Shown: piece by piece, positions 1-64,000 of the stretch
Position numbering within the stretch: the first letter of the stretch is position 1
Layout: every line of letters begins with the position of its first letter
NCBI GenBank assembly: GCA_017445925.1
Contig: JAFSRW010000058.1
Coordinates: 38,863 to 102,862 of the forward strand
Source: Bacteroidaceae bacterium
Lineage (GTDB): Bacteria; Bacteroidota; Bacteroidia; Bacteroidales; Bacteroidaceae
DNA length: 64,000 nucleotides
Reading direction: 5' to 3'
Position numbers and translations under genes: made by a program
Notes under the pieces: model-generated
Databases searched by the model: none
Seen by the model: only the letters and a program-made list of their open reading frames with translations
Told to the model about the DNA's origin: nothing

Positions 1-783
1 ATTGGAAGCCTTACACTTGTGAGACTCGTCAATGATAACCGTCTTGAATAGGTTAATACGCTCGTCGAAGATGATATTACGCAATGACATCTTCGCTGCT
101 GGCTTGACCCGCTTCACAAAAAATTTCTTCAAGGACTCATAATTAGTAATGAACACGTTGCAGCAATTCTCGCCATCCTGACGCTTTAATGTAATGTAGT
201 GATGCCATGTATCTCGGTTCCTGTCGTCAAGGATGATGGCATCCATTCCGCTGAACTTCTTGAACTCCCGCTTCCAGTTTACTTTCAGGGATGCGGGACA
301 GATTACCAGACAGGGGAAAGACTCTCCGAATACGGCGCGTTCCCTGTGGGCCTTTACTACCGCACAAATGGCCTGTAGGGTCTTTCCAAGTCCAGGCTGG
401 TCTCCGAAGATACACCTCTTATGGTTCAGAGCGTATGCCACACCTTCCAACTGGTAGTTATAGGGTTTCAGCAGCATATAGTGCTCACCTGCAAGGGGTG
501 TAAGTTCTGGTATCTCGAAAGTAATCTCCTCTTTGATTTCACGTTCTATTATCTTCTCGCAGTAGCGGTTCTGCACCGCCCACTGAGCAAAGACATGAAC
601 ATACCAGTCTGCCGGTTTGCCAGGAGGATAAAGAGGTGAATCCTTAACAATAAGCCACGCCTTGTCTGCTCCATCGTAGCGTGGCTTACTTGGTACTCTC
701 TTTATTACTTCAATGAGTTTCGCATTGTACTCGAACTGAATCTTGTACTTGCTCGGCATTGATGTAATATAGATAGGCTTCAT
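1..783 (-). CDS. SNF2-family DNA helicase, N-terminal part (cut by window edge)
   Basis: Reading leftward from an ATG at 781-783, an open frame of 261 residues runs off the left end of the window. It contains a Walker A motif (GDQPGLGKT) after a Q-motif-like stretch (LKPYNYQLEGV), a motif Ia-like VICPASLK, and a Walker B/DESH box (IIDESHKCK). This order is that of SNF2/superfamily 2 ATPases, often annotated as DEAD/DEAH helicases in phages. It would act on DNA in phage replication or recombination. The upstream gene stops three bases before this ATG, so it belongs to the leftward early operon. The C-terminal helicase lobe lies outside the window, so completeness cannot be judged. Confidence 0.85.
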   Translation of the reverse strand, partial: MKPIYITSMPSKYKIQFEYNAKLIEVIKRVPSKPRYDGADKAWLIVKDSPLYPPGKPADWYVHVFAQWAVQNRYCEKIIEREIKEEITFEIPELTPLAGEHYMLLKPYNYQLEGVAYALNHKRCIFGDQPGLGKTLQAICAVVKAHRERAVFGESFPCLVICPASLKVNWKREFKKFSGMDAIILDDRNRDTWHHYITLKRQDGENCCNVFITNYESLKKFFVKRVKPAAKMSLRNIIFDERINLFKTVIIDESHKCKASN

Positions 784-786
784 CTC

Positions 787-1344
787 TTATGATGCTTCTG
801 CAAGTGGTTCGGATTCTCCTGCCTCACCTTCATTGCCGAAGGGGTTCTCTGTCCCTTCAAAGTCGAGGGTTGTCTGTACGGCAGAATACTTATGGTCAAC
901 GACATACATCTTTGCCTCTTCAATGACAGCATCCACAGCCTCGTTCAACTCGGACAGGCGCTCATAGCTCTCTGCTTCCTCGTCAAGGGTAATGGGAGGC
1001 GTGTTGAGACACAGAACCTTGTTAGTAACAACAAGCGTTCTCCTTCCAGTCAGGACACACGACACGAAAGAATCAGCACCACTAATTGTAACGCCGGTTA
1101 CATCCATACGTCTTACGAGATCTGCGTTTTCCTCTGACTCTGGGTTGTTCCAGTCAAACTTGTCTGCCTCTTTCTGCTCAGTGAGGTCGCAGAGGAACGG
1201 AACAAGACGCTTCATCGCGTCCTTCAAATCTGAATGTACAGGGTTGGCACCCTTCAACGTAACTTCGTTGCCTTCACAATCTGTATAGGCAACATCAAGG
1301 TTACCGTTCTTGGCAATCTTGACCTTTTTGATAATTAAATCCAT
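787..1344 (-). CDS. conserved hypothetical phage protein
   Basis: A 185-residue acidic soluble protein in the leftward early operon. I chose the ATG at 1342-1344 (start MDLIIKKVKIAK) instead of the longer frame opening at 1392, because the extra N-terminus is poor in coding character and lies in an A/T run. No motif or membrane segment is recognisable; the C-terminus is rich in Glu and Ala. It sits between the SNF2 helicase (3 bp away) and a small membrane protein, so a role in phage DNA metabolism is possible, but this is context only. Confidence 0.7.
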   Translation of the reverse strand: MDLIIKKVKIAKNGNLDVAYTDCEGNEVTLKGANPVHSDLKDAMKRLVPFLCDLTEQKEADKFDWNNPESEENADLVRRMDVTGVTISGADSFVSCVLTGRRTLVVTNKVLCLNTPPITLDEEAESYERLSELNEAVDAVIEEAKMYVVDHKYSAVQTTLDFEGTENPFGNEGEAGESEPLAEAS

Positions 1345-1407
1345 ATCTGTTTTTTTTAAATTAAAAAAGAGTTCGCATAAGGAACTCTTCACTGTTAATA
1401 ATATGTT

Positions 1408-1608
1408 TTACAAGAAACAACATGTTGACATACTTATAAAAACAAGACCGACAAGGTATATCTCTATAATTATAACGAGAATACCAGAAGATAACAAAAG
1501 CCAGTCTGGAATCTTCTTCTTTAGCGTTAAAAAGCGAATCCACATATATAAAATTATCGCTAAAATAAATGTCGTAACAAGAGGGTGCTGTAAAAGGTAA
1601 TCTGTCAT
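1408..1608 (-). CDS. small two-TM membrane protein
   Basis: A 66-residue protein starting at the ATG at 1606-1608, 8 bp after the stop of the NinB-like gene. It has two hydrophobic segments (about residues 10-25 and 38-58) separated by a basic turn (RFLTLKKK), so a hairpin inner-membrane protein is likely. No family recognised. Position in the early operon and tight spacing support it as a gene rather than a chance frame. Confidence 0.5.
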   Translation of the reverse strand: MTDYLLQHPLVTTFILAIILYMWIRFLTLKKKIPDWLLLSSGILVIIIEIYLVGLVFISMSTCCFL

Positions 1609-1615
1609 GTTAGTA

Positions 1616-2035
1616 TTATTTGTTTCGGTACTCCTTTATGAAATCTTCGTAGAACCTATCGGCAGGAAGCGGAAGCTGAATGCCTAACTCAGTAGCCGCA
1701 TCAGCTTTTATGAGTTCCAGGAACTTTGTCATTTGCACGGTATTGAGGCTTGACGAAGACCCTTTAACCATCAACTCCCTGCCTCCTATTATCACAGGCC
1801 TTGCAAGGAACATCGAACAGTAGTAGTCGTATATGTCCTGCTTTGGCTGTCCCGTCTCCTGACTTATACACTCCATCCACATCCACATGAGCGAGTTCTG
1901 TGCTACAGTCCTTGGCTCAGTCTTCCGTGTAATGGTAAGGTCGTATGTTCCGTTCGTCAGTTTGGAGCAGAGATATTCCAACGATTTTTCCATACTGACC
2001 TTACCATCCTTTTTGATAAGTTGCGTGGTTACCAT
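1616..2035 (-). CDS. ninB: NinB-like recombination protein
   Basis: A 139-residue protein resembling the lambda NinB (Orf) family, single-strand DNA-binding recombination mediators that help load annealing proteins. Seen: the early TVAQNSLMWMWMECIS stretch, which corresponds to the QNRKLWACLGD region of NinB, and a C-terminal block with a Ser-rich turn followed by FLELIKADAATELGI, matching the FAELLELIQAFGTERGV region. It lies directly downstream of ssb with a 1 bp gap, in a module with exonuclease and ERF genes, which fits phage recombination. The assignment rests on motif resemblance only. Confidence 0.75.
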   Translation of the reverse strand: MVTTQLIKKDGKVSMEKSLEYLCSKLTNGTYDLTITRKTEPRTVAQNSLMWMWMECISQETGQPKQDIYDYYCSMFLARPVIIGGRELMVKGSSSSLNTVQMTKFLELIKADAATELGIQLPLPADRFYEDFIKEYRNK

Positions 2036-2036
2036 A

Positions 2037-2540
2037 TTACCAAGGTTTTTCCACAGGTACAGCCTGAGACGTTTGTCCGAATACCCCTACTGGCTGTGCA
2101 GGTTGTGGAGCAGGTACGTACGGTGGTTGTTGTACATAAGATGGAGCAGGTTGTGGCGCAGGCTGTGCAGGAACAAATCCCTGCTGAGGCTGTGCCTGAG
2201 ACTGAGACTTTGGCGTCAGCAGTTCAAGCACCTCGCACCGTACTTCGGTGTAACGCCTTGCTTGTCCGTTCTGGTCCTGATACTCTCCAGTGTATGTTAC
2301 ACCTTCGATGTACACCTTATCACCCTTATGGAGATATTGCTCGGCTACCTCGGCCTTCTTTGCACGGCAGAGGATATTGAACCATTCCGTATGATCGGGG
2401 ATTGTCGTTCTGTTCTGCATAGTGTAACCTTTCTCGGTGACGGCAACAGTGAACCTGCACGCCTTAGAGCCGTCTTGGTATGTGCGAACATCAGGGTCTT
2501 TCCCTAAGTTGCCAATGATAATCTGCTTATTAACGCTCAT
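2037..2540 (-). CDS. ssb: single-stranded DNA-binding protein (phage type)
   Basis: A 167-residue SSB. Residues 1-110 form an OB fold with the usual opening (NKQIIIGNLGKDPDVR) and the central WFNILCRAKKAEVAEQYLHKG segment. The remaining tail is rich in Pro, Gln and Ala. The extreme C-terminus reads VPVEKPW and lacks the acidic DDDxPF tip through which host SSB recruits partner proteins. It protects single-stranded DNA during phage replication and recombination. It is flanked 2 bp upstream by the exonuclease and 1 bp downstream by ninB. Confidence 0.9.
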   Translation of the reverse strand: MSVNKQIIIGNLGKDPDVRTYQDGSKACRFTVAVTEKGYTMQNRTTIPDHTEWFNILCRAKKAEVAEQYLHKGDKVYIEGVTYTGEYQDQNGQARRYTEVRCEVLELLTPKSQSQAQPQQGFVPAQPAPQPAPSYVQQPPYVPAPQPAQPVGVFGQTSQAVPVEKPW

Positions 2541-2542
2541 GT

Positions 2543-3550
2543 TTATAAAAGTTTAAGTGTAAATGCTCCTCGCCTTACAGACTGCTTGATATATTGCTTA
2601 TACAGATCTGCGTGGTCTTCCTTGAATCTCTTTGTGTCGAAGGTGTTTGTAACACTGTCATTTGCTATGGTGGCCCTAAACTTTGCGCACTCCCAACTCT
2701 TGATTCCGTGCTCAATCATGGCATTCTTTAACTGGGCTTTCAATGTATCCAGCCTCTCATTTGCTGCCTTTTCCTCTTCAAGGATGGCAGCAATGACATT
2801 GATAACCTGCTGCGGAACAAGTTCATCTTGCTGAATTGCGACGGAAGTAACCTTTGCCGAAAATCTGTCCTTATCAACAACATTGTAAACAAAGCCATGA
2901 TTCGTAAGTTCATATTCGGTATTAAGCAGTTCCTTGATAAGGCTGTCATCCTTACGCTCGATTACCCATTGCTTGCACTGGCTGTCGCGGAACCAGTTGC
3001 CAAGCAGACCCTCAACCTTCAGTCCAGGATTCTGCAACTCGAACAGGAAGGCATAACAACTGAGCTGCCATGACAAGTATTCAATGAGTGCTTCCTCACC
3101 GCCAGGGTATAGGTCGAGGTTGTTTGTCTTTGTGTCAACCAGATAGATGCCTCCAGTCTTGATTTTCATCCAGACGTTATCAATGTTACTTGCGTACATG
3201 AGATTGTCGCTGACGGTGTACTCATTATCCACAGGCTCGTAACCTTCACGAAGCATGATGTAGTTTTCCAACTGGGCCGACACGTCAAGGTGGCCGTTCA
3301 GAGGCAAGTCATATTCGGTTATCTTCTCGCCTGTCTTGTCGTACTTCTCGATGGAGTTATGTACAGCCGTTCCCTTCTCTCCAGCCTTTGGAATGAGAAA
3401 GTCCTTCACATAATCGCTTGCTTCGGCATACACACCAAGGCCTGTAGCGGCCTTGATGAGCGTTGTTATGCCGGAGAGCTGAACACCTTGCAGGAAATAC
3501 CCGTGAGGGTTCTCGCTGAACTCTACCTTACTTTTTACTAACTGTATCAT
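2543..3550 (-). CDS. PD-(D/E)XK exonuclease (RecB/YqaJ-like)
   Basis: A 335-residue nuclease. Motifs in order: GEKGTAVHNSIEKYD (family motif I with His), a substrate-side Asp in SNIDNVW, then LVDTKTNN (the D-x-K catalytic core) and SWQLSCYAFLFE (the QxxxY motif). This pattern is typical of RecB-like phage exonucleases that resect double-strand ends for single-strand annealing. Its ATG overlaps the stop of the ERF gene by 4 bp (3547-3550), indicating translational coupling with its annealing partner. The remaining C-terminal 100 residues look helical and are probably structural. Confidence 0.85.
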   Translation of the reverse strand: MIQLVKSKVEFSENPHGYFLQGVQLSGITTLIKAATGLGVYAEASDYVKDFLIPKAGEKGTAVHNSIEKYDKTGEKITEYDLPLNGHLDVSAQLENYIMLREGYEPVDNEYTVSDNLMYASNIDNVWMKIKTGGIYLVDTKTNNLDLYPGGEEALIEYLSWQLSCYAFLFELQNPGLKVEGLLGNWFRDSQCKQWVIERKDDSLIKELLNTEYELTNHGFVYNVVDKDRFSAKVTSVAIQQDELVPQQVINVIAAILEEEKAANERLDTLKAQLKNAMIEHGIKSWECAKFRATIANDSVTNTFDTKRFKEDHADLYKQYIKQSVRRGAFTLKLL

Positions 3551-4353
3551 GCTGCAATGGTGTTACGTTTCTGAACAATGGCGTTTCCAAAAGGAGTGTT
3601 AGCTTGAATTGTTGCAGGCCAGATATCCGTCCAACGCTGAATGAGAATCTCAATATCGTCGTTGTTCTTGCACTGTTCCAACTCTGCAATGCCGAGGCTT
3701 GAAGCCCTCTGGAAACAAGTGTTTCTGAGTTGCTCATTATCATTCAAGTTCGGATGCTCATGTATCATGTTCAGCCAGTAGGCCATCAGTTCATCGATGC
3801 TCTGCTTGGCGTTTATTTCGGACATGAAACCCTTCAACTGCGCACCCGTTACACCTGCCTTTGAGCCTCCTGCGGCTTGTTGGCCTGTATCGGCACCATG
3901 TTTCCCGTTGTTGTACTCAACCTGATTGCCACAAGCAGCATTGGCACCGTCATCTTCATCGGCAACAATACCAAGGATGGCACAATAAGCGTATCGCTTC
4001 AGGTAGGTTATCATACTGCCTATACTCTGAAATTCAGTAGAGAACAATGTCTGCTGATTGAGCGGCATCTGTGAATTGATGAACTCGCCAGACGTGTGAG
4101 AGAGTGTAGTAACGAGAACCTGTCCCTGTATGGTCTGAATGACTGCAAGACCGTTCTTTTGCAACTCAGGGGCAGCGGCACTGATACACGCGCCGAGATC
4201 TGCGTACTGGAACGTGTACGAACCTCCATCTTTGGTCCGAACCTTCACGGACTTGTTCAACTTAGGTTGCTTTACGCTACCTTGGAACTTTGACAGTGCT
4301 TCGGTCAGGCTGCCGATTGTAGCACTCTGCATTGGAATCATTTTTTCTTCCAT
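3547..4353 (-). CDS. ERF-family single-strand annealing protein
   Basis: A 268-residue ERF superfamily protein. The diagnostic N-terminal domain (residues 10-145) includes YADLGACISAAAPELQKNG, TTLSHTSGE and SIGSMITYLKRYAYCAILGI, then an acidic VADEDDG. ERF proteins anneal complementary single strands during phage recombination and genome circularisation. The coupled exonuclease and nearby SSB and NinB complete a classical phage recombination module. The C-terminal part (residues 170-268) is variable in this family. A weak promoter-like TAACTTTA lies upstream at 4409-4416 on the same strand. Confidence 0.88.
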   Translation of the reverse strand: MEEKMIPMQSATIGSLTEALSKFQGSVKQPKLNKSVKVRTKDGGSYTFQYADLGACISAAAPELQKNGLAVIQTIQGQVLVTTLSHTSGEFINSQMPLNQQTLFSTEFQSIGSMITYLKRYAYCAILGIVADEDDGANAACGNQVEYNNGKHGADTGQQAAGGSKAGVTGAQLKGFMSEINAKQSIDELMAYWLNMIHEHPNLNDNEQLRNTCFQRASSLGIAELEQCKNNDDIEILIQRWTDIWPATIQANTPFGNAIVQKRNTIAA

Positions 4354-4490
4354 TTTGATTAAGTTTAATTGGTTTGACTTATGAGTTATTTAATCTCGTT
4401 TACATCAGTAAAGTTAGTCATAAAAGACAAGATAGAAAAACGAAGACTTCACCATTTTTACACCTTAACTTTTACTGACATTTTCTTCTT

Positions 4491-4524
4491 AAAAAACCTG
4501 CACCACCTCCAAAGATGGCGCAGG
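4491..4524 (-). terminator. intrinsic terminator after leftward small-gene block
   Basis: On the minus strand a GC-rich stem (CCTGCGCCA pairing with TGGTGCAGG) closes a short loop and is followed by six T residues. It lies downstream of the membrane-protein gene at 4740-4988 and upstream of the ERF gene, so it separates the two halves of the early region. Confidence 0.6.
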
Positions 4525-4625
4525 ACAAAGTTTTATTGCCAATATAAGATTGATTGATGTCAGACAATAAAACATCATCGGCTATTCATCACGAACTGCC
4601 AATGTCACGGTTTGAAAAATGTTGA

Positions 4626-4701
4626 GAGTGCCGGGGAGTCGAACCCCGTAAGTGAGGAACCGCAACCACAGAAAGAACCTCACCTATTTTCCATTGCACC
4701 C
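4626..4701 (-). ncRNA. tRNA-like structure with canonical T-arm
   Basis: On the minus strand this 76-nt segment can pair its ends as an acceptor-like stem (GGGTGC with GCACTC, one G-U). It then forms an internal hairpin (GTGAGG with CCTCAC, 20-nt loop) and a perfect 5-bp T-arm with a consensus T-loop (CGGGG-TTCGACT-CCCCG). No normal D-arm or 7-nt anticodon loop can be drawn and no CCA is encoded, so it is not an ordinary tRNA. It may be a decayed phage tRNA or a T-loop RNA element. It lies between the small membrane-protein gene and the terminator at 4491. Confidence 0.4.
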
Positions 4702-4739
4702 GTATGGGGGAAGCGGCAACCTCCCCCGTTGAGAAAAAA

Positions 4740-4988
4740 TCAATCGAGGTCTGGCATCCTATCCTCACGGACCAGATTGTCAACCGTATTCCTCATCCAG
4801 TCTGGTACCAACCAACGGTGGAACTTCAACAGGAACAAGGAATATAATATACCGATAAGATTCACAAGGTATGGACCATTGTCAATACCGATGAAACTCA
4901 ACAGTGAATAGCCTCCCTCGCAGAATGTCAAAAGGCAAGGCATAAAGAGTATAGACATCCATACGATCGAAATAATAATCTTCTTCAT
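4740..4988 (-). CDS. small membrane protein, unknown
   Basis: An 82-residue protein with a Lys-rich start and two hydrophobic segments (about residues 4-22 and 36-58), followed by a charged C-terminus (VREDRMPDLD). Topology suggests an inner-membrane hairpin. No family recognised. It lies 12 bp after the gene at 5001-5228 and is the last gene before the tRNA-like element, so it is probably co-transcribed with the small unknown genes upstream. Confidence 0.55.
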   Translation of the reverse strand: MKKIIISIVWMSILFMPCLLTFCEGGYSLLSFIGIDNGPYLVNLIGILYSLFLLKFHRWLVPDWMRNTVDNLVREDRMPDLD

Positions 4989-5000
4989 AGCTGCTCCAAA

Positions 5001-5228
5001 TTAAAAGTCAATAGATTCTACCTCCTTAGTCTTGGGGTTCTTGATGCGTAGTGTGATTTCGTGGCGGCTGATATATTCCTCTGTCAGGGTCTCACGCACG
5101 TTCTCACGTAATTGCTTCAATACCTTGTTCCGAGTAGTGTCGGCAGCACCCATAAGCCTGTTAGGATGGGTGAACAGGTTGCCGTCAACGTAAACGGAAC
5201 CTGTGAATCGTTGTGCTAATGTATTCAT
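5001..5228 (-). CDS. hypothetical phage protein
   Basis: A 75-residue soluble protein in the leftward early operon. Residues 27-55 are rich in Arg, Lys, Glu and Leu (TTRNKVLKQLRENVRETL) and predicted helical; the end is a short charged strand-like region. No family recognised. It lies 29 bp downstream of the gene at 5258 and 12 bp upstream of the membrane-protein gene, consistent with one transcript. Confidence 0.5.
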   Translation of the reverse strand: MNTLAQRFTGSVYVDGNLFTHPNRLMGAADTTRNKVLKQLRENVRETLTEEYISRHEITLRIKNPKTKEVESIDF

Positions 5229-5257
5229 GTTTTATATATTGTTGGTTTGACTTGTGT

Positions 5258-5503
5258 TTAACGACGGTTCTTGCAGTGCAGCAACACCTGAGGTGCACAC
5301 ACGAACCATTTGCCGTTTTGTTTGATACATGGCTTTTCTGCCTGGACTTTTTCTTCTGCAATGAGCCTCTCCAGTTTGAGCGGACCTCCTACTATGTGCG
5401 CGGCAAGTTCCTTGCTGAAGGTCTCATTCTCAAAAGCAAGCAGGATATTCTGAAGCATAGCCGATTGTGTGGTAAGCGGAACGTTATCTAAACTGACTCT
5501 CAT
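5258..5503 (-). CDS. hypothetical small phage protein, possibly MerR-like fold
   Basis: An 81-residue protein. I chose the ATG at 5501-5503 because it overlaps the stop of the upstream gene as ATGA, indicating translational coupling; a longer start at 5524 is possible. The C-terminal half (GGPLKLERLIAEEKVQAEK followed by QNGKWFVCAPQVLLHC) has the helix plus wing pattern of small excisionase or MerR-like DNA-binding proteins. That comparison is a weak inference from pattern only. Confidence 0.55.
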   Translation of the reverse strand: MRVSLDNVPLTTQSAMLQNILLAFENETFSKELAAHIVGGPLKLERLIAEEKVQAEKPCIKQNGKWFVCAPQVLLHCKNRR

Positions 5504-5703
5504 AGCATAAACTCCTTTCTCCAATAATCCATATTCCTTTTTCGTATGATGGAGACAAGTAACCTGAGCAGCATTCGCTTACTCACAGCATCCTGTGTCC
5601 ATATCTGCCAGTCAGATTTCTTAATTTGCTCGGGCGTGGGCTCGAACACGTAGCCGATACCTCCCTTGTGTATCTGGCTTTTCAATTTCTTGTAATTTAT
5701 CAT
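5500..5703 (-). CDS. hypothetical small phage protein
   Basis: A 67-residue basic protein starting at the ATG at 5701-5703 (MINYKKLKSQIHKGG). The N-terminus (GGIGYVFEPTPEQIKKSDW) looks like a compact fold; the C-terminus is Arg-rich. The start is preferred over the upstream one at 5751 because the extra residues are non-conserved looking. It is coupled to the next gene by a 4-bp ATGA overlap. Function unknown. Confidence 0.55.
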   Translation of the reverse strand: MINYKKLKSQIHKGGIGYVFEPTPEQIKKSDWQIWTQDAVSKRMLLRLLVSIIRKRNMDYWRKEFML

Positions 5704-5881
5704 AGGCTTTAAAATTAGGGGTAGCGCCCAGGTGTGTTCCGATGTGTACACTTACGCTTCCGCTGAAGCACTGGGCAAGGTCTGGGGAATGTGGAACCCC
5801 GTCCTTATATTTTAATAATGTTATATACTCTGCTGCTCCCTGTCGGGCAGCTCGACGTTTCTCTTTACGACCATCGTCCAT
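5621..5881 (-). CDS. doubtful small ORF upstream of early operon
   Basis: An 86-residue open frame beginning MDDGRKEKRRAARQG. It overlaps the better-supported gene at 5500-5703 by 83 bp and ends in an Arg-rich, low-quality tail. It also covers a hairpin with GGGG and CCCC arms at 5783-5799. It could be a true first gene of the early operon or chance coding over a structured leader; I cannot decide between them. Confidence 0.25.
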   Translation of the reverse strand: MDDGRKEKRRAARQGAAEYITLLKYKDGVPHSPDLAQCFSGSVSVHIGTHLGATPNFKAYDKLQEIEKPDTQGRYRLRVRAHARAN

Positions 5882-6050
5882 CTTCGACTTCCACGGCCGC
5901 TACTCCGGGGAACATTCAGCCCCGTTTCCCCTCCGCCCCTATCTACCGTTAACGGACATTGCCCGTGTTTATGTAGCCTTGGCGTCCAATGGGGGAACTC
6001 TATTCTATATTGATTTATGGAAGTCTGTCAAAGAACTCTTCTTCATTAGC

Positions 6051-6096
6051 GGTCATGCCAGGATTCGAACCTGTTACGCCCCTCTTGGCGCAGACC
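6051..6096 (-). ncRNA. T-arm-like mini structure in early leader
   Basis: On the minus strand GGTC pairs with GACC at the ends, CGCC pairs with GGCG (6-nt loop) in the middle, and CAGG-TTCGAAT-CCTG forms a T-arm with the universal T-loop sequence. At 46 nt it is too short for a tRNA. It could be a relic of a tRNA 3' half or a T-loop RNA motif in the early transcript. Confidence 0.3.
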
Positions 6097-6161
6097 AAAC
6101 AACACAAATCAGTACTCAACTGAACATATCATGTCGAGAACGAGAGTTTTTGAAAGATTTC

Positions 6162-6193
6162 TTTGGAAAAATGCCGAAAATGTCATAACTTTG
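6162..6193 (+). promoter_or_regulatory. rightward promoter toward repressor
   Basis: TTTG at 6162-6165, 20 bp, then TAACTTTG at 6186-6193, an exact fit to the Bacteroidetes -33/-7 consensus. A transcript from here would cross the operator and reach the repressor start at 6341. A weaker alternative (TATTTGTG near 6311) lies just before the gene. Confidence 0.55.
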
Positions 6194-6218
6194 TCCTCGA
6201 TTGATTGATTTGATGTCG

Positions 6219-6250
6219 CAAAGTTATCGCATTTGAGAATAATTTCCAAA
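6219..6250 (-). promoter_or_regulatory. leftward early promoter
   Basis: On the minus strand TTTG (6250-6247), 20 bp, then TAACTTTG (6226-6219), an exact consensus match. It points into the early operon and its -33 element lies inside the operator palindrome, so repressor binding should block it. Confidence 0.6.
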
Positions 6251-6272
6251 TAAAATCGGAAATATTTTCTCA
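6234..6272. promoter_or_regulatory. operator palindrome of the phage switch
   Basis: Two facing half-sites, each TGAGAA then a few bases then TTTCC, form an imperfect 39-bp palindrome overlapping the -33 region of the leftward promoter. This is the expected place and symmetry for binding by the HTH protein encoded at 6341. Confidence 0.5.
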
Positions 6273-6340
6273 TTCCCGACAAGATTTTTGAAAAAGTCTG
6301 TCCGTTTTGCGTATTTGTGATTGTAAAAATGGTTTGAAAA

Positions 6341-6733
6341 ATGGGAAAAGACCTTAAAAAAGATGTCCTCGGACGAATCATTGAGTTTAAGGAGTACACA
6401 GGCAAGTCCTTAAACGCTTTTTGTGCCAGTATCGGGATCGCGCACACAACAGTTTTCGGTCAGGTTAATGGTGACAGAGCACTTTCACTTGACACAGTTC
6501 TAAAAACAGTTGCTGCATACGATGAGCTGTCATCAGACTGGCTTCTTCGTGGACGTGGCGAGATGATTGTTGCAAATGAGAATGTCTCAAATGCGAACAA
6601 ATATGAAGAACGCATAGAGGGATTACTTGAGACAATCCAGATTCTCAGTGAGACAATCAGAGTGAAAAGCCGTACTATCGACGCTCTTCAGGAAGAAATA
6701 TCTCAACTCAAAAACGGCATCAAAGAAGCATGA
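6341..6733 (+). CDS. XRE-type phage repressor-like regulator with coiled coil
   Basis: A 130-residue protein. Residues 10-65 form a helix-turn-helix domain (SLNAFCASIGIAHTTVFGQV as helices 2-3). Residues 60-75 (LSSDWLLRGRGEMI) match the segment following the HTH in Bacteroidales phage repressors. Residues 85-130 are a coiled coil (EERIEGLLETIQILSETIR and on) likely used for dimerisation. It is divergent from the early operon, as expected for a lysogeny repressor. No LexA-type protease domain is present. Its stop overlaps the lipoprotein start (ATGA). Confidence 0.8.
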   Translation: MGKDLKKDVLGRIIEFKEYTGKSLNAFCASIGIAHTTVFGQVNGDRALSLDTVLKTVAAYDELSSDWLLRGRGEMIVANENVSNANKYEERIEGLLETIQILSETIRVKSRTIDALQEEISQLKNGIKEA

Positions 6734-7314
6734 AGAAACTTGCAACAGCCTTTATCTTTGCGTTTCTCATAGCTGGGTGCGCAAGCAAGAGTGATACAGC
6801 GCAACTTCAAGACTACATTTCCAAAATAAAAAGTAGTCTTGTTCAAAATGATATAGATACAACTGATATAGAATGTGTCTATAGCGAAGAAAAGGATTGT
6901 ATAGAGCTGTCATACAAAGGAGAGCGTATGACTGTAAGTTATGACATCAACTTCAAAGACCTTTTAGGTGAAAATCCAAAAACCGAAGCGAGTGGCTTTA
7001 TTATAAGCATGGTAGTTCCGAGACTGCAAAAAGAAAAAACAATCTCTCACTTGGAACTCATTATTGGAAACAACAAATATACAGTGATGCCATTTGTAGT
7101 GGAATCTTTAGGAGACGATTATTTCGTGGTCGGTTTTAGTAATGCGGAAGAATCGTTTCGCGTTTGTATGGAGTTGCTTACATTTTCAAATGATGCTATC
7201 GTAGAAGCACGGCTTCGTTCAGACATTGGTTATGTTAGGATTCCTGTCAATGACGTATTTAATCTTAGAAGTATGGCAATAAGCTACAAATTAAACGGAG
7301 GAAAATTTGAATAA
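6730..7314 (+). CDS. predicted lipoprotein co-expressed with repressor
   Basis: A 194-residue protein with a signal peptide ending in a lipobox (LIAGC, Cys at about residue 17), so a lipid-anchored periplasmic or surface protein is predicted. The mature part alternates strands and helices and matches no family I can name. It is translationally coupled to the repressor (4-bp overlap) and so would be expressed in the lysogen. A lysogenic-conversion or superinfection-exclusion function is conceivable, but this is inferred from position only. Confidence 0.65.
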   Translation: MKKLATAFIFAFLIAGCASKSDTAQLQDYISKIKSSLVQNDIDTTDIECVYSEEKDCIELSYKGERMTVSYDINFKDLLGENPKTEASGFIISMVVPRLQKEKTISHLELIIGNNKYTVMPFVVESLGDDYFVVGFSNAEESFRVCMELLTFSNDAIVEARLRSDIGYVRIPVNDVFNLRSMAISYKLNGGKFE

Positions 7315-7450
7315 AGATACTAACCAAAAACAGTTTGAAAAATGGACAATCGCAAAAATGTTTCCGATTTGTTGTCGGGATGAGAATTTAAAAGTGTCCG
7401 CATTGTGCTATATTTCTTAGATAAAAGTCGTTTTTCTTGCAAAATATGTG

Positions 7451-7458
7451 TAATTTTG
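7451..7458 (+). promoter_or_regulatory. -7 element of asd promoter
   Basis: TAATTTTG fits the TAnnTTTG consensus 38 bp upstream of the asd start. A clear -33 partner at the usual distance is not seen. Confidence 0.45.
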
Positions 7459-7496
7459 CGCCAAATTTTTGGGATAGTATATAATTCAGTTAACAT

Positions 7497-8507
7497 ATGA
7501 AAGTTGCAATTGTTGGTGCCAGTGGTGCCGTAGGTCAGGAATTCCTGAGAGTTTTGGACGAGAGAAATTTCCCCATTGACGAACTGCTTCTCTTTGGAAG
7601 CCAGCGCAGTGCGGGAACGAAGTACACCTTCCGAGGAAAGGAAATCGAAGTGAAGCTATTACAGCATAACGACGACTTCAAGGGTGTGGATATTGCCTTT
7701 ACCAGCGCAGGCGGCGGTACAAGCAAGGAATTTGCCGAGACCATTACCAAGCACGGTGCTGTAATGATAGACAACAGCAGCGCCTTCCGTATGGACGAGG
7801 ATGTGCCCTTGGTTGTTCCCGAGTGCAATGCCGAGGATGCCCTGAACCGTCCCCGCAATATCATCGCCAACCCCAACTGCACCACCATCATGATGGTTGT
7901 TGCCCTGCAAGCTCTGGAGAACATCAGCCACATCAAGCGCATCCACGTTGCCAGCTATCAGGCTGCCAGCGGTGCCGGAGCTGCTGCTATGGCAGAACTG
8001 TACGAACAGTACCGCCAGGTATTGGCAGGAGAGAAGCCAACCGTCGAGAAGTTCGCCTATCAGCTGGCATTCAACGTAATTCCCCAAATTGATGTATTCA
8101 CAGATAGCGGTTACACCAAGGAGGAGATGAAGATGTACAACGAGACAAAGAAGATTATGCACACAGACGCAGACTGCTCTGCTATGTGTGTGCGCGTTCC
8201 TTCTCTGCGTTGCCACAGCGAGAGCGTCTGGGCCGAGACAGAACGTCCTGTTAGCGTTGAGGAATTCAAGGAGGCCATAAAGAACGGTAACGGACTACAG
8301 TTGGAGGACGATCCACAGAATAAAGTTTACCCCATGCCTCTCTTCCACGAAAACTGCGACGATGTATATGTTGGCCGTATCCGTAAGGACCTTGCCAACC
8401 CCAACGGCATCACTTTCTGGCTGGTATCAGACCAGATAAAGAAGGGCGCTGCTCTGAACGCTGTTCAGATTGCAGAGTACCTGATTAAGGTAGGCAACGT
8501 AAAGTAA
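7497..8507 (+). CDS. asd: aspartate-semialdehyde dehydrogenase
   Basis: A 336-residue enzyme of full length. It reduces beta-aspartyl phosphate to aspartate semialdehyde with NADPH, the branch point to lysine/diaminopimelate, threonine and methionine. Seen: N-terminal Rossmann motif ([12 protein letters not shown]), the catalytic Cys in NPNCTT (about residue 128) and the active-site His in LRCHSESVW (about residue 240). It is a stand-alone gene between the prophage-like edge and a convergent methyltransferase. As a normally essential gene it argues that the nearby replication module is not on a dispensable plasmid. Confidence 0.97.
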
Positions 8508-8523
8508 GCCACCTTACTATTCT

Positions 8524-9411
8524 TTAGGACTGTCGCTGCCGTACAGCCTCGAAAAGAAGTATTGCCGCTGACACAGAAACGTTCAGCGAATCAAGTTGCC
8601 CCAACATAGGAATACGTATATGAGCATTTGCGGCCTTACGCCATATCGGTGTGAGGCCGGTGCTTTCTGTACCCATAACGATGGCTGTAGGTTCTACCAT
8701 TGGGGCGTCATAGTAAAGATGTGAATCCTGCAATTGGGCCGTGAGAATCTGAATGCCATGCTGCTTTAAGAAAGCTATGCACTCTTCTGAAGTACAAACT
8801 ACCGTAGGAACAGTAAAGATGGCTCCGATGGAAGAGCGGATGAGATTAGGATTGTAAAGATCTGTGAGCGGGTCACATACGATAACACCAGTAGCCTGCG
8901 CCGCATCGGCACTACGCAGGACAGCACCTAAGTTGCCAGGCTTCTCTACACTTTCCAAAATAACGAAAAGCGGTTTCCCATTGACTCCCCTACCCTTCTG
9001 CTGAAGCAACGATTCTAAAGTCCGAGGCTGTGGTGTACGAATAACGGCGATGATGCCCTCCGTACTGCCACGATAGGCGATACGCTCATAGACATTAGGG
9101 GTTACGCTGATTAGTTTAGAGTTGAGAGTGTAGAGTTTAGAGTCAGTTGAAAGTTTAGAGAGTTCAGTTGTTTTCGTTCTCCACCTCCCATTTTGGGGAA
9201 GAGGGGTTAGGGGTTGGAGAGGGGCCGTTCCCGTTTGCTGTAAGCAAAAGATACTCTCTACCTGCATACCTGCACTTATGCAATGCTCCAACTCCCTTTT
9301 GCCCTCTACTACGAAAAGTCCCTCTTCGCGACGAAGGGCAGATTTCTGCTGAAGCGCCAACAAATGTTTGATGCGCGGATTCTGGGCACTGGATATTATC
9401 TCTGCATTCAT
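8524..9411 (-). CDS. TrmH/SpoU-family RNA 2'-O-methyltransferase with repeat insertion
   Basis: A 295-residue SPOUT methyltransferase. The N-terminal substrate-binding domain (residues 1-55) is followed by the catalytic domain with its knot motifs: LESVEKPGNLGAVLRSADA (motif 1), VMGTESTGL (motif 2) and IPMLGQLDSLNVSVSAAILL (motif 3). Probable role: methylating ribose in rRNA using SAM. Between the two domains about 40 residues (roughly 56-100) are encoded by dispersed repeat DNA of both family B and family A, still in frame. The start overlaps the stop of the GH31 gene by one base (TAATG), so the two are coupled. Confidence 0.9.
   Translation of the reverse strand: MNAEIISSAQNPRIKHLLALQQKSALRREEGLFVVEGKRELEHCISAGMQVESIFCLQQTGTAPLQPLTPLPQNGRWRTKTTELSKLSTDSKLYTLNSKLISVTPNVYERIAYRGSTEGIIAVIRTPQPRTLESLLQQKGRGVNGKPLFVILESVEKPGNLGAVLRSADAAQATGVIVCDPLTDLYNPNLIRSSIGAIFTVPTVVCTSEECIAFLKQHGIQILTAQLQDSHLYYDAPMVEPTAIVMGTESTGLTPIWRKAANAHIRIPMLGQLDSLNVSVSAAILLFEAVRQRQS
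9113..9228. repeat. in-frame repeats inside TrmH-like gene
   Basis: 9113-9170 carries AT-rich units of the GTTTAGAGT type (family B). 9180-9228 carries a GC-rich palindrome-based unit (family A). Together they encode an extra linker in the methyltransferase, including YTLNSKLISV and PLTPLPQNGRWR. Confidence 0.7.
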
Positions 9412-12400
9412 TATTGAATAGTTATCTTACGTGTAAAATTCTCCTTGCCGTTAGTAGCATGCAAGATATAAACACCCGCATGAGGAGCTACAAGTGAAAC
9501 CTGATTGCCGCTGTCGGAAACAATCTGCTGACCATCGGCATTGAAAAGGAAAACAGCCATTACCTTTGACGAACCGACGTGTATGGTACGGTCACGAACC
9601 GATAGAGCGACCTTAGCCTCTGGTTCAATTGTCCCTACGCCGTCAGGATCATTGCCAAGGTACTCTCCAGATATAGTTTCCTCGAAGACATTTATGGTAA
9701 TCCGATAGAAACCGTCCTTAACAATAGACCATTTATAGTCAGATGTGCCGTTATACCATATTTCGCTAGAAGTAAGAATACTCTCGTCCTGCTTAAAAGG
9801 ATGAAGCACCTTGGGACTCCAACCATACTGGCCGTTTATCTTGAAACGTTTGGGCTCATCGTTGCTGGTATAATTGCGGAGTTCGCCTACCCATGACCAT
9901 TCATAAGGATTCACTGATGACTGCTCCATGGCCTTACCACTGGATATCTGCCAATTTCCTTCGCCAGGTGTCTGATTGTCCTCTACGCATCCACCACATA
10001 TCCATGACTCATACCACCATGTAAAGAGTTCGCCCTTCATGGTTCCTGCACTGGAACTGGAAGGAGTAACCGTGAAACGGTAATTATCTGCCTCAAAGAG
10101 AACGTTCCATGCTGCCACAGTACTATCGGTGGTAGATGTATAGTTAATACCATTGTTAACGACATTAGAGTCGAACTGAGCAGGTTTGTAGTAACGAGCT
10201 CCTGTCCTATGTTGCTCTGATGTTGTAATTACAAAAGTGCCAGGCAACAACTTCCCGTGATACTTAAAGCAGGATTTGGAATTAAATGGTTTCAGTTCCT
10301 GAACACCACCAGGAATGGCAGAACCGCGAACGTAAAGCTTGCTTACATAAGATGCTCTGGCCACTTGTCTTTCGGCAGAAGAAGAGGCTGTGGGTTGTGA
10401 TGAAAGGGATTCTGCACCGATTTGTTTGTTAGCATCGCTTGCCAAAGCCTCAGCAGATTCTGTTTCTACGCCATCCACCTGCACAACTATCTCCTTTGTT
10501 AGAACAGATGTATGAATAGTTACGGTAAGAATTCTGGACTCTGCATCATAACTCTCCTCGTGGGTAATAGACTCATCGCCGTTTACCATAACATTCTGAG
10601 GCGCAGCAGAGATTCCCAGGAACTGAACAGTCCAGGTGCGTGTAACAGGCATTCCCTCGAAGGTTCCTTCACGAGGACTTATCACCAAACGTTTGGTTGT
10701 AGAAGACAGATTCTGATAAGAGAATGTAGTACGTGCCCAACCGTTCCCTAGATAATCCTGATTTTCGCCATTATCCTCATAGAAAGAGCCTGTTCCATCG
10801 GCTCCCGGAACAACTTTCAGAATAATCTCCTCAGGATTCGTAACAACGGTTCGCTGAACAGGATAGAATGGAATAACACTGCCAGGGCGATAGAATATGG
10901 GGAACTCATCAAGCGTATAGTTGGCTCGGAACACTTCCCCACCCTTACGGAGACGATTCTCTGTTACATCCCACCATAAGCCAGACGGCAACCAAATATT
11001 GCGAGTGCTAATACCATTCCTGGAAGCTGTGTAAATAGGAGCCACAAGCATATCGTTGCCAAACATATATTCATCCTCGTAAACGTAGGCATTGTTCTCC
11101 TCTGGCCACTCGTAATACAAAGGTCGGCTCATGCCTATACCTGTATCGTACGTCTCTCGGGCTGCTGTATAAAGATAAGGGAACAGCTGATAACGCATAC
11201 GGATAGCCTCACGAAGCTGGGTAAAGTTGCTGTACTTCCAGATACGGCGTTCCAACTTGGAATCATTGGTAGCATGAGTACGGAAGATGGGTGTAAAGGC
11301 TCCAAACTGCAACCAACGAAGCAGTAATTCTGGGTCGTTATCGCCTCCCTGATGCCCACCTAAATCATGGCCCCAGTAGGCATAGCACACATTACTGGCA
11401 TTACTGGTGAAGTAAATCTCGTAACCAAGAGTGGACCATGCTGCCCAAGTATCACCACTAAAACAGATGGGATAACGGTGAGAACCTAACCCACCCCACC
11501 GGTGATAGATAACAGGACGAAGTTCAGGACGATTCTTCTGCATATCCTCAAAGAAGGTATGGTTGCACCAGAAGGTTTCGCTCAACTTGTCGGCACCATC
11601 CGTAAGTTCATATCCTTTTGCCCTTGAATGCTCACCTACAGTTTTCTCCTGTTGCCAATCAAGCCACCAAAAATCTACACCCTGTTTCTCAAGGGGACGA
11701 ATGATATTATCGAAGAAAGGACGGGCAAAACTATAATCCTGAATGGTCCAGGGGATTGTCTCATTATATGAAGAGGGCAACCCCATTGCAGAGCGGAGAT
11801 TCCTATATTTATCTTCAGAAGTCTTTATTCCATCTGAAGGATGAAGATTCAAGGCTGTACGTAGGCCGTGATTATGCATATAGCGAATCAGATTGGTGGG
11901 ATTGGGTATCTTGCTGGTATTCCAGCTCCACCCCGTCCAACCGCTCTTGTGCCAATCCATATCCATAATAATGACGTCCATAGGGATATCGTTATTCTCT
12001 ACATCACGTATGATATTCTGGAAATCGGTCTGTGAATAAGCCCAATACCTGCTATACCAATAGCCGAAGATATACTTGGGAGGCAAAGGTACGCGCCCCC
12101 CTACCCTTGTGAAATCCCGGATACACTCTTTATACTGATGACCGTAACCCAGGAAATACCAGTCGATGGCCTTCGTGTCGGCAGCCTTCTCCCACCACAT
12201 ATAGCCGTCGGCATTGAGAGCCATAGGCAATGTGGTACTTCCATCACCTCGAGTGGCAGTAGGACTCTCGTCTATAATACTCCAACCGGCACGCGAGAGA
12301 AGACCTTTCTCTAACTTCTCGCGGGCATTATCTCCCCAAGCCGTATCAAGGGTCCTGTTGGTGCCCAGAAGATTCAAGGCGTCATCCTTTCCAGGATACC

Positions 12401-12785
12401 ACGTACATGTGATGCCATTCAACAGATAACTAACCATCAGATTATCCGGCTTTTTATCCGTGGCTTTAATAGCAGAGCCTATCTTATAACGGAGCGTTAC
12501 ATCAGCAGTACGGATAAAAAGATATCCATCAGACTCTTCGGTAGTAAAAGAAGGAACAGGCAAACGACGATTTACGATGGCAAAGGTAGCTCTGTCTTCG
12601 AATTGCTTGGTGCTACTGTATTCTATACGAATCATCTTGCTGGTAAGAACCGCAAAACGAGCGTTACCACTAATTACAATAGCAGCAGGGTCGGCAACAG
12701 GGTTTAGTTCTTCCTGGGCAAAGATGTGGCTACACATCAATAAGAGTAGCCATAACAGACAATGTCTTATATGTCTAAACTTCAT
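9411..12785 (-). CDS. GH31 alpha-glycosidase with C-terminal modules and T9SS tail
   Basis: A 1124-residue secreted enzyme with a signal peptide (residues 1-23). The GH31 catalytic domain spans roughly 40-800, with the nucleophile Asp in WWLDWQQ (about 376) and the acid/base Asp in SGDTW (about 445). Likely substrates are alpha-glucosides or alpha-xylosides; the sequence does not settle which. Residues about 820-1040 hold extra beta domains, one resembling outer-membrane SusE/SusF-type starch-binding modules. The end (VFLFNADGQQI then GVYILHATNGKENFTRKITI) is a T9SS type A sorting-like domain, so secretion and surface attachment by the type IX system is likely. Confidence 0.9.
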   Translation of the reverse strand: MKFRHIRHCLLWLLLLMCSHIFAQEELNPVADPAAIVISGNARFAVLTSKMIRIEYSSTKQFEDRATFAIVNRRLPVPSFTTEESDGYLFIRTADVTLRYKIGSAIKATDKKPDNLMVSYLLNGITCTWYPGKDDALNLLGTNRTLDTAWGDNAREKLEKGLLSRAGWSIIDESPTATRGDGSTTLPMALNADGYMWWEKAADTKAIDWYFLGYGHQYKECIRDFTRVGGRVPLPPKYIFGYWYSRYWAYSQTDFQNIIRDVENNDIPMDVIIMDMDWHKSGWTGWSWNTSKIPNPTNLIRYMHNHGLRTALNLHPSDGIKTSEDKYRNLRSAMGLPSSYNETIPWTIQDYSFARPFFDNIIRPLEKQGVDFWWLDWQQEKTVGEHSRAKGYELTDGADKLSETFWCNHTFFEDMQKNRPELRPVIYHRWGGLGSHRYPICFSGDTWAAWSTLGYEIYFTSNASNVCYAYWGHDLGGHQGGDNDPELLLRWLQFGAFTPIFRTHATNDSKLERRIWKYSNFTQLREAIRMRYQLFPYLYTAARETYDTGIGMSRPLYYEWPEENNAYVYEDEYMFGNDMLVAPIYTASRNGISTRNIWLPSGLWWDVTENRLRKGGEVFRANYTLDEFPIFYRPGSVIPFYPVQRTVVTNPEEIILKVVPGADGTGSFYEDNGENQDYLGNGWARTTFSYQNLSSTTKRLVISPREGTFEGMPVTRTWTVQFLGISAAPQNVMVNGDESITHEESYDAESRILTVTIHTSVLTKEIVVQVDGVETESAEALASDANKQIGAESLSSQPTASSSAERQVARASYVSKLYVRGSAIPGGVQELKPFNSKSCFKYHGKLLPGTFVITTSEQHRTGARYYKPAQFDSNVVNNGINYTSTTDSTVAAWNVLFEADNYRFTVTPSSSSAGTMKGELFTWWYESWICGGCVEDNQTPGEGNWQISSGKAMEQSSVNPYEWSWVGELRNYTSNDEPKRFKINGQYGWSPKVLHPFKQDESILTSSEIWYNGTSDYKWSIVKDGFYRITINVFEETISGEYLGNDPDGVGTIEPEAKVALSVRDRTIHVGSSKVMAVFLFNADGQQIVSDSGNQVSLVAPHAGVYILHATNGKENFTRKITIQ

Positions 12786-12817
12786 GCGGGTTAATTTGAA
12801 ACAAAAAGATATGAGAA

Positions 12818-13063
12818 TTATTTTAGCAACTTATTCCAAACCCACAAGAATACCATTGCACCGATAACGGCTACAATCAACTCACCTATCCAACTGCTGG
12901 CTCCTAACCCAAAAAGACCGAATAGCCAACCACCTAAAGCACCGCCAATGATACCTAAAACCAGGTTTACTATACAACCCTTACCCTGTCCGTCAAACAA
13001 CTTGCTGGCTACAAAGCCTGCGAGAATTCCTGTGATAATTCCGATTAAAAGTCCGTGATTCAT
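12818..13063 (-). CDS. GlsB/YeaQ/YmgE-family small membrane protein
   Basis: An 81-residue protein started at the ATG at 13061-13063 (MNHGLLIGIITGILAGFVAS), not the longer frame from 13153. It has three hydrophobic segments and the family's Gly-rich signature (GIIGGALGGWLFGLFGLG). Members are transglycosylase-associated or general-stress membrane proteins without known activity. Monocistronic by spacing. Confidence 0.85.
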   Translation of the reverse strand: MNHGLLIGIITGILAGFVASKLFDGQGKGCIVNLVLGIIGGALGGWLFGLFGLGASSWIGELIVAVIGAMVFLWVWNKLLK

Positions 13064-13159
13064 ATTTATTTTGATTTTAAATTCTACACTTTGGCAGGCA
13101 AATTTACAAAAAAGAACGTTAAGTAACAAAATATAAGATGTTATAAGCACCATTTTTTG

Positions 13160-13167
13160 TACCTTTG
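13160..13167 (+). promoter_or_regulatory. -7 element upstream of DUF4250 gene
   Basis: TACCTTTG fits TAnnTTTG, 32 bp before the ATG at 13200. Confidence 0.5.
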
Positions 13168-13199
13168 CACAAATTATTGGAAAAAATCACATTAGAGAG

Positions 13200-13382
13200 A
13201 TGGATAACTTACCACAAGACCCATATATTTTGGTTTCCTGCATTAATATGCTGTTGAGAGATAAAATGTACGATTCATTAGAGTCCCTATGCGAATACTT
13301 CGGAAAGGATGTAAATGAAATCAAAGAATATCTGAAACCATACGGATTTGAATACATGGAAGAACAAAAACAGTTCCGTTAG
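13200..13382 (+). CDS. DUF4250 domain protein
   Basis: A 60-residue protein matching the pattern of DUF4250 (LPQDPYILVSCINMLLRDK, then SLESLCEYFGKD). It is widespread in Bacteroidales and Clostridia and has no known role; the fold looks like a small helical HTH-like bundle. It has its own promoter-like element. Its stop overlaps the stop of the convergent HAD gene by 4 bp. Confidence 0.85.
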   Translation: MDNLPQDPYILVSCINMLLRDKMYDSLESLCEYFGKDVNEIKEYLKPYGFEYMEEQKQFR

Positions 13383-14041
13383 TTCTTCTGCCAATAGCTG
13401 ACAAGCATTTTTTCTACGTCATCAAAGGAAAGATGGACAAAATCATCCTGAACATGATGACATAAAGGCTCTATAACCTTCCGTGGGTTGGTTGTCGCAA
13501 AACCTATTGTAAATATCCCCGAGGAAATACCTGCCTGAAGGCCATTAACGGCATCCTCGAATACTACACACTGACTCTTCTGGGCAGAAAAAACCTGAGC
13601 TCCCAATATATAACACGAAGGATCCGGCTTGGAAGCAGCAAAATCCTCTGCTGTCAGGACTTTATCAAACAAGTTGTCGAAATTGGGGATTTTCCGCTTA
13701 ACAGCATCCATCTTGGCTATATTCGAACTGGTAACGACGGCACACTTTACTCCATTTCGCCGGATATCATCCAAAAAGTCCAAAACCCCAGGATAAAACG
13801 GGAATTGCATCTGATTCTCGAAAACAACAAGCCTACGGGTAATTTCATTCTGCATATCGACGGACGGAATAAAATTCTGAAAAATCGATGTGAGTGTCCT
13901 TCCTTTGATAACCTGAGCCAAATCTGGAATGTTAAGATGCAACTCCTCCCCTACCCTTTCCCAAAACTGCGTGTATTGGTATTCTGTATTGATTAATGTT
14001 CCGTCTAAATCAAATAATGCTACCCTGAATTGATTTTCCAT
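13379..14041 (-). CDS. HAD-family phosphatase (beta-phosphoglucomutase-like)
   Basis: A 220-residue HAD hydrolase started at the ATG at 14039-14041 (MENQFRVALFDLDGT). Motif I is DLDGT with the nucleophile Asp at about residue 11. Motif II is VVTSSN. The motif III Lys lies in SKPDPSCY, and motif IV is VVFEDAVNGLQAG. A helical cap between motifs I and II places it in subfamily I, near beta-phosphoglucomutase and phosphoglycolate phosphatase-like enzymes. The substrate cannot be told from sequence. Confidence 0.9.
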   Translation of the reverse strand: MENQFRVALFDLDGTLINTEYQYTQFWERVGEELHLNIPDLAQVIKGRTLTSIFQNFIPSVDMQNEITRRLVVFENQMQFPFYPGVLDFLDDIRRNGVKCAVVTSSNIAKMDAVKRKIPNFDNLFDKVLTAEDFAASKPDPSCYILGAQVFSAQKSQCVVFEDAVNGLQAGISSGIFTIGFATTNPRKVIEPLCHHVQDDFVHLSFDDVEKMLVSYWQKN

Positions 14042-14068
14042 ATATTTTATATATATCAAATATCCCGA

Positions 14069-14476
14069 CTATTTAAGCCCTCTTGCTTTATAAATAATAT
14101 CTTTTGCCTGATTAATCTGCTGAAAGGCTCGTTCGGCTGCCTTTCTGGCCTCCTCTCCCTGCGATGCTATACGGTCAGGATGATATTTAAGTGCCATACG
14201 TTTATAAGCCTGCCTAACCTCATCATCCGTAGCTGTTTCACTAATACCTAATATCCTATACGCATCATTTAGCTTGGTATCAACATAAGTATATGAATCA
14301 TAAGGTCCCCTACTCCACTGCTGCTGATTAGTATAATAACGGAACCTGATAGTTGGCGGAGAAATAAGACTGTCAATAAACGCCCCAAGAAGGAAGCCAA
14401 AGAATGCACCTTTGCCACCAGCCAACCTGAATCCTATAAACAAGAATACCCATTTAAACTTAAGAAAGAATCTCAT
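14069..14476 (-). CDS. membrane-anchored J-domain protein
   Basis: A 135-residue protein started at the ATG at 14474-14476. A hydrophobic N-terminal region (about residues 3-38) is followed by a C-terminal J domain (about 70-135) with the diagnostic HPD in LKYHPDR. It likely anchors DnaK activity at the membrane, as TerB/DjlA-like J proteins do. On the same strand TACTTTTG at 14499-14492 is a good -7 element close to the start. Confidence 0.88.
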   Translation of the reverse strand: MRFFLKFKWVFLFIGFRLAGGKGAFFGFLLGAFIDSLISPPTIRFRYYTNQQQWSRGPYDSYTYVDTKLNDAYRILGISETATDDEVRQAYKRMALKYHPDRIASQGEEARKAAERAFQQINQAKDIIYKARGLK

Positions 14477-14494
14477 ACCATAAATTTTGCGCAA

Positions 14495-14895
14495 AAGTAT
14501 AGCTTTTTTTCTATATCACAAAGTATCTGCATATGTTTATACTTAGTTTAATAATTACTGCTGGTTAATTCATTTAAAAAATCTTTTACAGCTATTTGTA
14601 TTTCATATATACAATATATGTTGAATATATAACATATTAAATATATACTATATATTCATTATATTTATTATATATTTATATATTGTATATTTATCTATTT
14701 TCTATATTTGATTTATTTCTATATCTTGAATATACATTTATTTTCAATATATGGATATATTAAATATAAAGATATGCAATATAGTTGTATATATAAAATA
14801 TGTTATATAGCAGAATATACAAAATATTTCAAAAATATCATTGTCAAATGAAAATATAGTTGTACTTTTGCAAAAAAATAAAGCAATTTAGGCTT
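14495..14895. other. AT-rich region upstream of parA, candidate centromere
   Basis: No gene. Between about 14600 and 14830 the sequence is almost only A and T with many overlapping copies of ATATA-type words and local palindromes (for example near 14611 and 14681). It lies immediately upstream of the parA promoter, the usual place of a parS/parC centromere in type Ib systems. Confidence 0.45.
14840..14870 (+). promoter_or_regulatory. parA promoter
   Basis: ATTG at 14840-14843, 19 bp, then TACTTTTG at 14863-14870, a good match to the Bacteroidetes consensus. The parA ATG follows at 14896. Confidence 0.6.
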
Positions 14896-15735
14896 ATGGC
14901 TAAAGTAATTTCTATAATCAACGACAAGGGTGGGGTAGCAAAGACCACCACAACCATCAACCTGGGAACAGCCTTATGGCTACTTGGAAAGCGCATTCTA
15001 CTGGTTGATACAGATAAACAGTGTAATATGACCATAACTATTGATCGCACAAGCTATAAAGTAGGCGTATCTACACTTTACGACTGGCTGAAGGACGATA
15101 CAATAGCTCCACCGGTTTACGAGCGCTATAAAGGTATGGACTATATCCCCAGCAGTATACGTATAGATGAACTGAATACATGGCTGGCAGATAAGGTTTA
15201 TAGGGAGAATTACCTATCTATACGCTTGAATGCACTAAAAGATATGTATGATTACATTCTTATCGACTGTGCTCCTGGTTGTAACAGTATCCTCAACAAG
15301 AATGCTATTGCGGCTTCTGACGGCGTTATAGTACCAGTAAGGACGGATTTATACTCTGTACAAGGAAAAGACGCTGTAAGGACCATTGTGGACGAAATAA
15401 ACAAAATGATGGGGAAGAAGATAGAACTGATGGGGTATCTGCTAACTCAGTTCGAAAAAACGAAGATGGGTAAGGAAGTACAGGAGTTCTTCCGTACACA
15501 ACCCAATACACCCGTCTTTCCTGTACCCATACGTAAATGTGCCAAGTGCAATGAGGCACCTAAGGAACAGATGAGCCTGTTTGAATATGCACCAAGCAGT
15601 ACTGCTGCAGACGATTACATGCGTCTGGCTGAACAGATAATAGGGAAGGGCACTCGTAATAAGAAGTGGACACCTGATGCATGGTATAAGAAAGCTAGCG
15701 AAGCATATTTATCATTCATAAATGAACAAGAGTAA
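14896..15735 (+). CDS. parA: ParA-family partition ATPase
   Basis: A 279-residue ParA/Soj-type ATPase started at ATG 14896 (MAKVISIINDKGGVAKTT), after the promoter. The deviant Walker A (KGGVAKTTT, about residues 12-20) is followed by LLVDTDKQC (A') and YILIDCAPG (Walker B). It has no N-terminal HTH, so it is the chromosome/Soj or type Ib plasmid form. It segregates the replicon by ATP-dependent nucleoid patterning with the protein encoded next. The residues after 240 (KKWTPDAWYKKASEAYLSF) are a specific tail. It is 20 bp upstream of its partner gene. Confidence 0.93.
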   Translation: MAKVISIINDKGGVAKTTTTINLGTALWLLGKRILLVDTDKQCNMTITIDRTSYKVGVSTLYDWLKDDTIAPPVYERYKGMDYIPSSIRIDELNTWLADKVYRENYLSIRLNALKDMYDYILIDCAPGCNSILNKNAIAASDGVIVPVRTDLYSVQGKDAVRTIVDEINKMMGKKIELMGYLLTQFEKTKMGKEVQEFFRTQPNTPVFPVPIRKCAKCNEAPKEQMSLFEYAPSSTAADDYMRLAEQIIGKGTRNKKWTPDAWYKKASEAYLSFINEQE

Positions 15736-15755
15736 AAATAGGGGAGGGTAGAACT

Positions 15756-16145
15756 ATGCCAAAGATCAAACAACTTACACCTATTAGCGAACTGGCTAAT
15801 GGCATGAAAGCACAAACAGAGGAACTGTATGATAAGATTCCAACCAGTACTCCACCAGCACCAATTGCGGAGAATGTAACATCTGAGCCTGTGGTTCCAA
15901 TGTACAAGAAACCTGGGCGCAAGAAGGACAACAGTATTATACCACGACAGAATGGTAAACTTATATTCTTTGAAGAACGTCACAACAAAGCTGTTGAAGA
16001 AATACATTGGCAATGTAAGGTAGATCGTCAGGACGTTGTACGTACTGCCCTGAACGAATTTCTGAACCGATATATGGCTGGCGAAGTTATTTCAACTGAA
16101 GGAGCAGAACTTATCAGGCAATATGTACGAGATACACATTTATAG
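15756..16145 (+). CDS. small ParB-like centromere-binding protein (RHH type, inferred)
   Basis: A 129-residue basic protein directly after parA. The first 70 residues look disordered (Pro, Thr, Lys rich; KKPGRKKDN), typical for the ParA-stimulating arm. Residues 85-115 (KVDRQDVVRTALNEFLNRYM) have the strand-helix-helix pattern of a ribbon-helix-helix DNA-binding domain. Position and architecture suggest the partition adaptor of a type Ib system. No canonical ParB HTH or CTPase motif is present. Confidence 0.7.
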   Translation: MPKIKQLTPISELANGMKAQTEELYDKIPTSTPPAPIAENVTSEPVVPMYKKPGRKKDNSIIPRQNGKLIFFEERHNKAVEEIHWQCKVDRQDVVRTALNEFLNRYMAGEVISTEGAELIRQYVRDTHL

Positions 16146-17092
16146 CACCTGTAAGGTTACTTTCTCCTCAATTCGATAGGGTAAAGTAACCTTCTCCTCA
16201 ATATAAAGCAGGTTTTTCTGCAATCTAAGGTAACCTTCTCCTCAAGAAAAGGTTACTTTTTTTGCAATTATTATTCGCAAAGTGCTGAATTTCAATAACA
16301 TACGAGAACCTAATATAATTAATATGGTTAATATCCTTAATAAAATTTCTCTTTTAATTAATATAAAATATTATGCATATTAATATATAGCATAAAGCTA
16401 ACTTATTGAAAACCAGTTACTTCCAGGAAACGAACTGCGAAGAAGGTAACCTCTTTCTGAGAAGAAACCTATCTTAAAATGCAAAAAAAGGAACTTTTTT
16501 CTGCGAAGAAAGTAACCTTTTCTTGAGGAGAAAGTAACTTTTAGACCATTTTTCCTACATTTTGGGTTGTTTATTTAAACGATTGCTTTAAGATAGATTG
16601 AAATCCGATGTTTTATTTTTATTATAATAATTGGAATATTTCTGTTCTTATTTCACTGTTATACAACAATTTACATTAATATTTTTACTGTAATACATTA
16701 AAACTCCTCTCTCTGTACATTATCTTTCCAATTTTGAGGACTTGGTTACTTGCGAATTGAGGAGAAGGTAACTTCTTTGTTGCGAAGAAAGTAACCTTTC
16801 GGTTTGAATTATATTTTAAAAGGCTTCTATGATTAATTCTGGCACTTGTTAGTATTAATAGTAAGTAATGCTAGTATTAATAGTTGCAAAAACTTATATT
16901 ATTAACTTGATATTATTTCTCCTTATTTATATGATTTTTACTCGTTAACTAGAGAAATATTTTTTTATAACTACGGAAAAAGTTTTTTATAGTCATAGAA
17001 AATATAGAATTATATGGGGTAGGGGTAATTGAAAGGATTATTATGATAATAAATTTGGATTTGGAATTAAAGGAGAACATGGTAACCTTTTT

Positions 17093-17202
17093 TTGAGGTT
17101 TAAGTTATTTTGTTTTGAGAACCTGGTTTTCTCTTCTTGAGGTTTAAGTTATTTGTTTTTGAGGACTTGGTTTCTGCCTTTTGAGAACTATGTTATCATA
17201 TT
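17093..17202 (+). repeat. five 22-bp iterons
   Basis: Units begin at 17093, 17115, 17137, 17159 and 17181, an exact 22-bp period. Each starts TTGAG followed by a G/A and T-rich body such as TTGAGGTTTAAGTTATTT. Exact two-turn phasing next to a Rep_3 gene is the signature of initiator-binding iterons. Confidence 0.85.
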
Positions 17203-17259
17203 TTTATGGTATAGAGTGTATTTATTTTTGTTTTTTTTTCTTTGCAATAAAAAAAATAA

Positions 17260-17267
17260 TATCTTTG
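17260..17267 (+). promoter_or_regulatory. -7 element of rep promoter
   Basis: TATCTTTG fits TAnnTTTG 28 bp before the rep ATG at 17295, just downstream of the iterons, so initiator binding could autoregulate it. Confidence 0.5.
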
Positions 17268-17282
17268 CGCGTACATTATATA
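17267..17282 (+). repeat. 16-bp direct repeat flanking rep (left copy)
   Basis: GCGCGTACATTATATA occurs here and again at 18498-18513, just before and just after the rep gene. Confidence 0.7.
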
Positions 17283-17294
17283 ATATATAAGGCA

Positions 17295-18479
17295 ATGGCA
17301 GCAAAGAAAACTAACGCAAAACTACAAATGGTAAGTCCGAAAAACGAGCTTATCCAGCAGTTGGAGAATTCGGACTACATAAAGAATCCACTTGTATATT
17401 CTCAGATCAGAGGTGATTTCTCCCTTATTCAGACCAATGTTCTTGTTGCAATTGCTGCAACTATGCAGACCAGAATCAACGAATGTTTCGTTGATGGTAA
17501 GATGGGACCTCTCTTTTCAAAGGAGGAATTGTCAAAGGGGAAGATAACTTTTGAGGTTCCTCTGCAGTCGTTGGGTGTTAAAACAAAGGAGTATGCTGCT
17601 GTACATGAGGCTTGTAAAGCTCTAACCAAATTGGACACCACATTCAATTATACAGATGAGACTGGGCAAAAAAGAACCAAGACCAGCGTGATTTTTACGG
17701 ATGTTGATGTCCCCACTTATACAACTACCACAGGTCAGGAGCGTAGAAGCGGTATTATAAAAATCGACATGAATGCTTCTGTTGCCGATCTTGTTTTCAA
17801 TAAAAGTGGAGCATACGTCGAGCATTTGGGTGGTATTGTTAAGTTGTGCCGTAGCCCCAGAACGCCCCGTTTGTATATTTATCTGAGTGCCTGGAAGAAG
17901 GCGCGTATGTGTACTCTCAGCTATGAAGCGTTGAAAGAATTCTTGGGAGTTTTGGTTTATACTAAGGACAGAACTAAGGTTTTACAAGATAAATGTTCCA
18001 CTTGGGCTGTCTTCCATCGCGATGTTCTTAAACCTGCTCAGCGCGAGATGGAGAAGTTGGCTAAGCGTGGCGAGATAGAGTTCACCTTCGAGTACGAACC
18101 GGTTTATCATAATGGTAAGAAGAGAGGTAACCCAGACAGCGTACGTTTTCTTCTGAACCCTGCCGTTCCTGATGCTAATGTTCAAAAAGAGGAAAATACC
18201 TCTCCTTCTGATGTAAGTCATCTTACAGAAGAGCAGCAGAAAAAATGGCTGCACTTTATGGAACTGATTCAGGAGAGGGTAGGGGAGCCGTTCTTTGGAA
18301 CGTACTTTGTATACTGTAAAGTGTATAGTATTACAGATAAGGATATTACCATTATTGCTCCCACTAAATTTGTTTGTGAGCAGATTGAGAAGTCTGGCGC
18401 AGATTTCTTCCTGACACTCAAGGAAGTCTTCGGCCCAGTCACTTTACAGTATAAGGTGGAGAATCCTTCATATAAGTAA
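17295..18479 (+). CDS. Rep_3-family replication initiator with DnaA N-domain-like C-terminus
   Basis: A 394-residue initiator. I chose ATG 17295 (MAAKKTNAKLQMV); the longer frame from a TTG at 17181 lies within an iteron and the promoter. Residues about 15-300 are the two winged-helix domains of RepB/RepE-like Rep_3 proteins (NPLVYSQIRGDFSLIQTNVL, then SPRTPRLYIYLSAWK). Residues about 320-394 (EQQKKWLHFMELIQERVG, ITIIAPTKFVCEQIEKSG) resemble domain I of DnaA, which contacts the replicative helicase. It should bind the 22-bp iterons and open the adjacent AT-rich DNA. Confidence 0.88.
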   Translation: MAAKKTNAKLQMVSPKNELIQQLENSDYIKNPLVYSQIRGDFSLIQTNVLVAIAATMQTRINECFVDGKMGPLFSKEELSKGKITFEVPLQSLGVKTKEYAAVHEACKALTKLDTTFNYTDETGQKRTKTSVIFTDVDVPTYTTTTGQERRSGIIKIDMNASVADLVFNKSGAYVEHLGGIVKLCRSPRTPRLYIYLSAWKKARMCTLSYEALKEFLGVLVYTKDRTKVLQDKCSTWAVFHRDVLKPAQREMEKLAKRGEIEFTFEYEPVYHNGKKRGNPDSVRFLLNPAVPDANVQKEENTSPSDVSHLTEEQQKKWLHFMELIQERVGEPFFGTYFVYCKVYSITDKDITIIAPTKFVCEQIEKSGADFFLTLKEVFGPVTLQYKVENPSYK

Positions 18480-18497
18480 GACCCCGTTTTTATTCGC

Positions 18498-18513
18498 GCG
18501 CGTACATTATATA
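18498..18513 (+). repeat. 16-bp direct repeat flanking rep (right copy)
   Basis: Second copy of GCGCGTACATTATATA, 19 bp after the rep stop and 1231 bp from the first. It could be an operator or a duplicated promoter segment. Confidence 0.7.
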
Positions 18514-18577
18514 TTATATATAGTATCTGGTAAGAAAAAAATATTTCATATATACAGAATAGCTTAATTCCCATATT

Positions 18578-19705
18578 ATGCAGAAACACATTCTATTGCT
18601 ATCTCTCTTCTTTTGCCTGCTTCCCATTAGGGCTATCGATTATCAGAATTGGATGAAAGATTTGGATGATAACCTTCTCCTCAAAAGTCTTTCTATTCCT
18701 GGTGCTCATGATGCTGCAACCAGTGCTTGTAGTAGTAGCGGATTAACAGGAAGTGCTCATACGCAGACTTATACCATTGCCCAACAGCTGGCACATGGTG
18801 TAAGAATGTTCGACCTTCGACCCGCTTGGGACGGAAAAGATATGGTTATTTATCATGGAATTGTATCCACTGGAGTTAAGTTTAGTGATGCTCTTACTAC
18901 ACTTTGCGACTTCCTTGATGCCTATCCACAAGAGTTCATTTTTGTGATTATGCGTCACGAAGACGATGGAGAATCGGATAATCAGAAGGCAGAATGGCCC
19001 AAGCAAATGGGAAAATATTTGACAGAAGCCAAACAATATATTATAGATTTTTCACCTACGCTTACCGTTAGGGATATGCGTGGTAAACTCTTGGTTATGA
19101 GTCGTAACACATACGATGGTGGTCCCCTTGGTGGTTATCTAAGTGGTGGCTCAGATAATGCTGTTTACGACAGGAAACTCACTGGACCCTCCGGAGCGTA
19201 TATGACCATGAGTACGCAGGACATGTATGATGTTGCAGCATCTGGTCAGTTAGCAAAGAAAGTTACTGCTATTAAATCGATGTTGGCAACTTCTATCAAG
19301 GAACGGAAGAATTGTCTTTATCTCAATCATGCTTCTGGCTATAGTAAGAAGACTTCCATCTTCGGCTATACCTTCTCTTCATACGAAGGCGTTCAGGAGT
19401 GTGCCCGTACCTGCAATAAGGCCATTATTGATTATATGCAGGGTAAGACCGGTCCTATGGGATTCGTTATGATGGACTTTGCCGGCGATGACGAATACCA
19501 GGGTCAGGAACTCATAGATCTTATCATTAATAACTGCCACAATACTTCTATCCAATACCAAGAGAAGCAAGATGCTATCATAGAAGTAAAAGAAGAAACA
19601 GCAACCTCCCCGGTTGGCGGGAAGGCTGCTGTTTATGATTTGTCAGGAAGAAAAATTAATTCTCAACTTTCAACTTTCAACTGTCACCTGTCAATTCTCA
19701 ACTGA
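18578..19705 (+). CDS. phosphatidylinositol-specific phospholipase C-like, tail frameshifted by repeat
   Basis: A 375-residue secreted PI-PLC X-domain protein with a signal peptide (residues 1-19). Seen: first catalytic His in SIPGAHDAATS, RMFDLRPAW, and second His in IYHGIVSTG. It would cleave phosphatidylinositol-type lipids, probably outside the cell. The C-terminus begins a Bacteroidales surface-sorting pattern (AVYDLSGRKI) but then enters AT-rich repeat DNA and stops. In another frame directly downstream the bases encode GLFVIDGKKKIFQ and a stop, the expected end of that motif. The repeat seems to have frameshifted the tail. Confidence 0.85.
   Translation: MQKHILLLSLFFCLLPIRAIDYQNWMKDLDDNLLLKSLSIPGAHDAATSACSSSGLTGSAHTQTYTIAQQLAHGVRMFDLRPAWDGKDMVIYHGIVSTGVKFSDALTTLCDFLDAYPQEFIFVIMRHEDDGESDNQKAEWPKQMGKYLTEAKQYIIDFSPTLTVRDMRGKLLVMSRNTYDGGPLGGYLSGGSDNAVYDRKLTGPSGAYMTMSTQDMYDVAASGQLAKKVTAIKSMLATSIKERKNCLYLNHASGYSKKTSIFGYTFSSYEGVQECARTCNKAIIDYMQGKTGPMGFVMMDFAGDDEYQGQELIDLIINNCHNTSIQYQEKQDAIIEVKEETATSPVGGKAAVYDLSGRKINSQLSTFNCHLSILN
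19658..19705. repeat. family B repeat at end of PI-PLC gene
   Basis: Tandem units of the TTTCAACTTTCAAC / TCAATTCTCAAC type make up the last 16 codons and supply the stop codon. The original sorting tail continues in another frame from 19711. Confidence 0.75.
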
Positions 19706-19763
19706 GGACGGGCTTGTTCGTTATCGACGGTAAAAAGAAAATTTTTCAGTAACTCTTTTCTTT

Positions 19764-21902
19764 TTATGGTTCAAAGTGGATGTTCACTTGTTGTCCGCTC
19801 TTAGAATCTGTACCTACAGTCATCACGTAGTTTCCTTCCACAGGGCGCATTGTGTTGGTTGAAACATCCCACCACTCAAAGTTCTCTTTTGTGAACGGGA
19901 TGGTAACATCCTTGCTTTCGCCTGCTTTCAGACTAACACGCTTAAAGGCACGCAACGCTTTGATGGGACCGTCTGTATCTTCCACATTTCTCAAGTAAAC
20001 CTGAATTACTTCCTCGCCATCACGTTTTCCTGTATTTCTGATGTTCACCTTTACAGAACCTGGTGTATAAACGGGTTTTCCCAGTTTGAAGGTTGTATAG
20101 CTCATTCCTTCACCAAAGTGCCATAGCGGTTTGCCTTTGAAGTACCTATAGGTTCTGTTCGTCATACGGTAATCTTCATAATCAGGCAGCTGATTGGTAC
20201 TTGCATAGAAAGTGATGGGCAGCTTTCCTGAAGGGTTAACCTGGCCGTATAGTACCTCTGCAAGCGCCTGGCCGCCACATTGTCCGCCGTACCAAGCCTG
20301 AACGATAGCGTTGCAGATCCTCTTTTCCGGAGCCAAGGCGATAGCGCTTCCCGAGCAGTTTACGTACACGATAGGTTTGCCCATCTTGTATAGTTTGCCT
20401 AACATCTGGCGTTGAACTTCTGGCAGTTCTATGCTGGTACGGTCTCCTCCCTTGAAGCCTGGGTATTTAACATCCATTTCCTCGCCTTCCAGTCGTGGAG
20501 TGATACCGCCCACAAATATTACCACATCTGCCGCCTTCACCTTTTCTTGCAATAATTCTTCATCGGTAGAGTAGGGGGCTTCAGGTGTTGTTACCATAGG
20601 AACACCAGCTATGTACTCTACGTTCTGCCCCATCTTCTGTATTCCTTCCAGAATGGTTGTCGTATGCGAGGGGAATCCGTTGTAGTTACCCCACATCATG
20701 GTGCTGTCAACGGCATTCTCGCCCATCACCAGTACCTTGGTTTCTGGTTTCAGAGGCAGGATGTTATTGTTGTTCTGCAGCAGAACGATGGTTCTTCTAG
20801 CTGCCTCCAATGCTATGTTCTTATGCGTTTGGCAGTCAATGGTATCTGGGCTGATGGTGCTCCATTCCACCAGCGATGGGTCATCCAGGTCACCCAGTTC
20901 ATACCTACCTTTAAGCAGTCTAATCAGGCTCTTGTCAATCTGTTCTTCCGTAACCTTGCCTGCCTTTACAGCATCTATCAGCGAATGGAATGTTTCTCCG
21001 CATTCTACGTCTGTTCCGGAAATCAAAGCGTGCGAGATGGCATCTTCTTTTGACTCTGAGAACCCATGTCTGCCTGGTTTCCAGAAGTCGTCTACAGCCC
21101 AGCAGTCGCTGGTTACCAAGCCATCAAATCCCCATTCGTTCCTCAGAATCTGCTGCAGCAGACGGTTGTTTCCGCAACAAGGTTCACCGTCCAGACGTTG
21201 GTAGGCACACATCACCTCGCGAACCTTTCCCTTGGTGGTCAGCTCTTTGAAGGCGGGTAGATACGTTTCCCACAAATCTCTGGGTGGCAGGTTTTCTACA
21301 TCAAAGGAGTGGCGGTTCCATTCAGGACCTGAGTGAACGGCAAAGTGCTTGGCACATGCATATAGTTTCAGGTATCGGTGTCCTTCTTCGCCTTGCAATC
21401 CGCGTACTACGGCCAGTCCCATCTTGCTGGTCAGGTAAGGGTCTTCTCCGTAGGTTTCCTGACCACGTCCCCATCGGGGGTCACGGAATATGTTGATGTT
21501 GGGCGTCCAGAACGACAGGCACTCGTAAATTTTCATGTGCCCCTCTTTTCTGGCAATATTGTACTTTGCTCTGGCCTCCGTACTTGCCACATCAAAGCAT
21601 TTCTGCACCAGCGCATCGTCAAAAGTCGATGCCAATCCCATGGTTATGGGGAATACCGTAGCCCTTCCGTTACGGCCCACGCCATGCAGCGTCTCGTTCC
21701 ACCAGTTCCATTGTGGTATTCCCAGTCGTTCTATGGCTGGCGATTCATGCTCCATCAGCCTCACTTTCTCCTCCAGCGTCAGTTTCGAGCACAGTTCTTT
21801 GGCGCGCTCCAGATGCGAGCGGTTATCTACGTTCACTGTCTGTGCCTGCATGGTGCTTGTGGCAGCCAGTAGCAGGGCGATACAAAAAGCCATCCTTTTC
21901 AT
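19764..21902 (-). CDS. GH3 beta-glycosidase (beta-xylosidase/beta-glucosidase type)
   Basis: A 712-residue secreted GH3 with a signal peptide (residues 1-20). The (alpha/beta)8 domain carries DPRWGRGQETYGEDP, KHFAVHSGPEWNRH (substrate-binding Lys-His) and the nucleophile Asp in LVTSDCWAV (about 266). A second alpha/beta domain and a C-terminal fibronectin III-like domain (VNIRNTGKRDGEEVIQVYL) follow. SDCxAV and the Glu/His pattern are common in Prevotella beta-xylosidases, so xylo-oligosaccharides are a likely substrate, not proven. It lies 33 bp downstream of the CBM32-like gene on the same strand and probably forms an operon with it. Confidence 0.93.
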   Translation of the reverse strand: MKRMAFCIALLLAATSTMQAQTVNVDNRSHLERAKELCSKLTLEEKVRLMEHESPAIERLGIPQWNWWNETLHGVGRNGRATVFPITMGLASTFDDALVQKCFDVASTEARAKYNIARKEGHMKIYECLSFWTPNINIFRDPRWGRGQETYGEDPYLTSKMGLAVVRGLQGEEGHRYLKLYACAKHFAVHSGPEWNRHSFDVENLPPRDLWETYLPAFKELTTKGKVREVMCAYQRLDGEPCCGNNRLLQQILRNEWGFDGLVTSDCWAVDDFWKPGRHGFSESKEDAISHALISGTDVECGETFHSLIDAVKAGKVTEEQIDKSLIRLLKGRYELGDLDDPSLVEWSTISPDTIDCQTHKNIALEAARRTIVLLQNNNNILPLKPETKVLVMGENAVDSTMMWGNYNGFPSHTTTILEGIQKMGQNVEYIAGVPMVTTPEAPYSTDEELLQEKVKAADVVIFVGGITPRLEGEEMDVKYPGFKGGDRTSIELPEVQRQMLGKLYKMGKPIVYVNCSGSAIALAPEKRICNAIVQAWYGGQCGGQALAEVLYGQVNPSGKLPITFYASTNQLPDYEDYRMTNRTYRYFKGKPLWHFGEGMSYTTFKLGKPVYTPGSVKVNIRNTGKRDGEEVIQVYLRNVEDTDGPIKALRAFKRVSLKAGESKDVTIPFTKENFEWWDVSTNTMRPVEGNYVMTVGTDSKSGQQVNIHFEP

Positions 21903-21935
21903 TTCATGGATTAGGTTAAAGGGTTATTACATTAT

Positions 21936-22862
21936 TTATTTATACAGTTTTATTTCTGAGAGTTGGATGCGCGTATCTTCCCAAACTTTCTCAAACTCGA
22001 ACTTGTAGTACCTGTAGGCTGGGACATCTTTTACCCTGAAGCGATACTCCTGCTCGTTCTCGTCGCGCATGCTGCGGTCGTTCTTCACTTCCGAAATTAC
22101 CTTCCAGTTGCTCTTGTCGTTGCTACCCATCACTTTCCAGTTTCGTGGGTTGCGGCCAGGATAGGAATTGGTATCGTCGCCTGTTACCAGTCCGTATTCG
22201 GTAATGGCAGTCTGAGTGCCGGCATCCAGAACGATAGAGTAGGGCATCTGGCTGGGTTCGTCTACGCACCATTTGGTGTAGAACAATCCGTCGCTCACCA
22301 TCGCTGCGCCCTCTTTACCGTTGCCTGTTCCGCTAACGAAGGTAGTCTTAACAACTGTCCTGCCCACTTTGTGCAGATAAATCTCGCTCAACTGGATACG
22401 TGTTCCGCCAGCCATTTTCTGGAATTCAAACTTGTAGTAGCGATACTGCCCCTTCTTGGCAGGCTTGAACCTGTACTCCTGCTCGTTTTCGTCACGCAGG
22501 GTGCGGTCGTTCTCCTGTCTGTCCAGAACGGTCCATGACTGCTGGTCATTCGAACCGCTCAGCACCCAAGTTACGGGATTGCGGTCGGGATAGTCCTGTG
22601 TATCGTTGCCAGTAACAAAGCCGTATTCGGCAAAGTCTGTTGCTGTTCCTGCATCCAGAATTATAGTATAAGGCATGCGGAAAGGTTCGTCCACGCACCA
22701 TTTTGTGTCGATGTCACCATCGCAAATCATAGCGGGGCCTTCTTCTCTGTCCCTGCCGGTACCGCTCACCAGCGTAGTCTTGATAGTTTCTTGTGCCAAT
22801 ACTGTTGTTGTCATTGCCAAGGTACCAGCCAGTACCATCATTCTCATCATGTTTCTTTTCAT
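21936..22862 (-). CDS. secreted protein with two F5/8 type C (CBM32-like) domains
   Basis: A 308-residue protein with a signal peptide (residues 1-23) and two tandem copies of a discoidin-like fold (about 26-165 and 166-308). Both contain the pattern DGxxxTKWCVDEP, IVLDAGT, EYGxVTGxDT and RYYKFEF, so they arose by internal duplication. Such domains bind galactose- or glucan-type sugars. No catalytic part is present, so it is a glycan-binding accessory protein. A minus-strand TATCTTTG with an upstream TTG at 20 bp (22954-22924) is its likely promoter. Confidence 0.85.
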   Translation of the reverse strand: MKRNMMRMMVLAGTLAMTTTVLAQETIKTTLVSGTGRDREEGPAMICDGDIDTKWCVDEPFRMPYTIILDAGTATDFAEYGFVTGNDTQDYPDRNPVTWVLSGSNDQQSWTVLDRQENDRTLRDENEQEYRFKPAKKGQYRYYKFEFQKMAGGTRIQLSEIYLHKVGRTVVKTTFVSGTGNGKEGAAMVSDGLFYTKWCVDEPSQMPYSIVLDAGTQTAITEYGLVTGDDTNSYPGRNPRNWKVMGSNDKSNWKVISEVKNDRSMRDENEQEYRFRVKDVPAYRYYKFEFEKVWEDTRIQLSEIKLYK

Positions 22863-22923
22863 TTTTTATCTTAGTTTATGTGTTTACATAGGTTTTTAGC
22901 CTCTCTAATATACATTTCGCATG

Positions 22924-22954
22924 CAAAGATACAAATAAATTTCAAAAGGACAAC
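22924..22954 (-). promoter_or_regulatory. promoter of CBM32-like/GH3 operon
   Basis: On the minus strand TTG (22954-22952), 20 bp, then TATCTTTG (22931-22924), matching the Bacteroidetes consensus. Confidence 0.5.
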
Positions 22955-23043
22955 AATACCAATGTGGCATTTTTTACTGAGACAACAAAGAGTTTGTGGA
23001 AAAATGCGTAATCAATAATTTTCCGCTTTTGAATCTTTTTGCG

Positions 23044-23051
23044 TATATTTG
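23044..23051 (+). promoter_or_regulatory. -7 element of GH92 gene
   Basis: TATATTTG fits TAnnTTTG, 31 bp before the chosen ATG at 23082. Confidence 0.5.
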
Positions 23052-23081
23052 CACCCAAATTTACTTATACTGAATAATATT

Positions 23082-25334
23082 ATGAAGAATTTTAAGTCTG
23101 TGAGACTGCTTGTTTCACTCCTTTTCCTTAGCTCGCTGTCGGCAAGTGCTGCTGCGACGGAGCCCGTTGATTATGTGAATCCTTACATTGGCAGTATCAG
23201 CCACATGCTGGTGCCTTGTTTCCCAACTATCCAGTTGCCCAACAGCCTGATGCGTATCTATCCCACACGTGGGGAGTACACGCACGAGATGCTGGACGGT
23301 CTGCCAATGGTGGTTACGAACCATCGCGAGAGCAGCGCTTTTTGCCTGAGTGTTACACAAGGCAGTAAGTTGGAGCCTGTCATCAGCACCAATTGGGATC
23401 AGGAGAGAATTACACCTTACGACTATCAGGTTCAGATTGCCGATAACAGCATAGATGCTCATCTGGCTGTCAGCCATCAGAGTGCTATCTACGAGATTAC
23501 TTTCCAAGACCCCTCTAAGCCTGCCACCGTTCTGCTCTATAGCGAGGGTGGATTTATGAAGGCAAACCAGAAGAAGGTTGCTGCCAGTCAGCGCCTGAGC
23601 AGAAGAATGAATATCTATTTTTCTGGCGAATTTGATGTGCAGCCCCAGCAGGTGGGCATTCTGCATGAGGGAAAGATTTCTCAGGAACAGAATGCCGAAG
23701 GACGCGATATCTGTGCTGCCCTCCGTTTCCCTGCCGGAACCAAGAAGGTTTGCTTCCGCTATGGTATCTCGCTGATTAGTGAAGAACAGGCACAGAAGAA
23801 TCTGACTCGCGAGCAGGGTAGTGCCTTTAATCTGGCTAAGGTGGCTGCCGATGGACGTAAGGAGTGGAACGAGACCCTCAGTAATATAATGGTAGAGGGT
23901 GGAACCGAGGATGAGAAGACGGTTCTCTACACCTCTTACTATCGTACCTTCGAGCGCCCCGTTTGTCTGAGCGAGGACGGCCAGTACTTCTCTGCCTTCG
24001 ATGGTGAGGTTCACAAGGATAATGGCCAGCCCTTCTATACCGACGACTGGATTTGGGATACCTATCGTGCTGCTCACCCCTTGCGTGCTTTGATTCAGCC
24101 CCAGAAGCAGGAGAACATCATTGAGAGTTACCTGCGTATGGCCGAGCAGATGGGTACCAAGTGGATGCCTACCTTCCCCGAGATGACGGGCGATACGCGC
24201 CGAATGAACTCCAATCATGGTGTCAGCATGGTGGCAGATGCACTCTATAAGGGATTGAAGGTGGATGCCAAGCGTGCTTTTGAGTATTGCCGTAAGGGGA
24301 TTGAGGAGAAGACATTGGCTCCCTGGAGCGGAAAGCCTGCCGGATATATCGATAACTTCTACAAGGAGCACGGCTATATTCCTGCCCTGAAAGAGGGCGA
24401 GAAGGAAACAGACCCCAATGTGTCCGGTTTTGAGAAGCGTCAGCCCGTGGCAGTAACGTTGGGAACGTCATACGATGAGTGGTGCCTCTCTCGTATTGCA
24501 GAATTCCTGGGCGATAAGGAGTTGCAGCAGAAATATCTGAAGCTGAGCTATAACTATCGTAACGTTTGGAATCCCGAGACCAAGTTCTTCCATCCAAAGG
24601 ATAAGGACGGCAAGTTCCTGGAGAACTTCGACTATCGCTTTGGTGGCGGCATAGGTGCCCGCGATGCTTACGACGAGAATAACGGATGGACCTACCGCTG
24701 GGATGTGCAGCATAACTTTGCCGACCTTGCCAATCTGATGGGGGGTAGGGAAGAGCTGGTGAAGAATCTCGACCAGACCTTTGCCGAGAGTATGGGACGT
24801 GGCAAGCGTGAGTTCTACACCCAGCTGCCCGATCAGACGGGTAACATCGGACAGTTTACTATGGCCAACGAGCCCTCGCTGCATATACCTTATATATATA
24901 ACTATGCAGGAGCACCTTGGAAGACCCAGAAGCGAATCCGCCAATGTCTGAAGACCTGGTTCCGTAACGACCTGATGGGAATTCCTGGCGATGAGGACGG
25001 CGGCGGTCTCACCTCCTTTGTGGTATTCTCCAGCCTCGGCTTCTATCCTGTAACCCCAGGCTTCCCTGTTTACAACATCGGAAGTCCTTTGTTCACAGAT
25101 GTTAAGGTGAAGGTGGGTAATGGAAAAATTTTCCACATCATAGCTCAGGATTGCAGCGAAGAGAACAAATATATCCAGAGTGCTACGCTCAATGGCAAAC
25201 CGCTGAATCAACCTTGGATTAGTCACGAGGATGTAAAGAACGGCGCCACCTTGGTATTGAAGATGGGCAGTCGTCCCAACAAGGAATGGGGTGCTGCCGT
25301 AGGCAACGAGCCACCTTCAGCTCAAAAGCTGTAA
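23082..25334 (+). CDS. GH92 alpha-mannosidase
   Basis: A 750-residue GH92 enzyme with a signal peptide; the start at 23082 (MKNFKSVRLLVSLLFL) is preferred over 23049 because the upstream bases are the promoter. Conserved blocks: VNPYIGSISHMLVPCFPT at the mature N-terminus, DDWIWDTYRAAHPL, KWMPTFPEMTGDTRRMNS, then MANEPSLHIPYIYNYAGAPW and GIPGDEDGGGL with the acidic residues used for calcium-assisted catalysis. GH92 members are exo-acting mannosidases on N-glycans and mannans. The gene is convergent with the histidine kinase, 2 bp apart. Confidence 0.95.
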   Translation: MKNFKSVRLLVSLLFLSSLSASAAATEPVDYVNPYIGSISHMLVPCFPTIQLPNSLMRIYPTRGEYTHEMLDGLPMVVTNHRESSAFCLSVTQGSKLEPVISTNWDQERITPYDYQVQIADNSIDAHLAVSHQSAIYEITFQDPSKPATVLLYSEGGFMKANQKKVAASQRLSRRMNIYFSGEFDVQPQQVGILHEGKISQEQNAEGRDICAALRFPAGTKKVCFRYGISLISEEQAQKNLTREQGSAFNLAKVAADGRKEWNETLSNIMVEGGTEDEKTVLYTSYYRTFERPVCLSEDGQYFSAFDGEVHKDNGQPFYTDDWIWDTYRAAHPLRALIQPQKQENIIESYLRMAEQMGTKWMPTFPEMTGDTRRMNSNHGVSMVADALYKGLKVDAKRAFEYCRKGIEEKTLAPWSGKPAGYIDNFYKEHGYIPALKEGEKETDPNVSGFEKRQPVAVTLGTSYDEWCLSRIAEFLGDKELQQKYLKLSYNYRNVWNPETKFFHPKDKDGKFLENFDYRFGGGIGARDAYDENNGWTYRWDVQHNFADLANLMGGREELVKNLDQTFAESMGRGKREFYTQLPDQTGNIGQFTMANEPSLHIPYIYNYAGAPWKTQKRIRQCLKTWFRNDLMGIPGDEDGGGLTSFVVFSSLGFYPVTPGFPVYNIGSPLFTDVKVKVGNGKIFHIIAQDCSEENKYIQSATLNGKPLNQPWISHEDVKNGATLVLKMGSRPNKEWGAAVGNEPPSAQKL

Positions 25335-25336
25335 CC

Positions 25337-26635
25337 TTATCGCTTAAACTGGATGGTGAAGCGGGTCAGGTGATCGTTGGGGTCGGTGAGGAGACTGAAG
25401 GTGCAGCCGTGAGCCGTCAGAATGTCGCGGATGAGCAGCAGACCTAACCCCTGACCTTGCGGCTTGGTGGAGTAGAAGGGGGTAAAGAGGTTCTGGGCCA
25501 CTTCGGGTGAGATGCCATGGCCATTGTCTGTGATGGTGAGAAGCCCCCCTCCATCTCCCCCCGAGGAGGGAGAGTATTGCGTGGTGATAGTAATAGTTCC
25601 ATTATTTTGAATCGTATGTTTTCCCCCATTATGGGAAGGGATAGAGGTGGGTCTGATACTCTCCACACTATTCTTCACAATATTGATGAGGACCTGCTGG
25701 AAGAGGACGGTGTCCAAGCGGACGGGGGTAGCTTCTTCGGTTAGGTTGAACTCTAAGCGGACATTTGCCGCTGTGCAGAGGCTCTCCAAGAAGGGACGGC
25801 AGGCATCCACCTCTTCGCTGAGGTCGCATAGCTGTAGCTGCGGCTGCGGTATCTTCACCACTTGGGCAAATCTGGTCACAAATGCAGAGAGGGCTTTTAA
25901 GCGTTCGCTCGCGTCTGCTGCTTCTTTATGAATTATGAATTGTGAATTATGAATTTGCCCAACGATTCCTGCCACGCTGTTGTTCACCTCGTGGGCTATC
26001 ATGCGGATGACGCGTTCGTAGGCGGCTTTCTCGGCACGACGAACCTCATCGGTAAGGGATTCAATGAGGTAGAAGGGATGCTGGAAACCGCGGTCGGGGA
26101 AGGAGAGGTAGTTGATGCGGAACAGTTGCGGCTCACCGGGCAGACGGATGGTGGTTTCCTGACCGAGGGGCAGTTTGCGCATGGCTTCCTCTACGGAGGG
26201 TGACATCATCTGCTTGGCGGCGGGGTTCATGGAGGTGATGTTTCCGTCTATATCGCATTGCACGATGCCCATAGGCGAGGCGTTGATAAGCAGGCTCAGG
26301 AAGGTGTATTGCTCTTCCAGCGAGAGGTGTTCGCTGCGCAGGCGAACCAGCAGGTCGTTAAAGGCCTGAACTATGATGTCCGTCTCGGGCTGACCCGTGG
26401 GTGACAGGCGTGTTGTCAGATCCAAATCCCTCACCAGTTCAATGCCGCTGACCAGGGTGTCGTAGGGGCGCAGTGTTTTCTGGTAGAAGAGCCATAGGTA
26501 TAGTATCAGCAGTACCACAAAGCCCTCCGTAACATAGAACAGCCGGGGGTGGCTGTGGAATGTGCCGTAGAGGGTAATGGCCATCAATGCTAATATACCC
26601 AGTGCGAGAATAAAGAAGTAATACTTTAGTTTCAA
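25337..26635 (-). CDS. sensor histidine kinase with three repeat-encoded insertions
   Basis: A 432-residue kinase: two transmembrane helices at the N-terminus (about 5-50), HAMP-like and PAS regions (about 60-200), H-box with phospho-His in MIAHEVNNS (about 215), N-box INIVKNSVES (about 322), and G-boxes DNGHGI and GQGLGLLL. The output is the NtrC-type regulator encoded upstream. Three insertions come from dispersed repeats: QIHNSQFIIHK (family B) beside the H-box, SIPSHNGGKHT and YSPSSGGDGGG (family A) between N- and G-boxes. All keep the reading frame and lie in loops. Confidence 0.92.
   Translation of the reverse strand: MKLKYYFFILALGILALMAITLYGTFHSHPRLFYVTEGFVVLLILYLWLFYQKTLRPYDTLVSGIELVRDLDLTTRLSPTGQPETDIIVQAFNDLLVRLRSEHLSLEEQYTFLSLLINASPMGIVQCDIDGNITSMNPAAKQMMSPSVEEAMRKLPLGQETTIRLPGEPQLFRINYLSFPDRGFQHPFYLIESLTDEVRRAEKAAYERVIRMIAHEVNNSVAGIVGQIHNSQFIIHKEAADASERLKALSAFVTRFAQVVKIPQPQLQLCDLSEEVDACRPFLESLCTAANVRLEFNLTEEATPVRLDTVLFQQVLINIVKNSVESIRPTSIPSHNGGKHTIQNNGTITITTQYSPSSGGDGGGLLTITDNGHGISPEVAQNLFTPFYSTKPQGQGLGLLLIRDILTAHGCTFSLLTDPNDHLTRFTIQFKR
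25543..25655. repeat. two family A repeats in histidine kinase
   Basis: Palindrome-centred GC-rich units at 25543-25574 and 25604-25655 encode extra loops in the ATP-binding domain. A family B unit lies at 25924-25956 in the same gene. Confidence 0.75.
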
Positions 26636-26728
26636 TTTATTTTATCGGTTAGCGGTTAAAGGTTAGCGGTTAGCGAACACAATGCAGCATTCTTCACTCT
26701 TCACTCTTCACTCTTCCCTCCTCATTTT
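26636..26728. repeat. family B repeats between kinase and regulator genes
   Basis: Tandem short units of the GGTTAGC and TTCACTC types fill this 93-bp gap. No promoter or terminator is evident. Confidence 0.7.
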
Positions 26729-28123
26729 TTAAAGTCCGTGCTTCTCTCTCTTGCGGTAGAGGGCACCGCGGCTGATGCCTAACTCCTTGGCCACGAGTGT
26801 CAGGTTGCCGTTGTGCTTGGCAATGCTTGCTGCTATGGCGTTACGTTCGAGGGTAGAGAGTGAGGCCCCCTCTCCGCTCCCCCTTTGGGGGAGTACTTCA
26901 TTACTGGTGAGAACTTTATTCTGGAAGTCAGCAACCGTGAGCATATCTCCCTCCCTTAAGTTCTCCCCCAAAGGGGGAGCAGATAGGGGTCTTTCGTGCA
27001 TCAATACAGCCCTTTCCACCAGATTTTTCAGCTCGCGGATGTTGCCGGGGAAGGGGAGTGTCTGCAAAAATGCGATAGCATCGGCAGAGACGCTTACGGG
27101 TTGTATCTTATTGGTAGCACAAGCTGCCTGAACGAAGTGGTTCACCAGTAGGGGGATGTCCTCACGACGCTCGCGCAGGGGTGGCAGGTGCAGGTTGATA
27201 AGGTTGATGCGGAAGAAGAGGTCCTCCCTGAAGGTGTGCTCCTCCACCATCTGGCGCAGGTCGGCATTGGTGGCGCAAACCACACGCACATCGGTTCGGC
27301 GGGTGTGACTGTCACCCAGCACCTCGTAGGTCTGGTCTTGCAGCACGCGTAGCAGTTTCACCTGACTGGCCAACGAGAGTTCGCCAATCTCGTCCAGGAA
27401 GATGGTGCCGCCCTTTGCCAACTCGAAGCGACCCAAGCGGTCGGAAGTGGCATCGGTGAACGAACCTTTCTTATGGCCGAACATTTCGCTCTCGAACAGC
27501 GATGTGGAGATGCCGCCCAGATTCACCTTCACGAACGGCCCGTTGGCCCTGCGGCTCTGACGGTGAATGGCCTCGGCTATCAGTTCCTTACCTGTTCCGC
27601 TCTCACCCGTAATCAGTACCGGTGCATTGGTGGGGGCCACACGGCTGACTGTGCTTAACACATCCTTTAGGCAATTACCGATTATTCCAGACCCTCTCCA
27701 AACCTCTCCCTCTATGGGGAGGCTTTCTTTTATTCTCCCCTTAGAGGGGGAGTTAGAGAGGGTCTTTACCGTCTCTATCCTCTCCAGCAGCACGCCATTG
27801 TCCCAGGGCTTGGTGATGAAGTCGAAGGCTCCGGCACGCATACCTTGCACGGCCAGGTCGATGCTGCCCCAAGCCGTCATCAGGATACAAGGCAGGTCTG
27901 GGCGGAACACCTTTATCTGCTTCAGCAGCGTCAGGCCCTCAAAGCCATCAGTGCTGTTGCTGTAGTTCATATCCATCAGCACAAGCTCCACGGAGGGGGT
28001 TGTGCGGATAATCTGTATAGCGGCCTTGGGTTCCTCGGCCAGCGCCACCTCGTACTCGTTGCGCTCCAGAATGAGCTTCAGGGTGAGGCGTATGTTTTTA
28101 TCGTCGTCAACTACGAGAATCAT
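26729..28123 (-). CDS. NtrC-type sigma-54-dependent response regulator
   Basis: A 464-residue regulator started at ATG 28121-28123 (MILVVDDDKNIRL); the longer frame to 28237 runs through repeat DNA. The receiver domain has phospho-Asp in LVLMDMN (about 51). The AAA+ domain has Walker A (GESGTGKE), a sigma-54 contact loop GSFTDA in place of GAFTGA, Walker B (TIFLDEIGEL) and arginine-finger region. The C-terminal Fis-type HTH reads LVAKELGISRGALYRKR. Three family A repeats give insertions: in the receiver-AAA+ linker (about 135-160), and twice near the C-terminal linker. The likely target is the sigma-54 promoter at 44965-44979. Confidence 0.93.
   Translation of the reverse strand: MILVVDDDKNIRLTLKLILERNEYEVALAEEPKAAIQIIRTTPSVELVLMDMNYSNSTDGFEGLTLLKQIKVFRPDLPCILMTAWGSIDLAVQGMRAGAFDFITKPWDNGVLLERIETVKTLSNSPSKGRIKESLPIEGEVWRGSGIIGNCLKDVLSTVSRVAPTNAPVLITGESGTGKELIAEAIHRQSRRANGPFVKVNLGGISTSLFESEMFGHKKGSFTDATSDRLGRFELAKGGTIFLDEIGELSLASQVKLLRVLQDQTYEVLGDSHTRRTDVRVVCATNADLRQMVEEHTFREDLFFRINLINLHLPPLRERREDIPLLVNHFVQAACATNKIQPVSVSADAIAFLQTLPFPGNIRELKNLVERAVLMHERPLSAPPLGENLREGDMLTVADFQNKVLTSNEVLPQRGSGEGASLSTLERNAIAASIAKHNGNLTLVAKELGISRGALYRKREKHGL
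26863..26991. repeat. two family A repeats in NtrC-type gene
   Basis: Units at 26863-26893 and 26946-26991, in opposite orientations, encode LPQRGSGEGA and LSAPPLGENLREGD between the AAA+ and HTH domains. A double, head-to-head unit at 27690-27766 encodes the receiver-AAA+ linker insertion. Confidence 0.75.
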
Positions 28124-28184
28124 GGGTTGAAAGTTGAAAGTTGAAAATGGAAAGTTGAAAGCTGAAAATGGAAAGTTAGTACAT
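28124..28184. repeat. family B repeats upstream of NtrC-type gene
   Basis: Tandem GTTGAAA / GGAAAGTTGAAA units fill the gap between hipA and the regulator gene, reaching to its start codon. Confidence 0.7.
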
Positions 28185-29309
28185 TCATCTTTTGATGTGG
28201 TGAAGCAATAAGTCGCCACAGGCAGACTCAACTTCATCGAAGATCTCGCGGCATCGTTGTTCTTTCATCTTGATTTTAGTGCCGACGGCAATCATGTCTG
28301 CCAATGTAGGATTGCCTGTATTATTTACGGATGTGGCATGCTCACCATTGTAGCCTTCTGTGCAGAGCGTCAAGTCGTAGGCTGGAGCAAGGTGCCAGGT
28401 GTAGTGTCCAGTGGAATTCTCACGCACAAAGAAACTGAAGTTCTTGCAATGGTCATCTTTGTTGTCCGTTAAGTAGTTGAACACCATACGGCGGAACATC
28501 TCTTCCACCTCTTGGGCACTTTGGGTTAGGTAGCCCGTCAAGGCAAGTAGATTGCTATAGTCAAGAACAGGGTTAGAAAGCGACAGACAGAGAAGCCCAC
28601 CTGCCGTAGCGGTATGAATCCTTTGCCCATTGGCATCGATGTCAAAGCGGCGCGAAGCAAAGTAACGCCCATTCATCAGTTTGAAATCTGGCACACAGAT
28701 GCCACATCTCCTTGCCACCTCATTATAATGGAACTCTTGCTGCCCGATATCCTTGGGGTCGTAGGTATGGCGGAACTTCACCAGCCAATGCCCTTCTTCA
28801 TCCTGAAAAACAGCTTTGGGACGCGCTCCTCCGCTATTTCCACTATTATATAAAAGCAGTCCGGCATCTGTATCCTGCTGCTCTTTCAACACCTCGAGGG
28901 CTTTCTGCTGAAGAACATCCAAATCAACAATATCATTATCTGGCAGGATTTGTGTCTCCGGATGATAGGTCAACGCCCCCATACCACTGCTTCCTACAAG
29001 GCTCAGCCTGTCTAATGACGACAGATTGGCATCGTTAATACCTTCACGCAGTAGTGCTTTATGAAGCAGATAACGTCCGTAGCCGTCTGGCAGGCTGTCT
29101 TCGAAGATTCCGAAGTTACCATAGAAAGGATGGGGCTTAGCAATGAAGAGTCCTTCACGCAGAGGAAGTTCAAGTGGTGAAATACTGAACCCATCTGCCC
29201 GCCAACTCTTGTCGTATTCAAAAGCGCAGAGTTTGTTATCTGGAGTTCGCGAGAGCGTCCCCACAACTCGTCCGTGATATTTCACTATAAGCTGTTCTAT
29301 TTGTCTCAT
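28185..29309 (-). CDS. hipA: HipA-like serine/threonine kinase toxin
   Basis: A 374-residue HipA family kinase. Seen: N-terminal HipA_N region with GNFGIFEDSLPDGYGR, Gly-rich ATP loop SGGARPKAV, catalytic loop NYLTDNKDDHCKNFSF (Asp, Asn) and metal-binding LAPAYDL. Known members phosphorylate glutamyl-tRNA synthetase or other targets and cause growth arrest. It is coupled to the antitoxin by a 4-bp overlap (29306-29309). Its location between the export cluster and the two-component genes is unusual; the family B repeats on both sides mark it off. Confidence 0.92.
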   Translation of the reverse strand: MRQIEQLIVKYHGRVVGTLSRTPDNKLCAFEYDKSWRADGFSISPLELPLREGLFIAKPHPFYGNFGIFEDSLPDGYGRYLLHKALLREGINDANLSSLDRLSLVGSSGMGALTYHPETQILPDNDIVDLDVLQQKALEVLKEQQDTDAGLLLYNSGNSGGARPKAVFQDEEGHWLVKFRHTYDPKDIGQQEFHYNEVARRCGICVPDFKLMNGRYFASRRFDIDANGQRIHTATAGGLLCLSLSNPVLDYSNLLALTGYLTQSAQEVEEMFRRMVFNYLTDNKDDHCKNFSFFVRENSTGHYTWHLAPAYDLTLCTEGYNGEHATSVNNTGNPTLADMIAVGTKIKMKEQRCREIFDEVESACGDLLLHHIKR

Positions 29310-29644
29310 GACTTTCTATAAGCTTTCTTCTTACCTGCATTTTTGCGAATCAGTGTAAGTTCTTCCATCGTGGTATACTTGGGCGTTGAAAACAGATTCT
29401 TGATTTCAGAAGTATAGCCCAAAGCTATTGCGAGAGCTATCAGGTTCTTCAAGGAGATAAGCCCTTTCTGCTCAAACCGGACGATATTGCTGAGGGCGAC
29501 ATTTGCCAATTCTGCCACTTCCTCTCGAGTCATACTTTTTTCAATCCTCCTGAATCGGAAATCCTCAGCCAATTTGAGAGCTATATCATCTGCCGTCTCA
29601 ATCGTGTAATTGTCGAGAACAGACAACATATTATCAGTATCCAT
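29306..29644 (-). CDS. hipB: HipB-like XRE antitoxin
   Basis: A 112-residue protein with an HTH_3 domain (about 33-88: MTREEVAELANVALSNIVRF as helices 2-3) and a basic C-terminal tail (RKNAGKKKAYRKS). It should neutralise HipA and repress the operon. On the minus strand TAACTTTG at 29690-29683, about 40 bp upstream, is a good -7 element, so the pair has its own promoter. Confidence 0.88.
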   Translation of the reverse strand: MDTDNMLSVLDNYTIETADDIALKLAEDFRFRRIEKSMTREEVAELANVALSNIVRFEQKGLISLKNLIALAIALGYTSEIKNLFSTPKYTTMEELTLIRKNAGKKKAYRKS

Positions 29645-29682
29645 ACTTCTATGTTTGAAATTGATTAAATATTATCAGTTGC

Positions 29683-29690
29683 AAAGTTAC
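29683..29690 (-). promoter_or_regulatory. -7 element of hipBA
   Basis: TAACTTTG on the minus strand fits TAnnTTTG, upstream of the hipB ATG at 29644. Confidence 0.45.
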
Positions 29691-29695
29691 GACAG

Positions 29696-29800
29696 ATAAT
29701 TCAAAATTCAAAATTCAAAAATATAGTGAAAAGTGAAAAAAATTGAATTATCCATTCATATCAATTATCAATTGTCAATTATCAATTCCCCCCAAGGGGG
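29696..29800. repeat. family B and A repeats between hipB and permease
   Basis: Tandem ATTCAAA and ATTATCAATTGTCA units followed by a short CCCCCCAAGGGGG palindrome fill the gap upstream of hipB. Confidence 0.65.
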
Positions 29801-29803
29801 CGA

Positions 29804-31096
29804 CTACTCTTCTCTCAATGAGTCTGTAATTTCGCTTCGGCAGATGCGCCAGGCGGGGATGGCGGTGCCGAGGAGGACGGTACATAATATAAAAAGGTAC
29901 ACGCAGAGGGAGACGATGGGGAAGTGGGTTTCTATGCTGTCGAACCAGTAGTGAACAATAGGATTGTCATACATTCCTTTCTCGTAGAAATCTCCTGAAA
30001 TCAGGTACTGGAAATAGATGATGCAGCCTATGAGGACGCTGACTGTTGTGAGCACCCATGCCTCACGGATGAAACCCCAGAATACACTCCACTTGGTGGC
30101 TCCAAAGGCCCGTTTTACACCAGCCTCTTCCTTGCGCTGCCGCGTGTACATTATCAGCGTACCGAATACGCCAAGCGCCAGATTGATGGCAAAGAAGACG
30201 GCAACAAGCACGTTCCTGTGCATAAGACGACCATCACGCCTTCCAGTATAGAAATCCAGTTTTTCGTGGACTGACTCTATCTTGCGGATGTAGCAATGTT
30301 CTGTCGTGAGGCTTTGCTGCCACTCGTGCTCGCATTTCTCCCTGAACTGCTCCGGGCTGACACCTTCACGCAGACGGACAATGATGGGCATATTGGTCAT
30401 AGAGCTCCCCATTGTGGAACAGATGTATGAGTTTGTATGGCTTCTGTCCACCCAGTAAAGGCGCACATCCTCAACAACAGCACGGATGTGGTATTCTATA
30501 AATTCGTCTCGCGCCACATAATATAATTTAATCGTACGTCCTGCCACATTGGTTGTGCCGAAAGCTGCCATTGCAAAGGTACGCGAAATGATAATGGTTC
30601 TGTCCTCCTCGCAGTCATTTGTCAATTCACTGGTAGGCACCTCTGGTGTCAGCGACTGAATGCCGTATGCTTTGAATATAGGGGATTCGCTTTGGAAATA
30701 GATGGTCGGGAATCGGATCCAAGTGCTGTCTCCTATCTGGCAATGTACTAAATACGAATCAAAGCCTGGAGCGTAATAGACGGTACGAAAGGCTACCTCC
30801 ACATCTTCTACCTCCTGAACTTTCTGGAGCAGCATTTCTTCCTCAGATGAGATTTCTTCTTTTCTGTTCATCCGTTCTGTATTGTTCAGGGTGCTTGCCA
30901 CTTCCATCCTTACTATTCTGTCAGGATCGTAACCTAACGGGAGATTCCAGATGTACGCGTTCAGCAATACAGGGTTGAATGTCCACCAGCAGATGATGGT
31001 AACGAGGATGAGTTCCAAAGCGAGCCAAGAAGCCCCCCTCCCGACCACCCCCCGCGGAGGGAGGAGTGTTATGAATGATAGTTTATTCGTTTTCAT
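29804..31096 (-). CDS. FtsX/MacB-type ABC permease (pair 4, second)
   Basis: A 430-residue permease: N-terminal TM (about 25-45), a long extracytoplasmic MacB-like domain (about 55-270) and three C-terminal TMs (about 285-310, 335-360, 390-415). It has the FtsX motif TRQRKEEAGVKRAFGATKW. The N-terminus is MKTNKLSFITLLPPRGVVGRGA; its LLPPRG segment is repeat-encoded and it is nearly identical to the start of the permease at 42037. It lacks an ATPase domain and must use the ATPase at 41029. It pairs with the upstream permease at 31164. Confidence 0.9.
   Translation of the reverse strand: MKTNKLSFITLLPPRGVVGRGASWLALELILVTIICWWTFNPVLLNAYIWNLPLGYDPDRIVRMEVASTLNNTERMNRKEEISSEEEMLLQKVQEVEDVEVAFRTVYYAPGFDSYLVHCQIGDSTWIRFPTIYFQSESPIFKAYGIQSLTPEVPTSELTNDCEEDRTIIISRTFAMAAFGTTNVAGRTIKLYYVARDEFIEYHIRAVVEDVRLYWVDRSHTNSYICSTMGSSMTNMPIIVRLREGVSPEQFREKCEHEWQQSLTTEHCYIRKIESVHEKLDFYTGRRDGRLMHRNVLVAVFFAINLALGVFGTLIMYTRQRKEEAGVKRAFGATKWSVFWGFIREAWVLTTVSVLIGCIIYFQYLISGDFYEKGMYDNPIVHYWFDSIETHFPIVSLCVYLFILCTVLLGTAIPAWRICRSEITDSLREE
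31030..31067. repeat. family A repeat at permease N-terminus
   Basis: GC-rich palindromic unit in frame, encoding LPPRGVVGRGA just before TM1. A related copy fills the gap upstream (about 31121-31160). Confidence 0.75.
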
Positions 31097-31163
31097 TTCT
31101 TTTGATATTATATTTCTTGTTAGTCTCTCCTCCCTCCTCGGGGGGAGGTCGGGAGGGGGCTTT

Positions 31164-32495
31164 TCATTTCTTTATCATCATAGATTCAACAATCGGTTTT
31201 CTTAGGCTTAGCCATGCGGGCAGGGCTGCTGCCAGTAGGTTCAGTATGCAGCATATCAGCAAGCAGATAAGGAAGATAGCGGGGGCGAAGAACATTTCGC
31301 CTTGCAGGATAGGCACGCGGCCATTAAATGCGAAGAACATGTAGAATACCCAACTGCGCCAGAGATAGATTGCAGCCCACGCCAAGCAGAGCCCAATGAA
31401 GCCGCCAATGAGCGTTAGCGTCAGATTTTCCATCATCACCTGCCAAAGTAGTGTGCGACGTTTGGCTCCGAACGCCTTGCGGATAGCCATCTCAGGCAGG
31501 CGGCGCTCCATGCGGCTTACTACCATACCGCTCAGGTTAAGGGCAGGCACGAAGAGCAGCATAAAGATGGCAACCACCACGTACCACTCCCAGTTCTTCT
31601 GTGAGGCGTAAGTGTTGAACATCTCGGCTGTGCTACGCCATACATTATTATAATAGGAATCAAGATTATCTAGCATATCCAGGTCGTTCTCCTTGTGCGC
31701 AGCATTATAGCGTGCTTCCACCTCTCGCATCTCCTGCTTGAAGGCATCAAACTTGTTAGAGGCAACACTGAAGGAAAGTGACAACCCTTGTGTGTGATAG
31801 TTTATGCCTCGGTCTGAGAGCAGGCTGTCGGCAGAGTAGGGGAACCAGATATCTGCGCAGCATTTTTCTGCCAGAATGCTGGGTGTTTCCACCACGCCAC
31901 AGATATGGTAATCGCGGTTTTCCACACGGACGGTCTTACCTACACCTTTCTCTCCTTTGCCGAAGAGTTGTTCGCGGATTTCCTCTGTGATAACCACCAT
32001 ACGACGCTCGTTGTCGAAATCGTCCTGCGTGAAAGGTGCTCCCTCGGTGAAGTGGAACTGGAAGAAACGGAAATAGTTGGGCTCTGTCAACTTGAATACT
32101 ATGGAACGATCGTGTATCCCGTCGGCCAGTTTCATGTACCAATCGCCCAGCATCCATGTGGAGACTTCAGCCGCTACACACTCTGGTGTTTTCATTTTCA
32201 GGAACACGTCGCGGAACATCTCTTGTGTGATTTCAACTACAATAGGAACAGAATCGTTAGAGTTTTCTTTCCAATTTCGGTTGTCCATCCTTTCCAGATA
32301 GTACGTCTTGCTGCGGTTCACTTCCGGCGCTATGTCGGCAGTCTTCACGTAATACACCTCGGCAATGAGCATCGTGAAGGCAATGGCGAGGGCCGTGCCG
32401 CAGATGTACATAGCGGAGTACATGAGAGACCCTCCCCCGTCCCCTCCCTCTATGGAGGGGAGAGATAGATGTGATAGAAATTTGCTTTTGTTCAT
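31164..32495 (-). CDS. FtsX/MacB-type ABC permease (pair 4, first)
   Basis: A 443-residue permease with one N-terminal TM (about 30-50), a periplasmic domain and three C-terminal TMs. Typical first-of-pair motifs: EVNRSKTYYLERM after TM1 and SRMERRLPEMAIRKAFGAKRRT before the third TM. The repeat-encoded LPSIEGGDGGG lies at about residues 12-23. It lies 68 bp upstream of its partner and follows the membrane-fusion gene. No ATP-binding motif. Confidence 0.9.
   Translation of the reverse strand: MNKSKFLSHLSLPSIEGGDGGGSLMYSAMYICGTALAIAFTMLIAEVYYVKTADIAPEVNRSKTYYLERMDNRNWKENSNDSVPIVVEITQEMFRDVFLKMKTPECVAAEVSTWMLGDWYMKLADGIHDRSIVFKLTEPNYFRFFQFHFTEGAPFTQDDFDNERRMVVITEEIREQLFGKGEKGVGKTVRVENRDYHICGVVETPSILAEKCCADIWFPYSADSLLSDRGINYHTQGLSLSFSVASNKFDAFKQEMREVEARYNAAHKENDLDMLDNLDSYYNNVWRSTAEMFNTYASQKNWEWYVVVAIFMLLFVPALNLSGMVVSRMERRLPEMAIRKAFGAKRRTLLWQVMMENLTLTLIGGFIGLCLAWAAIYLWRSWVFYMFFAFNGRVPILQGEMFFAPAIFLICLLICCILNLLAAALPAWLSLRKPIVESMMIKK
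32427..32464. repeat. family A repeat at permease N-terminus
   Basis: Encodes SLPSIEGGDGGGSL in frame. Core palindrome CTCCCTCTATGGAGGGGAG. Confidence 0.75.
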
Positions 32496-32563
32496 ATTGT
32501 GTTTGTTATTTGTTAACCTAATATTATTTCAGCCCTCCCCCTCGGGGGAGTTGGAGAGGGGTC

Positions 32564-33928
32564 CTACTTTATCTTCAGTTTTTCTTTCCCTTTATACTTA
32601 CTCATATCACTGACCACCACCTGCTCGCCCTCTTCCAGGCCCTCGATAACTTCTATATAATCGTAGTTGCATTCGCCCAACTTCACCTGACGGGGGCGGA
32701 GTACTCCACTTCCATTTTTCTCTTTTAATTTTTCTCTTTTAATTACAAAGAGTGTATAATCCCCCGGGCCGCTGTAGAACGAGCCGTTGCGGATGCGCAT
32801 GACATCGTCCTTGATGCTGGTGATAACGAAGACTTCCGAGCGGAGACCAGAGCGAAGGCGCGGATGACTCATATCATCGGGCACAGCGGTGAAGGTGATG
32901 GCACCGCTCTGGCTGAGAGGCGTAACCGTGTTGATGGTGCCTGTTAGACGTTCCTTGCCAATCTTCAGCAGGACGGCACCACCTACACGGACGCGGTCGC
33001 TGTGTGTGTCTGAAATTTCGCATTCTGCCTTAAAGTGTCGGAGGTCGCTCACGATGGCAATCTTCTGTCCGGCACTCACGGTGCTGCCTATTTCTGTATT
33101 GATGTAAGTGAGTGTTGCGCGACGAGGCGAGCATATCTTGGCATCATCCAAAGTGCGACGCTTCTCGGCGAGACCTTTCTCGAAGATGCCGTTTTGCAGT
33201 TGCTGCATGCGCAGGTCGGCCTGCTTCACCTTCTTCTCGTTGGCGTACTGCTGGCGCAATTGGCTGAGCTGGAGCTGTGCCGTGCGCAGGGCCGTCTCTG
33301 CCTGCCGCACTCTGTCGCGCGTCCCGGAGCCAAGGCTGTCCAGATAAAGCTCGTTGCGGAGCTGCGCCTCCAACTGCGAGACCTTCATCTCTTCCACCTC
33401 AATCTGCATCTGTCGGTCGGAGAGCTGTGTTTCGGTGTTTGCCTTGAGTTGTGCCATCTGCTGGCGCTTTATCTCCCGCTCATCAAGGGCTTTGGCGTAG
33501 TCCGTCTCGGCCGACTGGAGATCCAGTCGGCACAGCGGCGTGCCTACATCCACGCTGTCGCCGCTGTGGGCATAGACCTCGAGGATGCGCGAACTGATGG
33601 GCGAGACGATGACCTCCTCGAAGGCCGGCACCACCTTACCCGTAGCCGAGACGCTGACATCTATCGTGCCACGGTCCACATCCGAGATGACGAGTGCTTT
33701 CTTGTCCAATGTCGGAATCATCTGCGTGCCGAGCCATGCAGCAAGGCCCATTACCACCACGAAGCCGCCAATCCACATGCCGGCTCTCTTCATCTTGCGT
33801 TTGCGTTGTTCGCTGACAGGAATGGCCCTATCCATAGAAGACCCACCCCTAACCCCTCCCTCTATGGAGGGGAACGATTGGTTCCGTGTTTTTGTGTTCA
33901 TATTATTTGCTATCTCTTCATTTACCAA
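32564..33928 (-). CDS. HlyD/MacA-type membrane-fusion protein
   Basis: A 454-residue periplasmic adaptor with one N-terminal TM (about 45-65), a barrel-sandwich/lipoyl half motif (GKVVPAFEEVIVSPISSRI), a long coiled-coil hairpin (about 130-245), the second lipoyl half (AKICSPRRATLTYINTEIGS) and a beta-barrel region. It should link the inner-membrane permeases to the TolC-like protein. Repeats add SFPSIEGGVRGGS at the N-terminus (about 18-32) and KREKLKEKN near the C-terminal part. It is 40 bp downstream of the TolC-like gene. Confidence 0.92.
   Translation of the reverse strand: MVNEEIANNMNTKTRNQSFPSIEGGVRGGSSMDRAIPVSEQRKRKMKRAGMWIGGFVVVMGLAAWLGTQMIPTLDKKALVISDVDRGTIDVSVSATGKVVPAFEEVIVSPISSRILEVYAHSGDSVDVGTPLCRLDLQSAETDYAKALDEREIKRQQMAQLKANTETQLSDRQMQIEVEEMKVSQLEAQLRNELYLDSLGSGTRDRVRQAETALRTAQLQLSQLRQQYANEKKVKQADLRMQQLQNGIFEKGLAEKRRTLDDAKICSPRRATLTYINTEIGSTVSAGQKIAIVSDLRHFKAECEISDTHSDRVRVGGAVLLKIGKERLTGTINTVTPLSQSGAITFTAVPDDMSHPRLRSGLRSEVFVITSIKDDVMRIRNGSFYSGPGDYTLFVIKREKLKEKNGSGVLRPRQVKLGECNYDYIEVIEGLEEGEQVVVSDMSKYKGKEKLKIK
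32713..32743. repeat. family B-like repeat in membrane-fusion gene
   Basis: A duplicated TTTTTCTCTTTTAA unit, in frame, encodes VIKREKLKEKN. A family A copy lies at 33838-33872 in the same gene. Confidence 0.65.
33838..33872. repeat. family A repeat at membrane-fusion N-terminus
   Basis: In-frame unit encoding SFPSIEGGVRGGS, immediately before the TM segment region. Another family A copy fills the gap at about 33950-33980. Confidence 0.75.
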
Positions 33929-33968
33929 TTAATCATTTACCATTTGTGTTCTCCCCATAGAGGGGGAG

Positions 33969-35519
33969 TTAGAGGGGGTCTTTTACTAACTTCTCTATAT
34001 CTGCTGTTATGTCACATCCTTTCTCGAAGTCCCAAAGGGCGATGCTGCGCAGCTGGTAGTAATAGTACCAATAATAATGCAACTGCGCGATGCGGTTCTG
34101 CCTTGCCTCGTCCTTGGCCTTTGTAGCATCCGAGATATCCAACATGGAAATGCTGCCAATCTTGAAAGTCTCTATATTCGTATTGTAACGCTTCTGGGCA
34201 ATGGTGTCCGCTTCGCATGCGATGCGCAGTTGCTCAGCTTGGTTGTTGAACTGCTCCGTCAGGATGAAGATGTCCTGCCTGAACTCCTGTGCTTGTTGCC
34301 TGAGCTGACCTTGTACTATCTCGCGGTTGCTTTCCGCCATCTTGCGCTGTCCCTTGCGTTTGCCCCAGTCAAGGATGGGAATGGAGAAGCCCACCTGTAC
34401 CACTTCTTTGCTCAGCAGGTCGCGATAGGCACCGCTCAGATTCTCTGCCATTCCTGTATAGCCCAACTGCGCATACAGGTTGATGCTCCTGCGGTTGGCC
34501 TTTGCCGATGCCACATTGTAGTCAGCCTCCAACTGACGGCGCCGCATCGTCGTGGCAAGGGCATTATTCTCCAAGGCATGGGTCAGGACATCATCATAAG
34601 AAAGATGCAAAGCCCCCTCCCCGCTCCCCTTTTGGGGGAGTGCTGGCACTATTGGTTCAATCTCCGCCTCTACATCCAGGAACGATTGCAAGGCAAACTG
34701 GCGGGCCTGACGGTTGCTCTCGCTGTTTGTCAAGGAGCTGTGGGCGTTCAGCACATCCAGTTTCAGTTGCAGCACGTCATTCTCGCTGATGGTTCCCATC
34801 TCTCGTTTAGCCTGAGCCACCTTGTAGAGTTCCTCCGCCTTCTGCAGGTTTTGACGTGCAATGCCCACCTGCTCGCCTGCCAATATCAGATTGAAGAAGA
34901 GGTTGATGGCCTTCATAGCCACCCCTTCCGTTTCACTTAGGAAGCGTGCCTGAGCTTCGCGGTAACGCAAGGGTTCTATCCTGCGGTTCCACTTCTGGTG
35001 GTTCACACCGAAGATGGGTTGCGAAAGGGTCAGCGCTACGGGCATCGACATAAACTGGTTGCCGCCCCCTACGCCCGACTGATGCAGGAAGTCCAGCGAT
35101 GTTTCTACGGACAGTGTTCCACCCGTGGGCCATATCTTCTGGCTTATGTAGAGGGAGCCGTCCATACCTAAGTAATCATTGCGGACATACGACACGCCGC
35201 CGTCCGCCTGCTGGTAGCTGTTGTAGCGCTTGTTGTAGCTGGGTAATGTGGCAGAGAAGGACACCTCCGGCAACAGGTCAGCCTTGTAGCTGCGCCATTG
35301 CCAGTAGGCAGATTTCAGTTCACCCAAATCCACTGCAGCATCCACACTCTGCTTACGTGCCAAAGCGATACAGTCGGAAAGGGACAAAGTAAGAGCCCCC
35401 TCCCCGCTCCCCCTTTGGGGGAGTGCTTTTGTGCTGATTGCTATCGGCAGTAAAGAAAGCAGAAGCAACAATCTTTTCACTCCCCCAAAGGGGGAGAAGG
35501 AGGGGGCTAGCTTATTCAT
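33969..35519 (-). CDS. TolC-like outer-membrane efflux protein
   Basis: A 516-residue TolC/OEP family protein. A signal peptide region (about 10-34) is followed by two repeated OEP domains (about 45-265 and 290-500) with typical helical segments (LNAHSSLTNSESNRQARQFA; FRQDIFILTEQFNNQAEQLR). It forms the outer-membrane duct of the export complex. Three family A repeats are in frame: SFSPFGGVK within the signal region, LPQRGSGEGAL at the mature start, and LPQKGSGEGAL between the two OEP halves. The start overlaps the end of the upstream permease by 8 bp. Confidence 0.92.
   Translation of the reverse strand: MNKLAPSFSPFGGVKRLLLLLSLLPIAISTKALPQRGSGEGALTLSLSDCIALARKQSVDAAVDLGELKSAYWQWRSYKADLLPEVSFSATLPSYNKRYNSYQQADGGVSYVRNDYLGMDGSLYISQKIWPTGGTLSVETSLDFLHQSGVGGGNQFMSMPVALTLSQPIFGVNHQKWNRRIEPLRYREAQARFLSETEGVAMKAINLFFNLILAGEQVGIARQNLQKAEELYKVAQAKREMGTISENDVLQLKLDVLNAHSSLTNSESNRQARQFALQSFLDVEAEIEPIVPALPQKGSGEGALHLSYDDVLTHALENNALATTMRRRQLEADYNVASAKANRRSINLYAQLGYTGMAENLSGAYRDLLSKEVVQVGFSIPILDWGKRKGQRKMAESNREIVQGQLRQQAQEFRQDIFILTEQFNNQAEQLRIACEADTIAQKRYNTNIETFKIGSISMLDISDATKAKDEARQNRIAQLHYYWYYYYQLRSIALWDFEKGCDITADIEKLVKDPL
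34611..34641. repeat. family A repeat in TolC-like gene (middle)
   Basis: Encodes LPQKGSGEGAL between the two OEP halves. Core CTCCCC with CAAAAGGGGAG symmetry. Confidence 0.75.
35393..35509. repeat. two family A repeats in TolC-like gene (N-terminus)
   Basis: 35393-35423 encodes LPQRGSGEGAL and 35479-35509 encodes APSFSPFGGVK. They flank the hydrophobic signal segment. Confidence 0.75.
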
Positions 35520-36810
35520 ATCTCAACGCATTAACAGGTTTCCTATACATAGCTATCAGGGTAGGGATGATGATGCCCAGAGTAACAATGGCAAGCAGAA
35601 GAAGGATTTGTACAGCAGAGACAACGAGGAAATGCGGCCAGAACTGCGTTATCCATTCCGTTTCCCGACCTGACTTCAGTTCGATACCACCATCAGCAAG
35701 GCCAGAGTTGACAGCAATCTGCAGCCAGATAATCTGACCTATTAAACAAGCAATGAACGTAAGCAGGGCTGCCTCTTTCCATATCATACCGAAGATGGTA
35801 CGCCGCTTAGCCCCGAAACTTCGCATGATGCCTATATCACCTGTCCTCTTACGTATCTGCAACCAGAATGTTCCGAGGGTACCAATAACAACGTTCAGCA
35901 TGAAGAGACATAGAAGAATACCAATAAAGAAAAGGAAAACGGTAGTGCCGGTAATGGAATGACTATTTTCCATTCTGTCTTCGTAGATTTGTAACGATGT
36001 TACGCAATAATCATCTCTCTCAAGCCTATTTTCGACCCATTTTGCCAGGAATTCCCTGGCATTGGCTTCTGGTTTCAAACGAAGAAGTAGCCTGGGCATA
36101 TTATCTACTATTACAACTGGTTCGAAGATAGTATAACAATAGCGCTCGTTCGGATCTATCTTAACGTCTTTCAAAACACCCATTATCTTACAATGCTTTA
36201 CGAGTGGCGGGTCTTGCTTTTCACGATTCACTACTATAGTACGCCCTACAACTTGGTCGTTGCCAAAGAGAGAGATGGCAAGGCTGCGGCTGATGACTAC
36301 ACCATCATTCGGACATTCTTCAGAGAGTATTTGAGTCATGGGGCTACCATCTACAGGGGTAAGTCCCTGTGTTTCGAAGTAGTGCTGTCCTGGAACAAAG
36401 TTCTGAGAATACACAGGACACGTACGTGTAGTATCGCCTTCGGGATATACTATCACATCTTGATGCCACGATCTATATCCGATAAAATCATCGGTGAAAC
36501 ATACCGATTGTACCTCTGGCATAGCCATCAAATATTCACGCAGGGCATAGAGATTTGCAAGGTCCTTGCCTGTTATATCGTAGTTGTAGCTAACATTGTT
36601 ATTTTCCTTTTTTGTGATGTGTGCCACATATCCTGTAACCAGATGTTCTCGTTCAAATTCTCCGTCCGCACGGCAGATGTAGGTATTGTATCCTATCATT
36701 AGAGTGTGATCTACAAAATAGAAGCTCAGCAGGCTGATGAGGGCGATTTCTGCGATAAGCCATCCGTTTTTCTTACGATGCGCCCAGAATGTCTTTATGG
36801 TCTGTCTCAT
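35512..36810 (-). CDS. FtsX/MacB-type ABC permease (pair 3, second)
   Basis: A 432-residue permease with an N-terminal TM (about 15-35), an extracytoplasmic domain and three C-terminal TMs. The conserved segment is IRKRTGDIGIMRSFGAKRRT. The start (MRQTIKTFWAHRKKNGWLIAE) has no repeat insertion and shows the undisturbed N-terminus of this subfamily. Its ATG overlaps the stop of the first-of-pair gene by 4 bp, indicating a coupled heterodimer. The C-terminal segment (IPTLIAMYRKPVNALRYE) is almost the same as in the permease at 38240. Confidence 0.9.
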   Translation of the reverse strand: MRQTIKTFWAHRKKNGWLIAEIALISLLSFYFVDHTLMIGYNTYICRADGEFEREHLVTGYVAHITKKENNNVSYNYDITGKDLANLYALREYLMAMPEVQSVCFTDDFIGYRSWHQDVIVYPEGDTTRTCPVYSQNFVPGQHYFETQGLTPVDGSPMTQILSEECPNDGVVISRSLAISLFGNDQVVGRTIVVNREKQDPPLVKHCKIMGVLKDVKIDPNERYCYTIFEPVVIVDNMPRLLLRLKPEANAREFLAKWVENRLERDDYCVTSLQIYEDRMENSHSITGTTVFLFFIGILLCLFMLNVVIGTLGTFWLQIRKRTGDIGIMRSFGAKRRTIFGMIWKEAALLTFIACLIGQIIWLQIAVNSGLADGGIELKSGRETEWITQFWPHFLVVSAVQILLLLAIVTLGIIIPTLIAMYRKPVNALRYE

Positions 36811-38183
36811 CTTTTCTGATTTAGTGATTCAACAATTGGATTATTCAGCGAACGCCACGCAGGGATGAGTGCAGCCATCAAGTTGAGCACTACACAACAG
36901 AGGAAGCAAATCAGGAACAGCTTAGGCGTGAAAAACATGGCAAACTCCATTCCAGCATCCGTGATAGCATTGGCTTGTCTTTCCGTTTGGTTTTGGAATA
37001 ATACTGTCATGAACACCGTACTGTTACGGAGAATATTGACAAAGAACCACGAGATTACCCACCCTACGGCTCCGCCACAGAGTGTCAGTACCAGATTCTC
37101 GTTAATGACCTCACGCAGCAACGTGCTACGTTTGGCACCAAAGGCCTTGCGAATACCCATTTCCGGAAGACGTGACTCCATGCGGTTACTGACAAGGCCA
37201 CTCAGATTGATAGCGGGCAGCAAGAGAAAAATCAGTATCAAAAGGGTTATTGGAATATAAAAGATTGTTTTGACTACTGCATCTGATCCCCCTTCTCCTA
37301 ATCTGAATTGTTGAAAGAAGTTGCTTCGTGCACTCAATTCACATTCTATATTCTCGCCAGTTTGAATATTAATCTGGTTGCAATAAAATTTAAACAGCGG
37401 TTCTGCTTCGTTTAGGAAATCCTGACGCGTATAACCCTCACGAAGAAGAATACGTGTAGTAAGAGATCCGGCATAGGTGACCATTGGCAACATGCTATTG
37501 TGTTCTATATACTCCTGCCTGGACGGTTCTGACGTGTAAGGATAAAATATATCTGCCACAGCATTTTCCGATAGGGTACATACCGGCTTGATAATACCCA
37601 CCACATGATATAGATTGAGCGTTCCTCCGTTTTCTTTTATTTGCAGCTTCTTTGCCACATTTTCCGTAACAACACAAACACGTTCACCGTTTCTGAACTC
37701 CTTTTCCGAGAATGGCCGTCCATCAACAAATGTAAAGTCATATAGGCGGAAAAATTCATGATCGCACCATTTTGCGGCAACGTAACAGGGGTTCTCCCCC
37801 TTCGGATAAATAGATTGACTTGTATTGTAGAATCCTGTAGCTAATTCAACGCTTCTCATTTTTCTAAAACAGGAGTCAAGGGCTAAGGTGGAGAATTCTG
37901 TATAGATTGATCTTACATTCTCACTCTTAAATCTCATGTTTAGATACAGCGTCCGGCTGCGGTTCACCTCTGGCTTAATGTCAGTCAGTTTTATGTTCAA
38001 CACTATCACAACCACCATAGCCGAGGCAATGGCAACAGCTGTGCCCGCAATATAGATGGTGGAGAACAGCTTGTCGGCACGGATGAGTGCAAAGGCGTGA
38101 GCAAAGCCCCCTCCGGCTCCCCCTTTGGGGGAGTGAAAAGTAAGGGAGAAGAAGCTACTCAGTTTTGTAAATATCCTATTCAT
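36807..38183 (-). CDS. FtsX/MacB-type ABC permease (pair 3, first)
   Basis: A 458-residue permease. The repeat-encoded FHSPKGGAGGGF (about 17-28) lies before FALIRADKLFSTIYIAGTAV, the start of TM1. The extracytoplasmic domain follows EVNRSRTLYL. The C-terminal TMs are preceded by SNRMESRLPEMGIRKAFGAK. It ends with VESLNQKR, as does the permease at 39553. It is coupled to the downstream partner and depends on the shared ATPase. Confidence 0.9.
   Translation of the reverse strand: MNRIFTKLSSFFSLTFHSPKGGAGGGFAHAFALIRADKLFSTIYIAGTAVAIASAMVVVIVLNIKLTDIKPEVNRSRTLYLNMRFKSENVRSIYTEFSTLALDSCFRKMRSVELATGFYNTSQSIYPKGENPCYVAAKWCDHEFFRLYDFTFVDGRPFSEKEFRNGERVCVVTENVAKKLQIKENGGTLNLYHVVGIIKPVCTLSENAVADIFYPYTSEPSRQEYIEHNSMLPMVTYAGSLTTRILLREGYTRQDFLNEAEPLFKFYCNQINIQTGENIECELSARSNFFQQFRLGEGGSDAVVKTIFYIPITLLILIFLLLPAINLSGLVSNRMESRLPEMGIRKAFGAKRSTLLREVINENLVLTLCGGAVGWVISWFFVNILRNSTVFMTVLFQNQTERQANAITDAGMEFAMFFTPKLFLICFLCCVVLNLMAALIPAWRSLNNPIVESLNQKR
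38104..38133. repeat. family A repeat at permease N-terminus
   Basis: Encodes HSPKGGAGGGF in frame. A further copy lies in the intergenic gap at 38208-38240. Confidence 0.75.
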
Positions 38184-38239
38184 ATTTTATTTTTTAATGG
38201 GATTGAGGCACTCCCCCAAAGGGGAAGAAGGAGGGGGCC

Positions 38240-39556
38240 TTATTCATATCTCAACGCATTAACAGGTTTTCTGTACATAGCTATTAGGGCAGGGATGATG
38301 ATGCCGAGGGTAACAATCACCAGCATCAGCACATACTGAATGACGCAGATGATGAAGAAATGAGGCCAGAAACTCGTTACCCAGTCCGACTCGTGACCGT
38401 TGGTAACCACAGAGTAACCATCAGCCAGACCTATGTTGATGGCGAACTGCAGCCAAATTATTTGACCGATTATGCAGGCTATGAGGGTAAGTATGGCAAT
38501 CTCTCCCCATACCATACTGAAGATGTTATGCCTTTTGGCACCGAAACTTCGCATGATGCCAATATCCTCTGTTCGCTTGCGTAGTTGTAGCCAGTAGGTA
38601 CCAAGGGTTCCGAGTGTGACGTTTACGAAAAGTAGTGCGAGAAAGATGCCCAAGAACGAGTTAAAAATATCATTGCTGTACCTGGAGTACCGTTTCTGGT
38701 AGTCGGAGAATGTTTCCAACAAGGAGAGCACCTCATGTCCCGCACGGAATTCCCCAAGCCTTTCGCTCATCCTTCTGACAAAGGTCTTGGCATCTACTTC
38801 TGGTCGCAGGCGGATGAGCAACTCGGGACTGTTGTCGGCATGTGAATCATGTGCTGTGAGGATGGTGTAGGCATATCGGTCATAGGCGATGATGCGGAAG
38901 TCTTCTAATACACCGCCAATGGTGTGTCGATTCATTATCACAGGGCCTCCGTTCTCTTTCATGGCCCGGTCGCTGGTGTCCCACTCCACGATGCGACGAC
39001 CTACCACCTGATCGGTGCCGAAGAGTTCCTGTGCTAGGCTACGGCTGATGACGGCACCGTTCACGGGGCATTCCTCTGAGAGTTGTGCAGCTGTAGGACT
39101 GCCCTCAATGGGTGTCAGGCCCTGTGTCTCGAAGTACTGCTCGTGCAGCGTGAACCATGATTGGAATGCATCACACATGTGGGTACTGTCAGCCTCAGAA
39201 GAATAGGTGCGTACGGAACCGCTGTAGTAATAACTTCCACTTTCTCCGATAAAGAAGTTTGCCAGACAGGCATATTGTACTTCAGGGAGAGCACGGACTT
39301 GATCGCGAAGGGCATAGAGGTTTGCGAAGGAAAGCTCGAAGGAGTCTCGCTTTTCACCCAGCTCATAGTCTTTATCAGTCTGCGCTACCAATAAGTGATC
39401 GCGTTCAAAATCGCCCACAGGCCTACAGAAATAGTTTCCGTATGCGCTGACGATGATGTGGTCTATGAAGTAGAAGCTGAGTACGGTTATGAGTATGATT
39501 TCGGCGAACACGAAGCCGTTCTGCTTGCGGTGGGCCCAAAGTGTCTTAAATATCAT
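38240..39556 (-). CDS. FtsX/MacB-type ABC permease (pair 2, second)
   Basis: A 438-residue permease, close relative of the one at 35512 (FKTLWAHRKQNGFVFAE start, LRKRTEDIGIMRSFGAKRHN before the last TMs). One N-terminal TM, extracytoplasmic domain, three C-terminal TMs. No repeat insertion at the N-terminus. Its start overlaps the stop of the first-of-pair gene by 4 bp. Confidence 0.9.
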   Translation of the reverse strand: MIFKTLWAHRKQNGFVFAEIILITVLSFYFIDHIIVSAYGNYFCRPVGDFERDHLLVAQTDKDYELGEKRDSFELSFANLYALRDQVRALPEVQYACLANFFIGESGSYYYSGSVRTYSSEADSTHMCDAFQSWFTLHEQYFETQGLTPIEGSPTAAQLSEECPVNGAVISRSLAQELFGTDQVVGRRIVEWDTSDRAMKENGGPVIMNRHTIGGVLEDFRIIAYDRYAYTILTAHDSHADNSPELLIRLRPEVDAKTFVRRMSERLGEFRAGHEVLSLLETFSDYQKRYSRYSNDIFNSFLGIFLALLFVNVTLGTLGTYWLQLRKRTEDIGIMRSFGAKRHNIFSMVWGEIAILTLIACIIGQIIWLQFAINIGLADGYSVVTNGHESDWVTSFWPHFFIICVIQYVLMLVIVTLGIIIPALIAMYRKPVNALRYE

Positions 39557-40977
39557 CTCTTTTGATTTAACGATTCAACGATAGGGTTCTTTAGCGACCT
39601 CCATGCAGGGATGAGTGCCACCATGAGGTTAAGCACGGCACAGCATAGGAAAACGACAAGGAAAAGGGTCGGCGTGACGAACATCTGATAGTTGAGGCTA
39701 TAGACCTTCATGGCATTCATTGTATCCAAGTCATTAGTTCCCATGAAAATTAATTGGAATACGCCATTGTAGCGTAACGCAGAGACGAAAAGCCAAGAGA
39801 GCACCCAGCCCACCAGGCCGCCACAGAGCGTCAGTACCAGATTCTCAAAGATGACTTCACGGAGTAGCGTTCTGCGCTTGGCTCCGAAGGCCTTGCGGAT
39901 GCCCATCTCTGCACGGCGTGCTTCCATGCGGTTACTAACCAGTCCGCTCAGGTTGATGGCAGGCAGGAAGAGGAATAGCAGCATCAGGATTACTGGCGGT
40001 AGGAGGTTCATGGCTTTATAGGTTGTGTCATCATAGACGTCCAATGCGCCAAAGAAAGTTATTTTCTTGAGCCAGTGTGACTTCACCTTCGGTGTCCAAG
40101 ATACCGATTCACCAACCTGCGTACTCGTTATAGCCTCGTACTGTGTTCGTATTGGTTCGAATTCCTCCAAGAAATCTTTCCGCGAATAACCTTTTTTCAG
40201 AATGATACGAGCTTCGAGGTTGCCGGCATAGGAGATGTCGTAGGACGTCTCCAATTTGCCATCGGGTCTATACCCAAGGCATTCCGCTGTGTAGGGGGCA
40301 AAGATGTCCGCTGCGGATTCCTGCATCAGGAAACTTGGCGACTTGATGATGCCTACCACGCGGAACGGAACTTTGTTTATGAGGATAGACTGTTCTCCTT
40401 CTGGCTTCTCTAAAGGGAAGAGTCCTAACTGATTAGCCACCCTATCCGTTATCACGCAGACGTGTTCACCGTCGCGGAATTCTTTCTCAGAGAATCGACG
40501 TCCAGTTACGAATCTATAGTCGTAGAGGCGGAAGAGTTCGGTATCGCTACCCATTATGGTGAGAGACTTGATGGTTCTACGTGCTTCCATGTCGGAAGCG
40601 GAGATAGTCCAGTGCTCTCCAGGAGGGATGACAGGTGCGACGAACTCCACGCACTTCATCCGACGGAAGCAGGAATCGATGGCCTCGGTAGAACTATTCT
40701 CCAGGTGCCGTTCTTCACCGTGTGATTCTTTATAGAATGTGTTTGTGAGGTACAGTGTCCGGCTGCGGTTCACCTCGGGAGCGATGTCTGCCAGCAGAAT
40801 GTTCAGCACGATGGCCACCACCATAGCCGAGGCAATGGCAACCGCCGTTCCCGCAATGTAAATTCCGGAGAACAACTTGTCAGCACGGATGAGGGCGAAG
40901 GCGTGGCAGACCCACCCCCAACCCCCTCCCTCTATGGAGGGGAGCCATTTGCGTAAAATGTTCGTTATATTTTTCAT
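39553..40977 (-). CDS. FtsX/MacB-type ABC permease (pair 2, first)
   Basis: A 474-residue permease. The N-terminus has the repeat-encoded LPSIEGGGWGWV (about 14-25) before FALIRADKLFSGIYIAGTAV. The rest matches the first-of-pair type: EVNRSRTLYL, an extracytoplasmic domain, SNRMEARRAEMGIRKAFGAKRRT and three C-terminal TMs. It lies 51 bp downstream of the ATPase gene, with a family A repeat in the gap. Confidence 0.9.
   Translation of the reverse strand: MKNITNILRKWLPSIEGGGWGWVCHAFALIRADKLFSGIYIAGTAVAIASAMVVAIVLNILLADIAPEVNRSRTLYLTNTFYKESHGEERHLENSSTEAIDSCFRRMKCVEFVAPVIPPGEHWTISASDMEARRTIKSLTIMGSDTELFRLYDYRFVTGRRFSEKEFRDGEHVCVITDRVANQLGLFPLEKPEGEQSILINKVPFRVVGIIKSPSFLMQESAADIFAPYTAECLGYRPDGKLETSYDISYAGNLEARIILKKGYSRKDFLEEFEPIRTQYEAITSTQVGESVSWTPKVKSHWLKKITFFGALDVYDDTTYKAMNLLPPVILMLLFLFLPAINLSGLVSNRMEARRAEMGIRKAFGAKRRTLLREVIFENLVLTLCGGLVGWVLSWLFVSALRYNGVFQLIFMGTNDLDTMNAMKVYSLNYQMFVTPTLFLVVFLCCAVLNLMVALIPAWRSLKNPIVESLNQKR
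40909..40944. repeat. family A repeat at permease N-terminus
   Basis: Encodes LPSIEGGGWGWV in frame; core CTCCCTCTATGGAGGGGAG. An intergenic copy lies at about 40991-41028. Confidence 0.75.
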
Positions 40978-41028
40978 CTTCTGTGATTGTTTCTCCCCTC
41001 CTTAGAGGGAGGGGATGGGGGAGGGTCT

Positions 41029-41787
41029 TTACTGTATTTGTCTTCCATCGAGGAACTTGATGATGCGGTCTGTCTGCTGTGCTTGTTGCTCGTTGTGTGT
41101 TACCATTACGATGGTGCGTCCATCCTCGCGGTTCAGCTTGTGCAGCAGTTCCATAATCTCGGCACCCATCTTCGAGTCCAGGTTACCTGTCGGCTCGTCG
41201 GCAAGGAGTATCTCGGGGTTGCCGATGATGGCGCGAGCGATGGCGACACGCTGACACTGACCGCCGGAGAGCTGAGTGGGACGATGCTTCATGCGATGCG
41301 AGAGGCCAACGCGCTCGATGACTTCCTTTGCCAGGCGCAGACGCTCGCCGCTGCGCACGCCGCGATAGATGAGCGGTATCTGCACGTTGTCCAGTACGTT
41401 GAGCGTTGAGATGAGATGAAAGCTCTGGAACACGAAGCCCAGCGTCTTGTTGCGAATCTCCGCCATCTTGTTGTCGGAGAGCTTCGGGTCAATCTTCGTG
41501 CCGCAGAGTTCGATGGTGCCGCTCGTGGGCTCGTCCAAGAGGCCCATGATATTCAGCAACGTTGACTTGCCGCAACCGGAAGGTCCCATGATGCTCAGGA
41601 ACTCGCCCTTCTGCACTTCCAGGTTCACGTTTTCCAACGCCTGTGTCTCCACTTCGTCAGTACGATAGATTTTGTTGATCTCAGTCAGTTTAATTACGGC
41701 CTCACCCCGGCCCTCTCCCGTGGGAGAGGGAGTAGATTGTGATTGACTTGGTTGATTCTGATTGAATACTTTTTCTTCTGTGTTCAT
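41029..41787 (-). CDS. MacB/LolD-type ABC transporter ATPase
   Basis: A 252-residue ATPase: Walker A GPSGCGKST, Q-loop FQSFHLI, signature LSGGQCQRVAIARA, Walker B ILLADEPTG and the H-loop VTHNE. It is the only ATPase in the cluster and presumably powers all four permease pairs, as the separate ATP-binding subunit of MacB-like transporters. Its first 30 residues include the repeat-encoded STPSPTGEGRGEAV ahead of the true domain start (VIKLTEINKIYRTDEVETQA). It lies in the middle of the permease genes. Confidence 0.93.
   Translation of the reverse strand: MNTEEKVFNQNQPSQSQSTPSPTGEGRGEAVIKLTEINKIYRTDEVETQALENVNLEVQKGEFLSIMGPSGCGKSTLLNIMGLLDEPTSGTIELCGTKIDPKLSDNKMAEIRNKTLGFVFQSFHLISTLNVLDNVQIPLIYRGVRSGERLRLAKEVIERVGLSHRMKHRPTQLSGGQCQRVAIARAIIGNPEILLADEPTGNLDSKMGAEIMELLHKLNREDGRTIVMVTHNEQQAQQTDRIIKFLDGRQIQ
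41701..41731. repeat. family A repeat at ATPase N-terminus
   Basis: Core CTCTCCCGTGGGAGAGG; encodes PSPTGEGRGEA in frame ahead of the first strand. Confidence 0.75.
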
Positions 41788-41819
41788 AATCTTATTATTT
41801 TATTGGTTTATAATTTCTT

Positions 41820-42036
41820 TGATTAGAAGTTAAAGAAGTTAGAGAAGTTATCGGCCTTTCGGCCTGAGAAGTTAAAGACGATAGTTTTACACGTGCTTCA
41901 GTAACTTTCACTCTTCACTCTTCACTCCCCCTAAAGGGCGACTAGGGTCTTTAGAGTAGCCACTGAATGTGGCTGCGGCCCCACAAAGGGGAGCGAATCC
42001 CCATTCGCGACGGAGGGACCCGAAGGGATGGGGGTT
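41820..42036. repeat. mixed repeats between ATPase and permease
   Basis: Tandem GAAGTTA units, a TCGGCCTTTCGGCC hairpin, TTCACTC units and GC-rich palindromes fill this gap. No sigma-54 element is seen here. Confidence 0.6.
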
Positions 42037-43398
42037 CTACTCTTCCCTTATTGCATCTGTTATTTTCGTATTAATTATCTTTATTGCCGGTATGGCTGTT
42101 CCTATCAAGACAGTACATAATATAATAAGGTACACGATGCCGGACACGATGAGGAAGTGCGGCCAGAAGTGGTCGGGCCAAGTCTGGTCGGTAGGATTCT
42201 CGTAATGGCTGGTATTGTACATGGTCTCGAAGTGCTCCAATCCGAAGTGAGTTATATTAGAACCTTCGTTATACTCCAAGCCGCTGTAGGCGTAGTTCAG
42301 GTAGATGATGCAGCCGATAATGACAGCAACGGTTGCCATGAGCGCCCCTTCGGAGAGGAAACCCAGCAACAGACGCGGACGGGTAGCTCCGAAGGCTCGG
42401 CGCACACCACATTCCTCGGTGCGGCGCTTGGCTTGCAGCCAGACGGTACCGATGATGGCGAGGCTGAGGTTTACCAGGAAGAAAAGTGCCAGCATCAGGC
42501 TGCGATTTACCTCCTGCGTATTGCCTTCCCTCAGTTCTGATTGTTTGATGTAATCCTTGAAGGTCATCAGTTTGCTGATGCGGCAGAACTCCGTATCACC
42601 CTTTGATATGAGCTCTTGTCCGTGCTCCTCGACGAAGCGTCCTGGGTGGATGCCCTTCTTTAGTCGGATGACGACGTCCGCATCGGTAAGGAAGTTAGTG
42701 TATGGGAAGAAGATGATGGTGCGTATGTCGCGGGCTAAGGACAGGCGGAAGTCTTCCACGACGCCCATGACGGTAGCGTCGATCCACTCCATTGGACGCC
42801 CTGTATCTGGTTGACCATAATGTTGGAAGTGGCGGCCTACCACATCGTCCGTACCAAAGAGTGTAAGGGCAGCTTTTCGGGTCAGAACGGCCTTGTCAGG
42901 CTTACCTTTTTTCATTATCTTAGAGAGTTCCTCTGCCGACGGACTTCCAGGCATTGGCCGTAAGCCGTAGGTTTCAAAGAATCTGGCATTACTCGCAAAG
43001 CAAACCTCTGTTATCCAGATGGTATCCTTCTCGTTGCTGACCGTGTGGTAGGATGGACTGTTTTCGCCAATTACCGTACCGTTTCGATTGTAAATATATG
43101 CACTCTCTACGCCCTCCATCGATTCCAACTGGCGGAGGAACTGCATTTGGCGTTCCTCAGTCATATTAATGACAGATTCATCGGCATCTGTCTTCGGCTT
43201 CGTTTTGGCATGGAGCAGTTGGTCTGCATCGTACATCATTGGCAAACTGCGGTAGTAGAGGTTCACCACAGCCGGGTCGATAACTACCCATGCCACAACG
43301 CTGATTACCACCAGTTCGAGGAAGAGCCAAATAGCCCCCCTCCCAACCTCCCCCCGGGGAGGGAGGAGATTTATGAATGATAGTTTATTCGTTTTCAT
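42037..43398 (-). CDS. FtsX/MacB-type ABC permease (pair 1, second)
   Basis: A 453-residue permease. N-terminus MKTNKLSFINLLPPRGEVGR with the family A repeat just before TM1 (about 25-45), nearly identical to the permease at 29804. It has the extracytoplasmic domain, QAKRRTEECGVRRAFGATRP, and three C-terminal TMs. It follows its partner by 66 bp. No ATP-binding motif. Confidence 0.9.
   Translation of the reverse strand: MKTNKLSFINLLPPRGEVGRGAIWLFLELVVISVVAWVVIDPAVVNLYYRSLPMMYDADQLLHAKTKPKTDADESVINMTEERQMQFLRQLESMEGVESAYIYNRNGTVIGENSPSYHTVSNEKDTIWITEVCFASNARFFETYGLRPMPGSPSAEELSKIMKKGKPDKAVLTRKAALTLFGTDDVVGRHFQHYGQPDTGRPMEWIDATVMGVVEDFRLSLARDIRTIIFFPYTNFLTDADVVIRLKKGIHPGRFVEEHGQELISKGDTEFCRISKLMTFKDYIKQSELREGNTQEVNRSLMLALFFLVNLSLAIIGTVWLQAKRRTEECGVRRAFGATRPRLLLGFLSEGALMATVAVIIGCIIYLNYAYSGLEYNEGSNITHFGLEHFETMYNTSHYENPTDQTWPDHFWPHFLIVSGIVYLIILCTVLIGTAIPAIKIINTKITDAIREE
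43334..43368. repeat. family A repeat at permease N-terminus
   Basis: Encodes LPPRGEVGRGA in frame; another copy fills the gap at about 43421-43461. Confidence 0.75.
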
Positions 43399-43464
43399 CT
43401 CTTTTGATGTTATATTTCTTGTTAGTCTCTCCTCCCTCCTCGGGGGGAGGTCGGGAGGGGGGCT

Positions 43465-44868
43465 CTATCTTTTCTCCATCATAGATTCAACAATAGGTTT
43501 TCTTAGGCTTAGCCATGCGGGAAGCAAGGCCGACAGCAGGTTCAGCACCACTACGGCGATGAAGCAGCCCACAAAGAGCAGCGGCGAAAAGAGCATTTCA
43601 CCCGTTACGATGGGGGCTGTGCTCATCATGTAGCTGTCGAAGAACAAGCTGAGAAGCTCCAAGCGGAAGCCGTAAATGGCAAGCCAAGAGATTACGAGGC
43701 CGATAATGCCGCCGATGCTGGTCAGCACCAGATTCTCCGTCACTACTTGCCAGAGCAAAGTGCTCCTGCGGGCACCAAAGGTCTTACGGATACCCATCTC
43801 TGCTGTGCGGCGCTCCATCCTGCCCGCCACAATGCCACAGAGGTTCAGGGCAGGTACGAAGAGCAGGACAAACAGCAAGCCGGCAAAGTGATAGATGAGT
43901 TGGCTGTTGGGGATTTTATTGTACCAGTCACCGCCGTTATTTCTGCGCAGGGTGTGCATCGGGTGCGTCTCCATGTCCTTTCCCAGCTCTACGTGCTTTT
44001 TTTCCATCTCCACACTGCTGGTGCTCCAGCCAAGAATCTCAGAAGAGTTGTTCGTCAGACGTGCCTCTATCTCGGCAAGTTCCTGCTTCAATGCCTTCAG
44101 GTGCTCAGTATCCTTCACAGTGGCAACGATAGAGAAATGGCCTGTGTAAGGGGAATTAATTTCGTATTTGTCTTCCCGAAGCGTGTAGGGTAGGAACAGG
44201 TCGGCATAGCTGTCGGGCGTTAGCTGGCTGCCGTTTCGCACTACGCCTGTCACACGTACGCTCAATCCGTTCTCCATGGTCACCATTTGCCCCTTTGCCT
44301 CCTTGTCCTTACCAAACAGACGCTCGGCAAGGGCTTCGCTGATGACGCAGACTTTCTCGCGAGCTTCTACCTGCTTCTTGGTGAATGGTCGTCCCTCTAT
44401 GAAGTCGTACTCATAAATCTTGAAGAAGTCGGCGCTTGTCCAGTTGAGGATAACCTCCATGTATTCGCCCTTCTTTGCGAGTACAAAACCTTGGCATTCC
44501 GAGGAGTACTTGCCCCTTCCGACGGCCAAGTTGGTAGGAGAGCAGTACTCTATGTTGGGGCTGGACATGAACCATTCCTCAAAAGCCTTCGAACCGAAAT
44601 ATGTCATACTTGCTCCACCTCCTTCTCCGTCATTCATCGTTATGATGCCATCGAAGTAAACCGTCCGCATCCTGTTCACCTCGGGATAAATGGGTGCCAG
44701 CTTGATGTAATACACCACCGCCATCACCATCGTGAAAGCAATGGCCATTGCCGTTCCTGCAATATGTATCGCAGAGAACAGCTTTTCTTCTCGCATCATG
44801 GAAAAAGCCCCCTTCCAACTCCCCCCAAGGGAGGGAGAGAAAGAACTATGTTTAAATATTCTACTCAT
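43465..44868 (-). CDS. FtsX/MacB-type ABC permease (pair 1, first gene of cluster)
   Basis: A 467-residue permease, the promoter-proximal gene. The repeat-encoded SFSPSLGGSWKGAF (about 8-22) lies before REEKLFSAIHIAGTAMAIAF (TM1). The extracytoplasmic domain follows EVNRMRTVYF, with AGRMERRTAEMGIRKTFGARRS before the three C-terminal TMs. It ends VESMMEKR, like the permease at 31164. It is preceded by the sigma-54 promoter at 44965-44979. Confidence 0.9.
   Translation of the reverse strand: MSRIFKHSSFSPSLGGSWKGAFSMMREEKLFSAIHIAGTAMAIAFTMVMAVVYYIKLAPIYPEVNRMRTVYFDGIITMNDGEGGGASMTYFGSKAFEEWFMSSPNIEYCSPTNLAVGRGKYSSECQGFVLAKKGEYMEVILNWTSADFFKIYEYDFIEGRPFTKKQVEAREKVCVISEALAERLFGKDKEAKGQMVTMENGLSVRVTGVVRNGSQLTPDSYADLFLPYTLREDKYEINSPYTGHFSIVATVKDTEHLKALKQELAEIEARLTNNSSEILGWSTSSVEMEKKHVELGKDMETHPMHTLRRNNGGDWYNKIPNSQLIYHFAGLLFVLLFVPALNLCGIVAGRMERRTAEMGIRKTFGARRSTLLWQVVTENLVLTSIGGIIGLVISWLAIYGFRLELLSLFFDSYMMSTAPIVTGEMLFSPLLFVGCFIAVVVLNLLSALLPAWLSLRKPIVESMMEKR
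44806..44838. repeat. family A repeat at permease N-terminus
   Basis: Encodes SPSLGGSWKGAF in frame. A separate family A copy lies in the leader at about 44905-44940. Confidence 0.75.
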
Positions 44869-44964
44869 TATTTATATTGTGTTTTGTTATTTGTTTATCG
44901 TATGCGTTCCCCTCGCCCACGGGAGAGGGGTTAGGGGAGATGCTGTGTCTTCATTCATTATACA

Positions 44965-44979
44965 GCAACAATCGTGCCA
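44965..44979 (-). promoter_or_regulatory. sigma-54 (-24/-12) promoter of export cluster
   Basis: On the minus strand TGGCAC, 5 bp, TTGC: an exact -24/-12 consensus. It lies about 97 bp upstream of the first permease start, and the cluster ends with an NtrC-type regulator. Confidence 0.75.
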
Positions 44980-45022
44980 AAAACGTAACTGCCTGAAAAT
45001 CAGCAGTGGGACAAAAAACAAC

Positions 45023-45060
45023 TGTCCATTTCTGGACACTTGAGTGTTCGAAAATGGACA
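45023..45060. promoter_or_regulatory. two phased activator sites upstream of the sigma-54 promoter
   Basis: TGTCCATTTCTGGACA (45023-45038) and TGTTCGAAAATGGACA (45045-45060) are 16-bp dyads whose centres are 22 bp apart, together forming a 42-bp palindrome. They lie 45-95 bp upstream of the -24 element, as upstream activating sequences of NtrC-type proteins do. Confidence 0.65.
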
Positions 45061-45333
45061 GTGTGGACAATAATCAGGCATCGCGGATTGGGGTATAACC
45101 AAGGGGGGCCCTGAATCAGGGCGGTGCCTTACTGGTTACGCAACGCTTGAAGGTATCTTCGTCATCAGCATGGTCGCGAATCGCGACGAACGGCACCATT
45201 GCCGATGAGCACCTCTCTAAACACCAGCGCAAATTTTCGCCCGTTAACTTTCGACCATGCAGGTTCCATGTTTCTGATGGTCATCATAAAATGACAGTAT
45301 CTCGAAAATAAAAATAAAAAGCGGCTTGCAAGT

Positions 45334-45478
45334 GGTCATTTGGTCAAGGTCATTTGGTCATTTTCGATTTCGGGAACGCAGTCATTTGCTCACTATATAT
45401 AAATAGATTTATAATATAGTGGCGGTTTTGACACAATCTGTTTTCGATTTTGACAAATGACCAAATGACCAAATGACC
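45334..45478. repeat. inverted repeat with GGTCATTT tandem arms
   Basis: Arm 45334-45364 has about four GGTCATTT-like units; arm 45452-45478 has the inverse, AAATGACC units. The loop contains a near-palindromic AT segment (45392-45420). Confidence 0.75.
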
Positions 45479-45511
45479 GCGCCCCCTGAAACCCTGAATA
45501 AAGTTCGCAAG

Positions 45512-45662
45512 TGTTGCAGTTGTTGCAGTTGTTGCAGTTAAAAATAAGACTATGAAAAGACTAAACTAAACTTTTATATTTATATATATATATAAATATA
45601 AAGGTAATTTTTAGGTTTTGTTGGTTTGAAAACTAACTGCAACAACTGCAACACTGCAACAC
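45512..45662. repeat. inverted repeat with TTGCAG tandem arms
   Basis: Arm 45512-45539 carries three TTGCAGTTG-type units; arm 45635-45662 carries the inverse. The loop holds a perfect AT palindrome of about 30 bp (around 45573-45602). Confidence 0.75.
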
Positions 45663-45894
45663 GCTGATGAAAAAAAGTTTGAAAAAAGTTTGTCAATCAT
45701 TCGAGAACCGCAATACCAGTGCCGTATCTTTGTGGTGTGAAAATTAAGGGCTGCAGCGGCAGCCCCTAAGGAAAAAATTTGCGACCCTTAAGGGCTACAA
45801 AAAACCATTGAACAATGATCATGAGCATTGAACATTAGGCTTTAACCCTTAGTTAATTGAAATATTGAAATTTGTTTGACAGGAGGAACTGAGG

Positions 45895-46524
45895 TTATAT
45901 CATGCTGAAAAGGAACTGCTGACCTGTATAGTCGCAACGAACGGTGCCAAAGCGGATAAGGCGAGCCAGCAGACTGATGACCTTAAAGCGAGGGATGCGC
46001 GATAGGCTGACTATCTGGTTCAACGTTTGACGACGCCCCTCCATAATACGGAGCAGCTTGCTTATATTGTCGTCGTAGGTAAGCATAATGCCCTGAGGTT
46101 TCTGTAATTCGCGCCAGAGAGCCAGATGAACGGGGGAAGCCACAATATTCTCGTCGGCAATGCGGATATAGGCACGCTTATTTCCTTCCTCATCCAATGC
46201 ACAAACGGGTCGTTTAACGGATGGGGGAACGGTGGCAATAACAATGGTACGCCCGTCGATATGATAGGTATCGAACTTAATACTGGCTTCCGGCTTGCAG
46301 AATTTATATGCCGCCTGATGCATCATGAAGATTTCTTCTTCGCTACGGACACCAGCTATCTGTCCATCGTCGCGCACGCCAATGAGTAACCTGCCGCCAT
46401 CCGTATTGGCAAAAGCCGAAACAGACTTGGCAAGTTTGCTGGCATCGGCCACTCGATACTTGAAGTCTTGCTGCTGATGCTCGCCCTCGCGAATGAGGCT
46501 AAGAAGATATCTTTTATCATCCAT
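45895..46524 (-). CDS. AlbA_2 (Schlafen-like) putative DNA-binding protein
   Basis: A 209-residue protein. Residues 8-130 form the AlbA_2/Schlafen AAA_4 domain (EHQQQDFKYRVADASKLAKS, ANTDGGRLLIGVRDDGQIAG, AYIRIADENIVASP). The C-terminal 70 residues look like a winged helix (LNQIVSLSRIPRFKVISLLA). Family members are thought to be transcriptional regulators; function unproven. On the minus strand TACCTTTG (46540-46533) lies just upstream of the start. Confidence 0.85.
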   Translation of the reverse strand: MDDKRYLLSLIREGEHQQQDFKYRVADASKLAKSVSAFANTDGGRLLIGVRDDGQIAGVRSEEEIFMMHQAAYKFCKPEASIKFDTYHIDGRTIVIATVPPSVKRPVCALDEEGNKRAYIRIADENIVASPVHLALWRELQKPQGIMLTYDDNISKLLRIMEGRRQTLNQIVSLSRIPRFKVISLLARLIRFGTVRCDYTGQQFLFSMI

Positions 46525-46544
46525 TTCAAGGGCAAAGGTACAAA

Positions 46545-46632
46545 AAAAGGACCCCCTAACCCCCTTTAGGGGGAACTAAAAGTGATTAATATAGAAGAAA
46601 CGACCTCCTAACCCCCTTTAAGGGGAAAGAAA
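46545..46632. repeat. intergenic family A repeats
   Basis: Two copies of ACCCCCT/CCCTTTAGGGGG-type palindromes between the divergent AlbA_2 and fRMsr genes. Confidence 0.65.
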
Positions 46633-46695
46633 AATGAAAAATAACGATTATTTTTTGTAACTTCGCGGCATAATTATAAGATAAAAGCCAAAAAG

Positions 46696-47145
46696 ATGAC
46701 AAAGGAAGAGAAATACATGGATATGGTGAGTGGGATAAGGGCACTCATAGAGGGTGAGACGGATATGATAGCTGTGATGAGCAATGTGGCAGCAGAAATC
46801 CATCAGACTATGGGATTCTGGTGGACGGGCTTCTACCGTGTGATAGGCGACGAGCTGGTGCTGGGGCCATTCCAGGGACCTATTGCCTGTATGCACATTG
46901 CCTACGGAAGGGGTGTTTGCGGTACAGCTTGGAAGAAAGCCGAAACAATCATTGTGCCCGACGTAGAACAGTTCCCTGGGCATATAGCTTGCAGCAGTCA
47001 GTCGCGCTCTGAGATAGTTGTCCCTGTATTTTCGCACGACGATGAAAAAAAGGTGATTGCTGTGCTGGATATCGACAGCGAGCATTTGGCAACCTTCGAC
47101 GAAACAGACCGCAAATTCCTGGAGGAAATCTGCGGTCTGATATAG
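46696..47145 (+). CDS. msrC: free methionine-(R)-sulfoxide reductase (GAF domain)
   Basis: A 149-residue single-GAF protein. It reduces free methionine-R-sulfoxide in the cytosol using thioredoxin. The three family cysteines are seen in GPIACMHIAYG, GRGVCGTAW and HIACSSQSRSEIV, and the fold ends with VIAVLDIDSEHLATFD. Single gene; a near-consensus TAACTTCG lies at 46658-46665 upstream. It converges with the esterase gene, about 20 bp apart. Confidence 0.93.
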   Translation: MTKEEKYMDMVSGIRALIEGETDMIAVMSNVAAEIHQTMGFWWTGFYRVIGDELVLGPFQGPIACMHIAYGRGVCGTAWKKAETIIVPDVEQFPGHIACSSQSRSEIVVPVFSHDDEKKVIAVLDIDSEHLATFDETDRKFLEEICGLI

Positions 47146-47163
47146 GAAGTCGTTTTTTCTGCT

Positions 47164-49221
<2,058 letters not shown>

Positions 49222-50679
49222 TTAATGATTACGGAAATTCCATTTCGCATTGTCGGTGCTGAAGTCGTAAGGAGCCAACGTGGGTGTGCTGTCGGCAATG
49301 GAATACAGTACATAACGTGTGTTCAGCCCCTGCTGGCCGGGAATAGTCTTCGGCATGATGCGGTAGGTGCCATCTGTGAGTTGTTCGATGCGCCATAGCT
49401 GTTCGGGCTTACCCGTGAAGGAAGGTACGGTGGTAACTTCCAGATTGGCAGTTGCCGTCAGCGTACGTTCAGTCCCCTCGATGACGATACGGAAGTAAGG
49501 ACCGCCCAGATAGCCACCAGCCTCAGGAACGGGAGTGATGCTCCAGCGTTGCCAGGGGCGGAACATATAGTCGCTACAACGCACAGGAATATCGCCCTTG
49601 GGCCATGTGCCGATGACATCCTCTAACTTCTGGTCGGGGAGGACCTTTACGGGTTCGTTAGGGTCAATCTGCCAGAAACGCTGACGTTCCTGCTCCATGC
49701 GAACGAAATCGACACTCAGTTCCAGCGAGTAGCCGCGACGCTCCGACTCAATCTCGAAGGTTCCACCCTTAAAAGGTTCACCAGCCACAGGCCAGTCGTT
49801 CTTCCAAAGCAAAGGTCGGATACCCAGAACGCTGCGTCCGCTCATATCGAAGTCGGCCTCGAAGTGGCAAGACATCACCTCTACACCCTCGTCGATGATG
49901 GTTCGTCCGAAGTGCCCGGGACCTGTCTTGCGGTCACCTGCAGCAATGACCATGCGGCCTCCGCCATGGAACATATCACGCCCTACATTATCTATATAAG
50001 GACCTTCCACATTACGGGAACGTCCCACCACTATGTTATAGGTTGAGTTCACGCCGTCGCAGCAGGTGCCGTGAGTACCCAACAGATAATACCAGCCGTC
50101 GCGCCAGATAAGGTCGGTTGCCTCGCAGTCGATGGCAATGTCTTTCTCCTGATTGCCTTTTATGCGTTCACCCGTCTTTGGGTCTAACTCAATCAGCCTG
50201 ATAGTGCCGAAATAGGTGCCGTATGTTGTCCACAGACGATTTGTTGACGGATCGAGCAGTAAGCAGGGATCAATAGCATCGCAGTCTTCCATCCCGTCAC
50301 TTGATGCAACTTCAATAGGGTTGCTGTACTTAAAGTCGGGCGATTTAGGGTCGAGCGTCTTGTTCCACATGGTCAGGATGCGTCCGTTATGTCCGCCTCC
50401 CAGTCCGCCTCCAGTTGCACCATAAATAACAAGGTAGCGGTCGCCAATCTTCAACACATCAGGTGCCGCACCACCTCCTGGACGCTCAGCACCCGAGTGC
50501 CACGACCATCCGTCTTCGCTAATCAGTCCGCCTCCGCCTGTTCCGAATGTGTAATACTTGCCGTCACATTCCGCAATGGTTGAGGGGTCGTGAATATAGG
50601 GAGCACCAACCTGTGCCACGCTTCGGCTAATGAAGAATGAAGAGTGAAGAGTGAAGAATAAAAGGAATATCTTTTTCAT
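49222..50679 (-). CDS. GH43 arabinanase-like enzyme with C-terminal lectin-like part
   Basis: A 485-residue secreted GH43. The five-bladed propeller has catalytic Asp in YIHDPST (about 31), the pKa-modulating Asp in DAIDPCLL and the acid Glu in DCEATDLIW. These resemble endo-1,5-arabinanases and arabinofuranosidases. The C-terminal 130 residues look like a ricin-type/beta-trefoil binding module. The signal region contains a repeat-encoded FTLHSSFFISR, from a family B unit at 50629-50659, which supplies much of the hydrophobic signal peptide. It lies in the xylan/arabinan operon. Confidence 0.9.
   Translation of the reverse strand: MKKIFLLFFTLHSSFFISRSVAQVGAPYIHDPSTIAECDGKYYTFGTGGGGLISEDGWSWHSGAERPGGGAAPDVLKIGDRYLVIYGATGGGLGGGHNGRILTMWNKTLDPKSPDFKYSNPIEVASSDGMEDCDAIDPCLLLDPSTNRLWTTYGTYFGTIRLIELDPKTGERIKGNQEKDIAIDCEATDLIWRDGWYYLLGTHGTCCDGVNSTYNIVVGRSRNVEGPYIDNVGRDMFHGGGRMVIAAGDRKTGPGHFGRTIIDEGVEVMSCHFEADFDMSGRSVLGIRPLLWKNDWPVAGEPFKGGTFEIESERRGYSLELSVDFVRMEQERQRFWQIDPNEPVKVLPDQKLEDVIGTWPKGDIPVRCSDYMFRPWQRWSITPVPEAGGYLGGPYFRIVIEGTERTLTATANLEVTTVPSFTGKPEQLWRIEQLTDGTYRIMPKTIPGQQGLNTRYVLYSIADSTPTLAPYDFSTDNAKWNFRNH
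50629..50659. repeat. family B repeat in GH43 signal peptide
   Basis: GAAGAATGAAGAGTGAAGAG-type units encode LHSSFFISR within the signal peptide. Confidence 0.65.
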
Positions 50680-50682
50680 AAT

Positions 50683-50841
50683 GAGTTAGTCGTTTGGGGA
50701 GTTAGTCGTTTGGTCGTTTGGGGAGTTAGTCGTTTGGTCGTTTGGGGAGTTAGTCGTTTGGTCGTTTGGGGAGTTAGTCGTTTGGTCGTTTGGGGAGTTA
50801 GTCGTTAATAATGTTCAATGTTCAATGTTCAATGTTCAATG
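50683..50841. repeat. 24-bp and heptamer tandem arrays
   Basis: 50683-50806 holds about four and a half 24-bp units of GAGTTAGTCGTTTGGTCGTT type with clean periodicity. 50811-50841 holds more than four AATGTTC heptamers. The heptamers supply the last codons and stop of the GH43 gene at 50822. Confidence 0.85.
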
Positions 50842-52777
50842 AATAACAGGTTACAGGATTACCTTTATCGTCCAAGAAACGGACACACATATCGCTAAGG
50901 CCAGGGCCGTTGATGACAGCACCTCGGAGGATGTTCCGACCCTTCCGGAGTGTGAGACGTTGTGACATACCATCGTCTTGAACCATACGGCGGTCACCCT
51001 CCAACAACAGCACTTCTTCTCCGTTCAGCCACCACATAGAGGCTCCGTTGCTGCCTGCTGCCAGTCGGATATCACGGATTTCCTCTGGACAATCGATAAC
51101 GGTAACGGCCCAAAACAAAGAACCGTATGTCTGCTGCCCCCATTTCTCAGCAAAACGGAAGAGCCTTACATTATATGTCTCACTGTCCAAAAGATGCCAT
51201 TCTAACTTCTGACTGTCGACCTTCACCTTCTGTCCGTCCTTGGGCAAAATGGTCATCTGACCATCAAAATATTGTTTGGCAAAAGCCTCACGCAACCAGG
51301 TGTTAGTGAAGATAACATTTGAACGGATGTCCTGTTTGATAGGTTCCAAGAGCATCCATCTGCGAATAAAACCTTCAGCATCGGGTTGGGCACTCGCGGA
51401 GGTAGCAGGCTTCATGTAGATGGTACGGTTCTTGAATTGCAGCCAGTCGACATCAACCTCAGGACCTTCACATACAACACATAGGTTGGTGGTCCCCTTT
51501 GGCACAAATTCCACGGGTACTGTAAGCGTCAACCATTGTCCTTTCATACTGCGACGGAAGGGACCTGTTTCTCCTTCAACGGTAATGTCCAACTTAGCAA
51601 CCACCTTGCCCTTCTCGGATTTCTCGCGAATGGTGAAACTGGTGTTAGCATTGGCTTTGGCTTTAACCACCACGTAGCCGTCTGTAATGCTGCTGAAGTC
51701 CACATCGTTATATCTTACCCAAGAACCTTTCTTTGGCAGAATGGCGTGCCAGCCGTTGAAAGTTGCGGCGGTGTCGTTAAATTCGACGGTGGTGCCATCG
51801 CTAACTGAACTGAATCGGTCGATTTCTATCTTATCAGTTGCCTGTGTGACGCCTACGCCACGCAGGGTTTGTTTTACCTCCTGGATGGTGCCGTCGGCAT
51901 TGAACGCAACCTTATCTATACAGGCAGAACGGCGTTTGTCCATATTGGGTGAGTAGTGATTGCGATGATAGAATAGGTACCATTGGCCCTTGTATTCCAA
52001 AAGGCTGTGGTGATTGGTCCAACAACTGTTGTCGTGTTCGGCCATGATAATGCCCTTGAACTGCCAGGGGCCAAGGGGTGAGTCGCTCATGGCGTATGCC
52101 AGCGTTTCGGTTCCCTTGTCTTTGCGAACCCAAGGGAAGGTTAGATAATAGCGTCCATCGCGTTTGAAGGCAAAGGGCCCTTCCTTGAACCCTTCCGGTA
52201 AGCCCTCCATCACCTGACTGCCGTTTGCCAGCTCCGTCATATTCTCTTTCAGTCGGCCTCCACGAATGCCCATTCCGCTCCAGTAAAGGTAAGCAGCACC
52301 ATCGTCGTCGATTAGCACGCATGGGTCGATACCACCAACTCCATTTATGGATTCCTTCTCAGGCGTATAGGGGCCTTCCGGACGGTCGGCGATAGCCACA
52401 CCTATGGCAAAGCCACGTCCCTCACGAGGGGCATTGGGGTAGTAGAAGTAATACTTGCCGTTTTTGTAAACGCAGTCAGGTGCCCACATGGAATAACCGT
52501 CTGGCTTTCCCCAAGGCACGTTTTCCTGCGACAGAATTACACCGTGGTCTGTCCAGTCGGTTAGGTTCTCAGAAGAAAAGACATGGTAGTCCTCCATACA
52601 GAACCAGTCTTGCCGCTGTCCTGCTGGTGCAGGAATATCATGCGAAGGGAACAGATATACCTTATTATTAAATACACGAGCGGTAGGGTCGGCCGTAAAC
52701 TGGTCGTGTATAATGGGGTTTTGTGCTGTTGCCGCTACTACAATGGTAAGGGCGGCCAGCATAGAAAGTTGTCTCAT
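50822..52777 (-). CDS. GH43-family xylosidase/arabinofuranosidase, multi-domain
   Basis: A 651-residue secreted enzyme. The GH43 domain (about 20-320) has the catalytic Asp in TADPTAR (about 30), an Asp in GIDPCVL and the acid Glu in KEGPFAF. A CBM6-like beta-sandwich (about 325-455) ends in DVDWLQFK. The last 190 residues form an unassigned beta-rich domain. The gene finishes inside the heptamer array, which encodes the terminal LNIEH. It lies 12 bp downstream of the GH3 gene, in the same operon. Confidence 0.9.
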   Translation of the reverse strand: MRQLSMLAALTIVVAATAQNPIIHDQFTADPTARVFNNKVYLFPSHDIPAPAGQRQDWFCMEDYHVFSSENLTDWTDHGVILSQENVPWGKPDGYSMWAPDCVYKNGKYYFYYPNAPREGRGFAIGVAIADRPEGPYTPEKESINGVGGIDPCVLIDDDGAAYLYWSGMGIRGGRLKENMTELANGSQVMEGLPEGFKEGPFAFKRDGRYYLTFPWVRKDKGTETLAYAMSDSPLGPWQFKGIIMAEHDNSCWTNHHSLLEYKGQWYLFYHRNHYSPNMDKRRSACIDKVAFNADGTIQEVKQTLRGVGVTQATDKIEIDRFSSVSDGTTVEFNDTAATFNGWHAILPKKGSWVRYNDVDFSSITDGYVVVKAKANANTSFTIREKSEKGKVVAKLDITVEGETGPFRRSMKGQWLTLTVPVEFVPKGTTNLCVVCEGPEVDVDWLQFKNRTIYMKPATSASAQPDAEGFIRRWMLLEPIKQDIRSNVIFTNTWLREAFAKQYFDGQMTILPKDGQKVKVDSQKLEWHLLDSETYNVRLFRFAEKWGQQTYGSLFWAVTVIDCPEEIRDIRLAAGSNGASMWWLNGEEVLLLEGDRRMVQDDGMSQRLTLRKGRNILRGAVINGPGLSDMCVRFLDDKGNPVTCYSLNIEH

Positions 52778-52789
52778 GGTCGAACCCTG

Positions 52790-55420
52790 TTAAATGGTGA
52801 TATTCAGTTTCTTCATGTTTTGGTCCTGAGAACTTGTGCCCACAAGTATCTCGTATTTGCCAGGCTTCACACGCATGGTGTTGGTCTCAGTATCCCAGAA
52901 CTCAAAGCTCTTCTTGGTTAGCTTTAACTCAGCCGTTACAGTCTGTCCTGCCTTTACATCAACGCGCTGGAAAGCACGGAGGCTCTTCAGTGGTCCGTCT
53001 GGGTCTTGCAGGTCGCGGATATAGAGTTGTATGGTCTCTGTTCCGTCGAGCTTGCCAGTATTGGTTATCTGACATTGAACATTGAACATTATACATTGAA
53101 CATTGTCTTTTACAGCGTTTTCGGTAATCTTAACTTCGCCTAAGTTGAAGCTTGTGTAACTGAGTCCATATCCGAAGGGGAAGAGGGCATCATCGAAATA
53201 ACGATAAGTGCGTCCCTTCATGGAGTAATCCTCATAGTCGGGCAACTGGCTGCTATTCTTATAGAACGTAACAGGCAGTTTGCCGCTGGGGTTCACATCG
53301 CCAAAGAGGACATCTGCCACAGCCGTTCCGCCTTCCTGACCAGGATACCACGCCTGAACGATGGCATCGCAGGTTTCTGTCTCTGGTTGCAAAGCTATAC
53401 ATGAGCCTGAACAGCTGACAAAGATTACCTGCTTGCCTGCCTCCTTTAATGCTTTAAGGAAGTTGCGCTGAACGGCAGGAAGCTCGATATGAGTGCGGTC
53501 GCCACCTTTGAAACCATCAATATTCACAGGCATCTCTTCACCCTCAAGAGCAGGAGAGATACCACCAACGAAGATTACCTTGTCGATACCATTTAGCTGA
53601 CTGATAATCTGCTGATAATCAATGGGAAACTCCTTAGCTACATTAATCTTTAGATTAGCATTGTAAGTCTGTATGTGCGAGAACTGTACCTCTATGTTGT
53701 AACTCTTTCCTGCCTCTGCCTGAATAGCTACTCGGTTGGGTGTGGTACGCCATGTGTGATGACGGAATTTACGCTCACCATCTATGTAGAGTTCAAAGTG
53801 GCCGCATCCCTCTACGTTTACCACATATTCGCCAGCCTCCTTGGGCGTGAAGGTGGTCTCGTATTTAGCAGAGAAGTCCTCCAACTGAACGCCAGGAGCA
53901 AAATTGTGCATACCAGCGGTAGTAACAGCCAACGGGGTGGTGTAATACTGTGTGGTAACTGGCTGTCCTTCCATCTTTCGGTTGTTCCAGAATGTGCCTT
54001 TCAGGCCTTTCTTGCCTTCGAAACTACATTGTGAAGCCATGAGACAATCCAATACCTTGTCGTAAGTCAAATCACAACCAGGGATATAGTTTAGAGTTGA
54101 GTGTTTAGAGTTTAGAGTCTGTTTTTTCACCTTCAACTTCTCACAGATACCGTCGAGGATTGTAATCGTGTGGTTTGGCATTCCGTTGTAGTTACCCCAC
54201 ATCATGGGAGCATTGTCGGCATTAGGACCAATAACAGCAATCTTCTCCTTCTTCTGTAAGGGGAGGATGTTGTTTCTGTTTTGCAGAAGGACGATGGTTT
54301 GGCGAGCCATATTGAGGGAGAGGTTAGCCGATTCCTTAGTAGACATAGCAGAATAGGGAATCTTGGACCACTCTACAAGAGACGGGTCATCCATCTCACC
54401 CAAGTCGAAACGCCCTTCCAGCAGGCGAACTACGTGCTTATCTACCTCGGCCTCGGTAATGAAACCACGCTTAACAGCTTCAGGAATGCTCTTGTAGGCA
54501 TAGCCATAACCACACTCCACGTCGGTGCCAGCCAGCACAGCTTTGGCAGAGCCGTGAACAGCATCGGATGACGACTTATGGCTGGTATAGAAATCGCTCA
54601 CCGCACCACAGTCGCTGACAACCAGATATTGGAAACCCCATTCATCGCGAAGAATGGTCTGCAAGAGACGTTGCGAACCACAGCAAGGGTCATCATCCAA
54701 ACGCTGGTATGCACACATCACCTCACGCACTTTGGCATCCTGCACCAAGGTCTTGAAGGCTGGCATATAAGTTTCCCACATATCGCGTGGCGAAACGTTG
54801 TTCAGGTTGGCTGAATGACGGGTATATTCAGGACCGCTATGCACGGCATAATGCTTGGCGCAAGCCCACAGCTTACGATATTTTGCATCTTCTGGGCCCT
54901 GTAAGCCACGTACCACCTGCGTACCCATAACGCTGGTCAGATAAGGGTCCTCGCCGTATGTTTCCTGGCCACGTCCCCAACGTGGGTCGCGGAAAATGTT
55001 TACATTGGGTGTCCATACAGAGAGGCTGTGGAACTTCTCGTCCTCACCCTTAAGGTCGTGCATACGATGATTGTACTGGGCACGGAACTCGGTAGAGGCG
55101 ACATCGAAACATTTGTAAACCATATCGGGGTTAAAGGAAGCCGCCAAAGCAACAGGCTCAGGGAACACGGTAACATTACCCATATTGGCTGCTCCATGCA
55201 AGGCCTCGCTCCACCAGAAGAATTTTTTTATTCCTAAACGGGGGATCGCAGGACTCTCATCGAGCATCAGTTGGGCTTTTTCTTCCAAGGTTAACTTGGA
55301 GCACAGGTCAACGGCACGTTCATGAGCCGACAGATTAGGATTCTGATAAGGTGGTGTCTGTGCCTGAATGTTGGATATGGTCAGGCAAAAAGCAAAGACC
55401 GATAAATAAAGTTGTCTCAT
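52790..55420 (-). CDS. GH3 beta-glycosidase with PA14 insertion
   Basis: An 876-residue secreted GH3: signal peptide (1-20), catalytic domain with DPRWGRGQETYGEDP, KHYAVHSGPEYTRH and the nucleophile Asp in VVSDCGAV (about 270). A PA14-like domain (about 470-600) lies inside the second domain, and a fibronectin III-like C-terminus follows. PA14-containing GH3s of gut Bacteroidales are often beta-xylosidases or glucosidases. It is the first gene of the operon with two GH43s and the CE6-CE1 esterase. Family B repeats encode QTLNSKHSTLN (about 437) and VQCIMFNVQCQ (about 777), both in frame. Confidence 0.92.
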   Translation of the reverse strand: MRQLYLSVFAFCLTISNIQAQTPPYQNPNLSAHERAVDLCSKLTLEEKAQLMLDESPAIPRLGIKKFFWWSEALHGAANMGNVTVFPEPVALAASFNPDMVYKCFDVASTEFRAQYNHRMHDLKGEDEKFHSLSVWTPNVNIFRDPRWGRGQETYGEDPYLTSVMGTQVVRGLQGPEDAKYRKLWACAKHYAVHSGPEYTRHSANLNNVSPRDMWETYMPAFKTLVQDAKVREVMCAYQRLDDDPCCGSQRLLQTILRDEWGFQYLVVSDCGAVSDFYTSHKSSSDAVHGSAKAVLAGTDVECGYGYAYKSIPEAVKRGFITEAEVDKHVVRLLEGRFDLGEMDDPSLVEWSKIPYSAMSTKESANLSLNMARQTIVLLQNRNNILPLQKKEKIAVIGPNADNAPMMWGNYNGMPNHTITILDGICEKLKVKKQTLNSKHSTLNYIPGCDLTYDKVLDCLMASQCSFEGKKGLKGTFWNNRKMEGQPVTTQYYTTPLAVTTAGMHNFAPGVQLEDFSAKYETTFTPKEAGEYVVNVEGCGHFELYIDGERKFRHHTWRTTPNRVAIQAEAGKSYNIEVQFSHIQTYNANLKINVAKEFPIDYQQIISQLNGIDKVIFVGGISPALEGEEMPVNIDGFKGGDRTHIELPAVQRNFLKALKEAGKQVIFVSCSGSCIALQPETETCDAIVQAWYPGQEGGTAVADVLFGDVNPSGKLPVTFYKNSSQLPDYEDYSMKGRTYRYFDDALFPFGYGLSYTSFNLGEVKITENAVKDNVQCIMFNVQCQITNTGKLDGTETIQLYIRDLQDPDGPLKSLRAFQRVDVKAGQTVTAELKLTKKSFEFWDTETNTMRVKPGKYEILVGTSSQDQNMKKLNITI
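53071..53106. repeat. family B heptamer repeat in GH3
   Basis: ACATTGA heptamers, the same unit as at 50811-50841, in frame in the last domain. Confidence 0.75.
54087..54120. repeat. family B repeat in GH3
   Basis: GTTTAGAGTTGAGT units in frame, encoding TLNSKHSTLN, the same kind as in the TrmH gene at 9113-9170. Confidence 0.75.
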
Positions 55421-55450
55421 GTTGTTATGATTAGTTTAAGTTTGTTCTTT

Positions 55451-55738
55451 TTATGATGATTTCTTAGGGTTCTTGGGGAACCAACCTTTGCGGACACGCT
55501 CTCGTTGCTGGAAAAGTTCCAGAATACTCCATAAGCTGGAGCACCCTGTTACGCCCAAGACAGCTGCAATCAGCGTGTTGGAAACAAAAAGAGAGGCAAT
55601 GAGCAATAGGGCACCCACAAGAGCAAAAAGAGGCCAACAGCGAACACCCCAGTAGTATTCTGTCTTAATAACAATGGGGTGAAATGCTCCTATTATAAGA
55701 AAAGTAGCAATGGCTATGATGATTCCTTGGAAGTACAC
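55451..55738 (-). CDS. DUF4491 membrane protein
   Basis: A 95-residue protein with three hydrophobic segments and the family opening YFQGIIIAIATFLIIGAFHP followed by IVIKTEYYWG. DUF4491 is a Bacteroidales and Clostridia membrane family without known function. It lies between the truncated cobalamin gene and the GH3 gene, all on the same strand. Confidence 0.85.
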   Translation of the reverse strand: MYFQGIIIAIATFLIIGAFHPIVIKTEYYWGVRCWPLFALVGALLLIASLFVSNTLIAAVLGVTGCSSLWSILELFQQRERVRKGWFPKNPKKSS

Positions 55739-55744
55739 GTTTTT

Positions 55745-55780
55745 TAGTTGACAGTTGATAGTTGACAGTTGATAGTTATT
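55745..55780. repeat. family B repeat at end of CbiG-CbiF fusion
   Basis: Four AGTTGACAGTTGAT-type units start exactly at the stop codon of the cobalamin gene. Confidence 0.8.
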
Positions 55781-57074
55781 GGATACCTGGGGTTACGTGG
55801 TAACGCATATCTTCTTTCTCGAGTAGATTCTTCTCCTTTGTGAAAGTGGGGTTGTGGTTGGGATCACCAGCCAGCAAACGGACAATCTGAAGACCTTTTT
55901 TATAATACTCCTGCATGAAGTGAAGTATGTCCTCTGGCTTCATGTTCTCTGTAGAACGTACCATACAGCCTTTCTTGGCATAATGGGTGAGACGTTCTGA
56001 GACAGAATCAGAAGGATAAAGAATCAGGTCGGCCTGCTGCAAGAATTGCATACCACGTACTGAAACAAGGTCGGGATCACCAGGTCCGGCTCCCACAAAT
56101 TCGACATGACCGCCCAATTGTGCCTCGCGTGAGATAGAGATGCTAATGGTACATACATCGTCCAGTTCCTGCTTCTCCATCAGTAGAGGACCGTAACCAG
56201 AGGCACAGGCTTCACAGATGTCAGCAAGACCTTCCTCCGACTCATGAACTTTAAGTTGTGCCCAAGGGAAAGCCATCAGAAGTGACTGGATAAGTAACTC
56301 GTCGGCACACCTGGATGTGGTATCAATAGTAGCAATACTCTTCTCAGAGAGATTGTGCTGGTGCATGAGGTCGCGTATTTTACGTGGAAGTTCTCCTGCT
56401 GGACATTCTTTTATACAGTCGATTCCCAAATGCAATACGGGTGGACGGTAAAGAACAGATTTACTGAACTGCTGTACTGTAGGATTCCAGAAGGGGCTGA
56501 CAGCAAGAAGCAAAGTATCTGCTTCCACCTCTGTTTCAGCATCATAGATAGCAACGTGTGCGGGCTTGCTGCGTTTCAGATAATCAACGCCTCTGCCACC
56601 ACGGACATCCAGTTTCAGGACGGTGGGACGACCGTTTACAAAGTGGAAGATGATGTGATTCATCCGACCGTCTCTGTGCTCCTCCTGCCATCCGAAATGG
56701 GGAGCCAATGTGTCCAACCCCCAGAAACCATCGTTGTCACTTTCGGTGGTGATAACGGGCACACTTCCTAAGATTCGAGCTATGCGTCGGGTAAGCTTGT
56801 TGGCGCCGCCAATACGACCGCTTAATACACTTATCACATAATTGCTTGAACTATCAACGCAGATAACATCCGGGTCTGTTTTCTTGCTCTTCATAAAAGG
56901 TGCAATGGTGCGCACACAGATTCCCATGGGACCTACGAACACCAGTGCCTCATTGCGTGAAAAAGTGTTTGAAACAAAAGCCTTTGCTGGAAGCAGATGG
57001 GCCTCGGGTAACTCATTCAACAGTCGTTGAGCGATCTCTCTACCTGCATCAGTAACATAAATAATCTGTATCAT
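55776..57074 (-). pseudogene. cbiG: CbiG with truncated CbiF fusion (cobalamin biosynthesis)
   Basis: A 432-residue frame. Residues 1-310 are CbiG (cobalt-precorrin-5A hydrolase): VFVGPMGICVRTIAPFMKSK, SVLSGRIGGANKLTRRIA and the C-terminal SRCADELLIQSLL domain. Residues about 325-432 start a CbiF/CobM SAM methyltransferase (FVGAGPGDPDL, LLAGDPNHNPTFTKEKN) but end at VTPGIQ, about 140 residues short of a normal methyltransferase. The stop lies at the edge of a family B repeat. The CbiF half is therefore probably inactive; the CbiG half may work. No other cobalamin gene is in the window. Confidence 0.75.
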
Positions 57075-57101
57075 TTCTATGTATGTTTTTTTAGTTTCGT
57101 G

Positions 57102-61700
<4,599 letters not shown>

Positions 61701-61708
61701 TCAAGATG

Positions 61709-61716
61709 CAAAGATA
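61709..61716 (-). promoter_or_regulatory. -7 element of GH2 gene
   Basis: TATCTTTG on the minus strand fits TAnnTTTG, about 30 bp upstream of the GH2 ATG. Confidence 0.45.
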
Positions 61717-61913
61717 ATAATAAAGTCTTAATTAAACGAAGAAACATTATCAATTTGTCTGTTATTTGACAAATCTTGCGCAAAAAGTGATACAATTTCA
61801 TCTTAATGTGCTACAATAAGTACAATTTCTTTACTTTTAACTTTAAAGAGGATGTGCCTATTTTGACACACCCTCATAAGGTTAAATGTTTAATGTTTAA
61901 TAAAAGTCGGTTT

Positions 61914-63666
61914 TCACTTCACGGCCACTTTCTTGCCGTTGCAGATGAAGATTCCCTTGCCGGGTTTCTCCACCCTTCGGCCGGAGAGGTCATAAACGGC
62001 CCCCTCTTCCGTCTCCCCGATGGGAGAGGCTATAGCGTTTGGATCATCGGTGCCGGAATATTCACACCACATCGGAATCCCGTACTCGTCTTCTCCATCT
62101 ACATAATATGTCGTCCAACCACGTGCTTTAGCCTTTGACACCTGTTCGGTTGTCATCAAGTTCCCTTCACCTTTCTGCTCTGGGTTTAAAACACATATTG
62201 AGCCATATGAGCAAAACGGCAGACTTTCAATTAAGAAATCCATATCCGTGCCAGAAATCTGATTATGGTAGCATACAATAGAGTGCAGATATTCATTATT
62301 GTACAGTAGCAAGGTCTTCAGCCGATTTTCTTCGCAATCTAATATTTCCAGATTCTTATTACTCCGTATATCCAGTTCAGTCAACCGGTTCTTGGAGCAA
62401 TCCAGTTTGGTCAGCGCAATATTCTTAGATACATCCAGAGTGGTCAACCGGTTACTGGAGCAGTAAAGCTCTTTCAGCGCAGTATTCTTAGATACATCCA
62501 GAGTGGTCAACTGGATTAGGCCGCATTGCAGATATTCCAGCGCAGTATTCTTAGATACATCCAGTGCAGTCAACGGGTTATAGCCGCAGGACAGATAATA
62601 CAGCGCAGTATTCTTAGATACATCCAGAGAGGTCAACTGGTTACTGTAGCAGGACAGCCTTAACAGCGCAGTATTCTTAGATACATCCAGTTCAGTCAAC
62701 TGGTTATTTTGGCAGTACAACCAAATCAGCGCAGTATTCTTAGACACATCCAACGAGGTAAGATTATTGCCGGAGCAATATAACCATTTAAGCGCCGTAA
62801 AGAACTCAATGCCCTTCATGTTCGAGATGCTCTTCTCTGTTACATCGATTTCTGTAATGTCTGCAATCTCGTGATCCGTCAGTACATCATCAATTCCATA
62901 ACCTTGTATGCGTAACCATTTACGGAAGTTAGCGTCGGGGAAGTTGGTCTCGTTAATAGAGAGAGAGCCTGTACACTCATGCACCGATCCATTAGCGTAA
63001 TAAAGTGGATTCCAGCCCTTGGCCTTGACCGCTTTCACCTGCTCGACGGTAATATCATTCTGCTCACCCTCGTAGCCGATAACATGTAAGTCGCGGTTGG
63101 TTACCGTGGGCAGACTCGCGATAAGTGCATCCATTGCCTTGCCCTTAATCTGGTTGTTGTAGATACGAAGTAAAATGAGCCCCTTGTTCTTGGAAAGATC
63201 CAGTTCAGTCAACTGGTTAAAGTAGCAGTGAAGCTCTTTCAGCGCAGTATTCTTAGATACATCCAGATAGGTCAACTGGTTATTGCCGCAGGACAGAAAT
63301 TCCAGCGCAGTATTCTTAGATACATTCAGATAGTTCAACTGGTTATTGCCGCAGGACAGCTGAATCAGCGCAGTATTCTTAGATAAATTCAGATAGGTAA
63401 GATTATTGCCCGGGCAATATAAATCTTCAAGTGCCTCAAAGTGCTCAATGCCCTTAAGGTCCGCGATGCCCTTATTGGTTAAATTGATTTGTGTAATGTT
63501 GAGCACTTCATCGTGCGTCAGCACCCCGTCTTTGCCAAACCACTGGCTGAGCACCCAATTGCGGAATTTCGCATCGGGGAAGTTCGTGGAGTTAATCAGT
63601 TCGTCGGCCCGCCCTGCAACAGCGGCAAGCAGAACAAAAGCGGTAAGAAGTAATCTCTGTTTCATA
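61914..63666 (-). CDS. secreted leucine-rich repeat surface protein with sorting tail
   Basis: Started at ATG 63664-63666 (MKQRLLLTAFVLLAAVAG, a signal peptide); an ATG six bases earlier is also possible. The protein has two tandem halves, each opening with NFPDAKFRNW/NFPDANFRKW and continuing with about 21-residue LRRs (LTSLDVSKNTALIWLYCQNN pattern, 5 in the first half, 9 or more in the second). It ends VYDLSGRRVEKPGKGIFICN, a surface-sorting motif. Such LRR proteins bind host or bacterial surfaces. TATCTTTG at 63699-63692 (minus) is the likely -7 element. A family A-like ASPIGETEEGA is encoded just before the sorting motif. Confidence 0.9.
62380..63400. repeat. internal DNA repeats of the LRR gene
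   Basis: A 60-66 bp unit containing AGCGCAGTATTCTTAGATAC recurs about ten times in two blocks, corresponding to the LRR units. The near-identity at DNA level suggests recent expansion. Confidence 0.8.
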
Positions 63667-63740
63667 ATCATAGGTTGTTGGTTTATTTTCTGCAAAGATA
63701 CAAAAAAAATGTGAAAAGTGAGTAATGAGAAGCAGAAAAA

Positions 63741-63851
63741 ATGTACTTTTGTGGAGTAATTAGGACCAAAGCCTTCGCCAATGCCATCAAGCACGACCAC
63801 AAGAGCAAGAATCCCACGACAAGGTGGAGTGACATCATCAAATTACACTAA
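63741..63851 (+). other. small ORF or gene remnant at right edge
   Basis: A 36-codon frame (end: KNPTTRWSDIIKLH) directly after a TACTTTTG element. It has a coding-like composition and may be the remnant of a lost gene. The remaining bases to 64000 are AT-rich and hold GATGACA tandem units at about 63868-63890; nothing else is seen. Confidence 0.3.
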
Positions 63852-64000
63852 TTACTTAGGAAAAGAGATGATGACAGATGACAGATGACAGTTTTGTTTA
63901 GAGAGCAAATTTGCCCTTACTATTATATTATATTATATATATAATATAAAATAATATTAAAACATATTTTAAGGTGTTTTTTCTAAAATAGAAACTGTAA

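Follow-up and report, generated by a model that had tools for sequence, protein, structure and literature searches.

Repeat units and their host genes

The window, a 64,000-nt stretch of DNA from a Bacteroidaceae bacterium, contains at 25.3-45 kb a gene cluster in which short palindromic units lie inside 11 ORFs, the frame being intact in each. The hosts are a HATPase_c kinase, an NtrC-type regulator, six FtsX/MacB-type permeases, HlyD, OEP/TolC and an ABC ATPase, identified by Pfam for 8 of the 11 and by similarity for the permeases P6, P7 and P8. The first-pass annotation had claimed in-frame units in at least ten cluster genes, which agrees with this count. The units and their partners are collected in Table 1. 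The two units of the histidine kinase are separated by the host-like GTITITT.

A unit is about 34 nt long, its C-rich head leading into a GC-rich hairpin. The C run is mostly preceded by AGA, AAG or TCA, and GTAG or CGTC is rarely near: GTAG or GGAG occurs close to the head in 15/175 units of the source genome and 23/191 units of its relatives, and CGTC in 4/175 and 3/191, respectively. A profile of 36 positions was built from 21 units collected by hand. At a cut-off of at least 12 bits, it finds these 21 in the window by construction, six more in another 303 kb of the same genome and none in five first-order Markov resamplings of the window and the 303 kb. A second detector, its only criterion being a headed GC-rich hairpin, reports 21 in the window (20 of these in the cluster) and 17 in the 303 kb of unselected DNA, whereas 1.84 Mb of resampled sequence yields 3. 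Chance origin of the units is ruled out by the resampled-DNA counts of both detectors, and the palindromic units in the cluster are confirmed as real. The palindromic cores quoted by the first-pass annotation are present in the sequence, and its description of frame-keeping stands as well; the C-rich head, the inverted pairing and the bracketing of start codons were absent from it. Rfam searches of five sources at the gathering score gave no match to a known RNA family. As for phage carriage, a 30-letter pattern with two free positions, a weak query of a single variant, matched no stretch in viral contigs.

Table 1. Repeat units and partners in the cluster (window positions; the strand is that bearing the C-rich head)
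Feature	Position	Strand	Remarks
Histidine kinase unit, HK loop 2, peptide QYSPSSGGDGGG	25542..25574	+	profile, 20.3 bits
Degenerate partner in kinase, HK loop 1, TSIPSHNGGKH	25621..25654	-	found by eye, unscored by profile
NtrC-type regulator unit, AAA-lid/HTH linker, LPQRGSGEGA	26864..26897	+	profile
NtrC-type regulator partner, AAA-lid/HTH linker, APPLGENLREG	26959..26992	-	profile; wrongly called + by the orientation rule of the headed-hairpin detector
NtrC compact pair (two units, short spacer), receiver/AAA linker	27689..27765	.	89% over 75 nt to the L120 PPDK-gene pair
Permease P1 unit, codons ~11-22, LLPPRGVVGRGA	31031..31066	+	profile
P1 partner, upstream of start	31127..31161	-	pair encloses leader, ATG and ~10 codons
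Permease P2 N-terminal unit, LPSIEGGDGGG	32427..32464	+	profile; ATG 2 codons on
P2 partner, upstream of start	32531..32564	-	profile
HlyD N-terminal unit, PSIEGGVRGG	33839..33876	+	profile
HlyD partner, upstream of start	33946..33981	-	profile
OEP/TolC unit between the two halves, VPALPQKGSGEGA	34611..34644	+	relatives with and without unit
TolC unit after signal peptide, ALPQRGSGEGA	35394..35427	+	
TolC partner, signal-peptide n-region, LAPSFSPFGGV	35476..35508	-	profile
Permease P4 N-terminal unit, HSPKGGAGGG	38105..38137	+	profile
P4 partner, upstream of P4	38207..38240	-	pair spacer 77 nt, with start codon
Permease P6 N-terminal unit, KWLPSIEGGGWGWVC	40908..40946	+	clean gap in L003, L005
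P6 partner, upstream of start	40991..41028	-	profile
ABC ATPase N-terminal unit, other subfamily, TPSPTGEGRGE	41701..41733	+	
Permease P7 N-terminal unit, LLPPRGEVGRGA	43333..43368	+	profile
P7 partner, upstream of P7	43429..43464	-	module near-identical to P1 module
Permease P8 N-terminal unit, SPSLGGSWKGA	44806..44839	+	profile; two ATGs downstream
P8 partner, other subfamily, upstream of start	44906..44942	-	headed-hairpin detector

Eight units are N-terminal (P1, P2, P4, P6, P7, P8, HlyD, ABC). In P1, P4, P6, P7 and ABC, no in-frame ATG occurs within 20 codons downstream of the unit; within this distance P1 and P6 have TTG, and P7 and ABC have GTG. Translation of P2, P8 and HlyD could begin at an ATG that lies 2-3 codons past the unit.

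Inverted pairs and start-codon brackets

Among neighbouring units no more than 150 nt apart, 95 of 109 pairs are '+-' (heads outward, hairpins inward; 34/40 in the source genome, 61/69 in relatives), and none is '-+'. Partners resemble each other. Their similarity in the source genome is 0.494 (34 pairs) versus 0.340 for non-partners, a value as high being reached in 0 of 10,000 permutations; in relatives, where the loci are not all independent, it is 0.713 (51) versus 0.399 (122). Compact pairs have a spacer of up to about 35 nt, and wide pairs of up to 136 nt. A compact pair of two subtypes recurs in unrelated genes, namely in TolC of L006, NtrC of L009 and L064 and the kinase of L064 (77-95%). 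In the pair shared by the window NtrC gene and the L120 PPDK gene, the spacer is short enough that two similar units could have arrived separately. Wide-pair spacers are mostly unique within the genome; thus, wide pairs have probably not moved recently as one piece. A spacer motif common to two intergenic pairs is matched exactly at 12 places, which are spread over 9 of 61 genomes with one or two in each. No target-site duplication was seen by eye in the alignments inspected, in which the variability of the loops obscures exact borders.

Pairs lie wholly within one ORF in 10/34 cases in the source genome and 25/61 in relatives. The start codon is bracketed by 41 of the 95 pairs (13/34 and 28/61, respectively), and stop codons by 4/34 and 1/61. 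At the level of sequence, the P1 pair carries a replacement start. Most of the P4 spacer, including the start codon, recurs upstream of TolC in L007, L009 and L017. One start region precedes TolC in these three loci, whereas in the window, as in L008 and L024, the gene behind it encodes an FtsX-type permease. One start module is present in 7 of 139 genus genomes, in single copy in each, which favours local rearrangement. A start module dispersed genome-wide was rejected on these counts, the P1/P7 module being found in 3/139. The 64-nt spacer of the P1/P7 module is 95-98% identical between the paralogues and two genomes, though the P1 and P7 proteins of the genomes carrying it are only 52-53% identical. 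Seven brackets of the window have predicted folding energies of -39 to -90 kcal/mol (z from -1.9 to -12.2) and enclose the start region; the P8 bracket barely beats its shuffles, 7 of 200 being as good.

Presence and absence in relatives and across genomes

All 15 sites tested are polymorphic among relatives, the unit being detected in 1-15 loci and undetected in 18-53. The TolC mid site (34611..34644) is empty in L003 and L005, the flanks of which are 88-93% identical, and filled in L067, L064 and L008; no unit was detected there in 47 of 57 loci. The corresponding numbers of aligned loci are 23/31 for the histidine kinase unit at 25542..25574, 53/58 for the HlyD unit at 33839..33876 and 24/37 for the ABC ATPase unit at 41701..41733. 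The P6 gap in L003 and L005 falls at LR/HAFAL. At the TolC signal peptide, L067 has another subfamily at both unit positions. On the HlyD tree, each of six sites (21-26 loci each) requires at least 5-7 changes of presence or absence, a count of state changes that does not separate gain from loss.

Related genes thus show the clean gaps that the first-pass annotation had proposed to look for. Its opposite case, in which distant genera would share both the segments and their positions, was not encountered; the relatives are empty or, at some shared positions, carry other variants. Ancient protein sequence was rejected on the clean gaps and the unit-free relatives. The proposed parallel to the insertion of Rickettsia palindromic elements holds in the polymorphism of sites and in the near-identical compact pairs of unrelated genes, which supports a family that appears to invade proteins and is, in effect, analogous to those elements.

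The source bacterium has rumen-dwelling relatives. Its genome holds at least 104 unit matches at E<=0.01, so the family is genome-wide. A repeat family in this lineage had been suggested correctly; that the cluster is merely one dense patch of it had not been recognised. With the source genome counted, 22 of 31 genus genomes contain the family; at a stricter cut, 12/121 genomes of the taxonomic family and 1/148 of the phylum do, the latter being the source itself. Sampled units number 178, with 114 inside ORFs, 60 intergenic and 4 at edges; the intragenic counts come from a simple ORF picker with extended starts, which genes broken by units escape. Of their 1,068 frame readings, 843 are open, which by definition includes the host frame of each of the 114 intragenic units. 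Units are carried by 82 ORFs in the sampled DNA of the source genome, and codons 0-19 hold 22 of the 114 intragenic units versus about 4 expected. A Pfam family was assigned to each of 30 scanned proteins of the cluster or of host genes, including aconitase, RNase R-like, QueA-like and CPSase proteins.

The Y1 transposase (PF01797) has no match in the source genome, which is 84% complete, and none in 4 of 7 other genus genomes with at least 30 unit matches, all incomplete. It is present in 54 of 151 genomes of the taxonomic family. None of 14 Y1 loci found in relatives (L134-L147, weak matches among them) is flanked by these units, and three with inspected flanks have other palindromes there. 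Classical RAYT mobilisation of the units thus finds no support. The suggestion that the family may still be mobile found no support, as the sites were compared between species and no mobiliser was found.

Known repeat systems and the origin of the units

REPINs are REP doublets with predicted long hairpins and are the proposed unit of spread (Bertels and Rainey 2011, PMC3116915). The units described here similarly form inverted doublets of short, resembling palindromes with a spacer. They seem to spread as inverted pairs, which places REPs and REPINs closer to them in anatomy than Rickettsia palindromic elements. As regards movement of the whole doublet, expected of a REPIN, compact pairs recur in unrelated genes here and wide-pair spacers are mostly unique. 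Only 14 of 1,067 16-mers overlap genes in SBW25 (PMC3116915); in contrast, the present units are mostly intragenic. Furthermore, their sequence differs, and no linked Y1 transposase was found for them, the source genome being 84% complete. GTAG- and CGTC-tagged REPs combine a tag with a hairpin and form dimers with spacers mostly of 20-100 bp; some units are intragenic in several species, and CGTC repeats are reported in Bacteroidetes too, without a dedicated transposase (Di Nocera 2013, PMC3733652). Hairpin units in dimers, some of them intragenic, are thus common to both, but the present units mostly lack either tag and most are intragenic. The same source cautions that N-terminal REPs may stem from wrong start calls, and start brackets are not described in the parts of it examined.

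Rickettsia palindromic elements of 105-146 bp, with a predicted stem-loop, lie in frame in unrelated conserved genes (19 reading frames), and one host enzyme with an insert is active (PMC2229807). In-frame insertion in many genes is shared; the phylum, the 34-nt units and the facing pairs, which often enclose host DNA, are different. Correia and 127-bp enterobacterial repeats are also short, non-autonomous and inverted, with open frames and gene fusions (PMC2229807). Such small MITEs resemble the present units in these respects but differ in sequence; the present units show no target-site duplication by eye and no known parental transposon. Some Bacteroidetes subclasses of Y1 nucleases are flanked by atypical structures (PMC6006769). 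The repeat family is not described in the examined parts of that paper or of a study of structured RNAs of human microbiomes (PMC8040213), and in-frame palindromic repeats of Prevotella or Bacteroidota are not described among the literature matches listed.

The best reading, a probable one, is a non-autonomous REPIN-like family spread through rumen Bacteroidaceae/Prevotellaceae genomes. Compact pairs would be copied into unrelated genes, presumably by some enzyme or by recombination, with gain a likelier direction of change than loss. Wide pairs mostly enclose DNA unshared with other pairs of the genome, be it a signal peptide, the region around a start or some short conserved stretch. The units have few stops and are open in most frames; an insertion with a net length divisible by three would therefore add about 6-15 residues, probably translated in vivo, and would survive where it falls in a linker, a loop or an N-terminus. 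Insertions of other lengths would presumably be purged, purifying selection acting as the filter. A pair around a start would give the gene a new leader and start codon as well as new first codons, and such start regions would move among neighbouring genes by recombining ectopically at the repeats. A more tentative proposal is that wide pairs are mobile translation-start modules swapped between gene junctions. Here, an inverted pair might bring a start codon together with its leader and the first 10-16 codons, placing the new initiation region inside a long RNA stem; the native start would be cut off, and unrelated proteins would gain a new N-terminus.

Recombination without any transposition gives a less probable account, in which a few old insertions were spread, replaced and lost through recombination, both homologous and ectopic, by way of gene conversion from repeat to repeat and exchange between species, the repeats being recombination seams. 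The lack of a Y1 match in the source genome fits it, as do the P1/P7 spacer, far better conserved than its proteins, the start modules reshuffled among adjacent genes and the other subfamily at both TolC signal-peptide positions in L067. Consistent with it too is a block of 2,575 bp, 99.4% identical between L004 and the window, which ends beside unit positions of the window while L004 lacks those units. Gene conversion, however, needs flanking homology, but near-identical compact pairs sit in unrelated genes, and several presence changes per site on the HlyD tree also speak against it. It is unlikely that pairs are kept as RNA devices, holding the translation start in the loop of a long stem so that initiation is insulated or regulated within the operon. 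Such a role would suit the folding of the seven brackets, the excess of start over stop brackets and the likeness of partners; yet pairs also lie wholly inside one ORF, most relatives have no unit at most sites, a long complementary pair folds well anywhere, and the P8 bracket hardly exceeds its shuffles. Ancient protein sequence or an assembly artefact in place of insertion is very improbable: each site has at least one relative with a unit, but related genes have clean gaps, the units occur in MAGs from several sets that bear different names (RUG, RGIG, RUI, UBA), and those at shared positions are often of other subfamilies.

If the reading as a REPIN-like family is true, a mainly intragenic family in a rumen lineage would be repeatedly remodelling conserved proteins, among them regulators and core enzymes, in their linkers, loops and N-termini. 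It would make a case for tracing the mobiliser of an orphan REP family and provide a natural catalogue of the places where in-frame insertions are tolerated. Odd low-complexity peptides in the predicted proteins of this group (LPQRGSGEGA, LTPNPSPVGEG, HSPKGGAGGG) may be translated repeats, and selfish DNA would be a route to new protein segments and new translation starts.

Repeat unit, host cluster and other repeats

The repeat unit of about 34 nt consists of a C-rich head (such as AGCCCCCTCCC or AGACCCxCCCC), a short link and a GC-rich hairpin such as CTCCCCC-TTT-GGGGGAG, in that order. The profile built from 21 hand-collected units recovered, at the cut-off of at least 12 bits, these source units (by construction) and six others in 303 kb of unselected own-genome DNA, and nothing in five first-order Markov resamplings of the window plus the 303 kb. 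The detector of headed GC-rich hairpins found 21 in the window, 20 of them within the gene cluster (Table), and 17 in the 303 kb; resampled DNA totalling 1.84 Mb yielded 3. Kinase, NtrC, P1, P2, P4, HlyD, TolC and ABC are named from Pfam matches; the names of P3 and P5-P8 rest on similarity. No headed units were detected in the putative HipA/HipB-type genes. The AT-rich repeat of the kinase is absent from most of the 21 relatives shown.

Table. Coordinates of the features (L-numbers are fetched loci)
Feature	Sequence	Position	Remarks
Gene cluster	window	25,337-44,942	genes on minus strand; histidine kinase (HK), NtrC-type sigma-54 activator, FtsX/MacB-type permeases P1-P8, HlyD, OEP/TolC, ABC ATPase
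Putative HipA/HipB-type pair	window	28185-29645	likeness by eye; two genes between regulator and transporter genes
Second, AT-rich repeat (GAATTATGAATTGTGAATTATGAATT)	window	25929-25961	in frame in kinase; peptide IHNSQFIIHKEAA
Short-period repeats like the AT-rich one	window	28126-28170, 48289, 53073	
43-44-nt GTAACC repeats	window	16182-17204	
TTAGTCGTTTGG tandem array	window	50686-50806	
63-nt repeats	window	62350-63477	inside ORF 61914-63800
Other palindromic family, GTCCG..CGGAC	L004	near 8440-8520	several copies, in frame in TolC signal-peptide region
Single CPSase ORF	L110	11874-14804	small-chain, GATase and large-chain domains; unit near junction (aa 383)
NtrC linker pair	L032; L056	12280-12480; 10761-10960	opposite orientations
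Block of 2,575 bp, 99.4% identical (P3-P4)	window; L004	35507-38081; 5847-8421	ends beside window unit positions
Intergenic pairs with common spacer motif	L103; L116	5276-5310; 4254-4290	AACTGCT..CAGGGTCNTGGGCAGTT

Pairing and placement relative to genes

Own-genome pairs, taken as neighbouring headed units at most 150 nt apart, were collected from the window, 20 unselected and 40 hit-centred stretches. With "+" denoting the strand that carries the C-rich head, 34 neighbours were "+-", six "++" or "--" and none "-+"; in the relatives the numbers were 61, 8 and 0. The "+-" order turns hairpins inward and heads outward, and therefore the C-rich unit comes first whichever strand is read. The rule by which the detector assigns orientation miscalls at least one unit (window 26,959-26,992). 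Partner units resemble each other more than non-partners.

Among 178 own units, 114 lie inside ORFs, 60 are intergenic and 4 are at edges, with an ORF coverage of 90%; the ORFs (at least 100 codons) were picked longest first without a gene caller, so that unit-broken genes are invisible and some N-terminal units may lie upstream of the true start. Codons 0-19 contain the beginning of 22 of the 114 intragenic units against about 4 expected (mean host 551 codons), and of 34 of the 161 in relatives. On the sense strand, N-terminal units are G-rich rather than C-rich (21:3 own, 42:6 relatives) and C-terminal units C-rich rather than G-rich (10:1 and 5:2), as the pairing rule demands of pairs straddling gene ends. 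The "+-" pairs bracket a start codon (13 of 34 own, 28 of 61 in relatives), lie within one ORF (10 and 25), are intergenic (5 and 4), bracket a stop (4 and 1) or span two ORFs (2 and 3). Of the 13 own start brackets, 11 have an inner unit that starts between codons 9 and 16 (full range 6-22).

Beyond the cluster, the hosts belong to aconitase, RNB/RNase R, queuosine-synthesis, CPSase, carboxylase, PPDK and glycosyltransferase families. All four NtrC units lie between Pfam domains; those of the kinase and the RNB protein fall within the span of a domain. The CPSase ORF of L110 may have arisen through a gene fusion brought about by a repeat.

Occupied and empty sites, compact pairs and start modules

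The comparison set comprised 73 loci encoding HlyD relatives, nearly all labelled as MAG or uncultured and largely of ruminant origin. Fifteen sites in 10 host proteins (P4 left out) were aligned with relatives of at least 45% identity. At each site the hairpin was detected in 1-15 relatives and undetected in 18-53, the latter counts including degenerate copies missed by the detector (e.g., L005 and L008 at the TolC n-region) and, for permeases, some paralogues. The mid-TolC site is a true DNA gap in L003 and L005 (flanks 88-93% identical) and carries a unit in L067, L064 and L008; DNA alignment gave a true gap in L003 and L005 at the P6 site as well. The net gain at filled sites varies by eye between about 6 and 15 residues, and the borders are therefore inexact. 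The HlyD tree, made from all filled loci, the window and the 12 most similar unfilled loci per site, requires at least 5-7 changes per site for six sites (21-26 loci each), gain and loss being indistinguishable.

The compact pair (spacer at most 35 nt) of TolC in L006 is 90% identical to that of NtrC in L009, 89% to NtrC and 77% to the kinase in L064, and combines two unlike subtypes in the same order throughout. This recurrence is the best evidence that a pair may move whole. The window NtrC pair is 89% identical over 75 nt to the PPDK-gene pair of the own genome and 79% to a carboxylase-gene pair; the PPDK likeness is weaker evidence because the spacers are so short that two similar units might have arrived one by one. 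The same NtrC linker pair stands in opposite orientations in L032 and L056, with spacers that are reverse complements with one mismatch over 37 nt (by eye); inversion, possibly of an invertible coding segment, or a second insertion could account for this.

The stop of P2 and the start of P1 overlap as ATGA in L003, L006, L024 and L048. In the window this overlap is replaced by a unit, a leader, ATG with about 10 codons and a unit, and the old P1 ATG, read by eye, meets a stop 15 codons on, inside the spacer. This start module of about 130 nt is common to P1 and P7 in both the window and L004. A second start region (78-99% alike over 53-111 aligned nt) precedes permeases in the window, L008 and L024 and TolC in L007, L009 and L017. 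In L008 and L024 the ABC gene lies to its left, a place taken by a P3/P5-type permease in the window, L007, L009 and L017; since the gene after the start region differs too, both flanks vary between genomes. The region was found in 7 of 139 genus genomes, one copy in each, and local recombination is therefore more likely than transposition to have spread it.

The window TolC signal-peptide pair encloses host-like sequence, and L067 carries another subfamily at both unit positions there. Few own-genome spacers resemble each other. Seven window brackets are predicted to fold as long stems enclosing the start; the P8 stem is weak, with z -1.9 and 7 of 200 shuffled sequences folding equally well. 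The 2,575-bp block joins genomes that are otherwise more diverged and reflects either recent exchange or a chimeric MAG. Nine of 61 genomes contain the spacer motif of the two intergenic pairs, with 12 exact matches in all.

Distribution, mobiliser and affinity of the element

The own genome (3.3 Mb, 100 contigs, 84% complete) holds at least 104 unit matches at E<=0.01 and at least 149 at E<=10, lower bounds since 150 of about 1,067 candidates were scored. Units at E<=0.01 occur in 22 of 31 genus genomes, the own one counted; with stricter filters and E<=1e-4, they occur in 12 of 121 family genomes (6 of 30 genera) and in 1 of 148 phylum genomes, the own one. The search model was made from own-genome units, so these lineage counts miss other subfamilies.

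The REP-linked transposase (RAYT/Y1, PF01797) had no match in the own genome at this completeness; 54 of 151 family genomes have a match, as do 8 of the 31 genus genomes at E<=0.001 (5 over the cut-off). Five of the eight genus genomes with at least 30 unit matches, the own one included, gave no PF01797 match (the eight are 62-92% complete). Around Y1 matches, headed hairpins were found in two of 14 loci, L137 (more than 1 kb away) and L147 (about 400 nt away). The three Y1 flanks inspected (L142, L143, L144) carry other palindromes, and these Y1 genes with their own palindromes appear to form a separate REP/RAYT set. Palindromes at genus Y1 genes include GCCCTGAAAGGGC, and CCCAGGGC..GCCCTGGG in L143 and L144. 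The units may have moved by a dedicated enzyme or by recombination, recombination alone being considered the less likely; the single-copy start region points to recombination and the recurring compact pairs to movement of whole pairs.

The units resemble REPINs (inverted REP doublets) in anatomy and Rickettsia palindromic elements (RPE), the parallel drawn by the first-pass annotation, in effect. Membership in REPIN or RPE is not claimed, because most units lie inside ORFs rather than between genes and the search for a linked RAYT found none. Of the two compact-pair examples the PPDK case carries less weight, and the tree is blind to gain versus loss; we therefore go no further than probable in reading the units as a REPIN-like element, the compact form of which was formerly mobile and the wide pairs of which were reshaped by recombination.
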